Below the pieces are notes generated by a model. It saw only the letters and a program-made list of their open reading frames with translations, was not told the origin of the DNA and made no database searches. The translations under genes were made by a program, and so were the position numbers. 64,000 bases of DNA from Hyperoplus lanceolatus (lineage: Eukaryota > Chordata > Actinopteri > Uranoscopiformes > Ammodytidae), in the NCBI GenBank assembly GCA_026929865.2, contig CM049403.1, forward strand, positions 26,721,001 to 26,785,000, read 5' to 3'. Positions 1 through 64,000 of the stretch are shown here, one piece after another (positions within the stretch are counted from its first letter, which is position 1; every line of letters starts with the position of its first letter).

Positions 1-480
1 TACTTTTTAAAATAAAAAACGTCAATACTGATGTTACGGACGTTTGATGTCAGTGCAACAAGCTATAAAAACAAAAGGGATGTGTTATCACATCGCAAGG
101 TTTACGGTGTATGGCAAACGTGTTGCAAACAGTCGTGACTGTACTGCACTTCAACTAAACTTAGCGTCTAATCGCACAATAGCAGCTCTTTCAGGCTGGT
201 CTTTGGTACAATGTGTTTGTTCTGAAATCTCTTTTTTTTCTCAATGAATTTCTCGTGTGTAGAAGGAGAGTGGCTCCAAAGGAACAGGGGACTGGAGCAG
301 ATTTGAGGTGTCAAGTAATTGTGAAAGACTGAAAAGCAAGTGCAACCCAGTAAGACCTGAGAGGAAAACTATGTTATCGGTATCATACAAATCCACTTGT
401 TTGCTGATGCAACTTTAGCCTGGAGAACATCCAGTAAATCTGAGAAAATCTTCCCGTTTTGTCCAGTTGTGTCTCACTTT

Positions 481-486
<6 letters not shown>

Positions 487-522
<36 letters not shown>
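487..522. repeat. (CA)n microsatellite
   Basis: Uninterrupted CA dinucleotides are visible over about 36 bp, flanked by unique sequence. Confidence 0.95.
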
Positions 523-524
<2 letters not shown>

Positions 525-1077
525 CTCAAACCTTCCCATGGCTCTCTGTTAGTAGATTGTCTGGACCTATCCTATGTCATGGATTAGTTGCAGGAGGGAC
601 ACTTCAAATAATTTCTTAGCAAGTGTTTTTGGAGGGAACCTTTGTATAACCTTGCAGCTCCCACACTGTCTGGCAGACTTAGGCTCATATTCTGTGTAAT
701 AAAGGAGGACGCAAAAGAATACCCTTGCTCCTGCCCTGTACTATGTGAATGCTGAGCTCCTTTCCTTTTGTCCATCACAGACTCTTTTGGCTTTGCTATT
801 CAAGAGGCATATTTCAGCAAAATATCTAACTTAGTATTGTGGAAACTTTGAAGAGGACTGTTACTGACAGGAATACATTATTCGCCATGGTTTCTTAAAT
901 GGACCTAATGAATCCCACAAAGCTGAAAAGGGAAAAGGTAATGTAATGCAATGTAAAATTAAATGTCCGAATGCTGAAGAAGTGCTTGATAACTTCCTGA
1001 GAATGTGAGGTGAAAAATCCAATTTTTAGGACACAGGTTAAAATCTCCAGAAATGTGTATGCAGCTCTCATTTATAC

Positions 1078-1345
1078 TCAACAAAAATATAAACGCAACA
1101 CTTTTGTTTTTGCTCCCATTTTTCATGAGATGGACTTAAAGATCTAAAATTCATTCCAGATACACAATATAACCATTTCTCTCAAACATTGTTCACAAAT
1201 CTGTCTAAATGTGTGAGAGTGAGCACTTCTGCTTTGCTGAGATAATCCATCCCACCTCACAGGTGTGCCACATCAAGATGCTGATCTGACATCATGATTA
1301 GTGCACAGGTGTACCTTAGACTGTCCACAATAAAAGGCCACCCTG
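1078..1345. mobile_element. Truncated DNA transposon fragment
   Basis: The segment opens with ACTCAACAAAAATATAAACG, which I recognise as the terminal sequence of a repeat that is abundant in fish genomes. The matching inverted end is not found on the right, so only the left part survives. A short palindrome (CCTGAAAT...ATTTCAGG) lies near the right edge. Superfamily not assigned. Confidence 0.6.
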
Positions 1346-4189
1346 AAATGTGTAATTTCAGGGTGTAATGAGTAATTGTTGAGTTTGTCACATTCAACAC
1401 TTTTTCTCATATTCTGAATGTTCTCTTATGTACGGCTCAACACTCATAACAGGCCGTCAGTTTTTATTGTGTACTAAAAGCCCTTAAAAGTACATTGTGT
1501 TTTTGTTCAGTTTTCACTCTTGGGTGACATTTCTGTGAATGAAATTTGACAACAAATGGAGCAGAACAGGTACCCGTATTAAGCCCTAGTAATTCAGGAT
1601 ATATTTGCCAAATTAGACTGAAACACTTGATACAGGAATAAAAGTATTGAGCTTGACTCTGTCAGTCCCTACTAACAAAGTGATTGATTCAGCTAAATGC
1701 TAACATCAGCATGCTCACTGTGACTACGGTGTTTAGTTTAGTTTAGTTTATTACTTTATAATTTCATGGACCATCCTCTTTAATTAACGGTACATAACAG
1801 TAAAGGGAAAGGAGCTGCTCTGGCTTTCATGGCTTATTTACAGCTTTAGTACCCGGCCAGCTGACAAAAGGCTCGCTTAAAATACAATAGTTAAAACAAT
1901 AAATAGATTAGATTACATCTATAATTACAGCAACCCTAAGCACAATGGACGATCATATCGCACACAATGTGAGCAAGCACAAACAAGCATGCACATATGA
2001 ATGTAAAGAACTCATAGCATGCAGGTCATGCAATACAAACAATACAAGGTGGAAAAAAGTCACAGCAACCACATTGAAAGCACATACAAGACATTACAGG
2101 CAGGTGCCAAGCAGAGATGGAAGGGCATTATCAGTGATTACATCACATCAAACCCATACATCACATCTGACGATCTGTTGATGTATAGCCGATGGAATGT
2201 GTACCTTGTAACAGTGTACGTTAGGCTGATTTTTGTTGATTATAAAGAGAATTGGACGGATTGACTTGGCTAGAAGACAAATAAAGGGATCACAAATGTA
2301 TATCTTCAGGGTAAGTGCCAGACTTCATGGCAATCCTCAAAAGTTGGTGAGCAGACAAACCTACAGTATATCGCCATTCACGGATCACTGAGTGGCTACA
2401 AATTATGAACATTTTCTTCCATGAAGCCCAATGTCTGCATACTCATTAAGTGTGAATTTCTAAAAACTGACCGTAAGCTGAAATGTCATGTGCCATATGC
2501 AGCCTTTTCTCACTCATTTATATGGAGAGGAATCACAACCCTGCTTCTTTAGTGCACATCAAAAGGATCCTTGTTGATAGAGTTCTGGTAACATTAATAA
2601 TAGATGTCCCTTAGCTATTAATAAAGAAGATCCAGCCTCGGGCCATTCAGTTAAAATCTAACTTCAAAGTTTGCCGGCCCTGTTATGAAAGAGAACCTCC
2701 AAGTGTAGTCTGGTCCTTCAGGACTTCTCATCACTTCACTTTCATGACCCCCATCTCACATGCCAAAGCAGAATATATCAAGGGGGGAATTAGATTATGG
2801 TGTGCGCTGCTGTTTGTTAATGAACAATCGCATCTTGAGAAATCCACTTGAAGGTTTATTTATTGTTATCTCCTCACCCTGGAGTGCCAATTAAGCAGCT
2901 TCTTCTGAGACCTTTTGAATGCCAGTAATTCATGATGGGGTGGGTTTTAGAAAAAAAATAGAAGTGCAAACATGTATAAATATGATTTCTAGTCACAGAG
3001 GAATTCCTTCCAGAGGAATTTATAATTAATATTCAAGTAATTTGTGTGTTCGATCATTTCAAATCTATCACGTTACTGTTACTGCAGGAACTGGAAGTGC
3101 CCTTAAACAAGTGATCTACTGTATATGTATCCTGATAACCAGCCTTGTAGATTCAAGATTCAAAAGATTCAAGATGTTTATTTTTCAGTTGTAGCGCCAA
3201 AGACCGGGTCTTGGTCTTGAGGCCACTTTGTTGAGGTCACTCTCGTCTGTTTTGTGTGGCTGTTCTTTTAGATAAATGTGAGGCGTGCCAATGGTTTACA
3301 TGTTAGGCATTTCAGAAGAAGTGTATCATGCAGAGTTGGACTATGTTTGGTCTCACCTCCCTTGGTTTTAGTGTGGTCTTAAACCAGTCAAAGGCTTGTT
3401 ATTGTCTCGGTCTCGATACATCCTGGTGTCTTTCATGGCTTGGCGTGGTGGTTTGGGCTTATCACAAAGTGCACAATCAAATAGGAAATGTTTCATTAGG
3501 ATGAATGCATAGACAATCCATCCTTGCTTACTGAACATGTTTGGTTTCAGTCTTTAGCTCTGTCCACACTCTGCACCAAACGATAATTAGAGTTTTATGA
3601 AAATGTGCTTGGACTAGAGGCTGTGGGGAGATAAAAAAAATGGATGAGATGCTTTTTTAATTATTTTTATAATTATTGTGTATTTAAAAAAAAACTGAGA
3701 ATAACACCTTTGAACAGCCACACATTCAGAATAAATTCCCTATTCAAAAGTGTTGTACCCCACTGCAACATGGTTTTTGAGTTCTGGTACTCTACCATTG
3801 AAAGCTGTTGACCCTCCCTGCTCTCCACTTACTTTATGCTACAGTCTCAGGCGGCTGTATCCGTGCCAGTGCTTTATCGCTTAGAGTTTCTCCAGGGCCC
3901 TTTCTTTTCTCCATGGCAGCTCTCTGATGCAGCACGAAGCTCACTCTTCACTTCACCGTGAATGCAGTTTCTCTCTTTTTTTCCTTTTTTTTTGCAATGT
4001 GGACTTCTATTTACCTGAGATGACACCGGCTGTCGACTTAGCTGCCAGCCTTGTCTTGGCTGCTTGCTCTTTGGCAGACTGGCTGCCTGTTTAGCTGAAC
4101 ACCGAGATAGGTCTTTATCAAGTAAACATTTGCATTGGCCCTTTTTAATCAAATCCTCCAGGAAACTAAGGAGTCCTATACTATATAGC

Positions 4190-4437
4190 GAATATAATAA
4201 ATATTTTTATTTTTTTAATTTAATAAATGTTTTTATTTTTTTTACTATGGAAAAGGGGTAGGATTAAATAAGCGTATACTTCTTCCTGCTCCTTTTCAGG
4301 CATATCTCAGAAATTCAGATAATTTGTTTTCTTTTTTTTTGTGAAAACATAATTTGTTTATTGTATTTCCATGCTTTTCATTTTGTTTTGTATGTTTGAT
4401 ATGTCTGAAATAAATTGAATCAAATCAAATCAAATAT
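4190..4437 (+). mobile_element. 3' tail of a non-LTR (L2/Rex-like) LINE
   Basis: The motif GGGGTAGGATTAAATAAGCG followed by a stretch ending in AATTGAATC and a (TCAAA)n tail is the familiar 3' end of fish L2/Rex-type LINEs. No reverse transcriptase remains, so it is a 5'-truncated copy in + orientation. Assignment is by recalled similarity. Confidence 0.6.
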
Positions 4438-4858
4438 GCAGCAATTAAACAGGCATTTTTGTGCGCCACGTTCTTTGTGAGAGATCACAGAGATTAGGCA
4501 CATTACAAGTAACATACACAACTGCAAATGCTTTTGTTTGACATGGATTCCTTGCACGCAACTAGATGAAACGTTCAAGTTTTGTCTTGGTGTGGCAGAA
4601 AGATTTATTATCAGAGGTCATGTTGCTCATTAAATAACAACCTACAAAATAAACTCTCTGCCCAGATGTCATGTTATCAACTGTAACTTATTCAAAAAGC
4701 TAAGAATATAAAACATAAAAGCTCCTATGGTTAAAACTTTTCTTTAAAAGAAACACATTATATTGTACATTTAAATTTTATCCAGATCATATGCTGTTGG
4801 TGGTTTAATTGTATTTCATGAGCTCATCATATGTGTTATTATATATATATATATATAT

Positions 4859-4995
4859 TAGGGCTGTCAAGCGATTAAAAAAATGTATCTAATTAATTAT
4901 AGGCTCTGTGATTAATTAATCTAAATGAATCGCATACTTTTATGACACTTTTATACCTGTTTATAAACGGCTGTATAGCCTGCTACAGTTTGTTT

Positions 4996-5046
<51 letters not shown>

Positions 5047-5570
5047 CTCCGTCTCTAACTTCTTTCTCCACAACAGACAGCGCTGCACTGCCACAGATGC
5101 CTATGCCGATTCATTCACCATCGTCGTACTCTTAGGCAAAAATATTGACACACGCACACGGGGCGGGTGTCCGTTTACGCGGGAGACGAGACAGCTAGCA
5201 AACAAAATGAGAGATACTGTACTATAGAAACTATAGAAACTATACATTGTTGCACCACTAAATCAATAATGCACAGACACTGCGGAGAATAAAGTAAGAT
5301 GTCTTCCTACCTTCATGCTTATTTGCCCGAAGCATCCCTTAAACCGTCCATAGAGCCCTTGGCCCCGCCCTTTCTCCTGCTTCTCTCTTTACTTTTCTCC
5401 CTTTTACCCGTGCGGGCTGTTTAAGCAAGCTACAGGTACAGCTGCGCACCACTTTTGCACCGGGTCAAAGGGCATTATAGAAGTGCGATTAATCTGCGTT
5501 CATTTTTTTAATCGCGTTCATTTTTCTGTGATTAATTAATAAAAATTAACGCGTTAATTTGACAGTCCTA
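4859..5570. mobile_element. hAT-like non-autonomous element
   Basis: Terminal inverted repeats are visible: TAGGGCTGTCAA at the left and its near-complement TTGACAGTCCTA at the right. Both ends are flanked by TATATA-type sequence, so the target duplication cannot be separated from the local AT repeat. The interior contains a (CT)n tract and no transposase frame. It is a MITE-like, 712-bp copy. Confidence 0.7.
4998..5042. repeat. (CT)n microsatellite
   Basis: About 45 bp of CT dinucleotides inside the hAT-like element at 4,859-5,570. Confidence 0.95.
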
Positions 5571-7120
5571 ATATATATACATATATATATAAATACATAT
5601 ATGTATATGTACAAAAATACACATATATATATATATATATATGTATTTTTTTTTAACTACTTCAAGAGAAAAGTATCATCAAATTAATATACTCGTGTTG
5701 CAGGTACCACTGTTTAGAAAACGTAAATGAACGTTCAATTAAGCAGAGGAAGCACTAGTAAATTCCACCCTAATAAATCGTGGGTAGGCTTTTTGGACCC
5801 TGGTACTAACTAAGGACCTAACCCTATATAACCTTAATGCAGGTAAAGCTTCCTAAAACAGTTCCTGGATCAGTTGGGTTTATATGTCACAGCCCTATTG
5901 GGTGACTAGCTGAGCGGATATTTTCCCCTGTGGGTGTCAGCGAAGGATACCCACTAGCTCAGCCTGATAGAGATTCATGTCACACTTCTAAGGGATATCC
6001 ATAATGGTTGAGCTGTGGACCCGGCAGGTCAGGGTCAGACTCAAGGGTTCTTTCATGGTCCCTAACCTCGGCAGGGACATTGCCTCTCAAGCAGAATGAG
6101 GATCAATTGAAGACACATTACAGAGGTGGCCGCAGCATTGGAATGTTGAACTTTGACTGTTCCGTCTCAGCAGCCACGTGTGTTGAAATTTCATTTCAAT
6201 CGGGAGCAGTGACTTTTTGGTGCTCTGCTTGCCGCGCATTAGAATGTGTTAATCTTCCCACGGCTGAATGGTTGAACGGTTTTTGAATAAATCCTTCCGA
6301 TGCGATTGTCGTTATTTCCCCTGACTGCTGCTTTTGTTGTATTTTTTTTCAACAGGATACAGTTAAAAATGATGTTGGAAAATGAGAAAGAAATCTTATG
6401 ATTCTTGTTATATATATATCTAATCGATACCAAGGAACAGTTACAGTTTGCATTTGTGTAAAACTGAAAACATTCTGTTTTTATCTCAAATGAAACCAGG
6501 GAGTGAATACATCCAGTTAATCATTTATACCATCAGTTAAAAAAAATTGATGATAGAAAATCAACATAGCTCTTATATCCTCGAAACATTGACATTGTTC
6601 TCCGTCAATTAAAAAGGAGATACTTGTCAATAAAACCTCTGGCAAACAGGCAAAATACTGACAAATATGTTAAACTATTTATTAGAAATTATAAACTACA
6701 TTCATCTTTATAAGACAAAAATGTATCAGTATCGTGCTTTGCTTGTGCCCAATTATGTTGCTGATTTGTTCTTCTAGGTTTTTAAGCACAAAGTATCAGC
6801 CAAGTCTGAAAGGTGTTGCCTTGGCAGTAATGTCTTAAGTCTTTATTTGATTGTTCGTGCAATTGCATATGAAAAAATAAAACTCTTTAAAATGATTTGA
6901 CTCACTGAGTTAAATCAAGCTAGGTGCCAATGTAGCAGAAATTGTGGTTCTGATTTTCAACACTAATTATCAGAAATTGCAGATTGGGATCATTACAGCT
7001 AATAAAGTAACTAAGTAAATATGTGTTCCTTATTGGGTCTGCACGTTAAACATTAACGGTGGTATGGTGTGTTTACTGCTGACATGCAGCCAGGATTTTT
7101 ACTTCCCACGAGGGTCCGGT
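5571..7120. other. Intergenic, nothing recognised
   Basis: AT-rich sequence with short AT runs just after the hAT-like element. The 92-codon frame starting at 6,008 has no recognisable domain and no coding neighbours. Confidence 0.5.
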
Positions 7121-7123
7121 AAC

Positions 7124-7144
7124 CTGTGTGTGTGTGTGTATGTC

Positions 7145-7222
<78 letters not shown>
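7124..7222. repeat. (GT)n microsatellite
   Basis: Long GT run with a few interruptions at the left end; open frames reading Cys-Val or His-Thr across it are repeat artefacts. Confidence 0.95.
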
Positions 7223-7228
<6 letters not shown>

Positions 7229-8111
7229 CGTGTGTGCGTGTATGTTCGCTGTGCGTGTGTATGCTTTAGTAAACACGTGAATCGATGTGTGTGTCTGAGC
7301 ACCTTTGAGTATGTGAATGCTTTGATAAGCTTTGAGGCACCCTGGGGAGCCTCTCCTCCCTCTCAGCTCGTCTTGCCAAATTAGAAGGTTTTTCTTCTCC
7401 TGATTCGTGAAACGTGCCTCATCTGAGCTGTCAGAAAGCCATCGGGCCTGGGTTTATTTTCTGGGGGAGACACGGATGTAGAACAGGACACAATGTGCCA
7501 TTTTTTAAGCCTAAATGTGTGTTTGGAATATGTTGATGTTTCTGTCATTATTACTATAGAAAGATTAGGACAGGTCTCCAGTCTGAGTGGGCCAGGTCTT
7601 CAGTTGGTTGAAGCAATACTAAAGGTGGATGTATGTTACTGCATGTAAAGGCGGTCCTGACATGGACTGATTCATAGTTCAGCGAAGAATTTCCTCCCTT
7701 CAGCACCATTCACGCGCTAGAAGGATGTGTTGTAAATGATCAGACCGTGTTTTGCTCATATTCAATTAAAACTGTGCCACTTCTTTCAAGTACTTTGTTA
7801 TATAGAGCGATGATGGATGTTTTATAGAAGGATAACCCCCTTAAGATGATAGGATGGTATGCCTTTTCTCTTTACTGAAAAGGAAGGGATTCATCAGCAG
7901 TCGAAGCAGTGCTGGCAAAAAAAAGAAAAAGAAAGAAGAAAGAAATATCTTCTGCCAAGAATTTCTGAGTTTGTTATAGGTCTATTCGGGTACATATATG
8001 CTTTCAGGGAAAAAGCACTGCCTTGCATCTGAGCAAGTCCCTCCAGCTCACTCATAAAGTGTAAGCATTGCTTGAACTGACTTATACTTGTACTTTAAAC
8101 GCTGCTGCTGA

Positions 8112-8127
8112 GGGGGGGGGGGGGGGG
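8112..8127. repeat. Poly-G homopolymer
   Basis: Sixteen consecutive G after a CTG-rich stretch. Its exact length is a likely assembly uncertainty. Confidence 0.85.
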
Positions 8128-9696
8128 TTACTGGATTAGATAAAATAGGTCAATCATTGAAACTGTACCATAACATGTATTTATTTATACTGAGCTCAAT
8201 GCTGATCTTTTGCACTGATAGGGTGTCTTATAATATAATTGATTGTGGTTCTGTTTTCAGTTGTTGTTTTCGTCTCTGTTTCCAAATGACGACTGGTCGA
8301 CTCAAACTGAATTGTCCTTCTGGGATAAATACTGTAGTTTGAATTGAATTGAATTAAATTCAATTGGTATATGTTTTAACCTAAGGGTATACTTTAGCAA
8401 TATTAGAAACCTGTAGTAGACTGTACTCGACCATTTGACTGGCCTGCTGCTGTGACCAGCTCCTCCATGTCCTCGACACTTGGTGTACATGCTGAACGAC
8501 TCCCCATACACCAAACAAAAGAGATACCATGCAGGGGGCTTAAGGGCTACTCACATTCATTCATGTACCGGAGTCAGACAGTACACTCATTCCTTTATAA
8601 AGCCTGTGGACATTATTTCTGCATCCTGCCGTGTTTGTTGAGACTCGCTGCATTATGCTTTGTCGTCCTAATCTATTTCTTATTTCTGCTACTGATATAA
8701 TATAATGTACGACCGCACAGACAGCAGGCCTATGTCTGGATAGATTTTGTTCATTTGCAGTACAAATAATACCAACTCACTTGATGATGATAATGATTTA
8801 ATAGTTGTTTCATAGGTTGTTCCTTACAGCTCCACACAGTTAGTTATGTATGAAAGAGAAAGTAATATGCACAGCCTTGTCATTTAATATATCCCTTAGA
8901 TTTATTCAGGATCGCTGTTGTCTTTCATAGTTTCCTTTGATACAGTCAATATGCTTTTTCCAATCTAGTTTATGATCAAGATCTTTTAACTTAATGTCCC
9001 CATCATTTACTTTATGATTTCCAAAGGACATAATGAGGTCAAATCACATCCGAGTCACAATCACATCTCATTAGGTTTCCCTGAGCCAACGACAATTGGT
9101 CTGGGCTTGAAAAAACTGTTGATCATTCTTTATTCAGCACTTCTACAGGCCTCTGATATCTATATGAGCTTAACCACGTTAATGTTAGATCCTTTGAATG
9201 TTTCAGTAGATCTGCTGGCTCTGCCACATGAGGGCAACTAAGAACAGGATTGAAGAGATAAACCAATGATTGCTCGGCTTACATTGAGCCCATGACATGG
9301 TCACTAGTCCTAATAGATGTGAGGCACTCTGATGCACCTTGAGAGTTGGATTATTAAAGCGTGAGGAACCATTACATCTGGACCCAGGAGACTCTTTGTG
9401 AGGCCAACTGAAAGACGCGGGTTGCCTGATGCTTTAATAAAGGACTTTTTACTCACAGAAGAGTGACTCTGGCCTCTTGGGATTGTTGTCCACGGGGTTG
9501 TGACCATAATTTTAGCTGTCAATCATTGTTGTATGTCTTAGTTGCCACATATCTTCGAATGTTTTCACTATTGAAGACGCAGTTAAGTCGGGCTCGCTTT
9601 TGCTAAAAAGAAAGTTGGAAAGGAGGTTACGCACACGATTAATGAGCTCCAGTTATCTGACATAACAGGCAAAATACGAGCCAAATTGGTCTGATT

Positions 9697-9700
<4 letters not shown>
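8128..9700. other. Intergenic, nothing recognised
   Basis: No exon-like frame with plausible splice sites and no repeat family that I recognise between the poly-G run and the next GT tract. Confidence 0.5.
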
Positions 9701-9701
<1 letters not shown>

Positions 9702-9793
<92 letters not shown>

Positions 9794-9840
9794 GCGTGCG
9801 TGTGTGTGTGTGTGTGTGCGTGCGTGCGTGCGTGTGTGTG
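9702..9840. repeat. (GT)n microsatellite with GC-interrupted right half
   Basis: A pure GT run of about 87 bp is followed by GTGC and GT mixtures to 9,840. Confidence 0.95.
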
Positions 9841-10538
9841 GTTGTTATGGTATAGCCCTGATGCCATTTGCACGTTACGTAGTGTAGGTAAATGTAGTAG
9901 AGTGCTGTGAGTAATGGCACTCTGGCTATTCTCAAATCAGGGGCTACAGATTTAAGGGCCCTTACTCTTACTTTTTAAGAGCTGGACTGATGGCCTCAAT
10001 GGAATTAATATCCACAAGTGTACTGAGGCCCAATAGCTGTTGTGACGCATTTGTGACGGTAACAAGAAGAACGTCTGCACTGGGGCCAATCAAATGTATT
10101 GTATGCTGCTGGATTGTCCTCTTGTTGCAGAGTAGTAGTAGTCACTGCCTAATAAGATCATGAATTATTAGTTTTATTTTTTGAACAGGCAAATCTAAGA
10201 TTAACTGAAGTTTCAGTATTAGAACATAAAATCCCCTTTGCAGTTCTTTAAACTGTACACACAGGGCCCATTGCAGTACAAGCACTACTTGGAGTGCTTT
10301 AATTTTCTCAGCATTTACAAACAACACCTGCTCTAAATGCAGGCAATACATTTCAACCCGGCTAGTGAGCTGTGTGGTCTGAACGGCTCATTGGCTTTAT
10401 GATGATTACATTTTCTGAGATAACCTTTTCTTGCTTTGCACAGATGTCAGTAATTTAGGGGGCAGTCTTTTTTACAACCACTAATTTCTGTTAATAGTCA
10501 GGGTCCTTTGGTATCCAGGATCCTAATAAATCAATGAT

Positions 10539-10642
<104 letters not shown>

Positions 10643-11499
10643 GAAATGTTTAAAGGTTAAATGACTGCAAAATATAATGTACTGTGCCACTGAGAGTACA
10701 GCACATACTTACAAAAATGTCAAGTGTTTCTCTCTTTTCGCAGTGATCTAAAAATGGTGCAAGTTGCTTCCTAATGACCTAACCTCTCATGCATATTTTA
10801 TACAACGTGCTCATTCACATTTGGAGAAAGAAAAAAGGCTAATTCAAAGCATAAATATTTGATGTGGACCTTTTATATTCCCACCTCACACATTTCAATT
10901 AACCGCTAAATGTATCTTTGGGCTCACAATTTACAGCTTTTCTAGCCACCACTGAAGTTATTTCCCTCATTACCTTAATGTTTGTTATGGTACCATAAAA
11001 ACAGGAAACGCAAAGAATGACTGAGATTACATTTGCCGTTCATTAACCTTTTAAAACCTTTTTCAAATCATCCGTGTTGACCACGTATAGCACGCTCCGC
11101 AGGCTATTAGCAGACTTTATATTTCTGATGATTGTCACAGTTTTATACGTGGTGAGACTCCTCGGCATCTTGCAGTACCACCTGTGTCTGTTCCACTCTA
11201 GTAGGACCAAAGGCGCACGAGGCCACAGCACCTCATCAATCAAACCAGGAGTAATCAGACACAGATTGCTGCAAATCGCCCAGGAGGATGGGAATCAATG
11301 TAAAGCAAAATTAACCCACGGACAAAATTGACAAAGATGAAACAACTGGTAGAAAATTGGATATGAATTCCAATTATGATAAATACCAAGGCTCAGGGCA
11401 CAAGGCCTTGTTTGTTGGCTCTGAATTCTATGAAGTACGCCAAGTGGAACTGTTCTGCATGGGTTACAGTGGAATACAAAGTGGTCTCCTGGCCAATAA

Positions 11500-12822
11500 C
11501 AGTGTTTCCCCCAGGTTCACACAGCAGCGGCGCGCCGCCGCTGCTATATTTTTCCCGCCACTGCTATAAAAATAATTTGCATATCAATTTAGGTAAAAAA
11601 TAAATAAAAAAATAGTTTTTTTTTGCTGCATGCAGAGCCTGTCTCATATCTGCACGTCGCCCACGCTCCCAACGGGTGGACACTCGCGCAGTTTACCGCT
11701 AGGAATGTCTGCTGAAAGTTCTACAGCTCAGGGTTTTTAAGCCATGAATTGATGAACTTGCATCAATGAAAAAGATGCCAGTTTTCTAAAAGCTTTAGAT
11801 AGGCCAATCTGTGTGGCTAAAAAATAGCATGCTAATATTGATGTTTGATTGTGTCAAGTGTCTAAGGATGAATGCAAACATTATCTGGTTATGTGTTATG
11901 TAGCTAACGTTAGCTAGCTGCTCCCTTTTGTTTCCAGTGGTGACTTTTTTCATTACCAATGTAAACTGTCATAAATAGTTTACACCGGTGCTGAGTCATG
12001 ATTCCTAAAAAAAAATATATTCCATAACAGCTTTCTCAATGAACCTGAATGTTGTCTTCTCCTTCACAGAAAAAAAATACATTTCCACTAAATTGATTCT
12101 ATAAAAGGCACAGATCGGTTGATTTTTATTCACCAGAATGCAGGAAATTAAGTGTTAAATTCAAAATTTTCTGGGGGGTGCCCCCATACTCCCCACCTAT
12201 AATTTGTACACCCAAATGTTGAAACAAAACCCAGCCTATTTGCCCTGTGTGCAGGTTGGTTTACAATATACACATAGATAGGTATGTTGTTTTTACTTTT
12301 TGGATTAAAAAGAAGTCATGTCGGTAAACTACATGTCTGGCCCTTAGTGTGATTATCATATTGTAGAGTGGCCCTTTGTCAAAATGAGTTTGACACCCCT
12401 GTCTAATTGATATTTCCTACATTCAAACGACATCACTGCAGCACACATATTCTTATAGTCCAGGTTGTGGCCCAAATAAATGATGTTCATAGCTTGACTG
12501 CCGTGATGTTCATAGCTTGACTGCTGTGCGTTAAAGGGGTGATGAATGCAAGCTTAGAGAATAAATCCAGGCGAACCAAAACATCTCAAAAATAGCTTAG
12601 GGGCTAGGGTTAAACTTGTTTAAGAGTCAGCATCAATTATCCTATCTATAGTAATACACAAAACTCCTTGAATGGGATTTAAGTGCATATTCTCCTCTCA
12701 AAGTGCATCAGATTCATGCATTCAAATTTAAAGGGTACAAACAACTTTCGGCCAGGGGGGCATGCACCCGGACCCCCCCGGACCACACCACCGCTGCTGA
12801 AAAAATCCTGCGGGAAACACTG
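11500..12822. mobile_element. hAT-like element, non-autonomous
   Basis: The ends are inverted repeats: CAGTGTTTCCC at the left and GGGAAACACTG at the right. Similarity continues inward for about 30 bp, including CAGG and CAGCAGCGG blocks on both arms. Flanking bases share AATAA but not a clean 8-bp duplication. No transposase frame is present across the 1.3 kb. The CAGTG terminus is typical of hAT elements. Confidence 0.72.
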
Positions 12823-15800
12823 AATAAGGATTTAAAAGTATCCGAGTACACCTTGTGAACTGGATCCCTGGCTTTGATTCTCACAGCACCCCGTAAGAGG
12901 CAGAGGGATGTATGATACTGAAGGCCAAACTAACTTTGGTATTATGCAGAAAGTATACAAAGCAAAACACAAATCAGTTTATTTAGTAATTGGCTAGTAA
13001 ACATGTTTCCACTTACATATTCACAAATCAGAGTGTTTAAATATCTGTGATTCAGTGCTAGTAGGGCATCCACATAGAACAGAATAGAAGCTTGTATCAG
13101 ATTAACTTCGTAGATAAAACAAATAGACAAAAATAAAGAGTTGCAATGGATGTGTGGGAAATGTCAGGTGCTGTAACATGCCAACAAAGATATAATGAAA
13201 TCGTCTGATTTTAGCTCTAGTTTTCCACTCCCGCACATACATTTTTCATATAACTGTAGTTGCTGTGTGTGGGCGCTGATGACAAAAAAAAACGCTTTAC
13301 GAAGTGCAAGGTATATATTACTGTCTCTGACTTAGAATTGACTGTTTTGGGCTTTTGATGCTCCGTACACATTGTTTTGGACCAAAGCTGCTTTGCCAGA
13401 GAAATACATCAGGACGTCCGTTTATTCTCCAAACACCGGTTGGACCATCATGGGACATAGTGCAGGTTGTTCCCGAATGTTTTATATTCCTTTCTAAATT
13501 GTGATGAATTGTGCACTATTTAGATAAGGTAGGATCATAATTTCTAATATTTCCCATATCAGTAAAACCCTGACATGCACTATGTCAACATTTCCAAAAA
13601 CAAACTGGAAGCCTTGACAGTTTTCTAAAGCCTGAATGGAGTCTCTCTATCTGTGACAAGCCACTGAACCCCAACCAGTTTAACTGATCCTTTCCACAGC
13701 CGGGTCCTGCCGTGCTCTTATCTGAAGGAGTGTGTTGATGTGACTGTGTCATGATAATGAAGTTAGGGTCACAGAAGCCTGTCTCAGTGACTGAGTGATC
13801 GCCTGAGGGCTTGTGCCACCACCCTCATTCATCACTGCAATGATAGTTTTCGCTCCCTCTCTCTCTCTCTCTTTTCCCCCTCTCTCTCACGCTCTCCGTC
13901 TCTCCATCTGTCTCTCTCATTTCCCATTCCCAGTCTCTGCATTTGCATTTGTACCCTTTCAGCTGTTCATTAACACTTGATGAATGCTGCCGTGTAAAAA
14001 GGTTCCCTTAAAGTCATTTAGTTTGTGAGTCATGAACATTTCCTGCGCCCCTGCTCCACACCCATCACACGCTCTTTTTCTGGCTACTGGCTTTCTAATG
14101 CAGGTCATCTGTCAGACACCCACTCGTTATTATCTGTTAGCTCGCTGTCCTGGGGACCAGCACCTCCTTTCAACCCCCGAGCAACCTGAAACCTTTGAGT
14201 AAACCAAGTGTGGACTGACAGCACATCACCCACTAACTCAACACACAGCAGAGGGGTGGCCGTCTATAGTAGAGACCTGTCGAAATATTTCTTCAAATCT
14301 TCATTAACAAATAGAACTGCTATGACTGTATCTTGATTTTGAGTGTTTGAATAAATGTCAGTAGTGTATAGGATTAAAAAAAACATTGACATTTCCCTCA
14401 AACACATAACTATCAAAAGTAAAATCAGAGACACTGATCATTTGGAATAGTCCCTTTGTTTCAGAGTTGTAGTCTGTCAATATATTTTAGATATTTATGG
14501 TTACAAGTGGGAGGTATTCATAGATTATGATACAGAAATATTAAAAGTTGTTGTTGTGGGAGCCAGGGCCATAAATAGGTGAGCTAACAGATTTTTAGAA
14601 CTGTGCCACGGTATGGCTATTTAAAAGTTTTTCAAACCCTTTCACTTTCACTGTCATTTATTCCTCTCTTCCTCACTTTTTTCGACTTCAACTGCTCTTT
14701 CTCCTCATATGGACCGGTTTTGCACTTTGCACCTGCCATTAGTCTGCAGTACTATCTCTCATGCATTAACAATTGGCTAATATTGCCTCCCATTATATCT
14801 TCTGTCTCTCATAGAGAAAAGAGTCGAGGTGTTGGGAGTCAGACTGAGTGTGGGCGCCTGATGGTTTTACAACAGCCCACGAGAAGGCCAACCATCTTAT
14901 TATCATGTCTCGCCATTAACAGTCTCACCTTTAGCAAAAGTTGCCGTTTTACAAAAGGTTTCATATTAACAGTGACAGACTAACAAGATTAAATACACAC
15001 TTTCATGAGCCTAATGACTCGTGCGCTAATTGTGATTGGTTGATTTGCTTTGCCGCTGCCAGATGAAATACCGATTGAGGGAACAAGGCTTTTTGATGAT
15101 GAGATGATGAATGTTAAGACTTAATCACATCGAAAATGACCTTTATCGCTTTTCTGCACCTGTTGGCTGTCTAATCGGCAGTTGGTGTTTTGATGTTTGA
15201 CTTTGTGTATGTAATTTCAATCTTTATTGTAGCCATATCTAGTTTAGTTGCACTGCCAGTGTAAGACTATCAGATGGAGCCAAATGTTAACATACCGCTT
15301 ATTATCTGCAGTATTAGGGGCTTATCGCATAGCTTTGCTGTCAGAAAGATTCAACTTCTAAAGAATCTCTGAATATCCACCATTATACTTTAAAAGGGTA
15401 AGGCCTTCTCCATGGTCCTGAAATTGAACTCAACTTTTAACACTGTGAAATAAACTGTTTGAATGTGTGCTGTCATAAGTCAGGGTTAGAAGAGGTTAAA
15501 TATAATATGTGAAATAACCTTTGTTTTCCTCCCCTTTGGGGTCTCTGACATCTGACAATTACAGCTCCATTCTGCTCCTGCTCTGCTGATTACATTTGCA
15601 GTAGGTATCAATATGCCACAATGTTATGAAATCAAGTCCAGGTAGGCACTTATGTTTTACCTCAAATGGTGCATTGTAATTACTCATTAAGATAATTGGC
15701 TGGAACACTAACTCGATCCAATGCTGCTTGCGTTGCTTACTCTCTGTCAGATGCCACATTGTATGTCACATCCTACTCAACCTCTGCGTATGAATCTCAG

Positions 15801-16600
15801 CGAGAGAATAAAATCCTCAGGTCTATTATGATGGCAGGATAATTATTTTATGAGCGGCATTTGACATTTGGAGCACAGTTTAGTATTGGCCCCCAAAACA
15901 GCGGCTGTGCAATACAGCTTGTTTGCAGAGCTTTGAATTTACCTTCTGGGGCTTCAAAAAGAAAGATACACAGCGCTTAAAGAGTAAATAAAGTGCAGCA
16001 TTTAGCAGTTAAAGAGGATGGTTAAGACCAAAAGTAAGAAAACACAGAAAAACAATGTGGCGGGTATTTACCGGCCAAGTGTAATCTGATAGATCTTATA
16101 GAATGTGTTGCATGTCATTTCCATATACATTTACAATAATTTCCCTTATTTTCTTTTACATTGCAGCCTTTGATACCTTCATCAGCTCACTCACAATCCC
16201 AACAAATGTAAAGGCTTTGTTACATTCACACAATGCCTCACAAACTATGTATAATGAAACACAAAACAGCAACAATAAACATTGCCCTAAAGGACCGAGC
16301 AGACAATTACACAATATAGAGTCGTTAAAGGGGGAAACAGAAAGGGTTTGCATGCAATAAGATTGCAGTGTAGGCGTTGTGTTTAGTTATAGGATTATCT
16401 GCTGTGACTGCTTCAGTTAGCGTGTTGGATTAAGCACGTTGAGCTCTGTGAGGCCTGCAAACCCTGCAGCCAGCAAACAGGAACACACTGCAATGAGCTA
16501 TTGGAACTGCCAAAAGCCAACTTTGAGTTCCTGCTTCATCAAAACATTCTAAAACTTCAATCAATATGCAATATAACACTGCAGAGCCCAGACTGCATTT
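12823..16600. other. Intergenic, no gene recognised
   Basis: Contains a CT-rich stretch near 13,855-13,920. The 126-codon frame at 14,603 and smaller frames show no domain, codon or splice support. The region is not obviously repeat-derived, so it may hold conserved non-coding DNA, which I cannot test here. Confidence 0.5.
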
Positions 16601-16602
16601 AT

Positions 16603-20566
<3,964 letters not shown>

Positions 20567-20570
20567 TTAA

Positions 20571-21177
20571 CCCATTGATGACGGCTGCTGCGCGATGCCA
20601 CATTGGCTCTCCTGCCTGATGCTGCATCGCGCAGCATTATTACTTTATCTAATTTTCATGGTATTCCCAGCATAGAATGCACTGTCATTGGTTCAAATAC
20701 ACATGAGGTGGTTTTTGTTGATTTTTTTAAGACCACGTGACCACCCAAAAGTTGTGTGGTTTGCCGAAAATCACGTCAATCAAAAAAATAAAAAATAAAA
20801 AAATAAAACAAAATAATAAAAAAATACGTCGGCTATGTCGGCGACGGAACAGTTAGTGGCATTTGGTGCGCAGAATCAAGGTCTACTATACACTACTGAC
20901 GAAAATCACACAACACATTGCATCTATTTATTAACAATATTTAATAATTTTCTAATTCATCTAATTTTGACGATTTTTAGAAATATTTGTTGTTTGTAAG
21001 GCTAAGGGAGCATGTTTAAATAAAACCTGTGAACCTTAACTTTTAAATGTATTTTATTTCATTTTCTATGTCTACACACTTAGATATTAAGGTTTTGGTA
21101 GACTTGACAATTTGTACTATTTTTTCAGAAAACCCTCACATTAGGACATGCTCCTAGATTCCATAGTCATCAATGGG
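20571..21177. mobile_element. piggyBac-type MITE
   Basis: Both ends abut TTAA (20,567-20,570 and 21,178-21,181). The termini are perfect inverted repeats, CCCATTGATGAC and GTCATCAATGGG. TTAA duplication with CCC termini is the hallmark of the piggyBac superfamily. The 607-bp interior has no transposase and includes a GC-rich imperfect palindrome built on TGCGCGATG near 20,590-20,635. Confidence 0.85.
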
Positions 21178-21181
21178 TTAA

Positions 21182-24100
21182 TGAGATCTGGAGACTTTCT
21201 TTTCTTTCCTTTCTACTTCTTCTGGACTGTTTTTTTCATTTCATATCAGTACTGCTGGATTAATCATTAATGTAGGACAAGTCTGGGGATATTACAATGT
21301 TAACCTCAGCATGATGATGCCCACAGTGACCATGGTGACATGCTCATGTTGACATACATAATGTGAAAGCATGCTTATATATGCTAATTAGCCCCGAACA
21401 CGGAGTACAGTTGAGGATAATGGGTATGTCAGTGGTTTTGCAGGTATTTAGCCATGGACACAAAATTGACAAAGTCGGACCTGATGATGGCGCTGGATTT
21501 AAAAAGTCCGGGGCTCACAAAAGTCATTACAGTCCATCCTGAGGGGAATAATGTAATGTTTCAGTTCTAGGTCTCATTCATCCATTCAATAGTTGTACAG
21601 ACATTTCCCTCAAAACCATAAACCTCGAACTTCATTGTGGGAGTTAAGCAAAAGTCAGGGGATGATCAAAATATTTAGAAATGAACATCTTTGGATCATG
21701 AATGTCTATCAAGCATTAATTGGACCAAAATGATAACCCAACTGATGAGAAACAAACGGACATCCTCCTTTGATGTTGACATGTAAAAACATTGTGAATT
21801 GTACCTGTTGTAGAAATTAGATGTTTCCCTTGGTCTGCAATAAAGAAAGAAATCCAAACAAAAATAAACTTTAATGTTGTTCTTTTTTTAGCTCTACACC
21901 TGAAACATGATTCCAAACTAAACTTTCACAGCAGGGCTGAGGTGGTGTTTAAATCTCATGCTGCATTTGAGCCACTGCTCATGACAAGGTCTTTCATGCT
22001 TCTGCAGACTGTGCGGTCATGGCATCTAGGAGATAGGGCCTGGCGGAGAGTTGCTGAACCAAACTCTGTTGATCACCAGCAGCGGAAAAAAAGCAGATAA
22101 GAAAGGACAACACAGTCTCCGAGACAACACAGGTTGGATTTAGGTGACAGTAACTACGACTCAGGGCACTTTGTCTTTTTACGTTTCAAGAGAAAGAACA
22201 TTGAAACAGCATCAAAGGTCAGAAGATAAAATGCCAGTGTTAGCTGTGGGAGGCTTCGCCAAAACCTGACACCAAATGCAAAGGTAGCATATAGTGTCCC
22301 CTAAAAACATCAGATCCATTATTCATAGAAAGAGAAATAAATACTACCAAAGAAATACTTAGAGTCTAACTTAGCTACAGTAAATTCAGGCTGCAGAATC
22401 TGTATAATATTTGCAAACATATAAATGCCTTAGTTTGCTTAACATGAAATTTCATCATGATCTTTGAAATAGTAAACGGACAAAATAAACGTTTATTTGC
22501 ACAAACCACAAGTATACATAAGGCTAATGGATTAATATCATTATTTTGTAGATGTTTGGTCATGAGCAAAGAGATGTATTTACTTAAGTGAACATCTTGC
22601 TGCCTGAACTGGCAAACAACAATTGCATGGATGTATACATATTCAATGACCCCCTTTTATGTGATGCGGTTACTGCAGCTAAGCACGATCACACGGCCAT
22701 CTATAATAAATGTTGCTGCAATGAGTTGGCTCCTTTTAGATTCTGACCCTGCTGATTTTATTTCAAGTGGTAAGCCACTGAAGCTGGCATTAGGCAGTCT
22801 ACAGTAAGTGCTTTTGATGACGTCTGAGGTGGAAATATACACTGGGTTAACAGCCGACTCACACCTGTCTAATGTCTTCTTTGTAGTCCCCTACAAAGTG
22901 TAAAGGCTACAGGACATCATTACTTTTGCAAGGTAAAGAATAAAACATCTGCACTCTCACCCCCTTTGACCTGCCTCCTCTTGGAAAAGGCTCATGAATA
23001 CAAACAGAGAAACACACATTGTCCCAGCACTAAGATCCACACTTGCACTGTTATACTCGGATATAGTACTCTGTCTGTCTATATACACAATGAGGCTCAG
23101 ACAAATGCCCCTGTTTTGGAGCAGCTGGTACGCCTGGCAGGATCTGTGCCTTGCTTAAGTGTATTAAGAAATCACAATGTTGCTGATGGAAGAGAGAGCC
23201 ATTCTTGTTACTCTTGCAAATGCAAAAAAAAGAAAAAAGACATGGGGAGAACGGGGTAATCTGATCCACTTTTTACATTTGCTCCCCTCTAAGCGAGCTA
23301 AAATGATTTATCACTCAAATTTACACATTTCCCATTAATTCAGGATGTTTCCTAGAAATGGGCATTAGCAGATTTTTTTCAAGACAAAATGCAGTGAAAA
23401 TATGATTGTTTTAAAAAAAAGTTGTCATGTGGCTCACTTTACCCCAGCTGTGGCTTGAAAGGCAACTCATTCAGCTGCAGCGAGCAGTCAACAGTAGCCT
23501 AGTCTATTTAAACAAAATTTTAAATAGGCCACTGAAAAGCTACTCCCAACACATTCACAACAACCTATTTAATTTATCCTAAATTGTACCAATATGTATA
23601 ATTATTTATTTAATAGGCTATGTTTAATGTTTTAAAGTTTGGTTTTAATAAACAGAAGGACATTATAATAATAATAATTCTGAATCAGCAAAAAATTGCA
23701 ATTGGCAGGTTAGATTCTTTTTTCTAAATTGCAGTCAGTGCACCATAAGTACTTTTCCATAAGTATTACTGCACACACTAGGATATAATATTAATTGAGA
23801 ATCTCAAATGAGACCAAGATGACATGCTCAAAGGTAATTAGAGCAAAATGCAAGGGTTAAAGTTATGCAAGTTTTCGATCATACTTTGTGTGCTACCAAA
23901 TTTATTTTTGTGCTACTGAATTTTTTTGCTTGCTAGCACCAGTGCTACCACCTAAAAAAATAAGCGTACAGCCCTGAAGTGACAAAACAATGGCTTTATT
24001 AAATTTTTCTTTGGTTTTTCACCGACTAATTACAAATCAGTTGTGGGGAAAGGAACCTGCAGTTCTCAAATAGCGCAAATGTGACTCCAAAGTCATTTGA

Positions 24101-26704
24101 CACCATTTACTGTGCACACAAATCCCCTGAGTGCAATTTCCCGAACTCAGTGACAAAGCAGCAATCCTAAAGTAAGTGACAAGTATTTCTTGCGGACATA
24201 TATGAGGCATTCATCACACGAAAATTGGGAACAACGTCGGTAGGCTCAGTGGGAGAATCACACACGGCAATCCTTTCATTCCCTTTCAGCCCTCTCTGAA
24301 CTAATGAAGAGTTATTACAGAGGTTACTCGACCACAGGAAAACCCTGTCGCTGTCTCTCTCACTGTGGAATTAAAGTTAATTGACTGTACAGGGGATTTG
24401 GTGTAGGCCAGAACCAAATCAGTCTGCAATTTAATGTGCAATGTCATCCCACATCCTTAAAATTGAAGTTCCACTTTCAAACCATACAATCACCGTCCTC
24501 CTGGTGGCAATGATGCAGTCACGATATTTTTATACCATTTATTTCACAGTGAGCATAGACCACAAAATCATTGACTTTCTTTGTCCGAAACTTTCCCTTA
24601 GGGTTATCATTTTACACTTACACTTAGACTGTTATAATCAATAACTCATTCCAGCTTGGTGTTTATGCCCCAGTGCCAACTGATCTGCGACTTAAAAAAA
24701 ACTGCTGAATTTAAACAATCTTACAATCTGCTGAAATAGAGAAGCACAATGTGTTTATTTTGTAATGATTATCTTGGAAACTGGATGACTTCAAAATAAC
24801 TTATTGAGAATGTTTTGTGCTTTGTTTGTATTGCTGATACCAATCTTATCCATAACCAGAAAATGCAAGTTGCATTTAGTTGAATGGATCAACACAGTCC
24901 AAGTTGCCTGAGTAAAAACCCAATACAGGATTGTAAATTAACACCAATTTAAAATTTAAATTGGATTTTATTTGGTAAACAAGTTAAGTTTGGTCATCAG
25001 GCTTTTCAAACTAATGGCTAACATAAACTGACCTTAAAAATGTGAAATTGGTGTGCTACTATTCATGCCTTTGTTAATATAGGCTACTTAATGACACATA
25101 TTGCATACACATATCCAGGTACATGGCATCTTCATAGGTGATAGGTTGACAGTCAAGCCTTTCCGGTCAGTTGTTCTTTCCGACAATCAGCCAGATGCTC
25201 AAAACAAGCAGGTGGTTTTAACTTAGCTCATTCTATCTGCTCAGTGACATCCAACAAACACACAGCGGGTATCAAATACCTGCAAGCTTTCTTATCCTGC
25301 CACTTCAACCTTAGTATGGCTGTTCTGACCCACAATCCGTATGGCGGACATTTAAGCAAAAATAAGAGGTTTGAAGCAAATGTTAGGACAATATACGTAT
25401 ATATACAGTATGTATAAGTATGTCCCATTTGTATGCACACTGCATGCAAAATACATACTTGTTATGAACAGCTGCAGTGTGTAGTATAGCAAAATACTGC
25501 GACTGCGATTTGGAACAAAAATATTAAAGTAGACCATGACTTTAGGCTTATGAAGGATGATGGAGATTATTTGAAGCTGACATTATTGCCTACTGTCAAC
25601 ATGAGCCCACAGAGTGCATATCTTTTAAGGCCGTAAAATGACGAGTCCCTGTCTGTCCATGTGTTTGCCCTCAAGAAATAAAGTTAATCAGCCTTGCAAG
25701 CTTCATTGTTGAATTATTCCTGTAGAAAGAGAACTGGGAGAGCAGAGAGCTTTGTAAAATGCTTGGTTCCTCCACTGCTGACTGTGCAGAAAGACAGGGA
25801 GAGATACAGGCTCAGCTTGCACTGATATGGGATTTTGAAGACACATTTGAGCATTTTTACTGCATTCAATGTCTTAACATTTTTGACCCTTTGGAATATT
25901 CTGTCTTAACTTCAGTTTTATTATTCTAAGGAAAAGGAAAGCCCACTCAAACACCCTGCAGACCACACTGAAAAGGCAATTATACAGCTACAACCTTTCT
26001 TAGTAACCCTTCACACATATTTAGTTGTAAAAAAAAGTTAGCTTGGGTAAGGTGTGAATGAGATTTTCAAATAAATATAATATGTCAATTATTAACCAGC
26101 ATGGGGAAGTGGTTAGCAGACAGTTTGCATAAATTTGCTAAATTTGCATTCATTTGTAGTCTTGTTTCTGGTCACCCGATATTTTAGCTCTGTACTAGCT
26201 CCTGAGAAAATTATCTTGCCTTTCATCTGATAAATGCTCCACTATGTTCCCCAGCCAGCTTCTAACTGTGTCTGTATATTGTTCTGGTGGTGTAGAGTCG
26301 GCCACTACATTTGGGGGCTCACAACAAAGCTCCCTTCAAAGCAGAGGGGAGCAGCAGATACACGGGATACTGCTCTCTCTGTAGGTTCATTGAGAACAAA
26401 CTGATCAATGATAGCCATGTGATAAAAGAGCAATCAATATCTCGTCTGTTTATCAGCAACATAAGTCTAACCCGGGCACAAATATTTTGGCATGGTGTCA
26501 ACACTGCTTTGGCTGTCTTTGTTGACATCTGTCTCATCACCCATCCTGAAGCTAGTTCTGACTCTGTGGTGTTGAATTATGCACTGCTCTTCCTGTCTAC
26601 AGGTGTGCTGGAGATTATGCTCAATCTCAAGTGGCAGTCATGCTATGTGTATGTTGTGTTTGTGCTTGAGCAAACATGTGTGGTCACAAATGTCAATCTT
26701 TAAA
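21182..26704. other. Intergenic, no gene recognised
   Basis: Includes repeat-like pieces near 23,245-23,460 (GGGGTAA at one end, TTTACCCC at the other) and near 23,890-23,980, which resemble common fish repeats but which I cannot delimit. The 130-codon frame at 26,311-26,703 is the longest non-repeat frame here and shows no domain. Confidence 0.5.
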
Positions 26705-26712
26705 AAAGTATT

Positions 26713-27042
26713 GGTAACACTTTACAATAAGGGTACATTAATGAACTGTTAATTAATGTTCAGTTAATTCTTAATATGCATTAACGAAGCATTAATCAAC
26801 AGTTAATAACGGGTTAGTTAATGCTTAAATAGGATTAACTCAGCAACAACTAACAGTTATGCTTAGTAGATGCTTAACTAAGCATTAGCTAACTAAGCAT
26901 AGTTCATGGTTGACCAACCATTTACTAACCGTTAATAACTAAACAGTAACAGTTAATAAATGCTTAATAAGCTAACCGTTCATAGCATTAAGTAAGCATT
27001 AATTATAAGTTAATTAATGTACCATTATTGTAAAGTGTTACT
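26713..27042. mobile_element. hAT-type MITE with perfect target duplication
   Basis: The 330-bp element begins GGTAACACTTTAC and ends GTAAAGTGTTACT. It is flanked on both sides by the 8-bp duplication AAAGTATT (26,705-26,712 and 27,043-27,050). The interior is made of degenerate GTTAAT / TGCTTAA subrepeats and has no coding capacity. An 8-bp duplication fits hAT. Confidence 0.85.
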
Positions 27043-27093
27043 AAAGTATTGAATGATGTAATGAGAAAAAATGCAAATCTTACCTGGACCTCC

Positions 27094-27137
27094 TTTGCTT
27101 GTGAGGGGTGTCATCTGTGACGCCCCTCACAAGCAAG
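27094..27137. repeat. Short near-perfect foldback (hairpin)
   Basis: Two 20-nt arms separated by the 4-nt loop TCTG are complementary, with two G-T wobble positions. The core arm is GCTTGTGAGGGG. It lies 50 bp beyond the MITE at 26,713. No flanking terminal repeats or tail were seen, so it may be a structured RNA or simple inverted duplication. Confidence 0.8.
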
Positions 27138-30100
27138 TCTGATGTGGAACCTTTTCATAGTTCCAAATTGGTCCATGTGTAAGAAACTGAGGAGGGTAGT
27201 GTGATGTGCCTTGCCATTAATTGAGAGCCTTGTACTAGAAGTGTATCTTGTTGTTGTTTATTTCATTTATGGATAAATGAATTAGATAAATAGTACATTC
27301 AAATTGTCTTTTGGCCAAATGCAGTTATGTGTGTAAGTGATCCCCCCCTCACTGATGATGGTGCTTTAATAAACGGCCACACAAGGCCAAACAGATCTGT
27401 GGCTAAACCTCCTCACTGATACATAAAGTATCTAAAGGCCAACCTCACAAAAGCTTTTCAATAAACAACGTCCCTGGTGCATTCAGGGACAACATTGGGG
27501 TTTCTTTTTTAAACAAGGGTCTGACCTCTGTGGTGACCCCTGGTTGCATCACTCTGAATCATTCATTATTCCTTTGTGGGCAAAGAGCTGCAGCGGGAAG
27601 AGACGGATCGGATTTGAGTCGGTCAGCCGTGAGTCTCTCTTCTTGACAATGAGCTGTACCAAACACCAGGATCAAAGCAGGAGAAGCAGTAGAGCATACA
27701 TGACAATCAACTCTGTAAAAAGCCAATGACAACTAAGACTAAGCCCATCTTGACAATCTTCTTTCTTTTCTTTGTTACACAGTGCAGTGTATAAAAATAA
27801 ATCTCACACCCCACTGGAAAACAGCCAGTTCATTAACCTGTAAGAAATAAACATTGTTACTGCTTACTGTATATCATTAGCATTAAGATGAGATCCTTTG
27901 GGAGGGCTTGGCTGTTTGTTTGCTGTGGGTTTAAACATCCATGCTCATCCTGTTGAATAAACAGGCTTGGATTATCCTAGCAGCCAAAGACAACGTGCTA
28001 GCTACTGTCAGCAAACAATCTCAAACAGATCCACTTGCCCTGCTCATCAGCAGCATTGCACTACTTGCTCTGCGTCGCAGATCCACAGTATCTGCGCCAA
28101 AAAATCTGTTCATTCACAGGTTAAAAAAAATAATTAGTTAATAAGTTAAATTCCGACTAATTAAAAACCAACAGAATTATTTATGGATTAAAGGTCTAGG
28201 TCAACTAAGCCAGTCAGGTAAATTATTTATATCCTTAACACTTTAACATCATGTATATTTAACATACGCTAAATAATGAACTTGGTAGAAGTTTGCCCAC
28301 ATTGGGCTTTTCAATCTTGTGTGTTGCTGTAGTTACTGTGTGCAGCTAGAGTCCATGTGTGTTTAACAAAGAAAATGATTAAAGGGCTGCAGCAGCAGAG
28401 GAAATAGCCGAAAAAAGTCAGGATTCTGCTCTTAATACCCTTTATATCCCCTGCATGTGGTTGTGTGTGTGTGTGTGGGAGGCACCAGTGTTTCCGAAAC
28501 AGAAAATGTTCCCCCTCAAATCTAAACAGTGTAAAGGTCAGATAGCAGGTATTGCTTTTCCTTTTTGTACGTTATTAAATTATTTTATTTTTCTTATTAC
28601 ATGCAACCAAAACCAACAGGCTCAGCAGGAAAGTTCAGGTCAATACTAGGGTTACTGGAGGTAATAAAACCAGCTGGTATCCACTTTTTGTTCTGTCCAA
28701 CCATGCCTTAATAATCAACATTTTACAATTGATTATTTTTGTTATTTATTTATTTAAAAATCCTTTTTTTCACCGTTTAGCCTCAGTTTTCTACTCAAGC
28801 ATCTTTGTGGATCACTTCTGTCCTCTAGTGGAGAAAATATGAAATGGGTATAAAACAATGCAGTTTCTCAGGGGCTACTACCTATGTATAATTAAAGGCT
28901 TGATTTACTTCTTTGATTTAACAGTGGCATTTTTCTCTTTTAGATATTTTGGGATGAGGATTCCAAATGTAGCTATTTGTTTCCCAATGTAAAAATGTTT
29001 TTTTTGTTTTTGAGGTCCATACTCATGACCCTAGGAGGATATTTTTAGCCAATGCAACATACTATGACACATAACACAAACTGTACTTTGATATGTACCG
29101 AAGACTTTCTGTTCATACTAGTAAATTAGATATTGTATGTAAGCATCACATCACTAAGTTCCCAGGACCCAAGGGTGATGTGTTTGATTGCTTTTCTTGT
29201 TCAGCCAGTCTCAAAACCCTAAGATATTAAAATGTGTACGACATTTACAAAGGGAAAATACAAGTAAAAGCACCATGTCCTCCTCCTTTGACACACTCAA
29301 TCACTAATAGACAAGTCAAGTATTGAGTGTGCTGTCAATAGACACTGTTCACCTCATAATACATTGCACAAAGTTAAAGGGAAAAGAGTGAATACATTGT
29401 GGTAACGCGTGATAAAGCCTCAGCAAGATACAGGTTATCACTTACTAATTGCATGTGACTGTATTTATAACAGTCAGTGTCGTTTGATTTTGATGTCTAA
29501 CATCACATGGTTTGTATGATTTCCTGGAGATTTGGTTTTTAATCAAAATCCAATACCAGTTTAACTGTCATCAAAGGGGCCTAATGCAGTATAAGCTAAC
29601 AAACAGGATAATAGATAAAAGTATGAGCATAGTTGTATCTATTTTTCAAACAATATATTTTCAGAAATTGGTATGTAGTATATAATGAAGAAATGTAGGC
29701 TACTGTGTGCTCAGTTGTGGTTCCAACCAAAAAAAATTTACCCAAATGTATTTATTTCTTAAAATCAATGCTTTTACAGCATTTAAATGAACACCCAGCA
29801 GACGGACTGTTAATAGAAATCAAACTCAGCTTAGTTTATTTGTTACATTCTGCTTGTCAGTAATTGCATATCATTTGAATATTCAGTGCCATCTGTTGTA
29901 AACTCCGCTCTGTAATTCTGCCTGTCTGTCTCTCTGTCTCAGTGATTTACTTCATAAACTTGATAAAAGGAACTGTTGGCTTCATCTAAAGAGAAAGCAT
30001 TCATGTAGCCTATCAGCGTTGTATGCAATTACATGTAGCAAAAACAGTTAGGTACAAAACTTTAACGTGAGAAAATTATACTTCGCTTGCTGGTATAAAA

Positions 30101-30860
30101 AGGATTTATTATATGATTATATAGACTGTTGCTATGACAATGCCTCTAGTTAATGTCCTCTCATTCCTGGTGTTTAGTCTCTGGCCAAGCTTCCTCAGGA
30201 GGGCACTGTTGAACAATTTGTTCCTTGGTCATAAGATTGTGAATAGGTAAGTACATTTCACCTTCTCACAAGACAGGATGAGAAATAAACATATGGTTAA
30301 TGTAGTTTAATTTGACCTGTCATTAAAACCAAGCCTGTTTGTCCAGTCACACCAGTCACCATTGTCCTACTTTAACATGCACTGAATGCATTTTTTGATT
30401 TCCTATATTTTTCTTTTTTTAATTCAAATAAATTTTTCTTTTTAAAGCTATAGTGTCAAGTTTTTAATATATTCATTAATATATATTTTTAAAATAAAAC
30501 TTCTTAGTTTAAGTGTAATACATTAGTTCATATATTGTCTTCCAGAGAATCTTCCACCCCTGGGAGAATGCATAACATGTTTCAACCCATTGTACTGTAC
30601 AACCCACATGCAAAGATACAACACACAAAATATCCATTATCACGCTTCTGGCGTTCCCGCAAAACTAATGTCAGTCGAACATTACAACATGTTGTTCTCC
30701 ATTTTTCTGCTTAGTCGGCAATGGAAGTTAGTTCATTCAACAGAAAAAGTTAAAGACTATTTTAGAAAATTCTCAAATGCCAATTACTTTGACACATAAA
30801 TGGCAATGCAAAGAATTGTTTATTTTTTTCTTGTGAGGTCAAATTTTAAAATGAATATTA

Positions 30861-30866
<6 letters not shown>
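27138..30866. other. Intergenic, nothing recognised
   Basis: AT-rich sequence without supportable exons, RNA genes or recognisable mobile elements on either strand. Confidence 0.5.

Positions 30867-30922
<56 letters not shown>
30867..30922. repeat. (AT)n microsatellite
   Basis: About 56 bp of AT dinucleotides about 0.9 kb upstream of gene 1. Confidence 0.95.
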
Positions 30923-30925
<3 letters not shown>

Positions 30926-31792
30926 CTGCCTAAATTGATTAATATGAACAACAAAAAGTCATATTGAGAAATAAAGAGAAACCCTGTATTGCTTAAGAGC
31001 TACATTTTGTTTCAAACAGTTTCCAAACTGCGGCCTGAATCGACTTTATTTGTGTTCTGTCCTCTTGGCAGCATTTTACACCTTTGCAAGGCCATCAACA
31101 AACAAATATTTGCAAAACTGTGTCAAAGGGCAGTTTAATAGGGACATGTAGTATGCGCACATGCAAACTAAAAAAAGCGTCTTTATATATTTTTTCTTAA
31201 GTAATGATCGTACTCTGGACATGCTTTTGTGTTTTGGACTCACAATTTGCTTCACTCATTTTCTCAATTCGGACACTAGCTGAGAAGAGTCTGTTCAACC
31301 TCACTGTAGCGCAACCGATTTTGTTTGCTTAATTGATTTCTGTGAATGATTACCAAGAAGGGATCAAAAACAAATAAAGCCTTACCGGAATACTCTTTTT
31401 TTGTTGTCACTCGATGATAAACAAAGTAAATCCTGACCACGCAAGAAACTTTGGCTCCTTCAGTTCTATCGGTGTTATTGTATTATACTGCTTAGTCTTT
31501 TCCATTATGTATTCTGCTTATTTTACAATATACATCTTAGTCCTAAAGCGATATGATAAAGTTTTTTTAAGGCTTTTGTTAAAGATCTATTGTGTTACAT
31601 AAGGTATTTTGTGTGGTCACGTCCTGCTTTTTCTACTGAGTGGGAGTCTGAGATCGCAGGAGGCTGGAACAGACTTTAGCAAATCATTGAGCAATCTCTT
31701 TTGGCCTGTGAGATCCACAGCTTTGTCTGTGTATAACTGCCTCAGTCCTCAGTTTCTGCTTCTGTTTGGCGGTTCAGGGTAATGGAGATAAA

Positions 31793-31862
31793 ATGCACGC
31801 AATAACCCTAAGCTGTGTCCTATTTGTGTGGATGCAAACACTGACCGTAGTCAAAAGTGAAG
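31793..31862 (+). CDS. cfhl: Gene 1 exon 1: signal peptide
   Basis: ATG with A at -3 opens a 70-nt exon encoding a short N-terminus, a hydrophobic LSCVLFVWM core and a polar end. It stops in phase 1 at GAAG|GTAAAA. The upstream ATG at 31,782 runs into a stop after seven codons. The same 70-nt length recurs in genes 2 and 3. Confidence 0.85.
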
Positions 31863-34339
31863 GTAAAAGCAAGTACTTTATGTAATTTTCACATTCATTT
31901 TTATCTTGGCATTTCATTTGTAGTTCAACATTTTGTTTGAGGACTCAACAGACATTATTCATATTTGTTCTTTTTTTTCATCCTGCAGACTGTACACTTC
32001 AAGATTTTAAAAATGACCAAAGCTTATATGACAGCAATTTTGACACAAGTGATCTCTTGCCCAGCTACTCTAGTGGAAAACAAGTGAGAGTGGGCTGCAA
32101 TATTGGCTACAGTGGTTATTTCAAACTGATCTGTGACAATGGACAATGGACGAAAAGAGGCACAAAATGTCAAGGTGAGTTGATTCAAAGTGTGTCTTTG
32201 ACTGTTCAATATAAATATTTATACTACTATTATTAGTGGTCAACCCCAGTATACACAATATAAGTCATATAATGACATATAGTAGTGTATATTCTGTGAA
32301 ATGGGCATAGTGCCATGGTTTGAATGAATGCACAATGCCAAAACAAACTAAACCCTATTGTATTGTTATTTTTGAATTTATATTACATGATATATTAGTA
32401 TTAAACAAATTATGGCAACATATTTTTCAATGGAAGTAAAACTTGTATCATCATTTCAATGTTGTTCCTCTCTCATTCTTACGTTATAAGCAAGATCATG
32501 TGGTCATCCGGGCGAAGCTCAGTTTGCAGATTTTCAGCTGGCAAAGGACACCGATTATGTCTTTGGGTCACAAGTTGTATACACCTGCCACAAAGGGTAT
32601 GGAAACATTTTGTAATTATTTTAAAAAAAAAATCTTCTTTGTGCTTTGTTAGTATTATACCTTCATAACAAGAAGTGTGTTTGGTTCTTTATAAGCCAAC
32701 TCCATCATCCATCATACATTGTACTGTTTTCAGTTATCAAATGGTCAGTCGCATAAACTACCGGAATTGCATGGCTGAAGGCTGGGATGGTGTTGTTCCT
32801 GTCTGTGAAGGTAAGAGCTAAGATAATGGATCTTATTAATTTGGTACCTGACACAAACAGGGAAATGTCACTGTGTGTGTCATCCCTTGACAAAACTAAA
32901 AATATTTTTGCTTCCCTGCCTGTAGGTTGATATATTCAATTTGTTATACAAAGTGTTTTGGTCATCCAATTTTTCTCCTTCCAGCCCAACAGTGTCCATT
33001 TAAACCTGTGGACAATAATGTCCAGGTGAATGGGGACCTAAGTGAAGCAACCTATGGCAATGTAGTTCGATTTAGCTGCAAGAACATCAAAGAAATCCTC
33101 GAAGGGCAAACAGAGATCTATTGTGATGAAAAAGGAGAGTGGAGTGACGCCCCTCCAAAATGCAAAGGTAAAGCTGTAATGATAAGGCCCCTTGAGTGAC
33201 CTTCATGGACTTGGAAATGAAATATCTGAACCTAATAGTTGCACATGTAGGGAAATATGCTTATCCACGCAGAGAATCACAGTAGATGAGAAGATCGATA
33301 CCAACTCTGTCCATCCGAAACTTGGTTTAACAGCTGGCCTACCTTTATCTGGGGAGGTTGCTATCGGAGTCACTGTGAAACATTCTGGCACATGAAACAA
33401 CCACCCTAAATTAAAAGGGAGTAGAGATGATGCCGCCAGCCTTGAAACAACTGTCAGAGTGTGTTCAGTTCCTCAAACAGAAACTTAACAATGAATCCAA
33501 CGAGTACAAGTGCTCCGAAGTGATTGAGAAAAAAAATTGAATTCAAATGTATATCTGTCTCAGGAATCCATTCCATACAGTAAATATGAAAAACTTTGAA
33601 GGGAATTTTGAAGCTTAGCTAATGTACGCCGCCATTCACGTGTATTACCTGTGAATATAATCGAAAGTAGGCCATCATTTTAGTCTAAGATCAGGTCAAT
33701 CAGTTGTTACTGTTTATAATACTTTTCAATAACAAATGCAGTAATATGTATGCTTGTGTGTATTCTTCAACAGAAATGAAATGCACAGCACCCGTGATTG
33801 AAAATGGCATCGTGCGTGAAACAATTGAAGAGTACAAGGAAAATGAAATTCTGAATTTTGAGTGCAATCGCAAATATAAACGCAGCAACGAAAGACTTTC
33901 AAGATGTATTAAACAAGGAGATAGCAAAGCAGGTTGGAGCCCCACACCTCAGTGTGAACGTAAGTAAACTGAGTAATCCAAGTAATTGTTTTGATAAAGG
34001 TGACAAGGGGCTGGATGAATGGCTGACATGTTATGCTTTATTTCCCATCAAATGCAGCGGTAAGATGTAAACTGTCACCACTGGAAGGAACCCGATATGA
34101 ACCTGCGAACAGGAATGTGTTTTCACCTGATGACACCGTAACAGTCACTTGTCCAAAGAAGTTCTGGATTTTTAACTTTGGGGAATCCTCAGCATTAAGT
34201 ACATGTCAAGAAGACGGAGAATGGAGTATCAACCCGGTGTGCAGAGGTATGGAACTGTATGGACACACTATGAGCTTGTGGTTCTCTACTGTGTTTATGA
34301 AGATTGATCTTATCTCAATGTACTCAAGATACACTTCTC

Positions 34340-34378
<39 letters not shown>

Positions 34379-37300
34379 CTAGAGGTTACATGCAGCGGTG
34401 ATAAACCCCGACTTCAACATGTGTATTCCTGGCAAACAAACTGGGATACAAAGAAATTGGATGACACTGTACGTTACACATGTAATGAAGGCTACATGGA
34501 GACAAATGACAGGGCCACATGCACCAGAGATGGGTGGAAACCAAAACCATTGTGTAAAGGTACTGTGAAGTTAATTTCCATGATATGCAGTCAATTAATT
34601 ATACTGTGACGGATAAAGTAATCTGTCACAGTCTATTATGTTGATAGTATTTAATTGCAATTTACTGGAGAAAACAAATTAATACTGCCCTGCAGACTGA
34701 AAACAAGTCTGCAAAACATGTTGCACGTTGATGGTAGTCACAAATCTCAATAAATAATATGACAGCAGACAGGTATTGATTGGAATTTAGAAGCAGTTTT
34801 TCATACTGGTGACAGTAACAACACAGTAAATGTGTTTTGTTTGTTTGTTTATTTTTGCAGCAATAACATGTGACAGACGTGATGTAGAGAATGCAGATAT
34901 TGTCAGCAGTTATGCTAACCAACAGACATACAACTATGGTCAATGAGTAAAGTATGAGTGCCATGACGGTTATAAAGGAGATGTTACTCTAACCTGCACG
35001 AAAGGGGGTTGGGATGCAAATCGCCATTGCACAGGTAAGAAAGTACAGAACAATAATGTAATTTTTTTCATGTATAATTACATTTTTCTATCTATCTGTT
35101 TATCTTTGTTTATAGAGGCATGCATTACAGATCAACTGAAGGAATGATCATATTAGCCAAAACCATCCAACTTGTTTAATCCCCGGTCAATGTCTAATAG
35201 GCTACAGTGTTTTCAAGATGTTGGTTGGAAACAGTAACGCTTTTGTTTGATACAAGAAAATAAGAACAAAAATGTTGAAACTCCAAACAACTATGATTCA
35301 TTTGTCATCAACTACTGCTTTTTTATTGTATGAAAGACTTTAATTTCAGCTGGTGAAATCCCTACGGTAGTCTATAAAAAGCAGATCAGATATGTGCTCA
35401 ATCCAAATAATAATGATAATAATATATTCCCAAACTCAAAGCCTTGCCACATCTATCCAGGATGCTTCGACTAAATCATGAAAACATATAAAATCAATCA
35501 ACATATATTGTTTAAATCCCCCTTTAATCCTCCAGGTTAATTTGACACAATATCAAAAATATGACATTTACAACACTAATGTTTGTCTGACATATAATCT
35601 GATGTGCACTCTTTCTGATTTTCCTCAGAGATAACTTGTGACATAAAACGTTACCAGGAAGCAGACATTGTCGGACCGGCTAAGTCTACATACAAGTACA
35701 ATGAACAGGTTGAGTACAACTGCAAGACTGGTTATACAGGACGTTTCAATATAACCTGTGGGGAAAGAGGTTGGATCGGATCTCAACAATGCAAAGGTAA
35801 AAAAATACTATACACGATACAGTTGATAGGATAAAAGTTAATCCGTTTATGTAAGTTCTATTTTCTTCATGCTTACACCACATTAAAAAAAAATGTGGGG
35901 CAATATATTGGGGGTTTTCTAAATAACTGCAATAATGCAACAAAAGGTGTAGATGTTTAAGGTTTACAAGTATGTGTTAACTGTTCTTCTTCTAAACAAC
36001 TTTCTTGAGGATTTTGCTTATTTGATCAGTTCAATATTGCAAAATATTCAACTGATGCACATTTAAAATGGATGTTAAACTATTTCAAATGACTTGATGG
36101 ATAAGTGGAATTTGTATATGTGACACTGTGTAAAACACTAACCCTGACCCTAACCTTGCAAGGAAAGAAATCTCCAAATTATAGGATTCAATTTAATGGC
36201 ACCAGGACTCAATATCTTAGGCAAGCTTTCCAATAATGTTTGATCAGATATTTGAGTCTGGAACAAAGTAGCGTCCCTGGAGCACCAGATTAAACATGGC
36301 TACAAATGCATTGTTACTATCTTTTGGTTGATGCTTTCGGAATATAACTTTTTTTTTCTTCTATCTGCAACAGGATGTCAGAAACGTGATATTCAAAATG
36401 GATTTATGGTTGGCCCACACAATGAAACACTGTACTACACCTGCAAAGATGGGTATAAGCTTTTCACCAAACCCTGGTGGGGTGCAACCAAATGTGACTT
36501 TGAGGGGTTTGAAGAAAATCCATGCATCGGTAATTTTTGACACCTTACATATCTAGTGCTAACCAGCATGAAGCAAAGTGGCTACAGTGGCTTGTAGATG
36601 TACTTGAATATCAACTTCAAGCTGACTGCCAACTAAGAAGCTGTACATCATTTTCAAATATCTGTAATTTATCCTCATATTGGATATCAAAAAGGATATA
36701 AATGATCAGAATCTTGTAAAAAAGAGGTCAATCCTTAGCACTCCATCAATATACATTGGCAGTGAATGCTTCTCGCCCAATTCTTCTAAGCAACCTCCAA
36801 TATGACATACCCCCCCACCCCCCCCCCGGGGGGGACCCCCACCCATTAAATGGGAGAATTTCCCCCCCAAAAAAGGGGGAAAAAAGTTTTTTGTATAGAT
36901 ATATATAATATTTAAGAATAGGCTGTGTGTATGAATCATGTGTTAGTTTGAATTTCTTAAAACTTGACAAATTGATAGTGACATAACTGATACATGTCAG
37001 ATTTTGATGTGTGACTTTTTTGTTCATTTACTGTTAATATTTGTGTTAGGCAACAATAAACAAACCTTATTGTTTGTTATCATCTCTTCTCCAGAGAAAA
37101 GTAGGTGTGGAAAAAAACCTGATATTCCCAATGGGAAAGTGGACAGTCGCCACAATATTATTTGCAACGAAGGATACAAGGCTGCGTTTGAAAGATTGAT
37201 TTGCAGCGAGGGACAATGGCTCTTAAATGGAATATCACCCGAAGAAATCTGTACACGTGAGTCATCTTCAGTCTTATTTTATCATTTAATGTAAATACTA

Positions 37301-37551
37301 ATTCAAAGATTATAAAATGTGACCTTATAGTGCACATGTTTTTTTTATCTCTTGCAGATATTGCCGTTCCCTGCAAACCCCCACCTCAAGTTGAGAATGC
37401 AGTTGTCTTGAGTTTATATCAGAAGGAACATCTGTCTGGTTCTGACTTAACATATCGGTGCCGTGATGAGTGTACAACAGAGGGAGACGTTACAATTCGA
37501 TGTGAAAATGGAGAATGGCGGAAAATGAACCTTAAATGTACATGTACATAG
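31793..37551 (+). CDS. cfhl: Complement factor H-like gene 1 (signal + 11 CCPs, in-frame stop in CCP7)
   Basis: Thirteen exons encode a secreted chain of complement control protein modules. Factor H-family proteins bind C3b and host surfaces in plasma and act as factor I cofactors and convertase decay accelerators. The family call rests on CCP2, whose CGHPG opening and two-exon split (106 + 77 nt) match mammalian factor H, and on CCP4 with its YKENE motif. All exon junctions are phase 1, except the phase 2 split in CCP2, and coding lengths sum to 2,028 nt, divisible by three. A TGA at 34,944-34,946 inside exon 9 would end the product at 419 residues, after six complete CCPs. If read past it would be 675 residues; skipping exon 9 gives 617. 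The last exon ends in its own TAG and has no CCP20-like module. An AATAAA lies at 37,710. The paralogue identity within the fish cfh/cfhl family is not settled. Confidence 0.85.
31989..32174 (+). CDS. cfhl: Gene 1 exon 2: CCP1
   Basis: The acceptor CCTGCAG and donor AAG|GTGAGT bound a 186-nt phase 1-1 exon. The module has the four sushi cysteines (DC, GC, IC, KC) and the tryptophan of NGQW. It corresponds in position to factor H CCP1, the first of the C3b-binding N-terminal modules. Confidence 0.88.
32491..32596 (+). CDS. cfhl: Gene 1 exon 3: CCP2, first half
   Basis: A 106-nt exon from acceptor TTATAAG to donor GG|GTATGG. It encodes RSCGHPGEAQF and ends at YTCHKG, close to the mammalian factor H CCP2 opening. 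The acceptor lacks a good pyrimidine tract immediately upstream, but phase only fits this site; the alternative AG four bases downstream breaks frame. Confidence 0.85.
32734..32810 (+). CDS. cfhl: Gene 1 exon 4: CCP2, second half
   Basis: A 77-nt exon completes CCP2: YQMVSRINYRNC, AEGW and PVCE. Joined in phase 2 to exon 3 it restores the four cysteines and the Trp. The INYR motif is shared with mammalian factor H CCP2. Donor is GAAG|GTAAGA. Confidence 0.88.
32985..33167 (+). CDS. cfhl: Gene 1 exon 5: CCP3
   Basis: A 183-nt phase 1-1 exon with acceptor TCCTTCCAG and donor AAAG|GTAAAG. Cysteines are in QQCPF, FSC, YCD and KCK, with GEW before the last. Decayed relics of this exon occur near 56,550 and 59,486-59,727 inside gene 3, showing that this part of the locus was duplicated. 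Confidence 0.88.
33225..33345. repeat. Fish interspersed-repeat fragment in intron 5
   Basis: The motif GGGAAATATGCTTAT followed by GATGAGAAGATCGATACC is one I recognise from a widespread fish repeat. Ends are not resolvable here. It accounts for much of this 606-bp intron. Confidence 0.45.
33774..33959 (+). CDS. cfhl: Gene 1 exon 6: CCP4
   Basis: A 186-nt phase 1-1 exon: EMKC, FEC, SRC, QCE cysteines and GW. The YKENE string before the second cysteine is shared with mammalian factor H CCP4. CCP1-4 together form the regulatory fragment in factor H, so the N-terminal part of gene 1 looks complete. Donor GAAC|GTAAGT. Confidence 0.9.
34058..34246 (+). CDS. cfhl: Gene 1 exon 7: CCP5-like
   Basis: A 189-nt phase 1-1 exon starting after AAATGCAG and ending AGAG|GTATGG. 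Motifs are VRCKL, VTCPKKFW, TCQEDGEW and VCR. Two near-identical copies, each 192 nt, sit at 57,991 and 63,369 in gene 3, together with about 90 bp of the following intron. Confidence 0.88.
34335..34374. repeat. (CT)n tract serving as polypyrimidine tract of exon 8
   Basis: About 40 bp of CT repeats runs up to TTATTCTAG, the acceptor of exon 8. The same repeat in the gene 3 copy at 58,272-58,289 coincides with a duplication junction. Confidence 0.85.
34383..34559 (+). CDS. cfhl: Gene 1 exon 8: CCP6
   Basis: A 177-nt phase 1-1 exon: VTCSG, YTCNEGY, ATC, DGW and LCK give a complete module. The acceptor uses the CT microsatellite as pyrimidine tract, so repeat length could affect splicing. Donor AAAG|GTACTG is weaker than its neighbours. 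Confidence 0.85.
34861..35034 (+). CDS. cfhl: Gene 1 exon 9: CCP7 with in-frame TGA
   Basis: A 174-nt phase 1-1 exon with a strong acceptor (TTATTTTTGCAG) and donor (ACAG|GTAAGA). It has all four cysteines (ITCD, YEC, LTC, HCT) and the GGW. TGA at 34,944-34,946 falls between YNYGQ and VKYEC, where exon 10 has YKYNEQVEYNC, so the module is otherwise intact. Options are a true truncation, an assembly or allele error, or exon skipping, which would keep frame. Confidence 0.82.
35629..35796 (+). CDS. cfhl: Gene 1 exon 10: CCP8
   Basis: A 168-nt phase 1-1 exon: ITCD, YNCKTGY, ITCGERGW and QCK. It is closely similar to exon 9 (both start with ITCD and carry ADIV), so the two look like a tandem exon duplication. 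The 594-bp intron before it shows no repeat that I recognise. Confidence 0.87.
36374..36529 (+). CDS. cfhl: Gene 1 exon 11: CCP9, short module
   Basis: A 156-nt phase 1-1 exon, the shortest CCP here. Cysteines are GCQ, YTCKDGY, KCDF and PCIG. The usual Trp before the last cysteine is not in its normal place; a WW pair sits before the third cysteine instead. Acceptor CTGCAACAG, donor ATCG|GTAATT. Confidence 0.82.
36811..36895. repeat. C/G homopolymer palindromic tract in intron 11
   Basis: Runs of C, then G, then C, with AAAAAGGGGGAAAAAA following, form a low-complexity foldback of about 85 bp. Nothing around it suggests a transposon end. The exact run lengths are doubtful. Confidence 0.7.
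37095..37256 (+). CDS. cfhl: Gene 1 exon 12: CCP10
   Basis: A 162-nt phase 1-1 exon with acceptor TTCTCCAG and donor ACAC|GTGAGT. Motifs RCGKKPDIPNG, ICNEGY, ICSEGQW and ICT define the module. Confidence 0.87.
37358..37551 (+). CDS. cfhl: Gene 1 exon 13: CCP11 and stop
   Basis: The final 194-nt exon includes TAG at 37,549-37,551. It has the four sushi cysteines (VPCK, YRC, RCENGEW, LKC) plus two extra ones, in RDEC between Cys II and III and in the terminal TCT. It is not CCP20-like. Confidence 0.86.
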
Positions 37552-37709
37552 ATCTTAAAACATTAACTTTAACAAGTCAAGTAAAGTTTCAAATTTTATT
37601 GTGAATTTATTAAAAAATAATTGACCGTAAGTGTTACAGTTTTTTTTAAGTGTTTCATTGCCCTTTGAACATATATCTGGCCTTAGATTCAATCTGTTCT
37701 TCAGATTTC

Positions 37710-37715
37710 AATAAA
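37710..37715 (+). promoter_or_regulatory. Poly(A) signal AATAAA, gene 1
   Basis: First canonical AATAAA after the TAG of gene 1, giving a 3' UTR of roughly 180 nt. Confidence 0.6.
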
Positions 37716-40679
37716 TGGCATTAAAGAAATTATGTCTTAAACTTAAAAAAATGCTATAGAAAAAACACGTTATCAATTCCCAGTTGTGGTTTAAAACCTA
37801 TAGATTTATTTTTGTATTTTTACCAATTTACAGATTACAGGCAACTGATCCTCACGTGTGAAAAGACATAGATTGAGAACTGAAGATTTTCCGAAAATGA
37901 ATAATGGTAAGGGATAGTGAAAGTGGAAGCAGAGTTAAAGTTTTAATCCGTTAGATTAGGTCATTTTCTATTAAGTGTCTACCTATCAAGGAATGAGGTA
38001 AAACAATGGTGATTGAGCATATGAGCCCCTAATGAAAGCACTTGTATTTGCGGTTTGCCCGAGTAATACTATATGGGTGTCTGGCGAATCTCCCTGTGGC
38101 TAGCAGTTAGTGGCAGTCATGAGGCGTGCGATACATTGTATTCAAAACATGGAACTTTTGACTCTGAAGTACTGAGTTCTGACCTATGTGTGTTCCAGTG
38201 CATCTGAAAGTTTTTTTATTTTGCTTTTATAAGATATTTTAATGGTCCCAAATGTTCTAAATGAATGAAAAGGTCATTCTGCGCTGACATGTCGGGAGTT
38301 CCCGCTTATCTTTTTACACACTCTTCATTTATCAGATTTTGAAGAATAAGAAAAAAAAAAACATCTGTGTAAACATACACACAAATTAACATTCAGTACT
38401 TTTTGTATGTATTGAAAAAAGACAACAACAAAAAAGGAAAAACAGAAAAACGATTTCGCGATTTCTTAGTACAAAGGAATGCAGCATTGGGTCTGTCTTA
38501 ACGTCACAGATTCGCTCTAATGTTTCTCAAATCTTACGGACTATAACTTTAATAATATTTAAGAATGAATAATAATTCATTAACAGATAAGTTACAATGT
38601 CACTTAATTAAGTTACAATGTTTTCAAGTCCATATTATTCTAATGGTCACAAACCACATGTTGGATGAGAGAGTTATGTGACCATAGTGGCAAATTCATA
38701 CCAATGTCCTGTTCTAATAAATGAAATATGATCCATGAACATGTAATCAATGGAAAGAGTATAATCTAATGATTGAATTACTTATGTTGTTACAGTGTGA
38801 CCTGATTTTTTCATTTGGCATCTTGAATAAAAGACAATATTAGAAAAGCTTTATTTTTATGTATTTATTTGTTATTGTGTCATTCTAAATCCAGCCCTAT
38901 AAAGAATATATATATATATATGTATGGGGTTAAAGATGGAGCATTTAGGTAGGGCATGAAATTGTTTTGCCAGTATTTGCAGAATTGTAGAGTTTATTGT
39001 TCCGAACAAAGTTTGAAAAGTGGATTCAGGCTTTCAGAACTTGGCATAATATATAGTATGCTTCATTATGTTAAGTTTGAATTAATGGACACTATTGTAA
39101 CACTGTTTTTCAAGTAAAGAAATGAACATTAATGAAAATCTTTAAAGGCAAATAAATAGGCTTAGTCAAAATATGAATAAACCCCAATCCCCAAGACACA
39201 CTTTGCCAATCTCTACTTAAAATAAATGTATTATTTGGTTTTACTTAAAATGCTGGCGAAAATGTAGCAATGAAATATGGATTGAGAATATTTGACTAAC
39301 ACATGAAAATATAATTAGATATGCATAATTTTTTTAAATCGTGTCCACGGTGACAGAGCAACCATCCAGATCAAACACACCTCCCCTTCTAAACCTTTCA
39401 TAATGATTACAGTTGTTAATTCAGTATAGCACACAAAAATGATTGGACACAACTTTGAACTACAGCCTTAACAAAAGCACAGAACACGTTTTCTTGATAA
39501 TTTAAATGTGTCAGCTTCAGGTTTAAAGCAGGGGTAAGTGGTATACTGTACATTTTTGTCAAGCACTTACACAGGCTTCAGTCAATATGCTCTGCAGTAA
39601 GCAGAGGAGAAGCTTGTCATGCCAAAACCCTTTATCCAATAAGGAAAGAGAACACTACAAAAGTATTCTCATACAAAAAAGAATGATCTAATACATTGAT
39701 TATTATATATTATAAACGAGCGAATTATGATATACTATTGCAGATTAAGCAGCTCAGTAGGCCATAATCATTTTAATCAAATAATATAACAAATGTGCCA
39801 TACTGTATAATGAGTACTTTTGGTGCTTTAATTTTATTTTGAAGCTAATGTTTTGGTACTTTTACAAAGACACACTATTTTGAATGTTGGAATTTTAGTA
39901 TTGGTATTGCTATTTTCAGTTAAAAGGTAAAAGTTCAGAGTACTTCTTTCACCACTCCCCTTAAATTAGGAAAAACAAGAGACAGTGACATTATTTGAAA
40001 TAATTAAGTGTATTTCCTCAGCAGTAATGTTCATTTAAGTGTGCATCATTTTAGTGCAAATAAAAAAGGTTTCCTCTCTCAGTACCAATCTAATTGCTTC
40101 ATTGACTGTTTGCTCAACTGAAGGATTTTGGCAATGGACTCTGTACTGTATCTACTGATTCCTCATCAAACCAGACAAACACAGCTTAGTCATTCAGCAG
40201 ACACTAAAAAACACACAAGTTGATGGGATCTTTCATTAATGTGTCCTGACATCGGTCCTGCCGTGTTGTCAAGTTATATTATATCAGGTCAATAGAAAGA
40301 TAGCTTTTCTTTTATGGTATGTTCTAGTTCTAAAGCAGACTCCATTTTAGCATTTTGTGAATTAATTTGATAGGATACCAAATAAATACATTTTGAAGAG
40401 GCTTGTGATTGATTCATATTGCAAAAAATATATAATGTACTGTATATGCACCTGTCTGGAGCTCTAAGTATTGTGAACAGTGTGTGCTGTGTGTTTTTCC
40501 ATGTGTCATGTTGTGTTCATATTGTGCAATCCCACTGGGCAGTCCATGTTGTGACCCTGGGTGCTTCCTAAGGACTGCAGCTGAGGATAAACAAACAGCA
40601 ATAGCACAGAAAGCCGAGTTTGTCAAAGAGCTTGGCCGCAGTTGTACTCTTGTGTGTCACCGCGAAGCTGCTTTTCAAA
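37716..40679. other. Intergenic between genes 1 and 2
   Basis: No exon-like sequence and no delimitable repeat, apart from a short AT run near 38,908. A TATA-like ATATATAATG at about 40,429 lies 250 bp upstream of the gene 2 ATG but is unproven as a promoter. Confidence 0.5.
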
Positions 40680-40749
40680 ATGCCATGGCCCTTAATCCTT
40701 TTGTTTCTCCAACTTTGTGGGAGTGCAGAAGTTTCACCGCTATCAAAAG
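40680..40749 (+). CDS. cfhl: Gene 2 exon 1: signal peptide
   Basis: ATG with A at -3 starts a 70-nt exon encoding MPWPLILLFLQLCGSAEV and a polar end, stopping in phase 1 at AAAG|GTAAGA. Cleavage after GSA is plausible. The length is identical to the signal exons of genes 1 and 3. Confidence 0.85.
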
Positions 40750-43700
40750 GTAAGACAGACGTATTTAAATACTTGCTTTCCAAAAAGTGCATATTGTTGT
40801 GAAAGTGACGGGAGAGGGGTTGCAAAGGGAAGAGACTTGTGGTATTGCCCGTTTTACAGTAGGACCAGTGTTTATGGGTGGGATGGTTAACTTATGAATG
40901 GGCAGTTTAGTCTCAAAAATGATATTCTCATAGCTGAGGAGATCTTCTTGTTTACAGGCTTTGATATGACTGAAAACTGGCATGTGTTACCCTCGATTAT
41001 AATTTTTTTTCTGTCCAATTGTTTTGTTTTCTATGTTGCTGTTTGTCAGAATGTCCAAATGTCCCAGTTGTTCTTCACGCCCAAGTGTCCGAAAAAACCC
41101 AAAAGACTGAGTACCACGTCGGGGATGCGATACTTTTTTACCTGTGAAACAGGTTATGTATCAGGTCGACCCATCAGATATTTATGCACAGAGAGAAGCT
41201 GGACGAGAATGCATCAAGGACAGTGTTACTGTGAGTTACATGGCTTTCTGTTCTGTCTTACATTTTCTTGAAGGCTGGTTGATGACTAATCAGGTTACAA
41301 CAAATGCGAATCCTTTATAATCTAAAGTTCATTATATTTTTACAAGGATACATTACAATTTAAGCCATTCATTAAGAATTGAAATGTAACACTTTCATAA
41401 TTGTTTGAACAGATTATGGTATTGAGGGAGTTGTATTATATTGCAACCACAATTTCTAGTAACCATTCATCAATCTGCCTTTTTACATAAACAAACAAAC
41501 AACATGGCTGCTGATTAACATAGATGTATGTAACATATTAAAATGTCACTGGCAGTTGGCTTTCAACTAAAATCCAACAATGAAGCCTGAAAGACTAAAG
41601 CCTAAAGTTCAAAGCAGGTTAAAAAATCTCCCAATTTAAGAAACTGTGTGGTTAATGACTGATTGTTTTCTTCTTCTTCTCTTTTCAGTGAAGCCATGTG
41701 AACTTCCTGAAGACACTCCAAATGGCCAATTTGAACTTGTCCACGGTGAAGACTTTGTTTTTGGGTCAACTATCAAATACTCTTGTAATGAAGGGTATGT
41801 ATCTTAGTAGTTGGTTACCTGGCTATATAAAGGAACCGGCAGATATGAGGACAATTTAAATTATTTACTATGGTATGGCATTTCATATGAATACAGCTGA
41901 ATGAGATTTGCTTTTGTAAAACATTGTCAAGCCCCTAGATTGGTTACATAGCTGTCATATGGAAAAGTTTTATTGACATTAGACAAATAAATAAATAACA
42001 TATCATAATGTTCTATGATTCATTTTAAAAAGAGTAAGAATGAGGACACAAAAAGGGATAACCACTTTGCACATTGTTTTTATCACAATTTCCCTGACAG
42101 ATTGTGTTGTAAATAATGACGTGTTTTCATTTGATAATGGAAAGCTGTACGGTGATGTTGATTGCAGGTATCAAATGGTGAATAAGGAAGACACCAGGAC
42201 ATGTTTCCTTGACAATTGGACAAATCACGTGCCAATATGCGAAGGTAAGTCTTGTGACAACATTTGGTTAATAGTTCTGTCAATTACTAGCAACTTCAAA
42301 GCTGCACTAGATTATTATTTTTTTACTGTACAATTTGTTGCTTTTTTGAATTTTAATTTAGGCAAAATAGGATGAGTCTTCTGCATCTCTGTTATTAGTT
42401 GGGAGGGCTATTGCATGCACCCCTTGTTCGGGAAATAAAAGTATAAATCCCAATCATTTTTGCTATTGACAATGTCAAGTGGACTTCAATACACTCTAGT
42501 TAACTTAGCGGCTTGTTGTAACTGGGCGTCCTTAAGTTAAAACAGCAACTTTGGGTGTTGACAAGCCATTTTTTGGCATCAAACTTGCATTAATGATATC
42601 ATGGGAACTCTCTAATTGATTTTTGTACTGAGTTCCATTGATGTGCTATCCTGATCGAAAAAGACGGCATGGCCGGATGCAGCTCTCCTCAGAAGGATTG
42701 TGCAGTTTCCTGCTGCACCTCTAGTAACTTTGTTGGTCGTAGATTTGGATGTGAGGAAACAACAAGAGGAGGAGGAGCTAAGCCATCATTAAACTAGACA
42801 TATATATTTTTGAACTTGATGAGGTTTACACAGGTTAGCAGTTACAATTAAAACGGGTCACTATAACATAAACATCTAGTGTCCAGTATCTAGGAGGGGT
42901 CTGTGTAACTGTGTTTGTTTGTTAAGTAAGGATATTGTTAAAAGATAAACATGAAAAAACTCAGCCTATACCACCTTGAAACTCAATGGGAAGTCTCTGT
43001 TGATGCCCTGCTGTGTGATTTTGGTGTATATAATACATTTATTTATACATTAAATTCTTATTTTTTTCAGCATTCATTTTTCACCCCCTCATTGACTTGA
43101 CTAACTGTTGTGTTTATTCAGCTTCGAGCTGTGATCCCCCGCCTGCAGATGGACGGCTACAAGTACAAGGTTTACCAGGAAACGATGATCCCATACTTCC
43201 TAACCGTTTCCTTACATTCAGCTGTGATGTTCGCGGGCAATATCTGAACGGCAGCAAAGAACTGATATGTGGTAATGATGGACAGTGGGATAAACCATTT
43301 CCCTCTTGTGAAGGTAAAACCTTAAAGATAAAAAATTATATATGTCTTTTCTAAAGATTAATTTTATACTTTTAAATGGTAGCGCATGTTACAATATACT
43401 ACAATCTAATATACTGAAAGGACTATACATTACCACCGAACCTCAGAGTCTTTCATTTGATAATATCTGTTTTATTTTTATTTTTACAGACATTATTTGT
43501 GAAGTTGACGAGATGGGCCCTCATCTCAATGTAAACGGACTACCATCAGGAAATGAAAGAATGAAGTCCGGGCATGAATTACAGTTTCAATGCCAACATC
43601 CATATATCCTGGATGGTTCTTACCAAACTATATGTTTAGAAACCGGGAAGTGGAGTACACCCATGCCAGCCTGCAATGGTATGTTCACTTTTAGAAAATA

Positions 43701-45929
43701 TAGTGGTAATAACATGAAGACAGTGTATTTAATATTTTATAGTTGATTTTAGAAAAGAGACAGATAAACCATTGAGATACGCCAAAGGGTTAATGCATTA
43801 ATAAACAGGTCAAGCGTATTAAGGTTGATTCAAGTTCAAGTTCAAATGTATTTATACAGCACATTTAAAACAATTATAGTTGACCAAAGTGCTTAACAAG
43901 CTCAACACCTTTTAATCAAACCGATTGTGTTCTTCAAAACAGAGGGATGCGTAGTTGCATCTGTACCAAAAGGCGTAATCTCCACACGTTCCCCAGGAAC
44001 TAAACTAAAAAAAGGAGAAACAATAACGTTTGATTGTAGCAACAGACGACACCTTCTTCATGGAAACGCAGAGGTTGAATGTTTACCAAGCGGACGATGG
44101 AGTGGTGGCTTCCCAACATGTGGACGTAAGTACATTCTGTCCTTGTTTGCTTTTACATCACCTATGGAAATGATGAGAAAAACTGATCCAGGACACAACC
44201 TTCAGAGATTTCCCAGTAGGCCTACAGTGCTGCCTGTGTAATCAGAGGGCTGGATTTGCTATGTTTACCCTGCTACACTGCCCTTATGTGTATATACTTT
44301 TTGAGCTGCTATTTTTTTCTTCTTAGTAAATGCTAGTTATTCTTTGTGTTTCAAGAAGTTTTATTAGAATGACATGATTTTAGGCCAGGTGTATATAATG
44401 AACTGACAGTGTACTGATATACTATACATAGACTGCCATAAGAAAGAGTTGAACTCAGTCCGATATTCTGCGTGCATTAGAAATATCTAATGCAGCCAAA
44501 TTAGTGATGAATTATAGGCCTATGGAAAAAAAGTAAATCTTTTATTTTAAATATTTTAGCCAACAGAGGCATTTATTAGGCTATTTAAAATGTAAAATAA
44601 CCCACAATCTATTTCGCCATCAGACTTCTTTCAACTGCCTGAAGCGGAATTTTTTTTTTTTTTTAAATGAGACAACATTATTATACAGGACCATCCATTC
44701 TCCTTTCATTCATAACCCCTATTCTGAGATATAAACTGGATTTTGGTAGTTATAGCTGACGGCCGCCAAACGGCATTGTTGGAGCTGAGTGGTGGGGATA
44801 AGGCTTTGCTCGTGATAAATGTTCATAAGTGTCATAGGAGGTGTCACTCTGTAGACGTCATCCCTGCTCTAAAATGAAAGTTTTTTTAAATGTGAGAACA
44901 TAAAATAACATGAATGAAAAATACTGCGTACCTACCAATCAGTAAAATATCTGACAGTCCAGAACATTTCCTAATGTTTAAACTACTTTCCCTGTCATTT
45001 TAGCTCCTGTTGGTTGTGGGAAATCACCACCACTTGATAACGGAGACACTGAGAGCATTGTGAAATTCAACCACAACCATTATGAAAGGGTTAAATACAT
45101 CTGTCAAAACTACCACATTATGGAGGGTGACCCTTACATGACCTGCAACAATGGTGAATGGAGAGGACAGATGAGATGCCTCAGTAAGTAAAAATCCACT
45201 GCATATTTTGCATATGTTTTTGTTTCCAGTGTTTGCATGAAGAAACTTGATTAATACTATGTTAGTCAAATGTGCACTCAACTCTTTTCATGCCATTTTC
45301 TAATGTATCTCCCCGTTTCAGAGTGAAATATTGGACATTTTACTTTACTACTACTATTTTTGTCAGCTTTAGCAAGTTGTTTTTTTAACAAATGTATATA
45401 TTTAAATAAAAAACATTTGAAGGTCTTAAAAAATAAGATTATGTGTTATAAATGAATCTACCCACGAGTGCAGTTGAAACAATTGCGTGTGATTTGGTTT
45501 GCTACCTTTGAATAACATATTTGAATAGCATTTACATTGTAGATTATTAATTTCAATAGATTTAACTGTTGTATTTAAACACTGAGACTTCAATCCCAAC
45601 AGCCTAACTACAAATAATAAATGATCAAAATAACTATTATTTTCTTTAAAGAAAAAGAGTTTAAGCAATAATGATACACAGTGTGCTGTACAGTCTTTCC
45701 CCATTAACAAAATGCTGTTTATCTTTTATCTCTTTCAGAACCCTGCACTGTGAATAAAGACGCCATGAACGAACGTGGTATTGACTTCAGATATAGAGAT
45801 GATGACAAGTTATATTCAGAACCTAATGATTTCATCACGTTCATTTGTACCAGAGGAAGACAGCGCGGCACAGTGGGAATGCGTCAGATGTGTAATGATG
45901 GTGTGATGCTACTGCCCACTTGCAGTTAA
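40680..45929 (+). CDS. cfhl: Complement factor H-like gene 2 (signal + 7 CCPs, CCP19-20-like end, frameshift in CCP1)
   Basis: Nine exons encode a secreted FH-like protein. Its CCP2 is split 106 + 77 nt exactly as in gene 1 and starts KPCELPEDTPNG, like factor H CCP2. The last two modules resemble mammalian factor H CCP19 (GCGKSPPLDNGD, NGEW) and CCP20 (PCTVNKDAMNE, KLYSE, then CTRG), the pair that binds C3d and surface glycans in mammals. CCP1 is in two frames: the exon is 181 nt instead of a phase-keeping 180, and a T6 run at 41,134-41,139 is where the frames meet. As written, translation stops at 41,145 after 55 residues. With that base discounted, coding length is 1,368 nt, that is 455 residues. 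Everything downstream is open and in phase, which argues for a sequencing error or a recent lesion. AATAAA signals lie at 46,049. Confidence 0.83.
41050..41230 (+). CDS. cfhl: Gene 2 exon 2: CCP1, one-base frameshift
   Basis: The exon starts after GTTTGTCAG with ECPNVPVVLHA and YHVGDAILF in one frame. It continues as TCETGY, YLCTERSW and GQCY in the next frame. The switch lies at T6 (41,134-41,139). Length is 181 nt, one too many for a phase 1-1 exon. Donor TACT|GTGAGT. Confidence 0.82.
41689..41794 (+). CDS. cfhl: Gene 2 exon 3: CCP2, first half
   Basis: A 106-nt exon after TCTCTTTTCAG, encoding KPCELPEDTPNGQF, FGSTIKYSCNEG. It ends GG|GTATGT in phase 2, the same structure as in gene 1 and mammalian factor H. 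Confidence 0.88.
42168..42244 (+). CDS. cfhl: Gene 2 exon 4: CCP2, second half
   Basis: A 77-nt exon after GATTGCAG: YQMVNKEDTRTC, DNW, PICE. The open frame extends 128 bp upstream, but only this acceptor gives the right phase and the YQMV start shared with gene 1. Confidence 0.87.
42245..43121. other. Gene 2 intron 4 (877 bp)
   Basis: No exon or recognisable repeat. A purine-rich GAGGAGGAGGAG run lies near 42,770. Confidence 0.5.
43122..43313 (+). CDS. cfhl: Gene 2 exon 5: CCP3
   Basis: A 192-nt phase 1-1 exon: SSCDPPPADG, FSCDV, LICGNDGQW, SCE. The QGLPGND stretch resembles NGLPSGN in the next exon, suggesting that these two arose by exon duplication. Confidence 0.88.
43490..43678 (+). 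CDS. cfhl: Gene 2 exon 6: CCP4
   Basis: A 189-nt phase 1-1 exon after TTTTTACAG: IICEVDE, FQCQHPY, TICLETGKW, ACN. Donor AATG|GTATGT. Confidence 0.88.
43825..43905. repeat. Short interspersed-repeat fragment in intron 6
   Basis: TTCAAATGTATTTATACAGC ... GACCAAAGTGCTTAACA resembles a common fish repeat end. A related piece lies near 17,735. Confidence 0.45.
43943..44125 (+). CDS. cfhl: Gene 2 exon 7: CCP5
   Basis: A 183-nt phase 1-1 exon after CTTCAAAACAG: EGCVVASVPKG, FDCSN, VECLPSGRW, TCG. Donor GGAC|GTAAGT. The following 878-bp intron contains no recognised element. Confidence 0.88.
45004..45183 (+). CDS. cfhl: Gene 2 exon 8: CCP6 (factor H CCP19-like)
   Basis: A 180-nt phase 1-1 exon: GCGKSPPLDNGD, YICQNYY, MTCNNGEW, RCL. 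The GCGxxPPxxNGD start and the QN-Y pair match mammalian CCP19. Copies lie at 49,345-49,519 (broken) and 63,821-64,000 (intact, also 180 nt). Confidence 0.9.
45739..45929 (+). CDS. cfhl: Gene 2 exon 9: CCP7 (factor H CCP20-like) and stop
   Basis: A 191-nt final exon after TCTCTTTCAG: PCTVNKDAMNE, DKLYSEPND, FICTRG, MCNDG, PTCS then TAA at 45,927. The layout matches mammalian CCP20, the sialic-acid- and C3d-binding end. Confidence 0.9.
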
Positions 45930-46048
45930 AGTTTTTTACTCAGTAGCTGGGTGTGGTCATTTTTACTAAAACATATATTTTCACTTCTGCTTTCTGCCAA
46001 TCATCATAATCATGACCATGCAATCTTGTAGTTTTTTTCTTTTTTCGT

Positions 46049-46059
46049 AATAAAATAAA
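46049..46059 (+). promoter_or_regulatory. Overlapping poly(A) signals, gene 2
   Basis: Two overlapping AATAAA hexamers about 120 nt after the TAA. Confidence 0.7.
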
Positions 46060-46546
46060 GAAGTGGTTTGAACAACATACTTATTATGTCTAAAAACTTT
46101 CTTATTTTTGTATCTTAAATTCACATTAAACAGTGACCAAACAGGCAAGCATCTATGGTTTGTGACTCACGTTGAACCCCCATGCTTTGGAAGCAGATGA
46201 TGTATACTTTTGTTTTAAAGGAAAGGTAATATGGCATGGATTACATTATCAACTTGATAAGTAAAGGTTTAGGAAACTGTTCCGCCTGAACATATTTACA
46301 AAATGTTCATCATCTGCAGCTTATCTCCTTTGCTTTCCCAACATCAGCACCTGGCAACAAAATAATTAACACGTTTATGGTTTTGATAAGGGAGCTAAAA
46401 TCACCTGTTTATCGCAGTAAAAAATTGTTGTCCTATTGAAAGTATAAAGCTGATGATTTTCTATATTTTAGTTGCTGTCAACAAATTCTATAAAAGAGGA
46501 CTAAAAATGACAATTTGTAAGATCGTCTTTCAACATTTTCTGACTT

Positions 46547-48165
46547 TTTTTTTTTTTTTTTTTTAATATAAATTAATTAAGAAGAAAATTTTTTAATTAA
46601 TAAAAAAATTTTAAAATTGATTATAAACTCTCCCACTCAAAGTGGTGAAGACCATCTAGTTTTTATTTTCACCAGAAATGTTACCTATTTATCAACTTCC
46701 TCAAATTATTATCACACAAATATTATCATTCTCCTCTCTTTCTCCCATAGGTAAATAAATTCAACAAAATGACATTACTCCCAAATTCCTATATCTATTC
46801 CAATTCTCCCCATCTTTCTCCCCAAATCCTTTTTCACCCTTGACTCTTTAATGATAAATTATATTTGAATGGTAAACACCCTCGTTAAGAAACATTTCTT
46901 CAAAGACCAAACAAACACACCCTCCCTAATTTCCAATACTATTCTGCTCTAATATCCTTCTTTTTATTACATTTTCCCTTCACCACCCCATCTTACATGA
47001 CCACTGTTACCCATTCTCTACCCCCTACCCCCTCCACTCTCTTTGCTATTCCCAATAGTAATCCCGTGATTACCTCCCTTCGAATCTGGACCCAGTTTAG
47101 GAAGAATTTTAATCAGAATTTTCACTTTTCACCCAATTCACTAATCATTTATTTACTCCCTCGACGTGGATGGCATTCAAGATCTGCATAAAACTAAATC
47201 ATCGGTGATTTATTTATTAATATCTATTTCTACTTTTTCCCAATTGACAAAACATTTTGGATCGAAAAGACAAACTTTTTCCGATTTCTCAAATCACATT
47301 TACCAGAGTTAATTCCCCAATTCCCTTATAAACCCCACCAATCATGTTGATTTGTTTCTGCTTAAACCCCACATTAAAACTCAATTTCTGTGTTTTTCAA
47401 CCTTATTTCAAGTCATACCCCTCTTTACACTATAAGACCTGTGACAGACTACTCTGCCTTCACAGACCATGTGGATTCAGTCCTGGATCGGATACACTCT
47501 ACCTCCATTCCCACACCCTTGTCAATTTAAAGTAGTACATCATCCACATATCTAAAACCAAATTCTCTATGTTCCCCGATGTACCGACCTGTGATAGGTA
47601 GACCCACCTCTTTCACATGTACTTTGTTCCCACCTTGACTGAGTTTGTCATCAGTTTTTCAAACAATTTCTGAAGTACTTCACATCAAATTACCGAACCC
47701 TTTCACTCAATTTTCATTGCACCAAATTCACTTACCTAAAGTGAACTGAATATCCTTCACCTCACTACTTCTCGTAGGGCTATCCTCCTCAAATGGAAAG
47801 ATCCTGCTCCTCCTTCCCACTCACATTGGATTCAGACATAATCATGTATGAATTTAGAGAAAATTTACACAACCCAGGGATCCGAGAATAAATTTGACCG
47901 ATTCCCCCTTCCTAATTATTTAAAAAACAATAATAACTATAAGAGCACCCCCCCCCCCCTTTTTTTATTTTTTTATTTGATTTAATTTTATTTCTTTTTG
48001 TTTTTTTTGTTTTTTTTCATATTGATTGTTTATTTCTGTTTTTTAGGTATATTTTGTCTATTGGTTTGTGGGGGGAGTGGGGGGGTATGTCGGGGAAAAA
48101 GGGAAAATTTGTACTAATCGTACAATTTCTTTGTTACGAACATTTAATAAAAAAACCTTTGAAAG
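46547..48165 (-). mobile_element. 5'-truncated L1-like non-LTR retrotransposon
   Basis: A 15-bp direct duplication, AACATTTTCTGACTT, flanks the insert at 46,532-46,546 and 48,166-48,180. A T-run of about 19 at the left is the poly(A) tail of a minus-strand copy. On the minus strand at 47,533-47,553 I read RYVDDVL, with an EH about ten residues before it, the setting of the L1 reverse transcriptase active site (usually YADD or FADD). Frames are otherwise broken. Target duplication plus poly(A) shows TPRT insertion; the L1 assignment is tentative. Confidence 0.75.
47533..47553 (-). pseudogene. Reverse transcriptase catalytic-core relic
   Basis: Minus-strand codons give R-Y-V-D-D-V-L, preceded upstream by IGEHREF. 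Stops surround it. It supports the retrotransposon call for 46,547-48,165. Confidence 0.5.
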
Positions 48166-48180
48166 AACATTTTCTGACTT

Positions 48181-49344
48181 CCCGACACAGTTCTCAAATC
48201 CTTATTTTAGATATGATAGCCTAATATATACGTCAGGCAAACACTTTTGGACCATTTCCCTGCCCTGAGACACCTGACCTTGTGTTTCTTTGTGAGATTA
48301 TTGATCAGTGGTGGAAAGGACTTTAATTAAACAATTAGGCTGGCATTATTCAACACTTTTCTTATTGTCACCAAATCCCATTAAAAGAACCAAACCCTGT
48401 ATGTCTGAGCAAAAGTCTAGATGTAGGTTTAATGTATTGCTTTATTTGGTATTTTCATGTGATTTATAAAGAATGAAAGACCTATAGAAAATCACCAGAC
48501 TTATCTTTTAAATAATGATGAAAAAATCAACAATTACTTGTTAGCACACAAAGACCTGTGGTTTTTCTATTATTTATTTCAAATAATAGCCGGTTAAAGT
48601 AGCATTAACCTAACAAGAGGAAACCCAGTATCCAGTGTCAAAAATGGTAAGTCTTTCATTTATCATCTCACAACACTGTAGCTTTATCTTGTGGCATAGA
48701 GGGTCACACACATATCAGTGACTCTTGAGAAGTCGGACAAAACAGGGTAAAAAATACAAACCCTATGTTTAGGCAAATTAAATGACATGTATGTATCCAA
48801 CATATACAAAGCTACTGAGCTAAGGTTTGACACAACCTCCCAGCTTTTGTCCTTTTTATCAAAATGGACTTTTTACCTTGCTTCTCCTTTTTAACGTGGA
48901 CTTTTTACCTTGCCATTCCTTATTTTGTGTCAACTCCGTCAGACACCAAAAAACACAAATAAATGTTTCCTCATTTTATGCTAGACCCATGAGATGCATG
49001 GTGATCACAAATATTCACCAAAACTGATAGAGCCACAAACAAATATTTTCAAAATATATGAATATACATGTTTTTGATATCTGACGGTGTTGACGTTTCT
49101 TAAACAGAACAAATAGAGTTTTTCTAGTTGCAGTTTGGTTTTTCTGTTGTTGATAGGTGCTAGTATATGAACTACTTCAGGAAAATAAAATTATCGAAAC
49201 ATTTCATATAACTTCTTCAGAAATTGTAAGTCGGTGTTGACGTATCATGGTTGTGACGCAGGACTTTCAAGATTTGTAATGTAAAATATTCTAACTGACA
49301 AAAAGTGTCCCCCCACTTAGAAACCTTATAAAACATGAATGTTT
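48181..49344. other. Intergenic, nothing recognised
   Basis: Flank of gene 2 displaced by the L1-like insertion. A TTTATCATCTCACAAC string near 48,658 recurs near 50,588, so part of this flank belongs to the tandem duplication. Confidence 0.5.
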
Positions 49345-50216
49345 GTGGGTTGTGGGAAATCACCACCACTTGATAATGGAGACACTGAGAGCATTGTGAA
49401 ATTCAACCACAACCATAATGAAAGGGTTTAACACATCTGTCAAAACTACCACATTATGGAGGGTGACCCTTACTTAACCTGCATCAATGGTGAATGGAGA
49501 GGACAGATGAGATGCCTCAGTAAGTTAAAATTCACTGCATATTTTGAACGGGTAGTTTCCAGTGTTTACAAGATTGATTATTTCTAAGTTATGTACACTA
49601 GTCAAATGTGCACTTAACTATTTTGCATTTTACTTTACTCTAATTATTCAACAGCTTTTTCACAAGTTTTATTTAAATTTTTTAATCTAATATTTTTATA
49701 TAAAAAAAGATCTACAAATCCATCTACCCACAAGTGCAGCTGCAACTATTGCATGTGATTTGGGTTAAGTAATGTATGCATCCTTTGAATAACATTAAAA
49801 TATTTACATTGTAGATTATTTATTTTGACAGATTTAACGGCTGTATAACACTGAGACTGTAATCCCCACACACATTTTACGTACAGTAAATGATCAAAAT
49901 AAAGTTAATTTTCTTTAAAGAGTACAAATGAAAGCAATAATGATAAACGGAGTGTGTTGTACAGTCTTTCCCCATTAACAAAATGCTGTTTATCTGTTAT
50001 CTCTTTCAGAACCCTGCACTGTGAATGAATACGCCATGAACGGACATGGTATTGACCATGTCCATGGTATTCAAATTCTCTCATCAAAATAAGTTGTATT
50101 TAACACATGATGATTTCGTTGAGTTCAGGTGTACCAGAGGAAGAAGACATGATGGCGTAGTGGGAATGTGTCACAGATGTGTTGATGGTGAAATCCTTCT
50201 GCCCTCTTGCAGTTAA
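49345..50216 (+). pseudogene. Duplicated, broken copy of gene 2 last two exons
   Basis: 49,345-49,519 matches gene 2 exon 8 and 50,010-50,216 matches exon 9; the intron between them is also alignable, so this is a DNA duplication and not a retrocopy. In the first exon AAA TAC is replaced by TAA CAC, giving an in-frame stop at about 49,429. The second contains an inserted CATGGTATT-type repeat and further stops, though its acceptor, donor-side donor GTAAGT, terminal CAGTTAA and an AATAAA at 50,341 survive. No signal exon or other CCP precedes it. Confidence 0.85.
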
Positions 50217-50627
50217 AGGTTTTTAGTCAACTAGCTGGTTCGTCAAACATATAAATGAAAACATGACTACATGCTTTGACCATTTATAAAGTAGTTATGA
50301 AATGATCTGTGTCTATTCTATGATGTCAACTGTGACCATTTAATAAAACATACATTTTCACTCAGTCTGCTTCATTCTTCCACAGCCGGATACAAGTGTT
50401 TATTAGGGGAAAAAACATAAACCTATTTCCTTTTTAAGCCTTTAGTTAAACGCATCAGACACTCATTTCTAGTCAGGCCTGCAATGATGCGAAAATTAAA
50501 CACAACAGTTGACTTTCGATAATTTTTAAATCACTGCTGAAGGCCAGAATGATGTTCACACATTGTTTTTCTTCTTTCCTCTTAGATTTATCATCTCACA
50601 ACCCTGTAGATTTCTCTTGTGACCTTG

Positions 50628-50672
50628 TAGAGGGGATCCCGACCCCTAGGTTGGTACCCGCTAGAATCTAGC
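50628..50672. repeat. Interspersed-repeat end
   Basis: The minus strand reads CCAACCTAGGGGTCGGGATC, which I recognise from ends of common hAT-type repeats. The extent of the element is unclear; it may be part of a larger repeat reaching 53,840. Confidence 0.45.
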
Positions 50673-50969
50673 TAGATTAAAGAGCATTATTATAAACAAT
50701 CTAATAAATACTATACACAACTAAAGAGATTTTTTTTGCAGTACAATTACTTTTGAGACTTTAAAGGCACTGCTAAATGCACTTTTTAAATGTGTTCCAA
50801 CATATCCATGGGTCCACGGTGTGCCTAGAGACTGCCAAAATATCAAAAAAATAACAATATCTCCTTTTCTCACTCTCCCCCTTTCTGAAACCCCCACCCC
50901 TCCCCCCAATATACTCTGTTCATAATTCTTGCGGTTTATGACGTCATAAACTGCACAGCCACATCCCCA

Positions 50970-52579
50970 TATTTGGTGTGAATGCTGAAAGCATTCACAG
51001 CTTTGATATTCACCGTATTTATTCTTATTATTATTATTCCGCCCGCTTTTCAGGCCCGGCCATATCTTCAACATGCTTCATTCCACAAACTTCCTTCAAC
51101 TATCCTCATATTCAGCCCATTTTTCAGATTCCGGCTTTCATTAAAAAATTTCAAAAAAATTCATAATTTCATAATTAATAAGCAATTAAACCAAAATTAT
51201 GAAAAGTTTCAAATCTCTTCTCCTCCCTGAGATTTCATCCGACAAACTTGATACCAGTATATAACTGTTCAGCTCATTCCAGACATCAATATTCTGATAA
51301 AATAATTTTCATAACATTCATAATTTTAAATAAAATAAACTTTTTATTAAATTAATATTTCATGCAAAATTATGATTCCTCCTACTCGTTCATACTTAAT
51401 TGTAGAAACTCGATTCAAAGTGTCCCATGTTCATCTTGCACGGGAGCACATTTCCATAATTCACTATTTCTTCATAAAATTCATAACTTCAGAGATATTT
51501 AAAGGTTTATTACACCCAAAATCCGTATTGGGAATGCATTAGGAAATCGGCAAAACGCGAAGCATTTTGCACTGATTTCAAACACTTCAAGCTCACTGAT
51601 AATTCATCCTACAAAGTTAATTTCTTCTACAAACAGTTCAGCTATCTTTCGTCTTTCATTGTTAAAATTCAACCTTTTAAAAAAAATGCATAGTTTTCAA
51701 ATTTTTCAGCCATGTTTGACGCATGTAACATCAATTTGAGTGATATTTAGAGTGTGGCAGAGTGGAGGAGAGATTCTACTTTCCACGACAGAAAATCTAA
51801 ACGTAAATTGCTCTCAACTCGAAAGTTTTTACATTAAAGAAACACATTTGACACTGAATATTAATTGGAATCTTCTGATTCTCACGGTATCTTCATTTTC
51901 TCTGTCAGACAAACGGTTTGCGTGTGAGAGGCAGAAGTTCGAGGGATGCGTTTCGCTGAGCTCTAAAGGTGGAGAGGTACCACAGCTGTTACCAATTGGC
52001 CCTGATTAGCTGTCACCACCGCACCATAGGAATATACAGTTCTCTTTATAAATGTGACCTGCTCAACTTTACAACATGTTTGGTGGCTTAGTGGTTTAAG
52101 CCCAGGTCTCGTAGTCCAAAAGGTCACAGGTTTGAATCCAGCTGAGGGAATGCAATTTTCACCTCAAATCTTTGTGTGAAGGTGAACATGTCTCGTGGTA
52201 AGTGCATATGGCGCGTTAGGCATATCTATATTTTTTTATTTTTTATTTTTTTTAACCCTGAGCTTAAAGTTGGCGGTTCAAGTCCCAGTTACCGCAAAAT
52301 TTAGACTTACACGGATTTTATTCTAACTTTGCACAAATGTTTATTATGACTCAATTATAACCCCAGAGGAGTTTAGAGGTCAAAGGTCAAGTTTCAAGGT
52401 CATAATTCATAAATTTTTCATTAATTTTTCATAAATTGTATTATTCAATCATTCTATTCATTCAGATGTATTCATCCTTCGTTCTTCATCAACATTCAGC
52501 AGTGAAGTTTATTCAGCATCAGCTTCAGTTCAGCAGCACAGCATTCACACCGCAATTTCTTCAGGAATTGCATTTCTAG
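50970..52579 (+). mobile_element. Helitron-like non-autonomous element
   Basis: The right end has a hairpin GCAATT...AATTGC followed after four bases by CTAG and a T, the usual Helitron 3' arrangement. The left side carries a perfect foldback, TGAATGC...GCATTCA. There are no terminal inverted repeats or target duplication. The interior has two tRNA-like B boxes. No Rep/helicase frame is present. The left boundary is approximate. Confidence 0.5.
52082..52147 (+). repeat. tRNA-like sequence (Pol III boxes)
   Basis: TGGCTTAGTGG fits an A box and GGTTTGAATCC a B box with one mismatch, at tRNA-like spacing. The acceptor stem does not pair, so it is tRNA-derived and not a tRNA gene. Confidence 0.55.
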
Positions 52580-52799
52580 TTTCTTTATATGTCCTTGCTT
52601 CCCCCCCACATTAGTAACCAGAAATGTCCACCGTGCAGTAGTCTATGATAACCCCACCCCCCCCCATTTCTTATTGGTCCACGGCCCCGAGATCCTCTAG
52701 GAAATTTTCCGAGCGACAGCCATGTTGCTTTCCCCGCTAAGCAACAAGATGCCCATAGTAGCCTACAGCCTGAATGTTACATACACCAACACAGAATGC

Positions 52800-53480
52800 T
52801 TTTGCTCATACTCCACTAATTTATCTTAACCACAGCAGTCTATGCCTCGTTTTTAATAACACAACGGATAAGAAGCTATTTGTGGGTTTTTGCAAACAGT
52901 GAAACTGAAAGAAATGTTTTTAATGGTATTTTTGCCTGACTGGTGTATAGCTATTTAGCTTTGGGACAAGCATTCAGCTTTTGCTCATAAAAACATAATT
53001 CTATTACCCACACCAGTCTGGAAATGCCTCGTTTTTAACAGGACGAAGGATTGGAACTTAATAGTGTGGAAGTCAAATTTGAAGATATTTTTTTCACTGA
53101 TTTGTGTGGTATTTTTAGTCGGTAGCTTCCGAGCTAGCTTCGAGACAAGCATTCAGCTTTTGCTCATAAAAACATAATTCTATTACCCACACCAGTCTGG
53201 AAATGCCTCGTTTTTAACAGGACAAAGGATTGGAACTTAATAGTGTGGAAGTCAACCTTGAAGATATTTTTTCCTGTTTACTGGTATTTTTAGTTTATTT
53301 ATCGTCTGAGTCTTATTTTTGCGTAGCATGTAGTTTCGGTTGTAGCACCAAGTTTTGCTCATAACACGCTGTTTATATTCCCCACAGCAGTCTGAAAATG
53401 ACTCGTTTTTAACATGACAAAGGATGGGAAGATATTCCTGTAGAAATCAAACTTTGAAGCTACTGTTTTCACTGGTTTTA
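52800..53480. repeat. Tandem repeat, about four units of 179-195 bp
   Basis: TTTGCTCATA starts at about 52,801, 52,980, 53,159 and 53,354. Units also share CAGTCTG, CTCGTTTTTAACA and a GGAAG block. Units 2 and 3 are almost identical; 1 and 4 are diverged. Likely an internal array of a larger mobile element. Confidence 0.85.
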
Positions 53481-53852
53481 ATCATGTCAGGTCATGTCAA
53501 ACTGTTCAAAGTATAGCTTAGCTCCGGCTGGGTAAACACTGTGTTCGCAGTCACGCAGTGTCTTTCTAGTATCGCGAGAGCACGACAGAGACGGTGGGAG
53601 AGCCCCATGGACATATAAAGAAAGCCCGGCAGAGAGGTGGGAGGGGCCAGCCAGATCACACAAATATAGGTCATCCTGAGACCAGAGGACAATCAGGGTA
53701 TAGAGGCTTGCTACAATAAATGATCTGAACGGGTTTTTCAGCAAACATCTAAAAAAATAAGTATTAGGGACTACTTAGACCATATAAAATTGACAGCTAA
53801 GTGCATCATATGTGAGCTTTAAGTATATTTTGCAGGTAATATTCATTTTACT

Positions 53853-53982
53853 GGGGCGCCCTTAGCTCAGTTGGTAGGGCGTCCCCCCCATGGGCCTCGG
53901 CCTGCAGCGGACCCGGGTTCGATTCCAGCCCGCGGTCGTTCTCTGCATGTCACTCCCCTCTGCCCCATTTCAACTCTGTCTC
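53853..53982 (+). mobile_element. tRNA-derived SINE, truncated
   Basis: A box TAGCTCAGTTGG and B box GGTTCGATTCC are intact and followed by the tRNA-unrelated CTGCATGTCACTCCCC body known from fish SINEs. It is cut at 53,983 by the mariner/Tc1 element. Confidence 0.75.
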
Positions 53983-53984
53983 TA

Positions 53985-54772
53985 CACTGTGTGCACAATT
54001 ATTAGGCAAGTTGTATTTTCGAGGATTAATTTCATTATTGAACAACTACAGTGCTCTCGGTCAATCCAAAATGTTGATGAACGTAAACCTGAATGTTTAC
54101 AAAAGTAAAAGTGAGGTTTTGTCTTTCTTACGAGAATATATATATATGTTTTGCTATTATTAGGCAACTATTAGTGTGCAGAATTATTCTGCAACTAAAT
54201 AAAAAAAAATAAAAAAATTTCCCATCTCACTTGTTTATTTTCATCTGATAAAGTGAGAATAATCAAACAACTCACAATTTACAAATAAAAATTTCCGACA
54301 TGTCAAAAGAAAACAGTGACTAATATAGCCACCCTTCTTTTCAATAACTGTCACAAGCCTTCCATTCATGGAGTCTGTCAGTTTCTTGATCTATTGACAA
54401 TCAACTTTTTGTGCAGCAGCCACCACAGCCTCCCAGACACTGTTCCGAGAGATGTACTGATTTTATTCACTATAAATCTCCCGTTTAAGCAGGGCCCACA
54501 GGTCCTTAATAGGGTTTAAGTCAGGTGAGGAAGGGAGTCATGTCATTATTTTTTCATCCTTAAGGCCTTTACTGGCTAGCCATGCAATTGAGTACTTCGA
54601 TGCATGTGATGGAGCATTGTCCTGCATAAAAATCATGGTCTTTTTGAAAGATGCAGACTTTTTCCTGGACCAATGCTTGAAGAAAGTATCTTCTAGAAAC
54701 TGGCAGTAGGTTTGGGAGTTGATTTTGAGGCCATCTTCAACCCAAAAAGGTCCAACTAGCTCATCTTTAAAG
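53985..54772 (-). mobile_element. mariner/Tc1-like transposon, truncated
   Basis: The left end, CACTGTGTGCACAATTATTA after a TA dinucleotide, is an inverted-repeat terminus common in fish Tc1/mariner copies. Transposase coding is on the minus strand: IFMQDNAPSHASK holds the second catalytic Asp, and further along the complement of 54,480-54,530 gives SPDLNPI-like residues with frame breaks. The right end is missing and replaced by a foldback and a (CA)n tract. Confidence 0.8.
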
Positions 54773-54814
54773 GCAACTAGTATCTTTAAAGATGAGCTAG
54801 TTGGACCTTTTTGG

Positions 54815-54815
<1 letters not shown>
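54538..54815 (-). pseudogene. Tc1/mariner transposase fragment
   Basis: Minus-strand residues ELVGPFWVEDGLKINSQTY then MQDNAPSHASK are typical DDE transposase core. The frame continues into the (CA)n tract, so the N-terminus is lost. Not functional. Confidence 0.8.
54742..54814. repeat. Perfect 31-bp inverted repeat with 11-bp loop
   Basis: Arms 54,742-54,772 and 54,784-54,814 are exact complements, CCAAAAAGG... and ...CCTTTTTGG. The left arm is transposase sequence, so the right arm is an inverted copy of the transposon's own interior. Confidence 0.92.

Positions 54816-54908
<93 letters not shown>
54816..54908. repeat. (CA)n microsatellite
   Basis: About 93 bp of CA directly abutting the 31-bp foldback. 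Confidence 0.95.
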
Positions 54909-54911
<3 letters not shown>

Positions 54912-55099
54912 TTTGTTCACATTATTGATACTTTTCATTAAGCAATGTCTCTGGGGTTTTTATACTATCTATACATTCTCGACATAAAAAAGATTTCCGT
55001 TATCTCCTTTACAGCCTGTTATGAGGAAACATAATACCGTGTTCAGATTAAGCAATACAAAAAGCTATTCAACTCTTACTAATATACATATATAATATT

Positions 55100-55190
55100 G
55101 AGGTCAGGTGTACCAAAGACAGAACCGCTTGTCCAGTGAGATTGTGAGTGTGCTTTGATGGGGTGATGAACCCACTCGCCTGCCAGTAAA
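55100..55190 (+). pseudogene. Decayed relic of a CCP20-like exon
   Basis: GAGGTCAGGTGTACC, GATGGGGTGATGAA and GCCTGCCAGTAAAA line up in order with the end of gene 2 exon 9 and its copy at 50,010-50,216. The frame is broken. It sits just upstream of gene 3. Confidence 0.6.
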
Positions 55191-55464
55191 AGCTTTAGTT
55201 GACTGGAAATGACACAAGCTGGCTGAACAAACACGTGAATAATTAACAAGAGGAAATAGGTTTGTTTAGGAGACAGAAGTTGTTTTTATAACCAATGATA
55301 CTGTGGCAGTTCTACATCCAAGCAAGTCAACATGGTATGTGGTGTTCCATACTTTTGAGGACAATAAAAAAAACATTTTTGAGATAGAAGAAAAAAAAGA
55401 AAAATTATGTCTTCGCTAACCCAGGCGTTTATCTGAAGAATATAAATGAATCTGATAAACTAAG

Positions 55465-55468
<4 letters not shown>

Positions 55469-55559
<91 letters not shown>
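55469..55559. repeat. (GT)n microsatellite
   Basis: About 91 bp of GT roughly 160 bp upstream of the gene 3 start codon. Confidence 0.95.
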
Positions 55560-55562
<3 letters not shown>

Positions 55563-55716
55563 GGGAAGGTTTTGGGATAGGGGCCCATGTGCTTGTGCCA
55601 CTGTTTGTATTGGAAATGGTGGCATTTGCAGTGCGCATAAAAACTATCTCAGTAACTCTAGGGGAAAAACAGTAATTCAGTCACAAAGGGAGTCATAAGA
55701 TATACATCTCTTCACA

Positions 55717-55786
55717 ATGAGACTCTCTCACCTCCTTTGGCTTTTTATCCTGTTTCTAAACATGGACACAACTTTGCAGCAGAATG
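55717..55786 (+). CDS. cfhl: Gene 3 exon 1: signal peptide
   Basis: ATG in CACAATGA context opens a 70-nt exon, MRLSHLLWLFILFLNM and a polar end, to AATG|GTAAGA in phase 1. It is a strong hydrophobic core with the same length and phase as the other two signal exons. Confidence 0.8.
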
Positions 55787-58700
55787 GTAAGAGGTTTTCA
55801 GGTATTTTTTCTCTGCTTTTACTGAATTGAGAAAACAAAAATCTTTCACATATTAGTCTGTGTAACAGTCTGAGATGTCAAGACGATGATAAGTGACCAT
55901 CTGAAAAGAAAAAACTTACAAGTTTTGATTGATTGATTTGATTGATTGATTTATATTTATTTCGTCCATGGATGTCTTCCAACAAAACTCATTTCAACAT
56001 TCTCACATGTACCATCCATAAAACCATGACGAAAAGGAGGCAGGATGAAGAATATCTTATATTTCCTGTCCCCTCAAAACAAAACCAAACAAAAAAAACA
56101 CTCTACATGTCAACTCATGTCAGTGCATGACAATAATAAATTAAACAAAATAGAAACCAAAACATCAATCTGAAACTGATTACAAAGTAGAATTGCTCAG
56201 AACTGATTGATGAGTGAGTGAAGATGAACGTTGATCTGTTCACAAGAACTCATTCCATAAAAGTATATAGCAAATTAAAAAAAGGTGGCACAAGGGATTT
56301 TAGATCTAAGTTGTGATATGCTATTATTTGTGTTTATTACCTTTTGAAAATAGGCTGCGATTGTAGTCTTGCACTTTGAGTGGCCTTGTGTCTGAATTGT
56401 GCTATATAAATAAACTTGCCTTGCCTTGTATCAGGTCAATCAGTCGTTATACTGCTCATTGGACTCTTCAACGAATACACTTATATGCAGGCTTATGTCT
56501 TCATTTCATATTGCTTATTTATTTTGTTATAATAATTCATTCATCCAGTAGGCCTAGTTTGATTTGGCTGCAAGGCCAACACAGAATAATGACCCCGAAT
56601 TCCATTACTACTAAAACCCACTAGTTTAAAAGATGCATTCACACTACAGCTTGTTGAACTTTAACGATATCATATACTCCCTTTCAAAAACGTTTTACTT
56701 TTTATTTGAAGTGTTTTATTCCCGAATCAGTGACTTCGAATACCTTGTAGAAATATGTATCTGAAGGAATAAATATTTCAATCTTCAGAATAACACAATC
56801 AACTGAGCATAAAGAACAGTGTTGGGAACGTTACTTTAAAAAAGTAATTAGTTATAGTTACTCACTACATGTTCCAAAAAGTAACTGAGTTAGTAACTGA
56901 ATTACTATATAATAGAAGTAACTAGTTACCAGGGAAAGTAACTATTTGCGTTAGCCTATACTGTAAAAAGAAAAAGTTGCTATATGTCAACAAATTTGGA
57001 TTTTTCTGAGCAGTTTTCACAAGTTAGTTGAAATGAGTAGAACAGACAAGTAGAGCTAGGCCTACTTGTAGGGTACATAACCTTCAATATTTATTGCACA
57101 TCAACAGACATCAAGAGGTTTATCCTGCACTTCAAGTATTTTGTTCTCAACAAAGGTAGTAAAAGAAACTGCTGAATGTACCGTGCTGATCTCCTAGCCT
57201 ATATCACTGGATTCACTTCAGGGGTGTCGGCTAACACACCACTTAAGGCCAAAAACGTCAGACTATGAAGCATGAGACGATGAGAGGAGGAGTAAGGATT
57301 TATCCACTGTTTATTTCCTTCTTTAACGTGCACAGCAGCATACAGATCCCAGGAAAAGAGCAATAGCAATATTCGGCTCGTGATGACACGCTAAACAGCT
57401 GTTGCAACCGGCGAATCGCGGCCGTTTAATAACGTGCATAAATTATAATTTATAGAGATCGGGAAACTCCGTGCACTTACTCACAAGGGCCATGCAAACA
57501 AACTCAGGGAAAGCACGTTTCAACCGTGGATTGATAGGTGGTTACTGCGGCAACGTGCACGCTCACACAGCAGAGAGAAAGAAAAAGAAACTTCACTAAA
57601 CAGGCGCTCCGGCTGACTGACGTGACGGCGCTAACTGACAGTTAATGTCATCCACACTGAATAAAACACAACTTAAAACACACCGGTCTCCTCACTAGCA
57701 GTTTGTGTAGTATGGAGCCAGGGGTGCGTTCGGATTACACTGTTTATTCAATCAATAGTAACGCACCACATTTAACGTTCAGTAACGATAACGGCGTTGT
57801 AACGACGGAAAAAGTAATTAGTTAGATTACCCCGTTACTGAAAAAAGAATGGCGTTACCTAACGCCGTTATTTTAAACGGCGTTATTCCCAACACTGATA
57901 AAGAAATATTGGATGGGTGACATGTAATTATAATCTGCCTGCCATGTTACAACAAACTAACAGATGTGCTTTATTTCCCCACAAATGCAGCGGTTAGATG
58001 TAAACTACAACTGCCGCCACCGGAAGGAACCAGATATGAACCTGCTTACAAGAATGTGTTTTCACCTGATGAAACCGTAACAGTCACTTGTCCAAAGAAG
58101 TTCTGGATGTTTAACATTGGGGAAACCTCAGTAGTAACTACATGTAAAGAGGACGGAGAATGGAGTATCGCCCCCGTGTGCGGTATGGAACTGTATGGAC
58201 ACACTATGAGCTTGTGGTTCTCTACTGTGTTTATGAAGCTTGATCTTATCTCAATGTACTCAAGATACAAAACTCTCTCTCTCTCTCTCAGAATTGATTG
58301 ATGAGTGAGTGAATATGAACGTTGATATGTTCACCGGAATTCATTCCATAAAAGTATATGGCAAATTTAAAAAAGCTGGCACAAGGGAATATACACTCAC
58401 CGGCCACTTTATTAGGTACACCTGTTCAATGGCTTATAAAAACAAAAAGCTTATCAGCCAATCACATGGCAGAAATGTAATGCACTTAGGCATTTACACG
58501 TGGTCAAGACAAGGTACTGAAGTCAAACCGAGCATCAGAATGGGGAAGAAAGGGCGTTTAGGTGACTTTGAACATGGCATGGTTGATGGTGCACGGCAGG
58601 CTGGATCCATACTTTCATGTTGTTTACGCCAAATTCTGAACCTGCCATCTGAATGTCGCAACTGAAATCGAGACTCATCAGACCAGGCATGATTTTTCAA

Positions 58701-61700
58701 TCTTCTATTGTCCAATATTGGGAATCCTGTGAGAATTGTAGCCTAATTTTCCTGTTTTTAGCTGACAGGAGTGGCACCCGGTGGGGTCTTCTGTTGCTGT
58801 AGCCCATCTGCTTCAAGGTTGGTCGTGTTTTGCGTTCAGAGATGGTATGCTGCATACCCTGGTTGTAACGAGTGGTTATTTGAGTTAGTTTTGCCTTTCT
58901 ATCATCTCGATAGTATGCCCATCCTCCACTGACCTCTGACTTCAACAAGGCATTTTACGTCCACACAAATGTCGCTCACTGGATATTTTTTCTTTTTTGG
59001 ACCATTCTCTGTAAACCCTAGAGATGGTTTAGAGTGAAAATCCCAGTAGATCAGCAGTTTCTGAAATACTCATATCAGCCCTTCTGGCACCATCAACATT
59101 GCCATGTTCAAAGTAACTTAAAACCTCTTTCTTCCCCATTCTGTTGCTTGGTTTCAACCTCAATAAGTTGTCCTGTCCAGGTCTACATGCCTAAATGCAT
59201 TGAGTTGCTGACATGTGATTGGCTGATTAGTTATATGTGTTAACAAGAAAATGAACCGCTGTACCTAATAAAGTGGCCGGTGAGTGTGAATCTATGCTAC
59301 GATATGCTATTATTCGTGTTTATTACCTTTTGAAAATAGGCTCTGATTTTACTCTTGGATCAGGTCAATCAGTCGTTACTGTTCATCGGACTCTTCAACA
59401 AATACACTTATTTGCAGGCTTATGGCTTAATTTCTTATGTACTTTTTCATTTTGTTGTAATAATTATTTCATCCATTAGTTACTTTGGACAATAATGTCC
59501 AGGTGGCGATTGTTTTAATAGTCGATTAATAATCGATTAATCGTTGCAGCTCTAATTGTATGTGTTTGCTTATTCTGTTTTTTGTTTTTGTTTGTTTTAT
59601 GTCTGTATGTAAAAAATTGCAAAAAATCATCAAAATAAAAGTTAAAAAAAAAAAAAGTCCAGGTGAACAGGGTCCCAAATGAAGGAACCTATGGCAATGT
59701 AGTCCGATTTAGCTGCAAGTCCAACACATAATTAGCTTGGTGCTACCAGACCATCGTACTTCATTTCATTTGAGGGAAAATTAAATTTGGGCGGAAGTAG
59801 GTGGGTGGGCAGAGCCAGGCTAACATAGAATAGCCTAATGACCCCAAATTCCTTTAGGCTACTACTAAGACCTAGCCTGGAAATCCATACCCTGATATCT
59901 TGAACGATAGAGGGTCTGGCCACGATCAATAGTAATTTCCAACTCAAGGGGCGGCTCCTACTCGTGCATTTCAAATGCCACTGCAGGCAGTTGGATAGCA
60001 CTACAACCAATCAGAGCGATGCACAAGGTGACGTAAGCCCCGTTCGTTTAGCGAACAGCTGTTAAACTGTTAAATTAAACGTTTGCCGTTGTCGGTCGGC
60101 AAAACAGAACATTCCACTTACTTGCTAGGGTCATTCTATAGAATCGGTGCCCTTTGTGTTTGATTATAAGAAAAAAAAGTACATTCAAATTCTAAACTTT
60201 TTTTGATGTGATGTGACATATTGATATTAACATCTAATAGAAACAATATTTTCCCATCTCAACATCAACATTAAAATGATTATTTTGAGAAATTTTCAGA
60301 AACATGTCACACTTTAATTCAACCCCGTCACGGTCATTTTGTTATTCAGGTGCTAATATTTAGAATGGGTTTCTGATAATATTCTGACATGATCTCTCAG
60401 TTTAGATGTCCCTTGTAATAATCACATAATGTTATTCAATTTAAAAAAAAATAAAAAGCCTCAAGCACCATCCAAGACCGGTTATGATGAAAATATTTGT
60501 CTTCCCACTCGGCATTTTCACTGCTCATATGCAGTAATGTCATGTAATTAAAAAATATATTCATCTACTTGTTTTTCCAGTTACAACACACACAAGTAAA
60601 CACATGTTGATGTTATATGTTGTATATTTAATACAAAAATGCAAAGAAATGCTGAACAACAGAGTTGAAAATCATGTAACAGGGTTGAATGATGATGTCA
60701 CCTTTTTAAATTATTTGTATAAAACCCACATTTTTGTGAATTAATGTAATGAAGGAGGTTTTTCTACCCTTTGCCCAGCTGTCCTGTTAATCCTAACCCT
60801 ACATTTGACCATGTGTGATGTCACACATGGTAAAAATAGGGTTAGATAGTGAGACCATAAACACTCGTTCTGCCTTTTCTCAGGCTAGGATGTACCGATT
60901 TCTTAAGTGTTTGCATATTTATATTACATAGGATCTCAGAGTTCAATACACCTTCATATTCCCACCAGTTAAATAGGTCTTTAATGTCATATTTAATAAG
61001 AAAAGTTATGATAGGGGGAGAGTGGTTGCGTTACGGGGTTGAATGAAACGCAGGGACAGGGATAAACGCTTAAATTACTTAAAAAATAAAAAATTATACT
61101 TTAAATTAAATGTGTTATTCTTTAAAATTACCCATTTCAATTAGCCTAAATTAAACCAAAAAGTGCAGTGTTATTTAACATTGAGTACTCAAAATGGCGG
61201 AAACAGGCGGAATTCCCAATAATCAAAGAGAGAAAACATGTAAATGTTGAAATAAATTAGTATTTTATTTTTTTATTTCCTACAGCATATTAAGAACATG
61301 CAGAACTTTTAAAAAATCTGGTTGTAATTTTCTTAAATACATGTTCTGTAAAGTTGTATTAGTAGAGATGCTTGGGACATTGAAAGATTATAAAGGGCAC
61401 CGAATCTGTAGAATGACCCGCTAATGAAAGATTTGAGTGCCGTCTTCCAAATCGTCAAGGGTCGAGGCCAAAGCAGTCTCAAACTCACACAACATATCCG
61501 CAGCCATCTTTGATGTTTACTATCACGGCTTCGACGTCGCATGCACGTCACTGTCGTCATCCGGTTACGTCCTCCCCAGATTACCATAGGGCTTCTGGGG
61601 CCTGTTTCAGGTAGCTGGTTTTACATACTCTGGGTTTAACCCTGCGCTCTGAGTTGGTAAACTCAGAGCGCAGGGTTGATAAGCAACTCTGGGTTTTCGG

Positions 61701-64000
61701 TTTCAGAACAGTGGATCAGCGTTGGGTTAATCAACTCTGAGCGTGTTCACTCTGGGTGGAGCGTGTGCATAAAAGCCATCGTCAATGGATCGCTGAAAAC
61801 ATGATTCACCATGGAAACAGAAGAAACAAATGCTTGATCCGCCCACTTCTCCACTTCTCAAAAAAGAAAAAAAAAACTTCTCCTCTCCTCCCACTAGAGT
61901 AAGAAATATTAACTTATGAGCTTATGGAGAAGAATGAACGGGGATAGTCTCATAACTCTGATCTAATCACTTCGGCAATTCAGAAAAAACGGTGCAAACG
62001 TTTTTTGTCAAGAGCATCATTGCTTCCGTATGAGAAGCAAGTCTATTTTAAGAATTAAGTTACGCATATCAGCAGCAACAAAATTATCAAGCTGCCGCTG
62101 CACAGCACTGCTGACAGTGTTTTATATTCGCTGTAGCCTATTATGTAGGCAAGCTATAATAGGCCTACTGTGCAGTAAACAGACTGTCGCTTCTTTTAAA
62201 TGGGGAGTGAAAGATATTCGTTTGACACATAAGGTGACAGTTTTCATTGTAGATCCTGATTGTTTTATTACCAGATCCCTTGTCCTCTAGTGATCACAGT
62301 TTAAATTATTATATTATTACTATATTCATATTGGGCTATTTAACGATCCTTGTCTGTGACTTTGGGATGACACAAGTGAACAGTAACGACCGCGTGCAGC
62401 CGCAGAATTACATTTCAACCTGACATAAATAGCCTATGTTCAGTGGCACAGATGTTAAAAAACTACTGATAATGATAAAAATAAATAACGAGATACATAC
62501 AATACAATAGGTTTATTAATCTGAATGTAAAGCATGTTCACGATGTGTAAGGTGGCCGCATATGAACGAACGAGGGCTGAGAACAAGGCTACTGATCAAA
62601 TGATCGATCACACGTAAAATCATCAGGAAATGATAAAAACATCCCGATGGAGATTTCTATGGAGTGATTTTGCTTTAAACTGTACAGGGTTGCGTTGTGA
62701 CAGTGACTCTTTCTTCAGTCGGAGCTGCAGCGTAAAGTGAAAACAAACTCAGGGTAGGTCTAACCACCTATCCAGCAGGTTAGACCCACGGCGTATGTTG
62801 CCGCAGTAACTGACTCTCGGTTGCGCTGAACCTGCTACCTGAAACGGAAAACCCAGAGTTTCCACCAACTCAGAGCGAACAAACTCTGGGTTGCCTCAAA
62901 ACCAGCTACCTGAAACAGGCCCCTGGTCATCTTGATAAAGCTTCAACGGAGCGTGGGGCCAGACCAACAGGCGCAGCAAATTTAATTTGCCAGCGCCTAG
63001 TGGCAGGTCTGGGAATGCCAGGCTAACTAAGACCCCCTAGTTTAAAAGATGCATTCACACAACAGCTTGTTGAACTTTGGCTTATAGCAGACAAATGTTG
63101 ATTTGTACAAGATTATATCATATACTCCCTTTCAACAACGTTTAACTTTTTTATTTGAAGTTTTTTATTCCCAAATCAGTGACTTCAAATACTTTGTAGA
63201 AATATGTATCTGAAAACTGCTTAAGAAATGCATATTTTGATCTTCTTCATAGTAGAATAACACAATCAACTGAGCATAAAGAAATCTTGGATGGGTGACA
63301 TGTAATTATAATCTGCCTGCCATGTTACAACAAACTAACAGATGTGCTTTATTTCCCCACAAATGCAGCGGTTAGATGTAAACTACAACTGCCACCACCG
63401 GAAGGAACCAGATATGAACCGGCTTACAAGAATGTGTTTTCACCCGATGAAACCGTAACAGTCACTTGTCCAAAGAAGTTCTGGATTTTTAACATTGGGG
63501 AAACCTCAGTAACTACATGCAAAGAAGACGGAGAATGGAGTATCGACCCGGTGTGCAGAGGTATGGAACTGTATGGACACACTATGAGCTTGTGGTTCTC
63601 TATTGTTTTCATTCTCCTACAGTAGATCTACTGTATATCTGTATCTATACAAATGAGGTAATATTGTTTTGAAAAATGTAGTGATATGAATTTAGGTTGT
63701 CTGAATGCAAGATATTGTATGATTTTGACATTTTCCAAATTCCTTACCCACATGATTCTTTACAGGTGTGCATTCATCTAATACCTTCGATTGTACCTTA
63801 TCTGTTCCCATGTGTTTTAGACCCTGTAGGCTGTGCGAATCCACCACCTATTGCAGATGGAGACCTCAAGGACAGTATAAAAAGTGAATACAGCCATAAT
63901 GAAGCAGTTGAATATATGTGTCCAGCCTACTACACTATGGAGGGTGAGCCTTACAGAACCTGCATCAATGGTGAATGGAGTGGACACACAAGATGCCTCA
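55717..64000 (+). CDS. cfhl: Complement factor H-related-like gene 3, right end outside window
   Basis: Four intact exons in matching phase are visible: signal (70 nt), two CCP5-like modules (192 nt each) and a CCP19-like module (180 nt) that ends exactly at the window edge. Joined, they stay open across 634 nt. A CCP20-like final exon would be expected just beyond 64,000, by analogy with gene 2. The protein would be a short secreted CCP chain like mammalian FHRs, which lack the N-terminal regulatory modules and can compete with factor H for C3b or surfaces. The introns are large and full of transposons and of CCP3 relics, so expression is not assured. Alternatively it is a partly decayed duplicate whose exons happen to remain open. 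Confidence 0.68.
56371..56428 (+). mobile_element. Short LINE/SINE tail insertion
   Basis: CACTTTGAGTGGCC ... ATAAACTTGCCTTGCCTTG is present in block copy A and absent at the matching point of copy B (about 59,357). The CTTGC repeat is a LINE-type tail. Confidence 0.6.
56540..56575 (+). pseudogene. CCP3 exon relic, copy A
   Basis: TTTGATTTGGCTGCAAGGCC corresponds to the FSCK region of gene 1 exon 5 and to the copy B relic. Too short to encode a module. Confidence 0.55.
56817..57897. mobile_element. hAT-like element with 8-bp duplication
   Basis: Ends are CAGTGTTGGGAA and TTCCCAACACTG, flanked by ATAAAGAA at 56,809-56,816 and 57,898-57,905. The matching site in copy B (GAGCATAAAGAAATC near 63,270) is empty, confirming both the boundaries and the order of events. 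The 1,081-bp interior has no transposase. The subterminal GTAACGCCGTTA strings are typical of this fish hAT family. Confidence 0.92.
57991..58182 (+). CDS. cfhl: Gene 3 exon 2: CCP5-like, copy A
   Basis: A 192-nt phase 1-1 exon, intact: VRCKLQLPPPEGTRYEP, VTCPKKFW, TTCKEDGEW, VCG. It lacks the Arg codon before the donor seen in gene 1 and copy B but keeps phase (TGCG|GTATGG). Confidence 0.78.
58272..58289. repeat. (CT)n at duplication junction
   Basis: The CT run homologous to the exon 8 pyrimidine tract of gene 1 ends here, and block copy B starts directly after it. Confidence 0.8.
58394..59286 (-). mobile_element. Tc1-like transposon with broken transposase
   Basis: Inverted ends CACTCACCGGCCACTTTATT and their complement bound an 893-bp insert; the left end follows TA, the right has TG. 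On the minus strand 58,948-58,697 gives RPHRVPLLSAKNRKIRLQF and 58,715-58,494 gives WSDESRFQLRHSDGRFRIW and MDPAC, both recognisable Tc1-type transposase. Frames are split and the C-terminal third is lost. Confidence 0.88.
58494..58948 (-). pseudogene. Tc1-type transposase fragments
   Basis: Two overlapping minus-strand frames carry consecutive parts of one transposase. The WSDES motif contains the first catalytic Asp. A frameshift near 58,700 separates them. Confidence 0.85.
59486..59727 (+). pseudogene. CCP3 exon relic, copy B, split by a retroposon
   Basis: GGACAATAATGTCCAGGTG on the left and GTCCAGGTGAACAGG ... CTATGGCAATGTAGTCCGAT on the right match gene 1 exon 5 on either side of an insert. 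No acceptor and no second half of the module remain. Confidence 0.82.
59506..59656 (+). mobile_element. Retroposon insertion with 9-bp duplication
   Basis: A 151-bp insert ending in an A-run of 13 or more is flanked by GTCCAGGTG at 59,497-59,505 and 59,657-59,665. It contains CGATTAATAATCGATTAATC, a motif known from other fish repeats. Confidence 0.85.
59729..59828. mobile_element. Small MITE of the TTAGC(C/T)TGG type
   Basis: ATTAGCTTGG on the left and CCAGGCTAAC on the right frame about 100 bp that is absent from copy A. The ends resemble those of the larger element at 59,873. Confidence 0.55.
59873..63025. mobile_element. Unassigned DNA transposon, 3.1 kb, with nested insertion
   Basis: Ends TAGCCTGG and CCAGGCTA with a shared CCAGACC-type subterminal motif are flanked by ACTAAGACC at 59,864-59,872 and 63,026-63,034 (9 bp). 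It contains the Harbinger-like element at 61,598. No transposase frame is recognisable. Superfamily unclear; 8-9 bp duplications would allow hAT, Merlin or MULE. Confidence 0.75.
61598..62922. mobile_element. PIF/Harbinger-like element nested in the 59,873 element
   Basis: Ends GGGCCTGTTTCAGGTAGCTG and the complement, flanked by CTG at 61,595-61,597 and 62,923-62,925. Three-base duplication and GGGCCTGTTTC termini fit PIF/Harbinger. Subterminal CTCTGGGTT / AACTCAGAGC palindromes are present. No transposase across 1,325 bp. Confidence 0.78.
63369..63560 (+). CDS. cfhl: Gene 3 exon 3: CCP5-like, copy B
   Basis: A 192-nt phase 1-1 exon, intact: VRCKLQLPPPEGTRYEP, VTCPKKFW, TTCKEDGEW, VCR. Almost identical to copy A; ends AGAG|GTATGG like gene 1. 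Confidence 0.8.
63821..64000 (+). CDS. cfhl: Gene 3 exon 4: CCP19-like, reaches window edge
   Basis: After TGTGTTTTAG: VGCANPPPIADGD, YMCPAYY, RTCINGEW, RCL. It is 180 nt to the last base of the window, the same length as gene 2 exon 8, so the donor should be the next two bases. Confidence 0.87.

Follow-up and report, generated by a model that had tools for sequence, protein, structure and literature searches.

A three-gene cluster of complement factor H-like type with duplicated exon blocks and two reading-frame lesions

Gene models and module content of the cluster

The window, which is the whole 64,000-nt stretch of DNA analysed here, carries three gene models on the plus strand with 13, 9 and 4 exons (26 in total); all features given below lie on that strand. 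The models encode 11 complement control protein (CCP) modules in gene 1, 7 in gene 2 and at least 3 in gene 3, which is cut by the window end. Three genes with 26 exons had been described in the first-pass annotation, and both this count and the exon lengths agree with the plus-strand models. Exon borders were regular throughout, with AG at 23 of 23 acceptors and GT at 23 of 23 donors. Genes 1 and 2 are complete to a stop codon in the models and consist of CCP modules only after the signal peptide, with no membrane anchor; gene 3 has tandem CCPs after its signal peptide. Pfam Sushi was matched by 15 of 21 exon translations at E <= 0.01, a count that includes four half modules and leaves out the two exons bearing lesions. 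A CCP hidden Markov model trained on 11 modules of the window matched modules in the cluster with up to 78 bits, scores that are high by construction because the same modules were used for training. Outside the cluster its best score was 7.0 bits at 1-31.8 kb and 10.2 bits on the minus strand.

Each gene starts with a signal-peptide exon of 70 nt in phase 1 with a GT donor (31793-31862, 40680-40749 and 55717-55786), as had been claimed. A scan for such exons (ATG, hydrophobic core, phase-1 GTRA donor) returned seven candidates on the plus strand at 30-64 kb, of which exactly the three gene starts measured 70 nt. In the other three combinations of strand and half, which together make up 94 kb of strand, there were 3, 0 and 0 candidates, and no candidate there had this length. 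Because its thresholds were chosen after the three exons were known, the scan is a check and not a test. When the 70-mers were aligned with one another, the real score was reached by 0 of 2000 shuffles for genes 1 and 2, by 0.75% for genes 1 and 3 and by 3.9% for genes 2 and 3. Their flanks aligned no better than shuffles, and a reading of the three signal exons as homologous was set aside.

The CCP exons of gene 1 begin with CCP1 in exon 2 (31989-32174, 186 nt; Sushi 18.7 bits, below the cut-off of 20.7). CCP2 is divided between exon 3 (32491-32596, 106 nt) and exon 4 (32734-32810, 77 nt), and is followed by CCP3 in exon 5 (32985-33167; Sushi 29.2 bits), CCP4 in exon 6 (33774-33959), CCP5 in exon 7 (34058-34246), CCP6 in exon 8 (34383-34559) and CCP7 in exon 9 (34861-35034). 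The remaining modules are CCP8 in exon 10 (35629-35796), CCP9 in exon 11 (36374-36529; Sushi 16.4 bits, below the cut-off), CCP10 in exon 12 (37095-37256; no Pfam match by itself) and CCP11 with the stop codon TAG in exon 13 (37358-37551).

Gene 2 has CCP1 in exon 2 (41050-41230) and the same division of CCP2 into 106 and 77 nt (exon 3, 41689-41794; exon 4, 42168-42244), so that the split previously noted in both genes was recovered by measurement. Exons 5 to 7 hold CCP3 (43122-43313), CCP4 (43490-43678) and CCP5 (43943-44125). Exon 8 (45004-45183) holds CCP6, of the type of factor H (CFH) CCP19, and exon 9 (45739-45929) holds CCP7, of the type of CFH CCP20, with the stop codon TAA; exon 9 alone did not match Sushi in Pfam.

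In gene 3 exons 2 (57991-58182) and 3 (63369-63560) are CCPs of the type of gene 1 exon 7, and exon 4 (63821-64000), a CCP19-like module, reaches the window end. CCP1-2, including a split CCP2, was not seen in gene 3 within the window. Taken alone, the exon-7-type module that genes 1 and 3 share had no CFH match at E <= 0.1; its six matches at that threshold were to C1s (five, best E 0.0021) and CSMD1 (one). The predicted structure of the module has the CCP fold. Foldseek by itself gave nothing at E <= 0.001, the best hit being C1s at 0.003. A reading as a hormone receptor (HRM) domain was dropped because the predicted fold matches CCPs.

Duplicated modules and reading-frame lesions

Copies of exon blocks were found by blastn. 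The block of gene 1 exon 7 was copied twice into gene 3, with 89% identity. The terminal pair of gene 2 has a second copy at 49.3-50.2 kb that bears three lesions: the copy of exon 8 (49344-49519) has no acceptor AG at the matching site and contains a TAA at 49429-49431, and the copy of exon 9 (50010-50216) retains its acceptor in a broken frame. A relic of gene 1 exon 5 (CCP3) was located at 59651-59719 (87% over 69 nt). The tblastn inventory of modules was made with queries that excluded gene 1 CCP7 and gene 2 CCP1. Between exons 2 and 3 of gene 3 there were 6.0 synonymous differences over 41.0 sites and 2.0 nonsynonymous differences over 145.0 sites, counts that hint at constraint and are too few to lean on.

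These matches show clearly that exon blocks were duplicated recently. The same cannot be said of genes 1 and 2 as wholes, between which no nucleotide similarity was detected: blastn of one against the other gave nothing at E 1e-4, and at E 0.34 just two matches, both on the minus strand and attributable to chance. Their CCP2 modules are 38% identical to each other and 45% (gene 1) and 48% (gene 2) identical to human CFH CCP2. The two genes being dissimilar and their CCP2s nearer to the human module, a whole-gene duplication would therefore be old, or the genes evolve fast. Of the earlier proposal that the cluster arose by local duplication of whole genes and of exon blocks, the second part is borne out, while the first lacks nucleotide support between genes 1 and 2.

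In the assembly, two of the three genes (1 and 2) each show a single change that breaks the reading frame and that may be genuine, a polymorphism or an error of sequence. Gene 1 has an in-frame TGA (34944-34946, in exon 9) after codon 419 of 675. Exon 2 of gene 2, at 181 nt, is one base above a multiple of 3, with a frameshift near a T6 run (41134-41139) and a stop after 55 residues. Neither lesion, nor the dead terminal pair, had been mentioned in the first-pass annotation.

Both lesions may be sequence or assembly errors, leaving genes 1 and 2 intact, a serious possibility although not quite an even one. Homopolymer indels are a common type of long-read error, and the gene 2 lesion, an excess of exactly one base, can be placed at the T6 run. 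The TGA of gene 1, however, is not at a homopolymer, and could derive from CGA by a common transition.

If the changes are real, the two genes could be pseudogenes or null alleles in a largely decaying cluster, in which perhaps only gene 3, completed past the window, works. The early stops, at 419 of 675 codons and after 55 residues, would fit such decay, as would the dead terminal pair and the CCP3 relic close by. We regard this as rather unlikely, since each gene carries a single lesion whereas the dead pair has three, and since the AG/GT borders are intact in 22 of 22 exons of genes 1 and 2, as are the reading frames of the other 20 exons.

Skipping of the lesion-bearing exons, with production of shorter in-frame regulators, is decidedly unlikely. 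Dropping the affected exon does leave the frame open in both models, the remaining exons when joined carrying only the final stop. Yet CCP exons are usually phase-symmetric, and an open frame after exon removal is therefore expected anyway.

Relationship to complement factor H

Factor H-type blood proteins shield the body's own cells from the complement system. Residues 27-263 of the gene 1 query were colinear with residues 23-261 of mature human CFH (140.0 bits), compared with 73.3 bits for the best CR1 stretch. The alignment covers most of CCP1, whose first 26 residues were unaligned, and all of CCP2-4 (CCP2 57.8 bits against human CFH CCP2), with 82 of 216 aligned residues identical. At the end of the gene 1 model a CCP19-20-type pair was not found.

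CCP2-7 of gene 2 matched CFH residues 851-1211 with 131.4 bits and residues 65-295 with 97.5 bits, the best CR1 stretch scoring 68.7 bits. Its CCP1, read in two frames, gave a weak CFH match, to CCP10/11 rather than to CCP1. When the terminal pair was compared with PDB sequences, 23 of 24 matches at E <= 0.001 were CFH, CFHR1/2 or F13B and the remaining one was OPG190 (7e-4); for the terminal module alone, all 21 matches at E <= 0.1 belonged to CFH, CFHR1/2 or F13B, with CFHR2 best. Among 18 residues of human CFH CCP19-20 picked by the analyst, gene 2 keeps 10 (N1117, D1119, Q1139, W1157, R1182, K1188, L1189, S1191, R1203 and R1215) and differs at 8 (Y1142, W1183, T1184, K1186, V1197, E1198, R1206 and R1210). 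Exon 4 of gene 3 is 51% identical to exon 8 of gene 2, and fits CFH CCP19 and CFH CCP10 about equally (45.1 and 45.0 bits).

The division of CCP2 had been likened to that of mammalian factor H. An excerpt of one report lists the human CFH variant c.350+1, which places an intron between the second and third bases of codon 117 (PMC6856713). This codon is the Gly of CNEGY, and genes 1 and 2 are broken in the same Gly and the same phase. For human CFH the likeness thus stands in intron codon and phase; the outer borders would be c.245 and c.427, giving 106 and 77 nt. Since other RCA genes too have split CCP exons, the 106 + 77 division does not by itself point to factor H.

Colinearity with CFH across the N-terminal CCP1-4 is thus confined to gene 1, gene 2 following from CCP2 onward and gene 3 showing none; the CCP19-20-type pair belongs to gene 2, and in gene 3 a CCP19-like exon is followed by the window end. 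The description of all three genes as factor H-like holds for genes 1 and 2, by their colinear CFH matches and shared intron position, and for gene 3 depends on the last exon. The locus very probably belongs to a complement factor H-like (cfh/cfhl) cluster of a vertebrate, most likely of a teleost, an assignment made from PDB module matches in place of a CCP tree. That it belongs to another RCA family (C4BP, CR1/MCP-like or F13B) is extremely doubtful: CR1 came first by summed score for genes 1 and 2 because the scores of its repeats add up, and F13B too matches the gene 2 terminal pair, but the best single stretches are CFH at both ends, and genes 1 and 2 end at their last CCP, with a membrane or oligomerisation exon absent from the models.

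Excerpts of a comparative study name ASPM, KCNT2, F13B, CDC73 and others as conserved neighbours of the CFH region (PMC7768046). The search for neighbours covered the left flank, the right flank lying beyond the window. The scan took in 235 of the 240 filtered ORFs of at least 45 aa at 1-31.8 kb and showed no Pfam domain of these neighbours in them, although short exons could escape it. The 118 plus-strand ORFs matched no family, and the 117 minus-strand ORFs matched three at E <= 0.01. The best was Cortexin (7.7e-4); among 235 proteins some 0.2 matches of this quality are to be expected, and it is at best an unconvincing candidate.

Proposed roles and comparison with known clusters

The products of this factor H-like cluster would most likely regulate the alternative complement pathway in soluble form, as the cfh/cfhl type of protein described for zebrafish and trout. 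Once spliced, each gene would give a secreted plasma protein of CCP modules only, with probable expression in the liver. If the functions of factor H carry over, CCP1-4 of gene 1 would attach to C3b, accelerate the decay of the alternative-pathway convertase and act as factor I cofactor. Binding to C3d and to polyanions on host surfaces would fall to the CCP19-20-type end of gene 2 and perhaps also to that of gene 3.

Human CFH has 20 CCPs. It is resembled by gene 1 in CCP1-4, by gene 2 in the CCP19-20-type end and by both in the site at which, and the phase in which, an intron divides CCP2; here, unlike in human CFH, the two ends sit on separate genes. A one-to-one CFH orthologue was rejected, given module counts of 11, 7 and 3 or more, together with this division of the ends. 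Gene 3 is like human CFHR1-5 in its signal exon, few CCPs, CCP19-like module and lack of a visible CCP1-2. It differs in its first two CCPs, of the C1s-like exon-7 type, and any CCP20 would lie beyond the window.

The cluster might also be a set of interchangeable parts, in which gene 1 supplies a C3b-regulating end and gene 2 a surface-binding end, recent exon-block copying yields new combinations and, CCP exons being phase 1-1, the lesions are bypassed by skipping so that genes 1 and 2 persist in altered form as shorter regulators. This is highly improbable. Were it true, the gene 1 product would either end within CCP7, and so be about as large as human FHL-1 (7 CCPs), or lack CCP7.

Factor H-like clusters are already known in fish, zebrafish and trout included. 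The comparative study describes Cfha/Cfhb genes of teleosts and, in zebrafish, a cfh block on chromosome 22 (PMC7768046); compared by description, the present locus resembles them in its row of several factor H-like genes, in homology to CFH and in lineage-specific duplication. For rainbow trout, a report describes a Chr5 cluster of five sushi genes, including a putative CFH orthologue, and CFHL-1, a short plasma protein of five SCRs (PMC10623068). The clustering of sushi genes is alike, and the module numbers differ (11, 7 and at least 3 here). Against this background the cluster is a well-resolved example in which both functional ends of factor H are present, each on its own adjoining gene, with exon blocks moving between genes. 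Trout CFHL-1 is described in that report as more abundant in the plasma of a disease-resistant line (PMC10623068), and knowing which copies are intact could therefore be of practical use.

Gene models and their condition

Three gene models composed of complement control protein (CCP, or sushi) exons were located on the plus strand, from 31.8 kb to the right edge of the window. Gene 1 (31793-37551) comprises 13 exons and 11 CCPs, gene 2 (40680-45929) 9 exons and 7 CCPs, and gene 3 (55717-64000) 4 exons and 3 CCPs within the window, the end of which cuts the model. The 26 exons counted in the first-pass annotation were thus recovered as 13 + 9 + 4. Every acceptor was AG (23/23) and every donor GT (23/23); whole CCP exons were in phase 1-1, and the two halves of CCP2 in phases 1-2 and 2-1. 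A tblastn search of the window with 17 modules and 3 signal peptides as queries (E 0.05) gave no copy to the left of 31.7 kb and none on the minus strand. A possible Pfam match to Cortexin at 12731-12880 (minus strand; E 7.7e-4, one of 117 ORFs, the ORF assigned by eye) may be chance.

Cfh-family clusters of this kind are already known from zebrafish and trout. Between one and six cfh-family genes are reported for ray-finned fish, which in zebrafish form a block on chromosome 22 and have undergone duplications specific to single species (PMC7768046). Five of eight trout genes are described as clustered on Chr5; the trout plasma protein CFHL-1 has five short consensus repeats (PMC10623068). On this resemblance the window is probably of teleost origin.

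The frame of gene 1 is stopped after 419 of 675 codons by a TGA in exon 9 (34944-34946). A frameshift in exon 2 of gene 2 (181 nt, with a T6 homopolymer at 41134-41139) stops the frame after 55 residues. The 20 other exon frames of these genes and every border are intact, and omission of the lesion exon from either gene leaves the frame open up to the normal stop. On sequence alone the lesions are compatible with real change, polymorphism or assembly error.

Relationship to factor H

The signal exons of all three genes were each 70 nt and ended in phase 1, and CCP2 was divided into 106 + 77 nt in genes 1 and 2, both as first claimed. A scan of both strands for signal exons, with thresholds chosen after the three had been seen, returned three candidates of 70 nt, identical to those of genes 1-3. 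The human CFH splice variant c.350+1 (PMC6856713) implies that an intron interrupts codon 117 between its second and third bases. Counted along the CFH sequence, this codon is the Gly of CNEGY, and the intron in genes 1 and 2 falls in the same Gly and phase; the intron position thus agrees with human CFH to the exact residue. Because some CCPs are split in other RCA genes too, the intron supports CFH identity without proving it alone.

Starting inside CCP1 and continuing through CCP4, gene 1 was colinear with CFH mature residues 23-261 (140 bits; 82 of 216 aligned residues identical), whereas no single CR1 stretch scored above 73 bits; CR1 tops the gene 1 match table only because its many repeats sum. 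The best stretch for gene 1 CCP2 alone was human CFH CCP2 (57.8 bits). The last two modules of gene 2 matched CFH CCP19-20, CFHR1, CFHR2 and F13B, with OPG190 ranked last of 24, and all 21 matches of the last module alone were CFH, CFHR or F13B. Ten of the 18 human CCP19-20 residues on our own list are kept in gene 2, D1119, Q1139, R1182, R1203 and R1215 among them, while W1183, K1186, R1206 and R1210 are changed; R1203, R1206, R1210 and R1215 have been named as glycosaminoglycan-binding (PMC3630169). CCP2-7 of gene 2 matched both CFH 851-1211 (131 bits) and CFH 65-295 (97.5 bits), so its middle modules lack a unique counterpart in CFH. Counting against the CFH reading are the last module of gene 1, which is not CCP20-like, the weak match of gene 2 CCP1 to CFH, and gene 3 exon 4, which matched CFH CCP10 as well as CCP19. 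Pfam ranks HRM (hormone receptor domain) above Sushi for the CCP modules at 34060-34245, 57993-58181 and 63371-63559.

Growth of the cluster

In a blastn comparison of the window with itself, gene 1 34034-34353 was duplicated at 57967-58289 and 34034-34298 at 63345-63612 (both 89%); the copies at 57967 and 63345 agree with each other at 95% across 340 aligned columns that take in intron sequence. A relic of gene 1 CCP3 (87%) lies at 59651-59719. Gene 2 45008-45950 was duplicated at 49344-50238 (74% with gaps; first exon 91-95%). These copied blocks are recent exon-block duplications. The last, a copy of the final two exons of gene 2 at 49.3-50.2 kb, is dead: its first exon has lost the acceptor AG and carries a TAA (49429-49431), and the frame of its last exon is broken.

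Genes 1 and 2 gave zero blastn matches to each other at E 1e-4, and their CCP2 modules are 38% alike, compared with 45% and 48%, respectively, to human CCP2. Local duplication, as originally proposed, is supported for exon blocks and is not clear as a recent event for whole genes 1 and 2; if local, the whole-gene duplication is old, or masked by fast change.

A tandem repeat (unit about 179 nt, with weaker extra copies) occupies 52798-53478, in the interval that separates gene 3 from the dead pair. Immediately before the signal exon of gene 3, long tracts of CA and of GT stand inverted relative to each other (54816-54908 and 55464-55559), and an inverted repeat (58393-58592 / 59087-59287, 81% alike), possibly a mobile element, lies in a gene 3 intron.

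Proposed role

CCP1-4 of factor H bind C3b, speed convertase decay and help factor I, and CCP19-20 bind C3d and host polyanions. By analogy, gene 1 would supply the C3b-regulating end (CCP1-4) and gene 2 the C3d/polyanion-binding end (CCP19-20), gene 3 perhaps supplying part of that second end. Human FHL-1 has CCPs 1 to 7 (PMC7593401), and a gene 1 protein truncated in CCP7 would come close to it in size; such a protein would, however, break off within a module, and its transcript might be subject to decay. The likeliest role of the cluster, as modelled on factor H throughout, would be control of the alternative pathway, together with tuning through CFHR-like competition.
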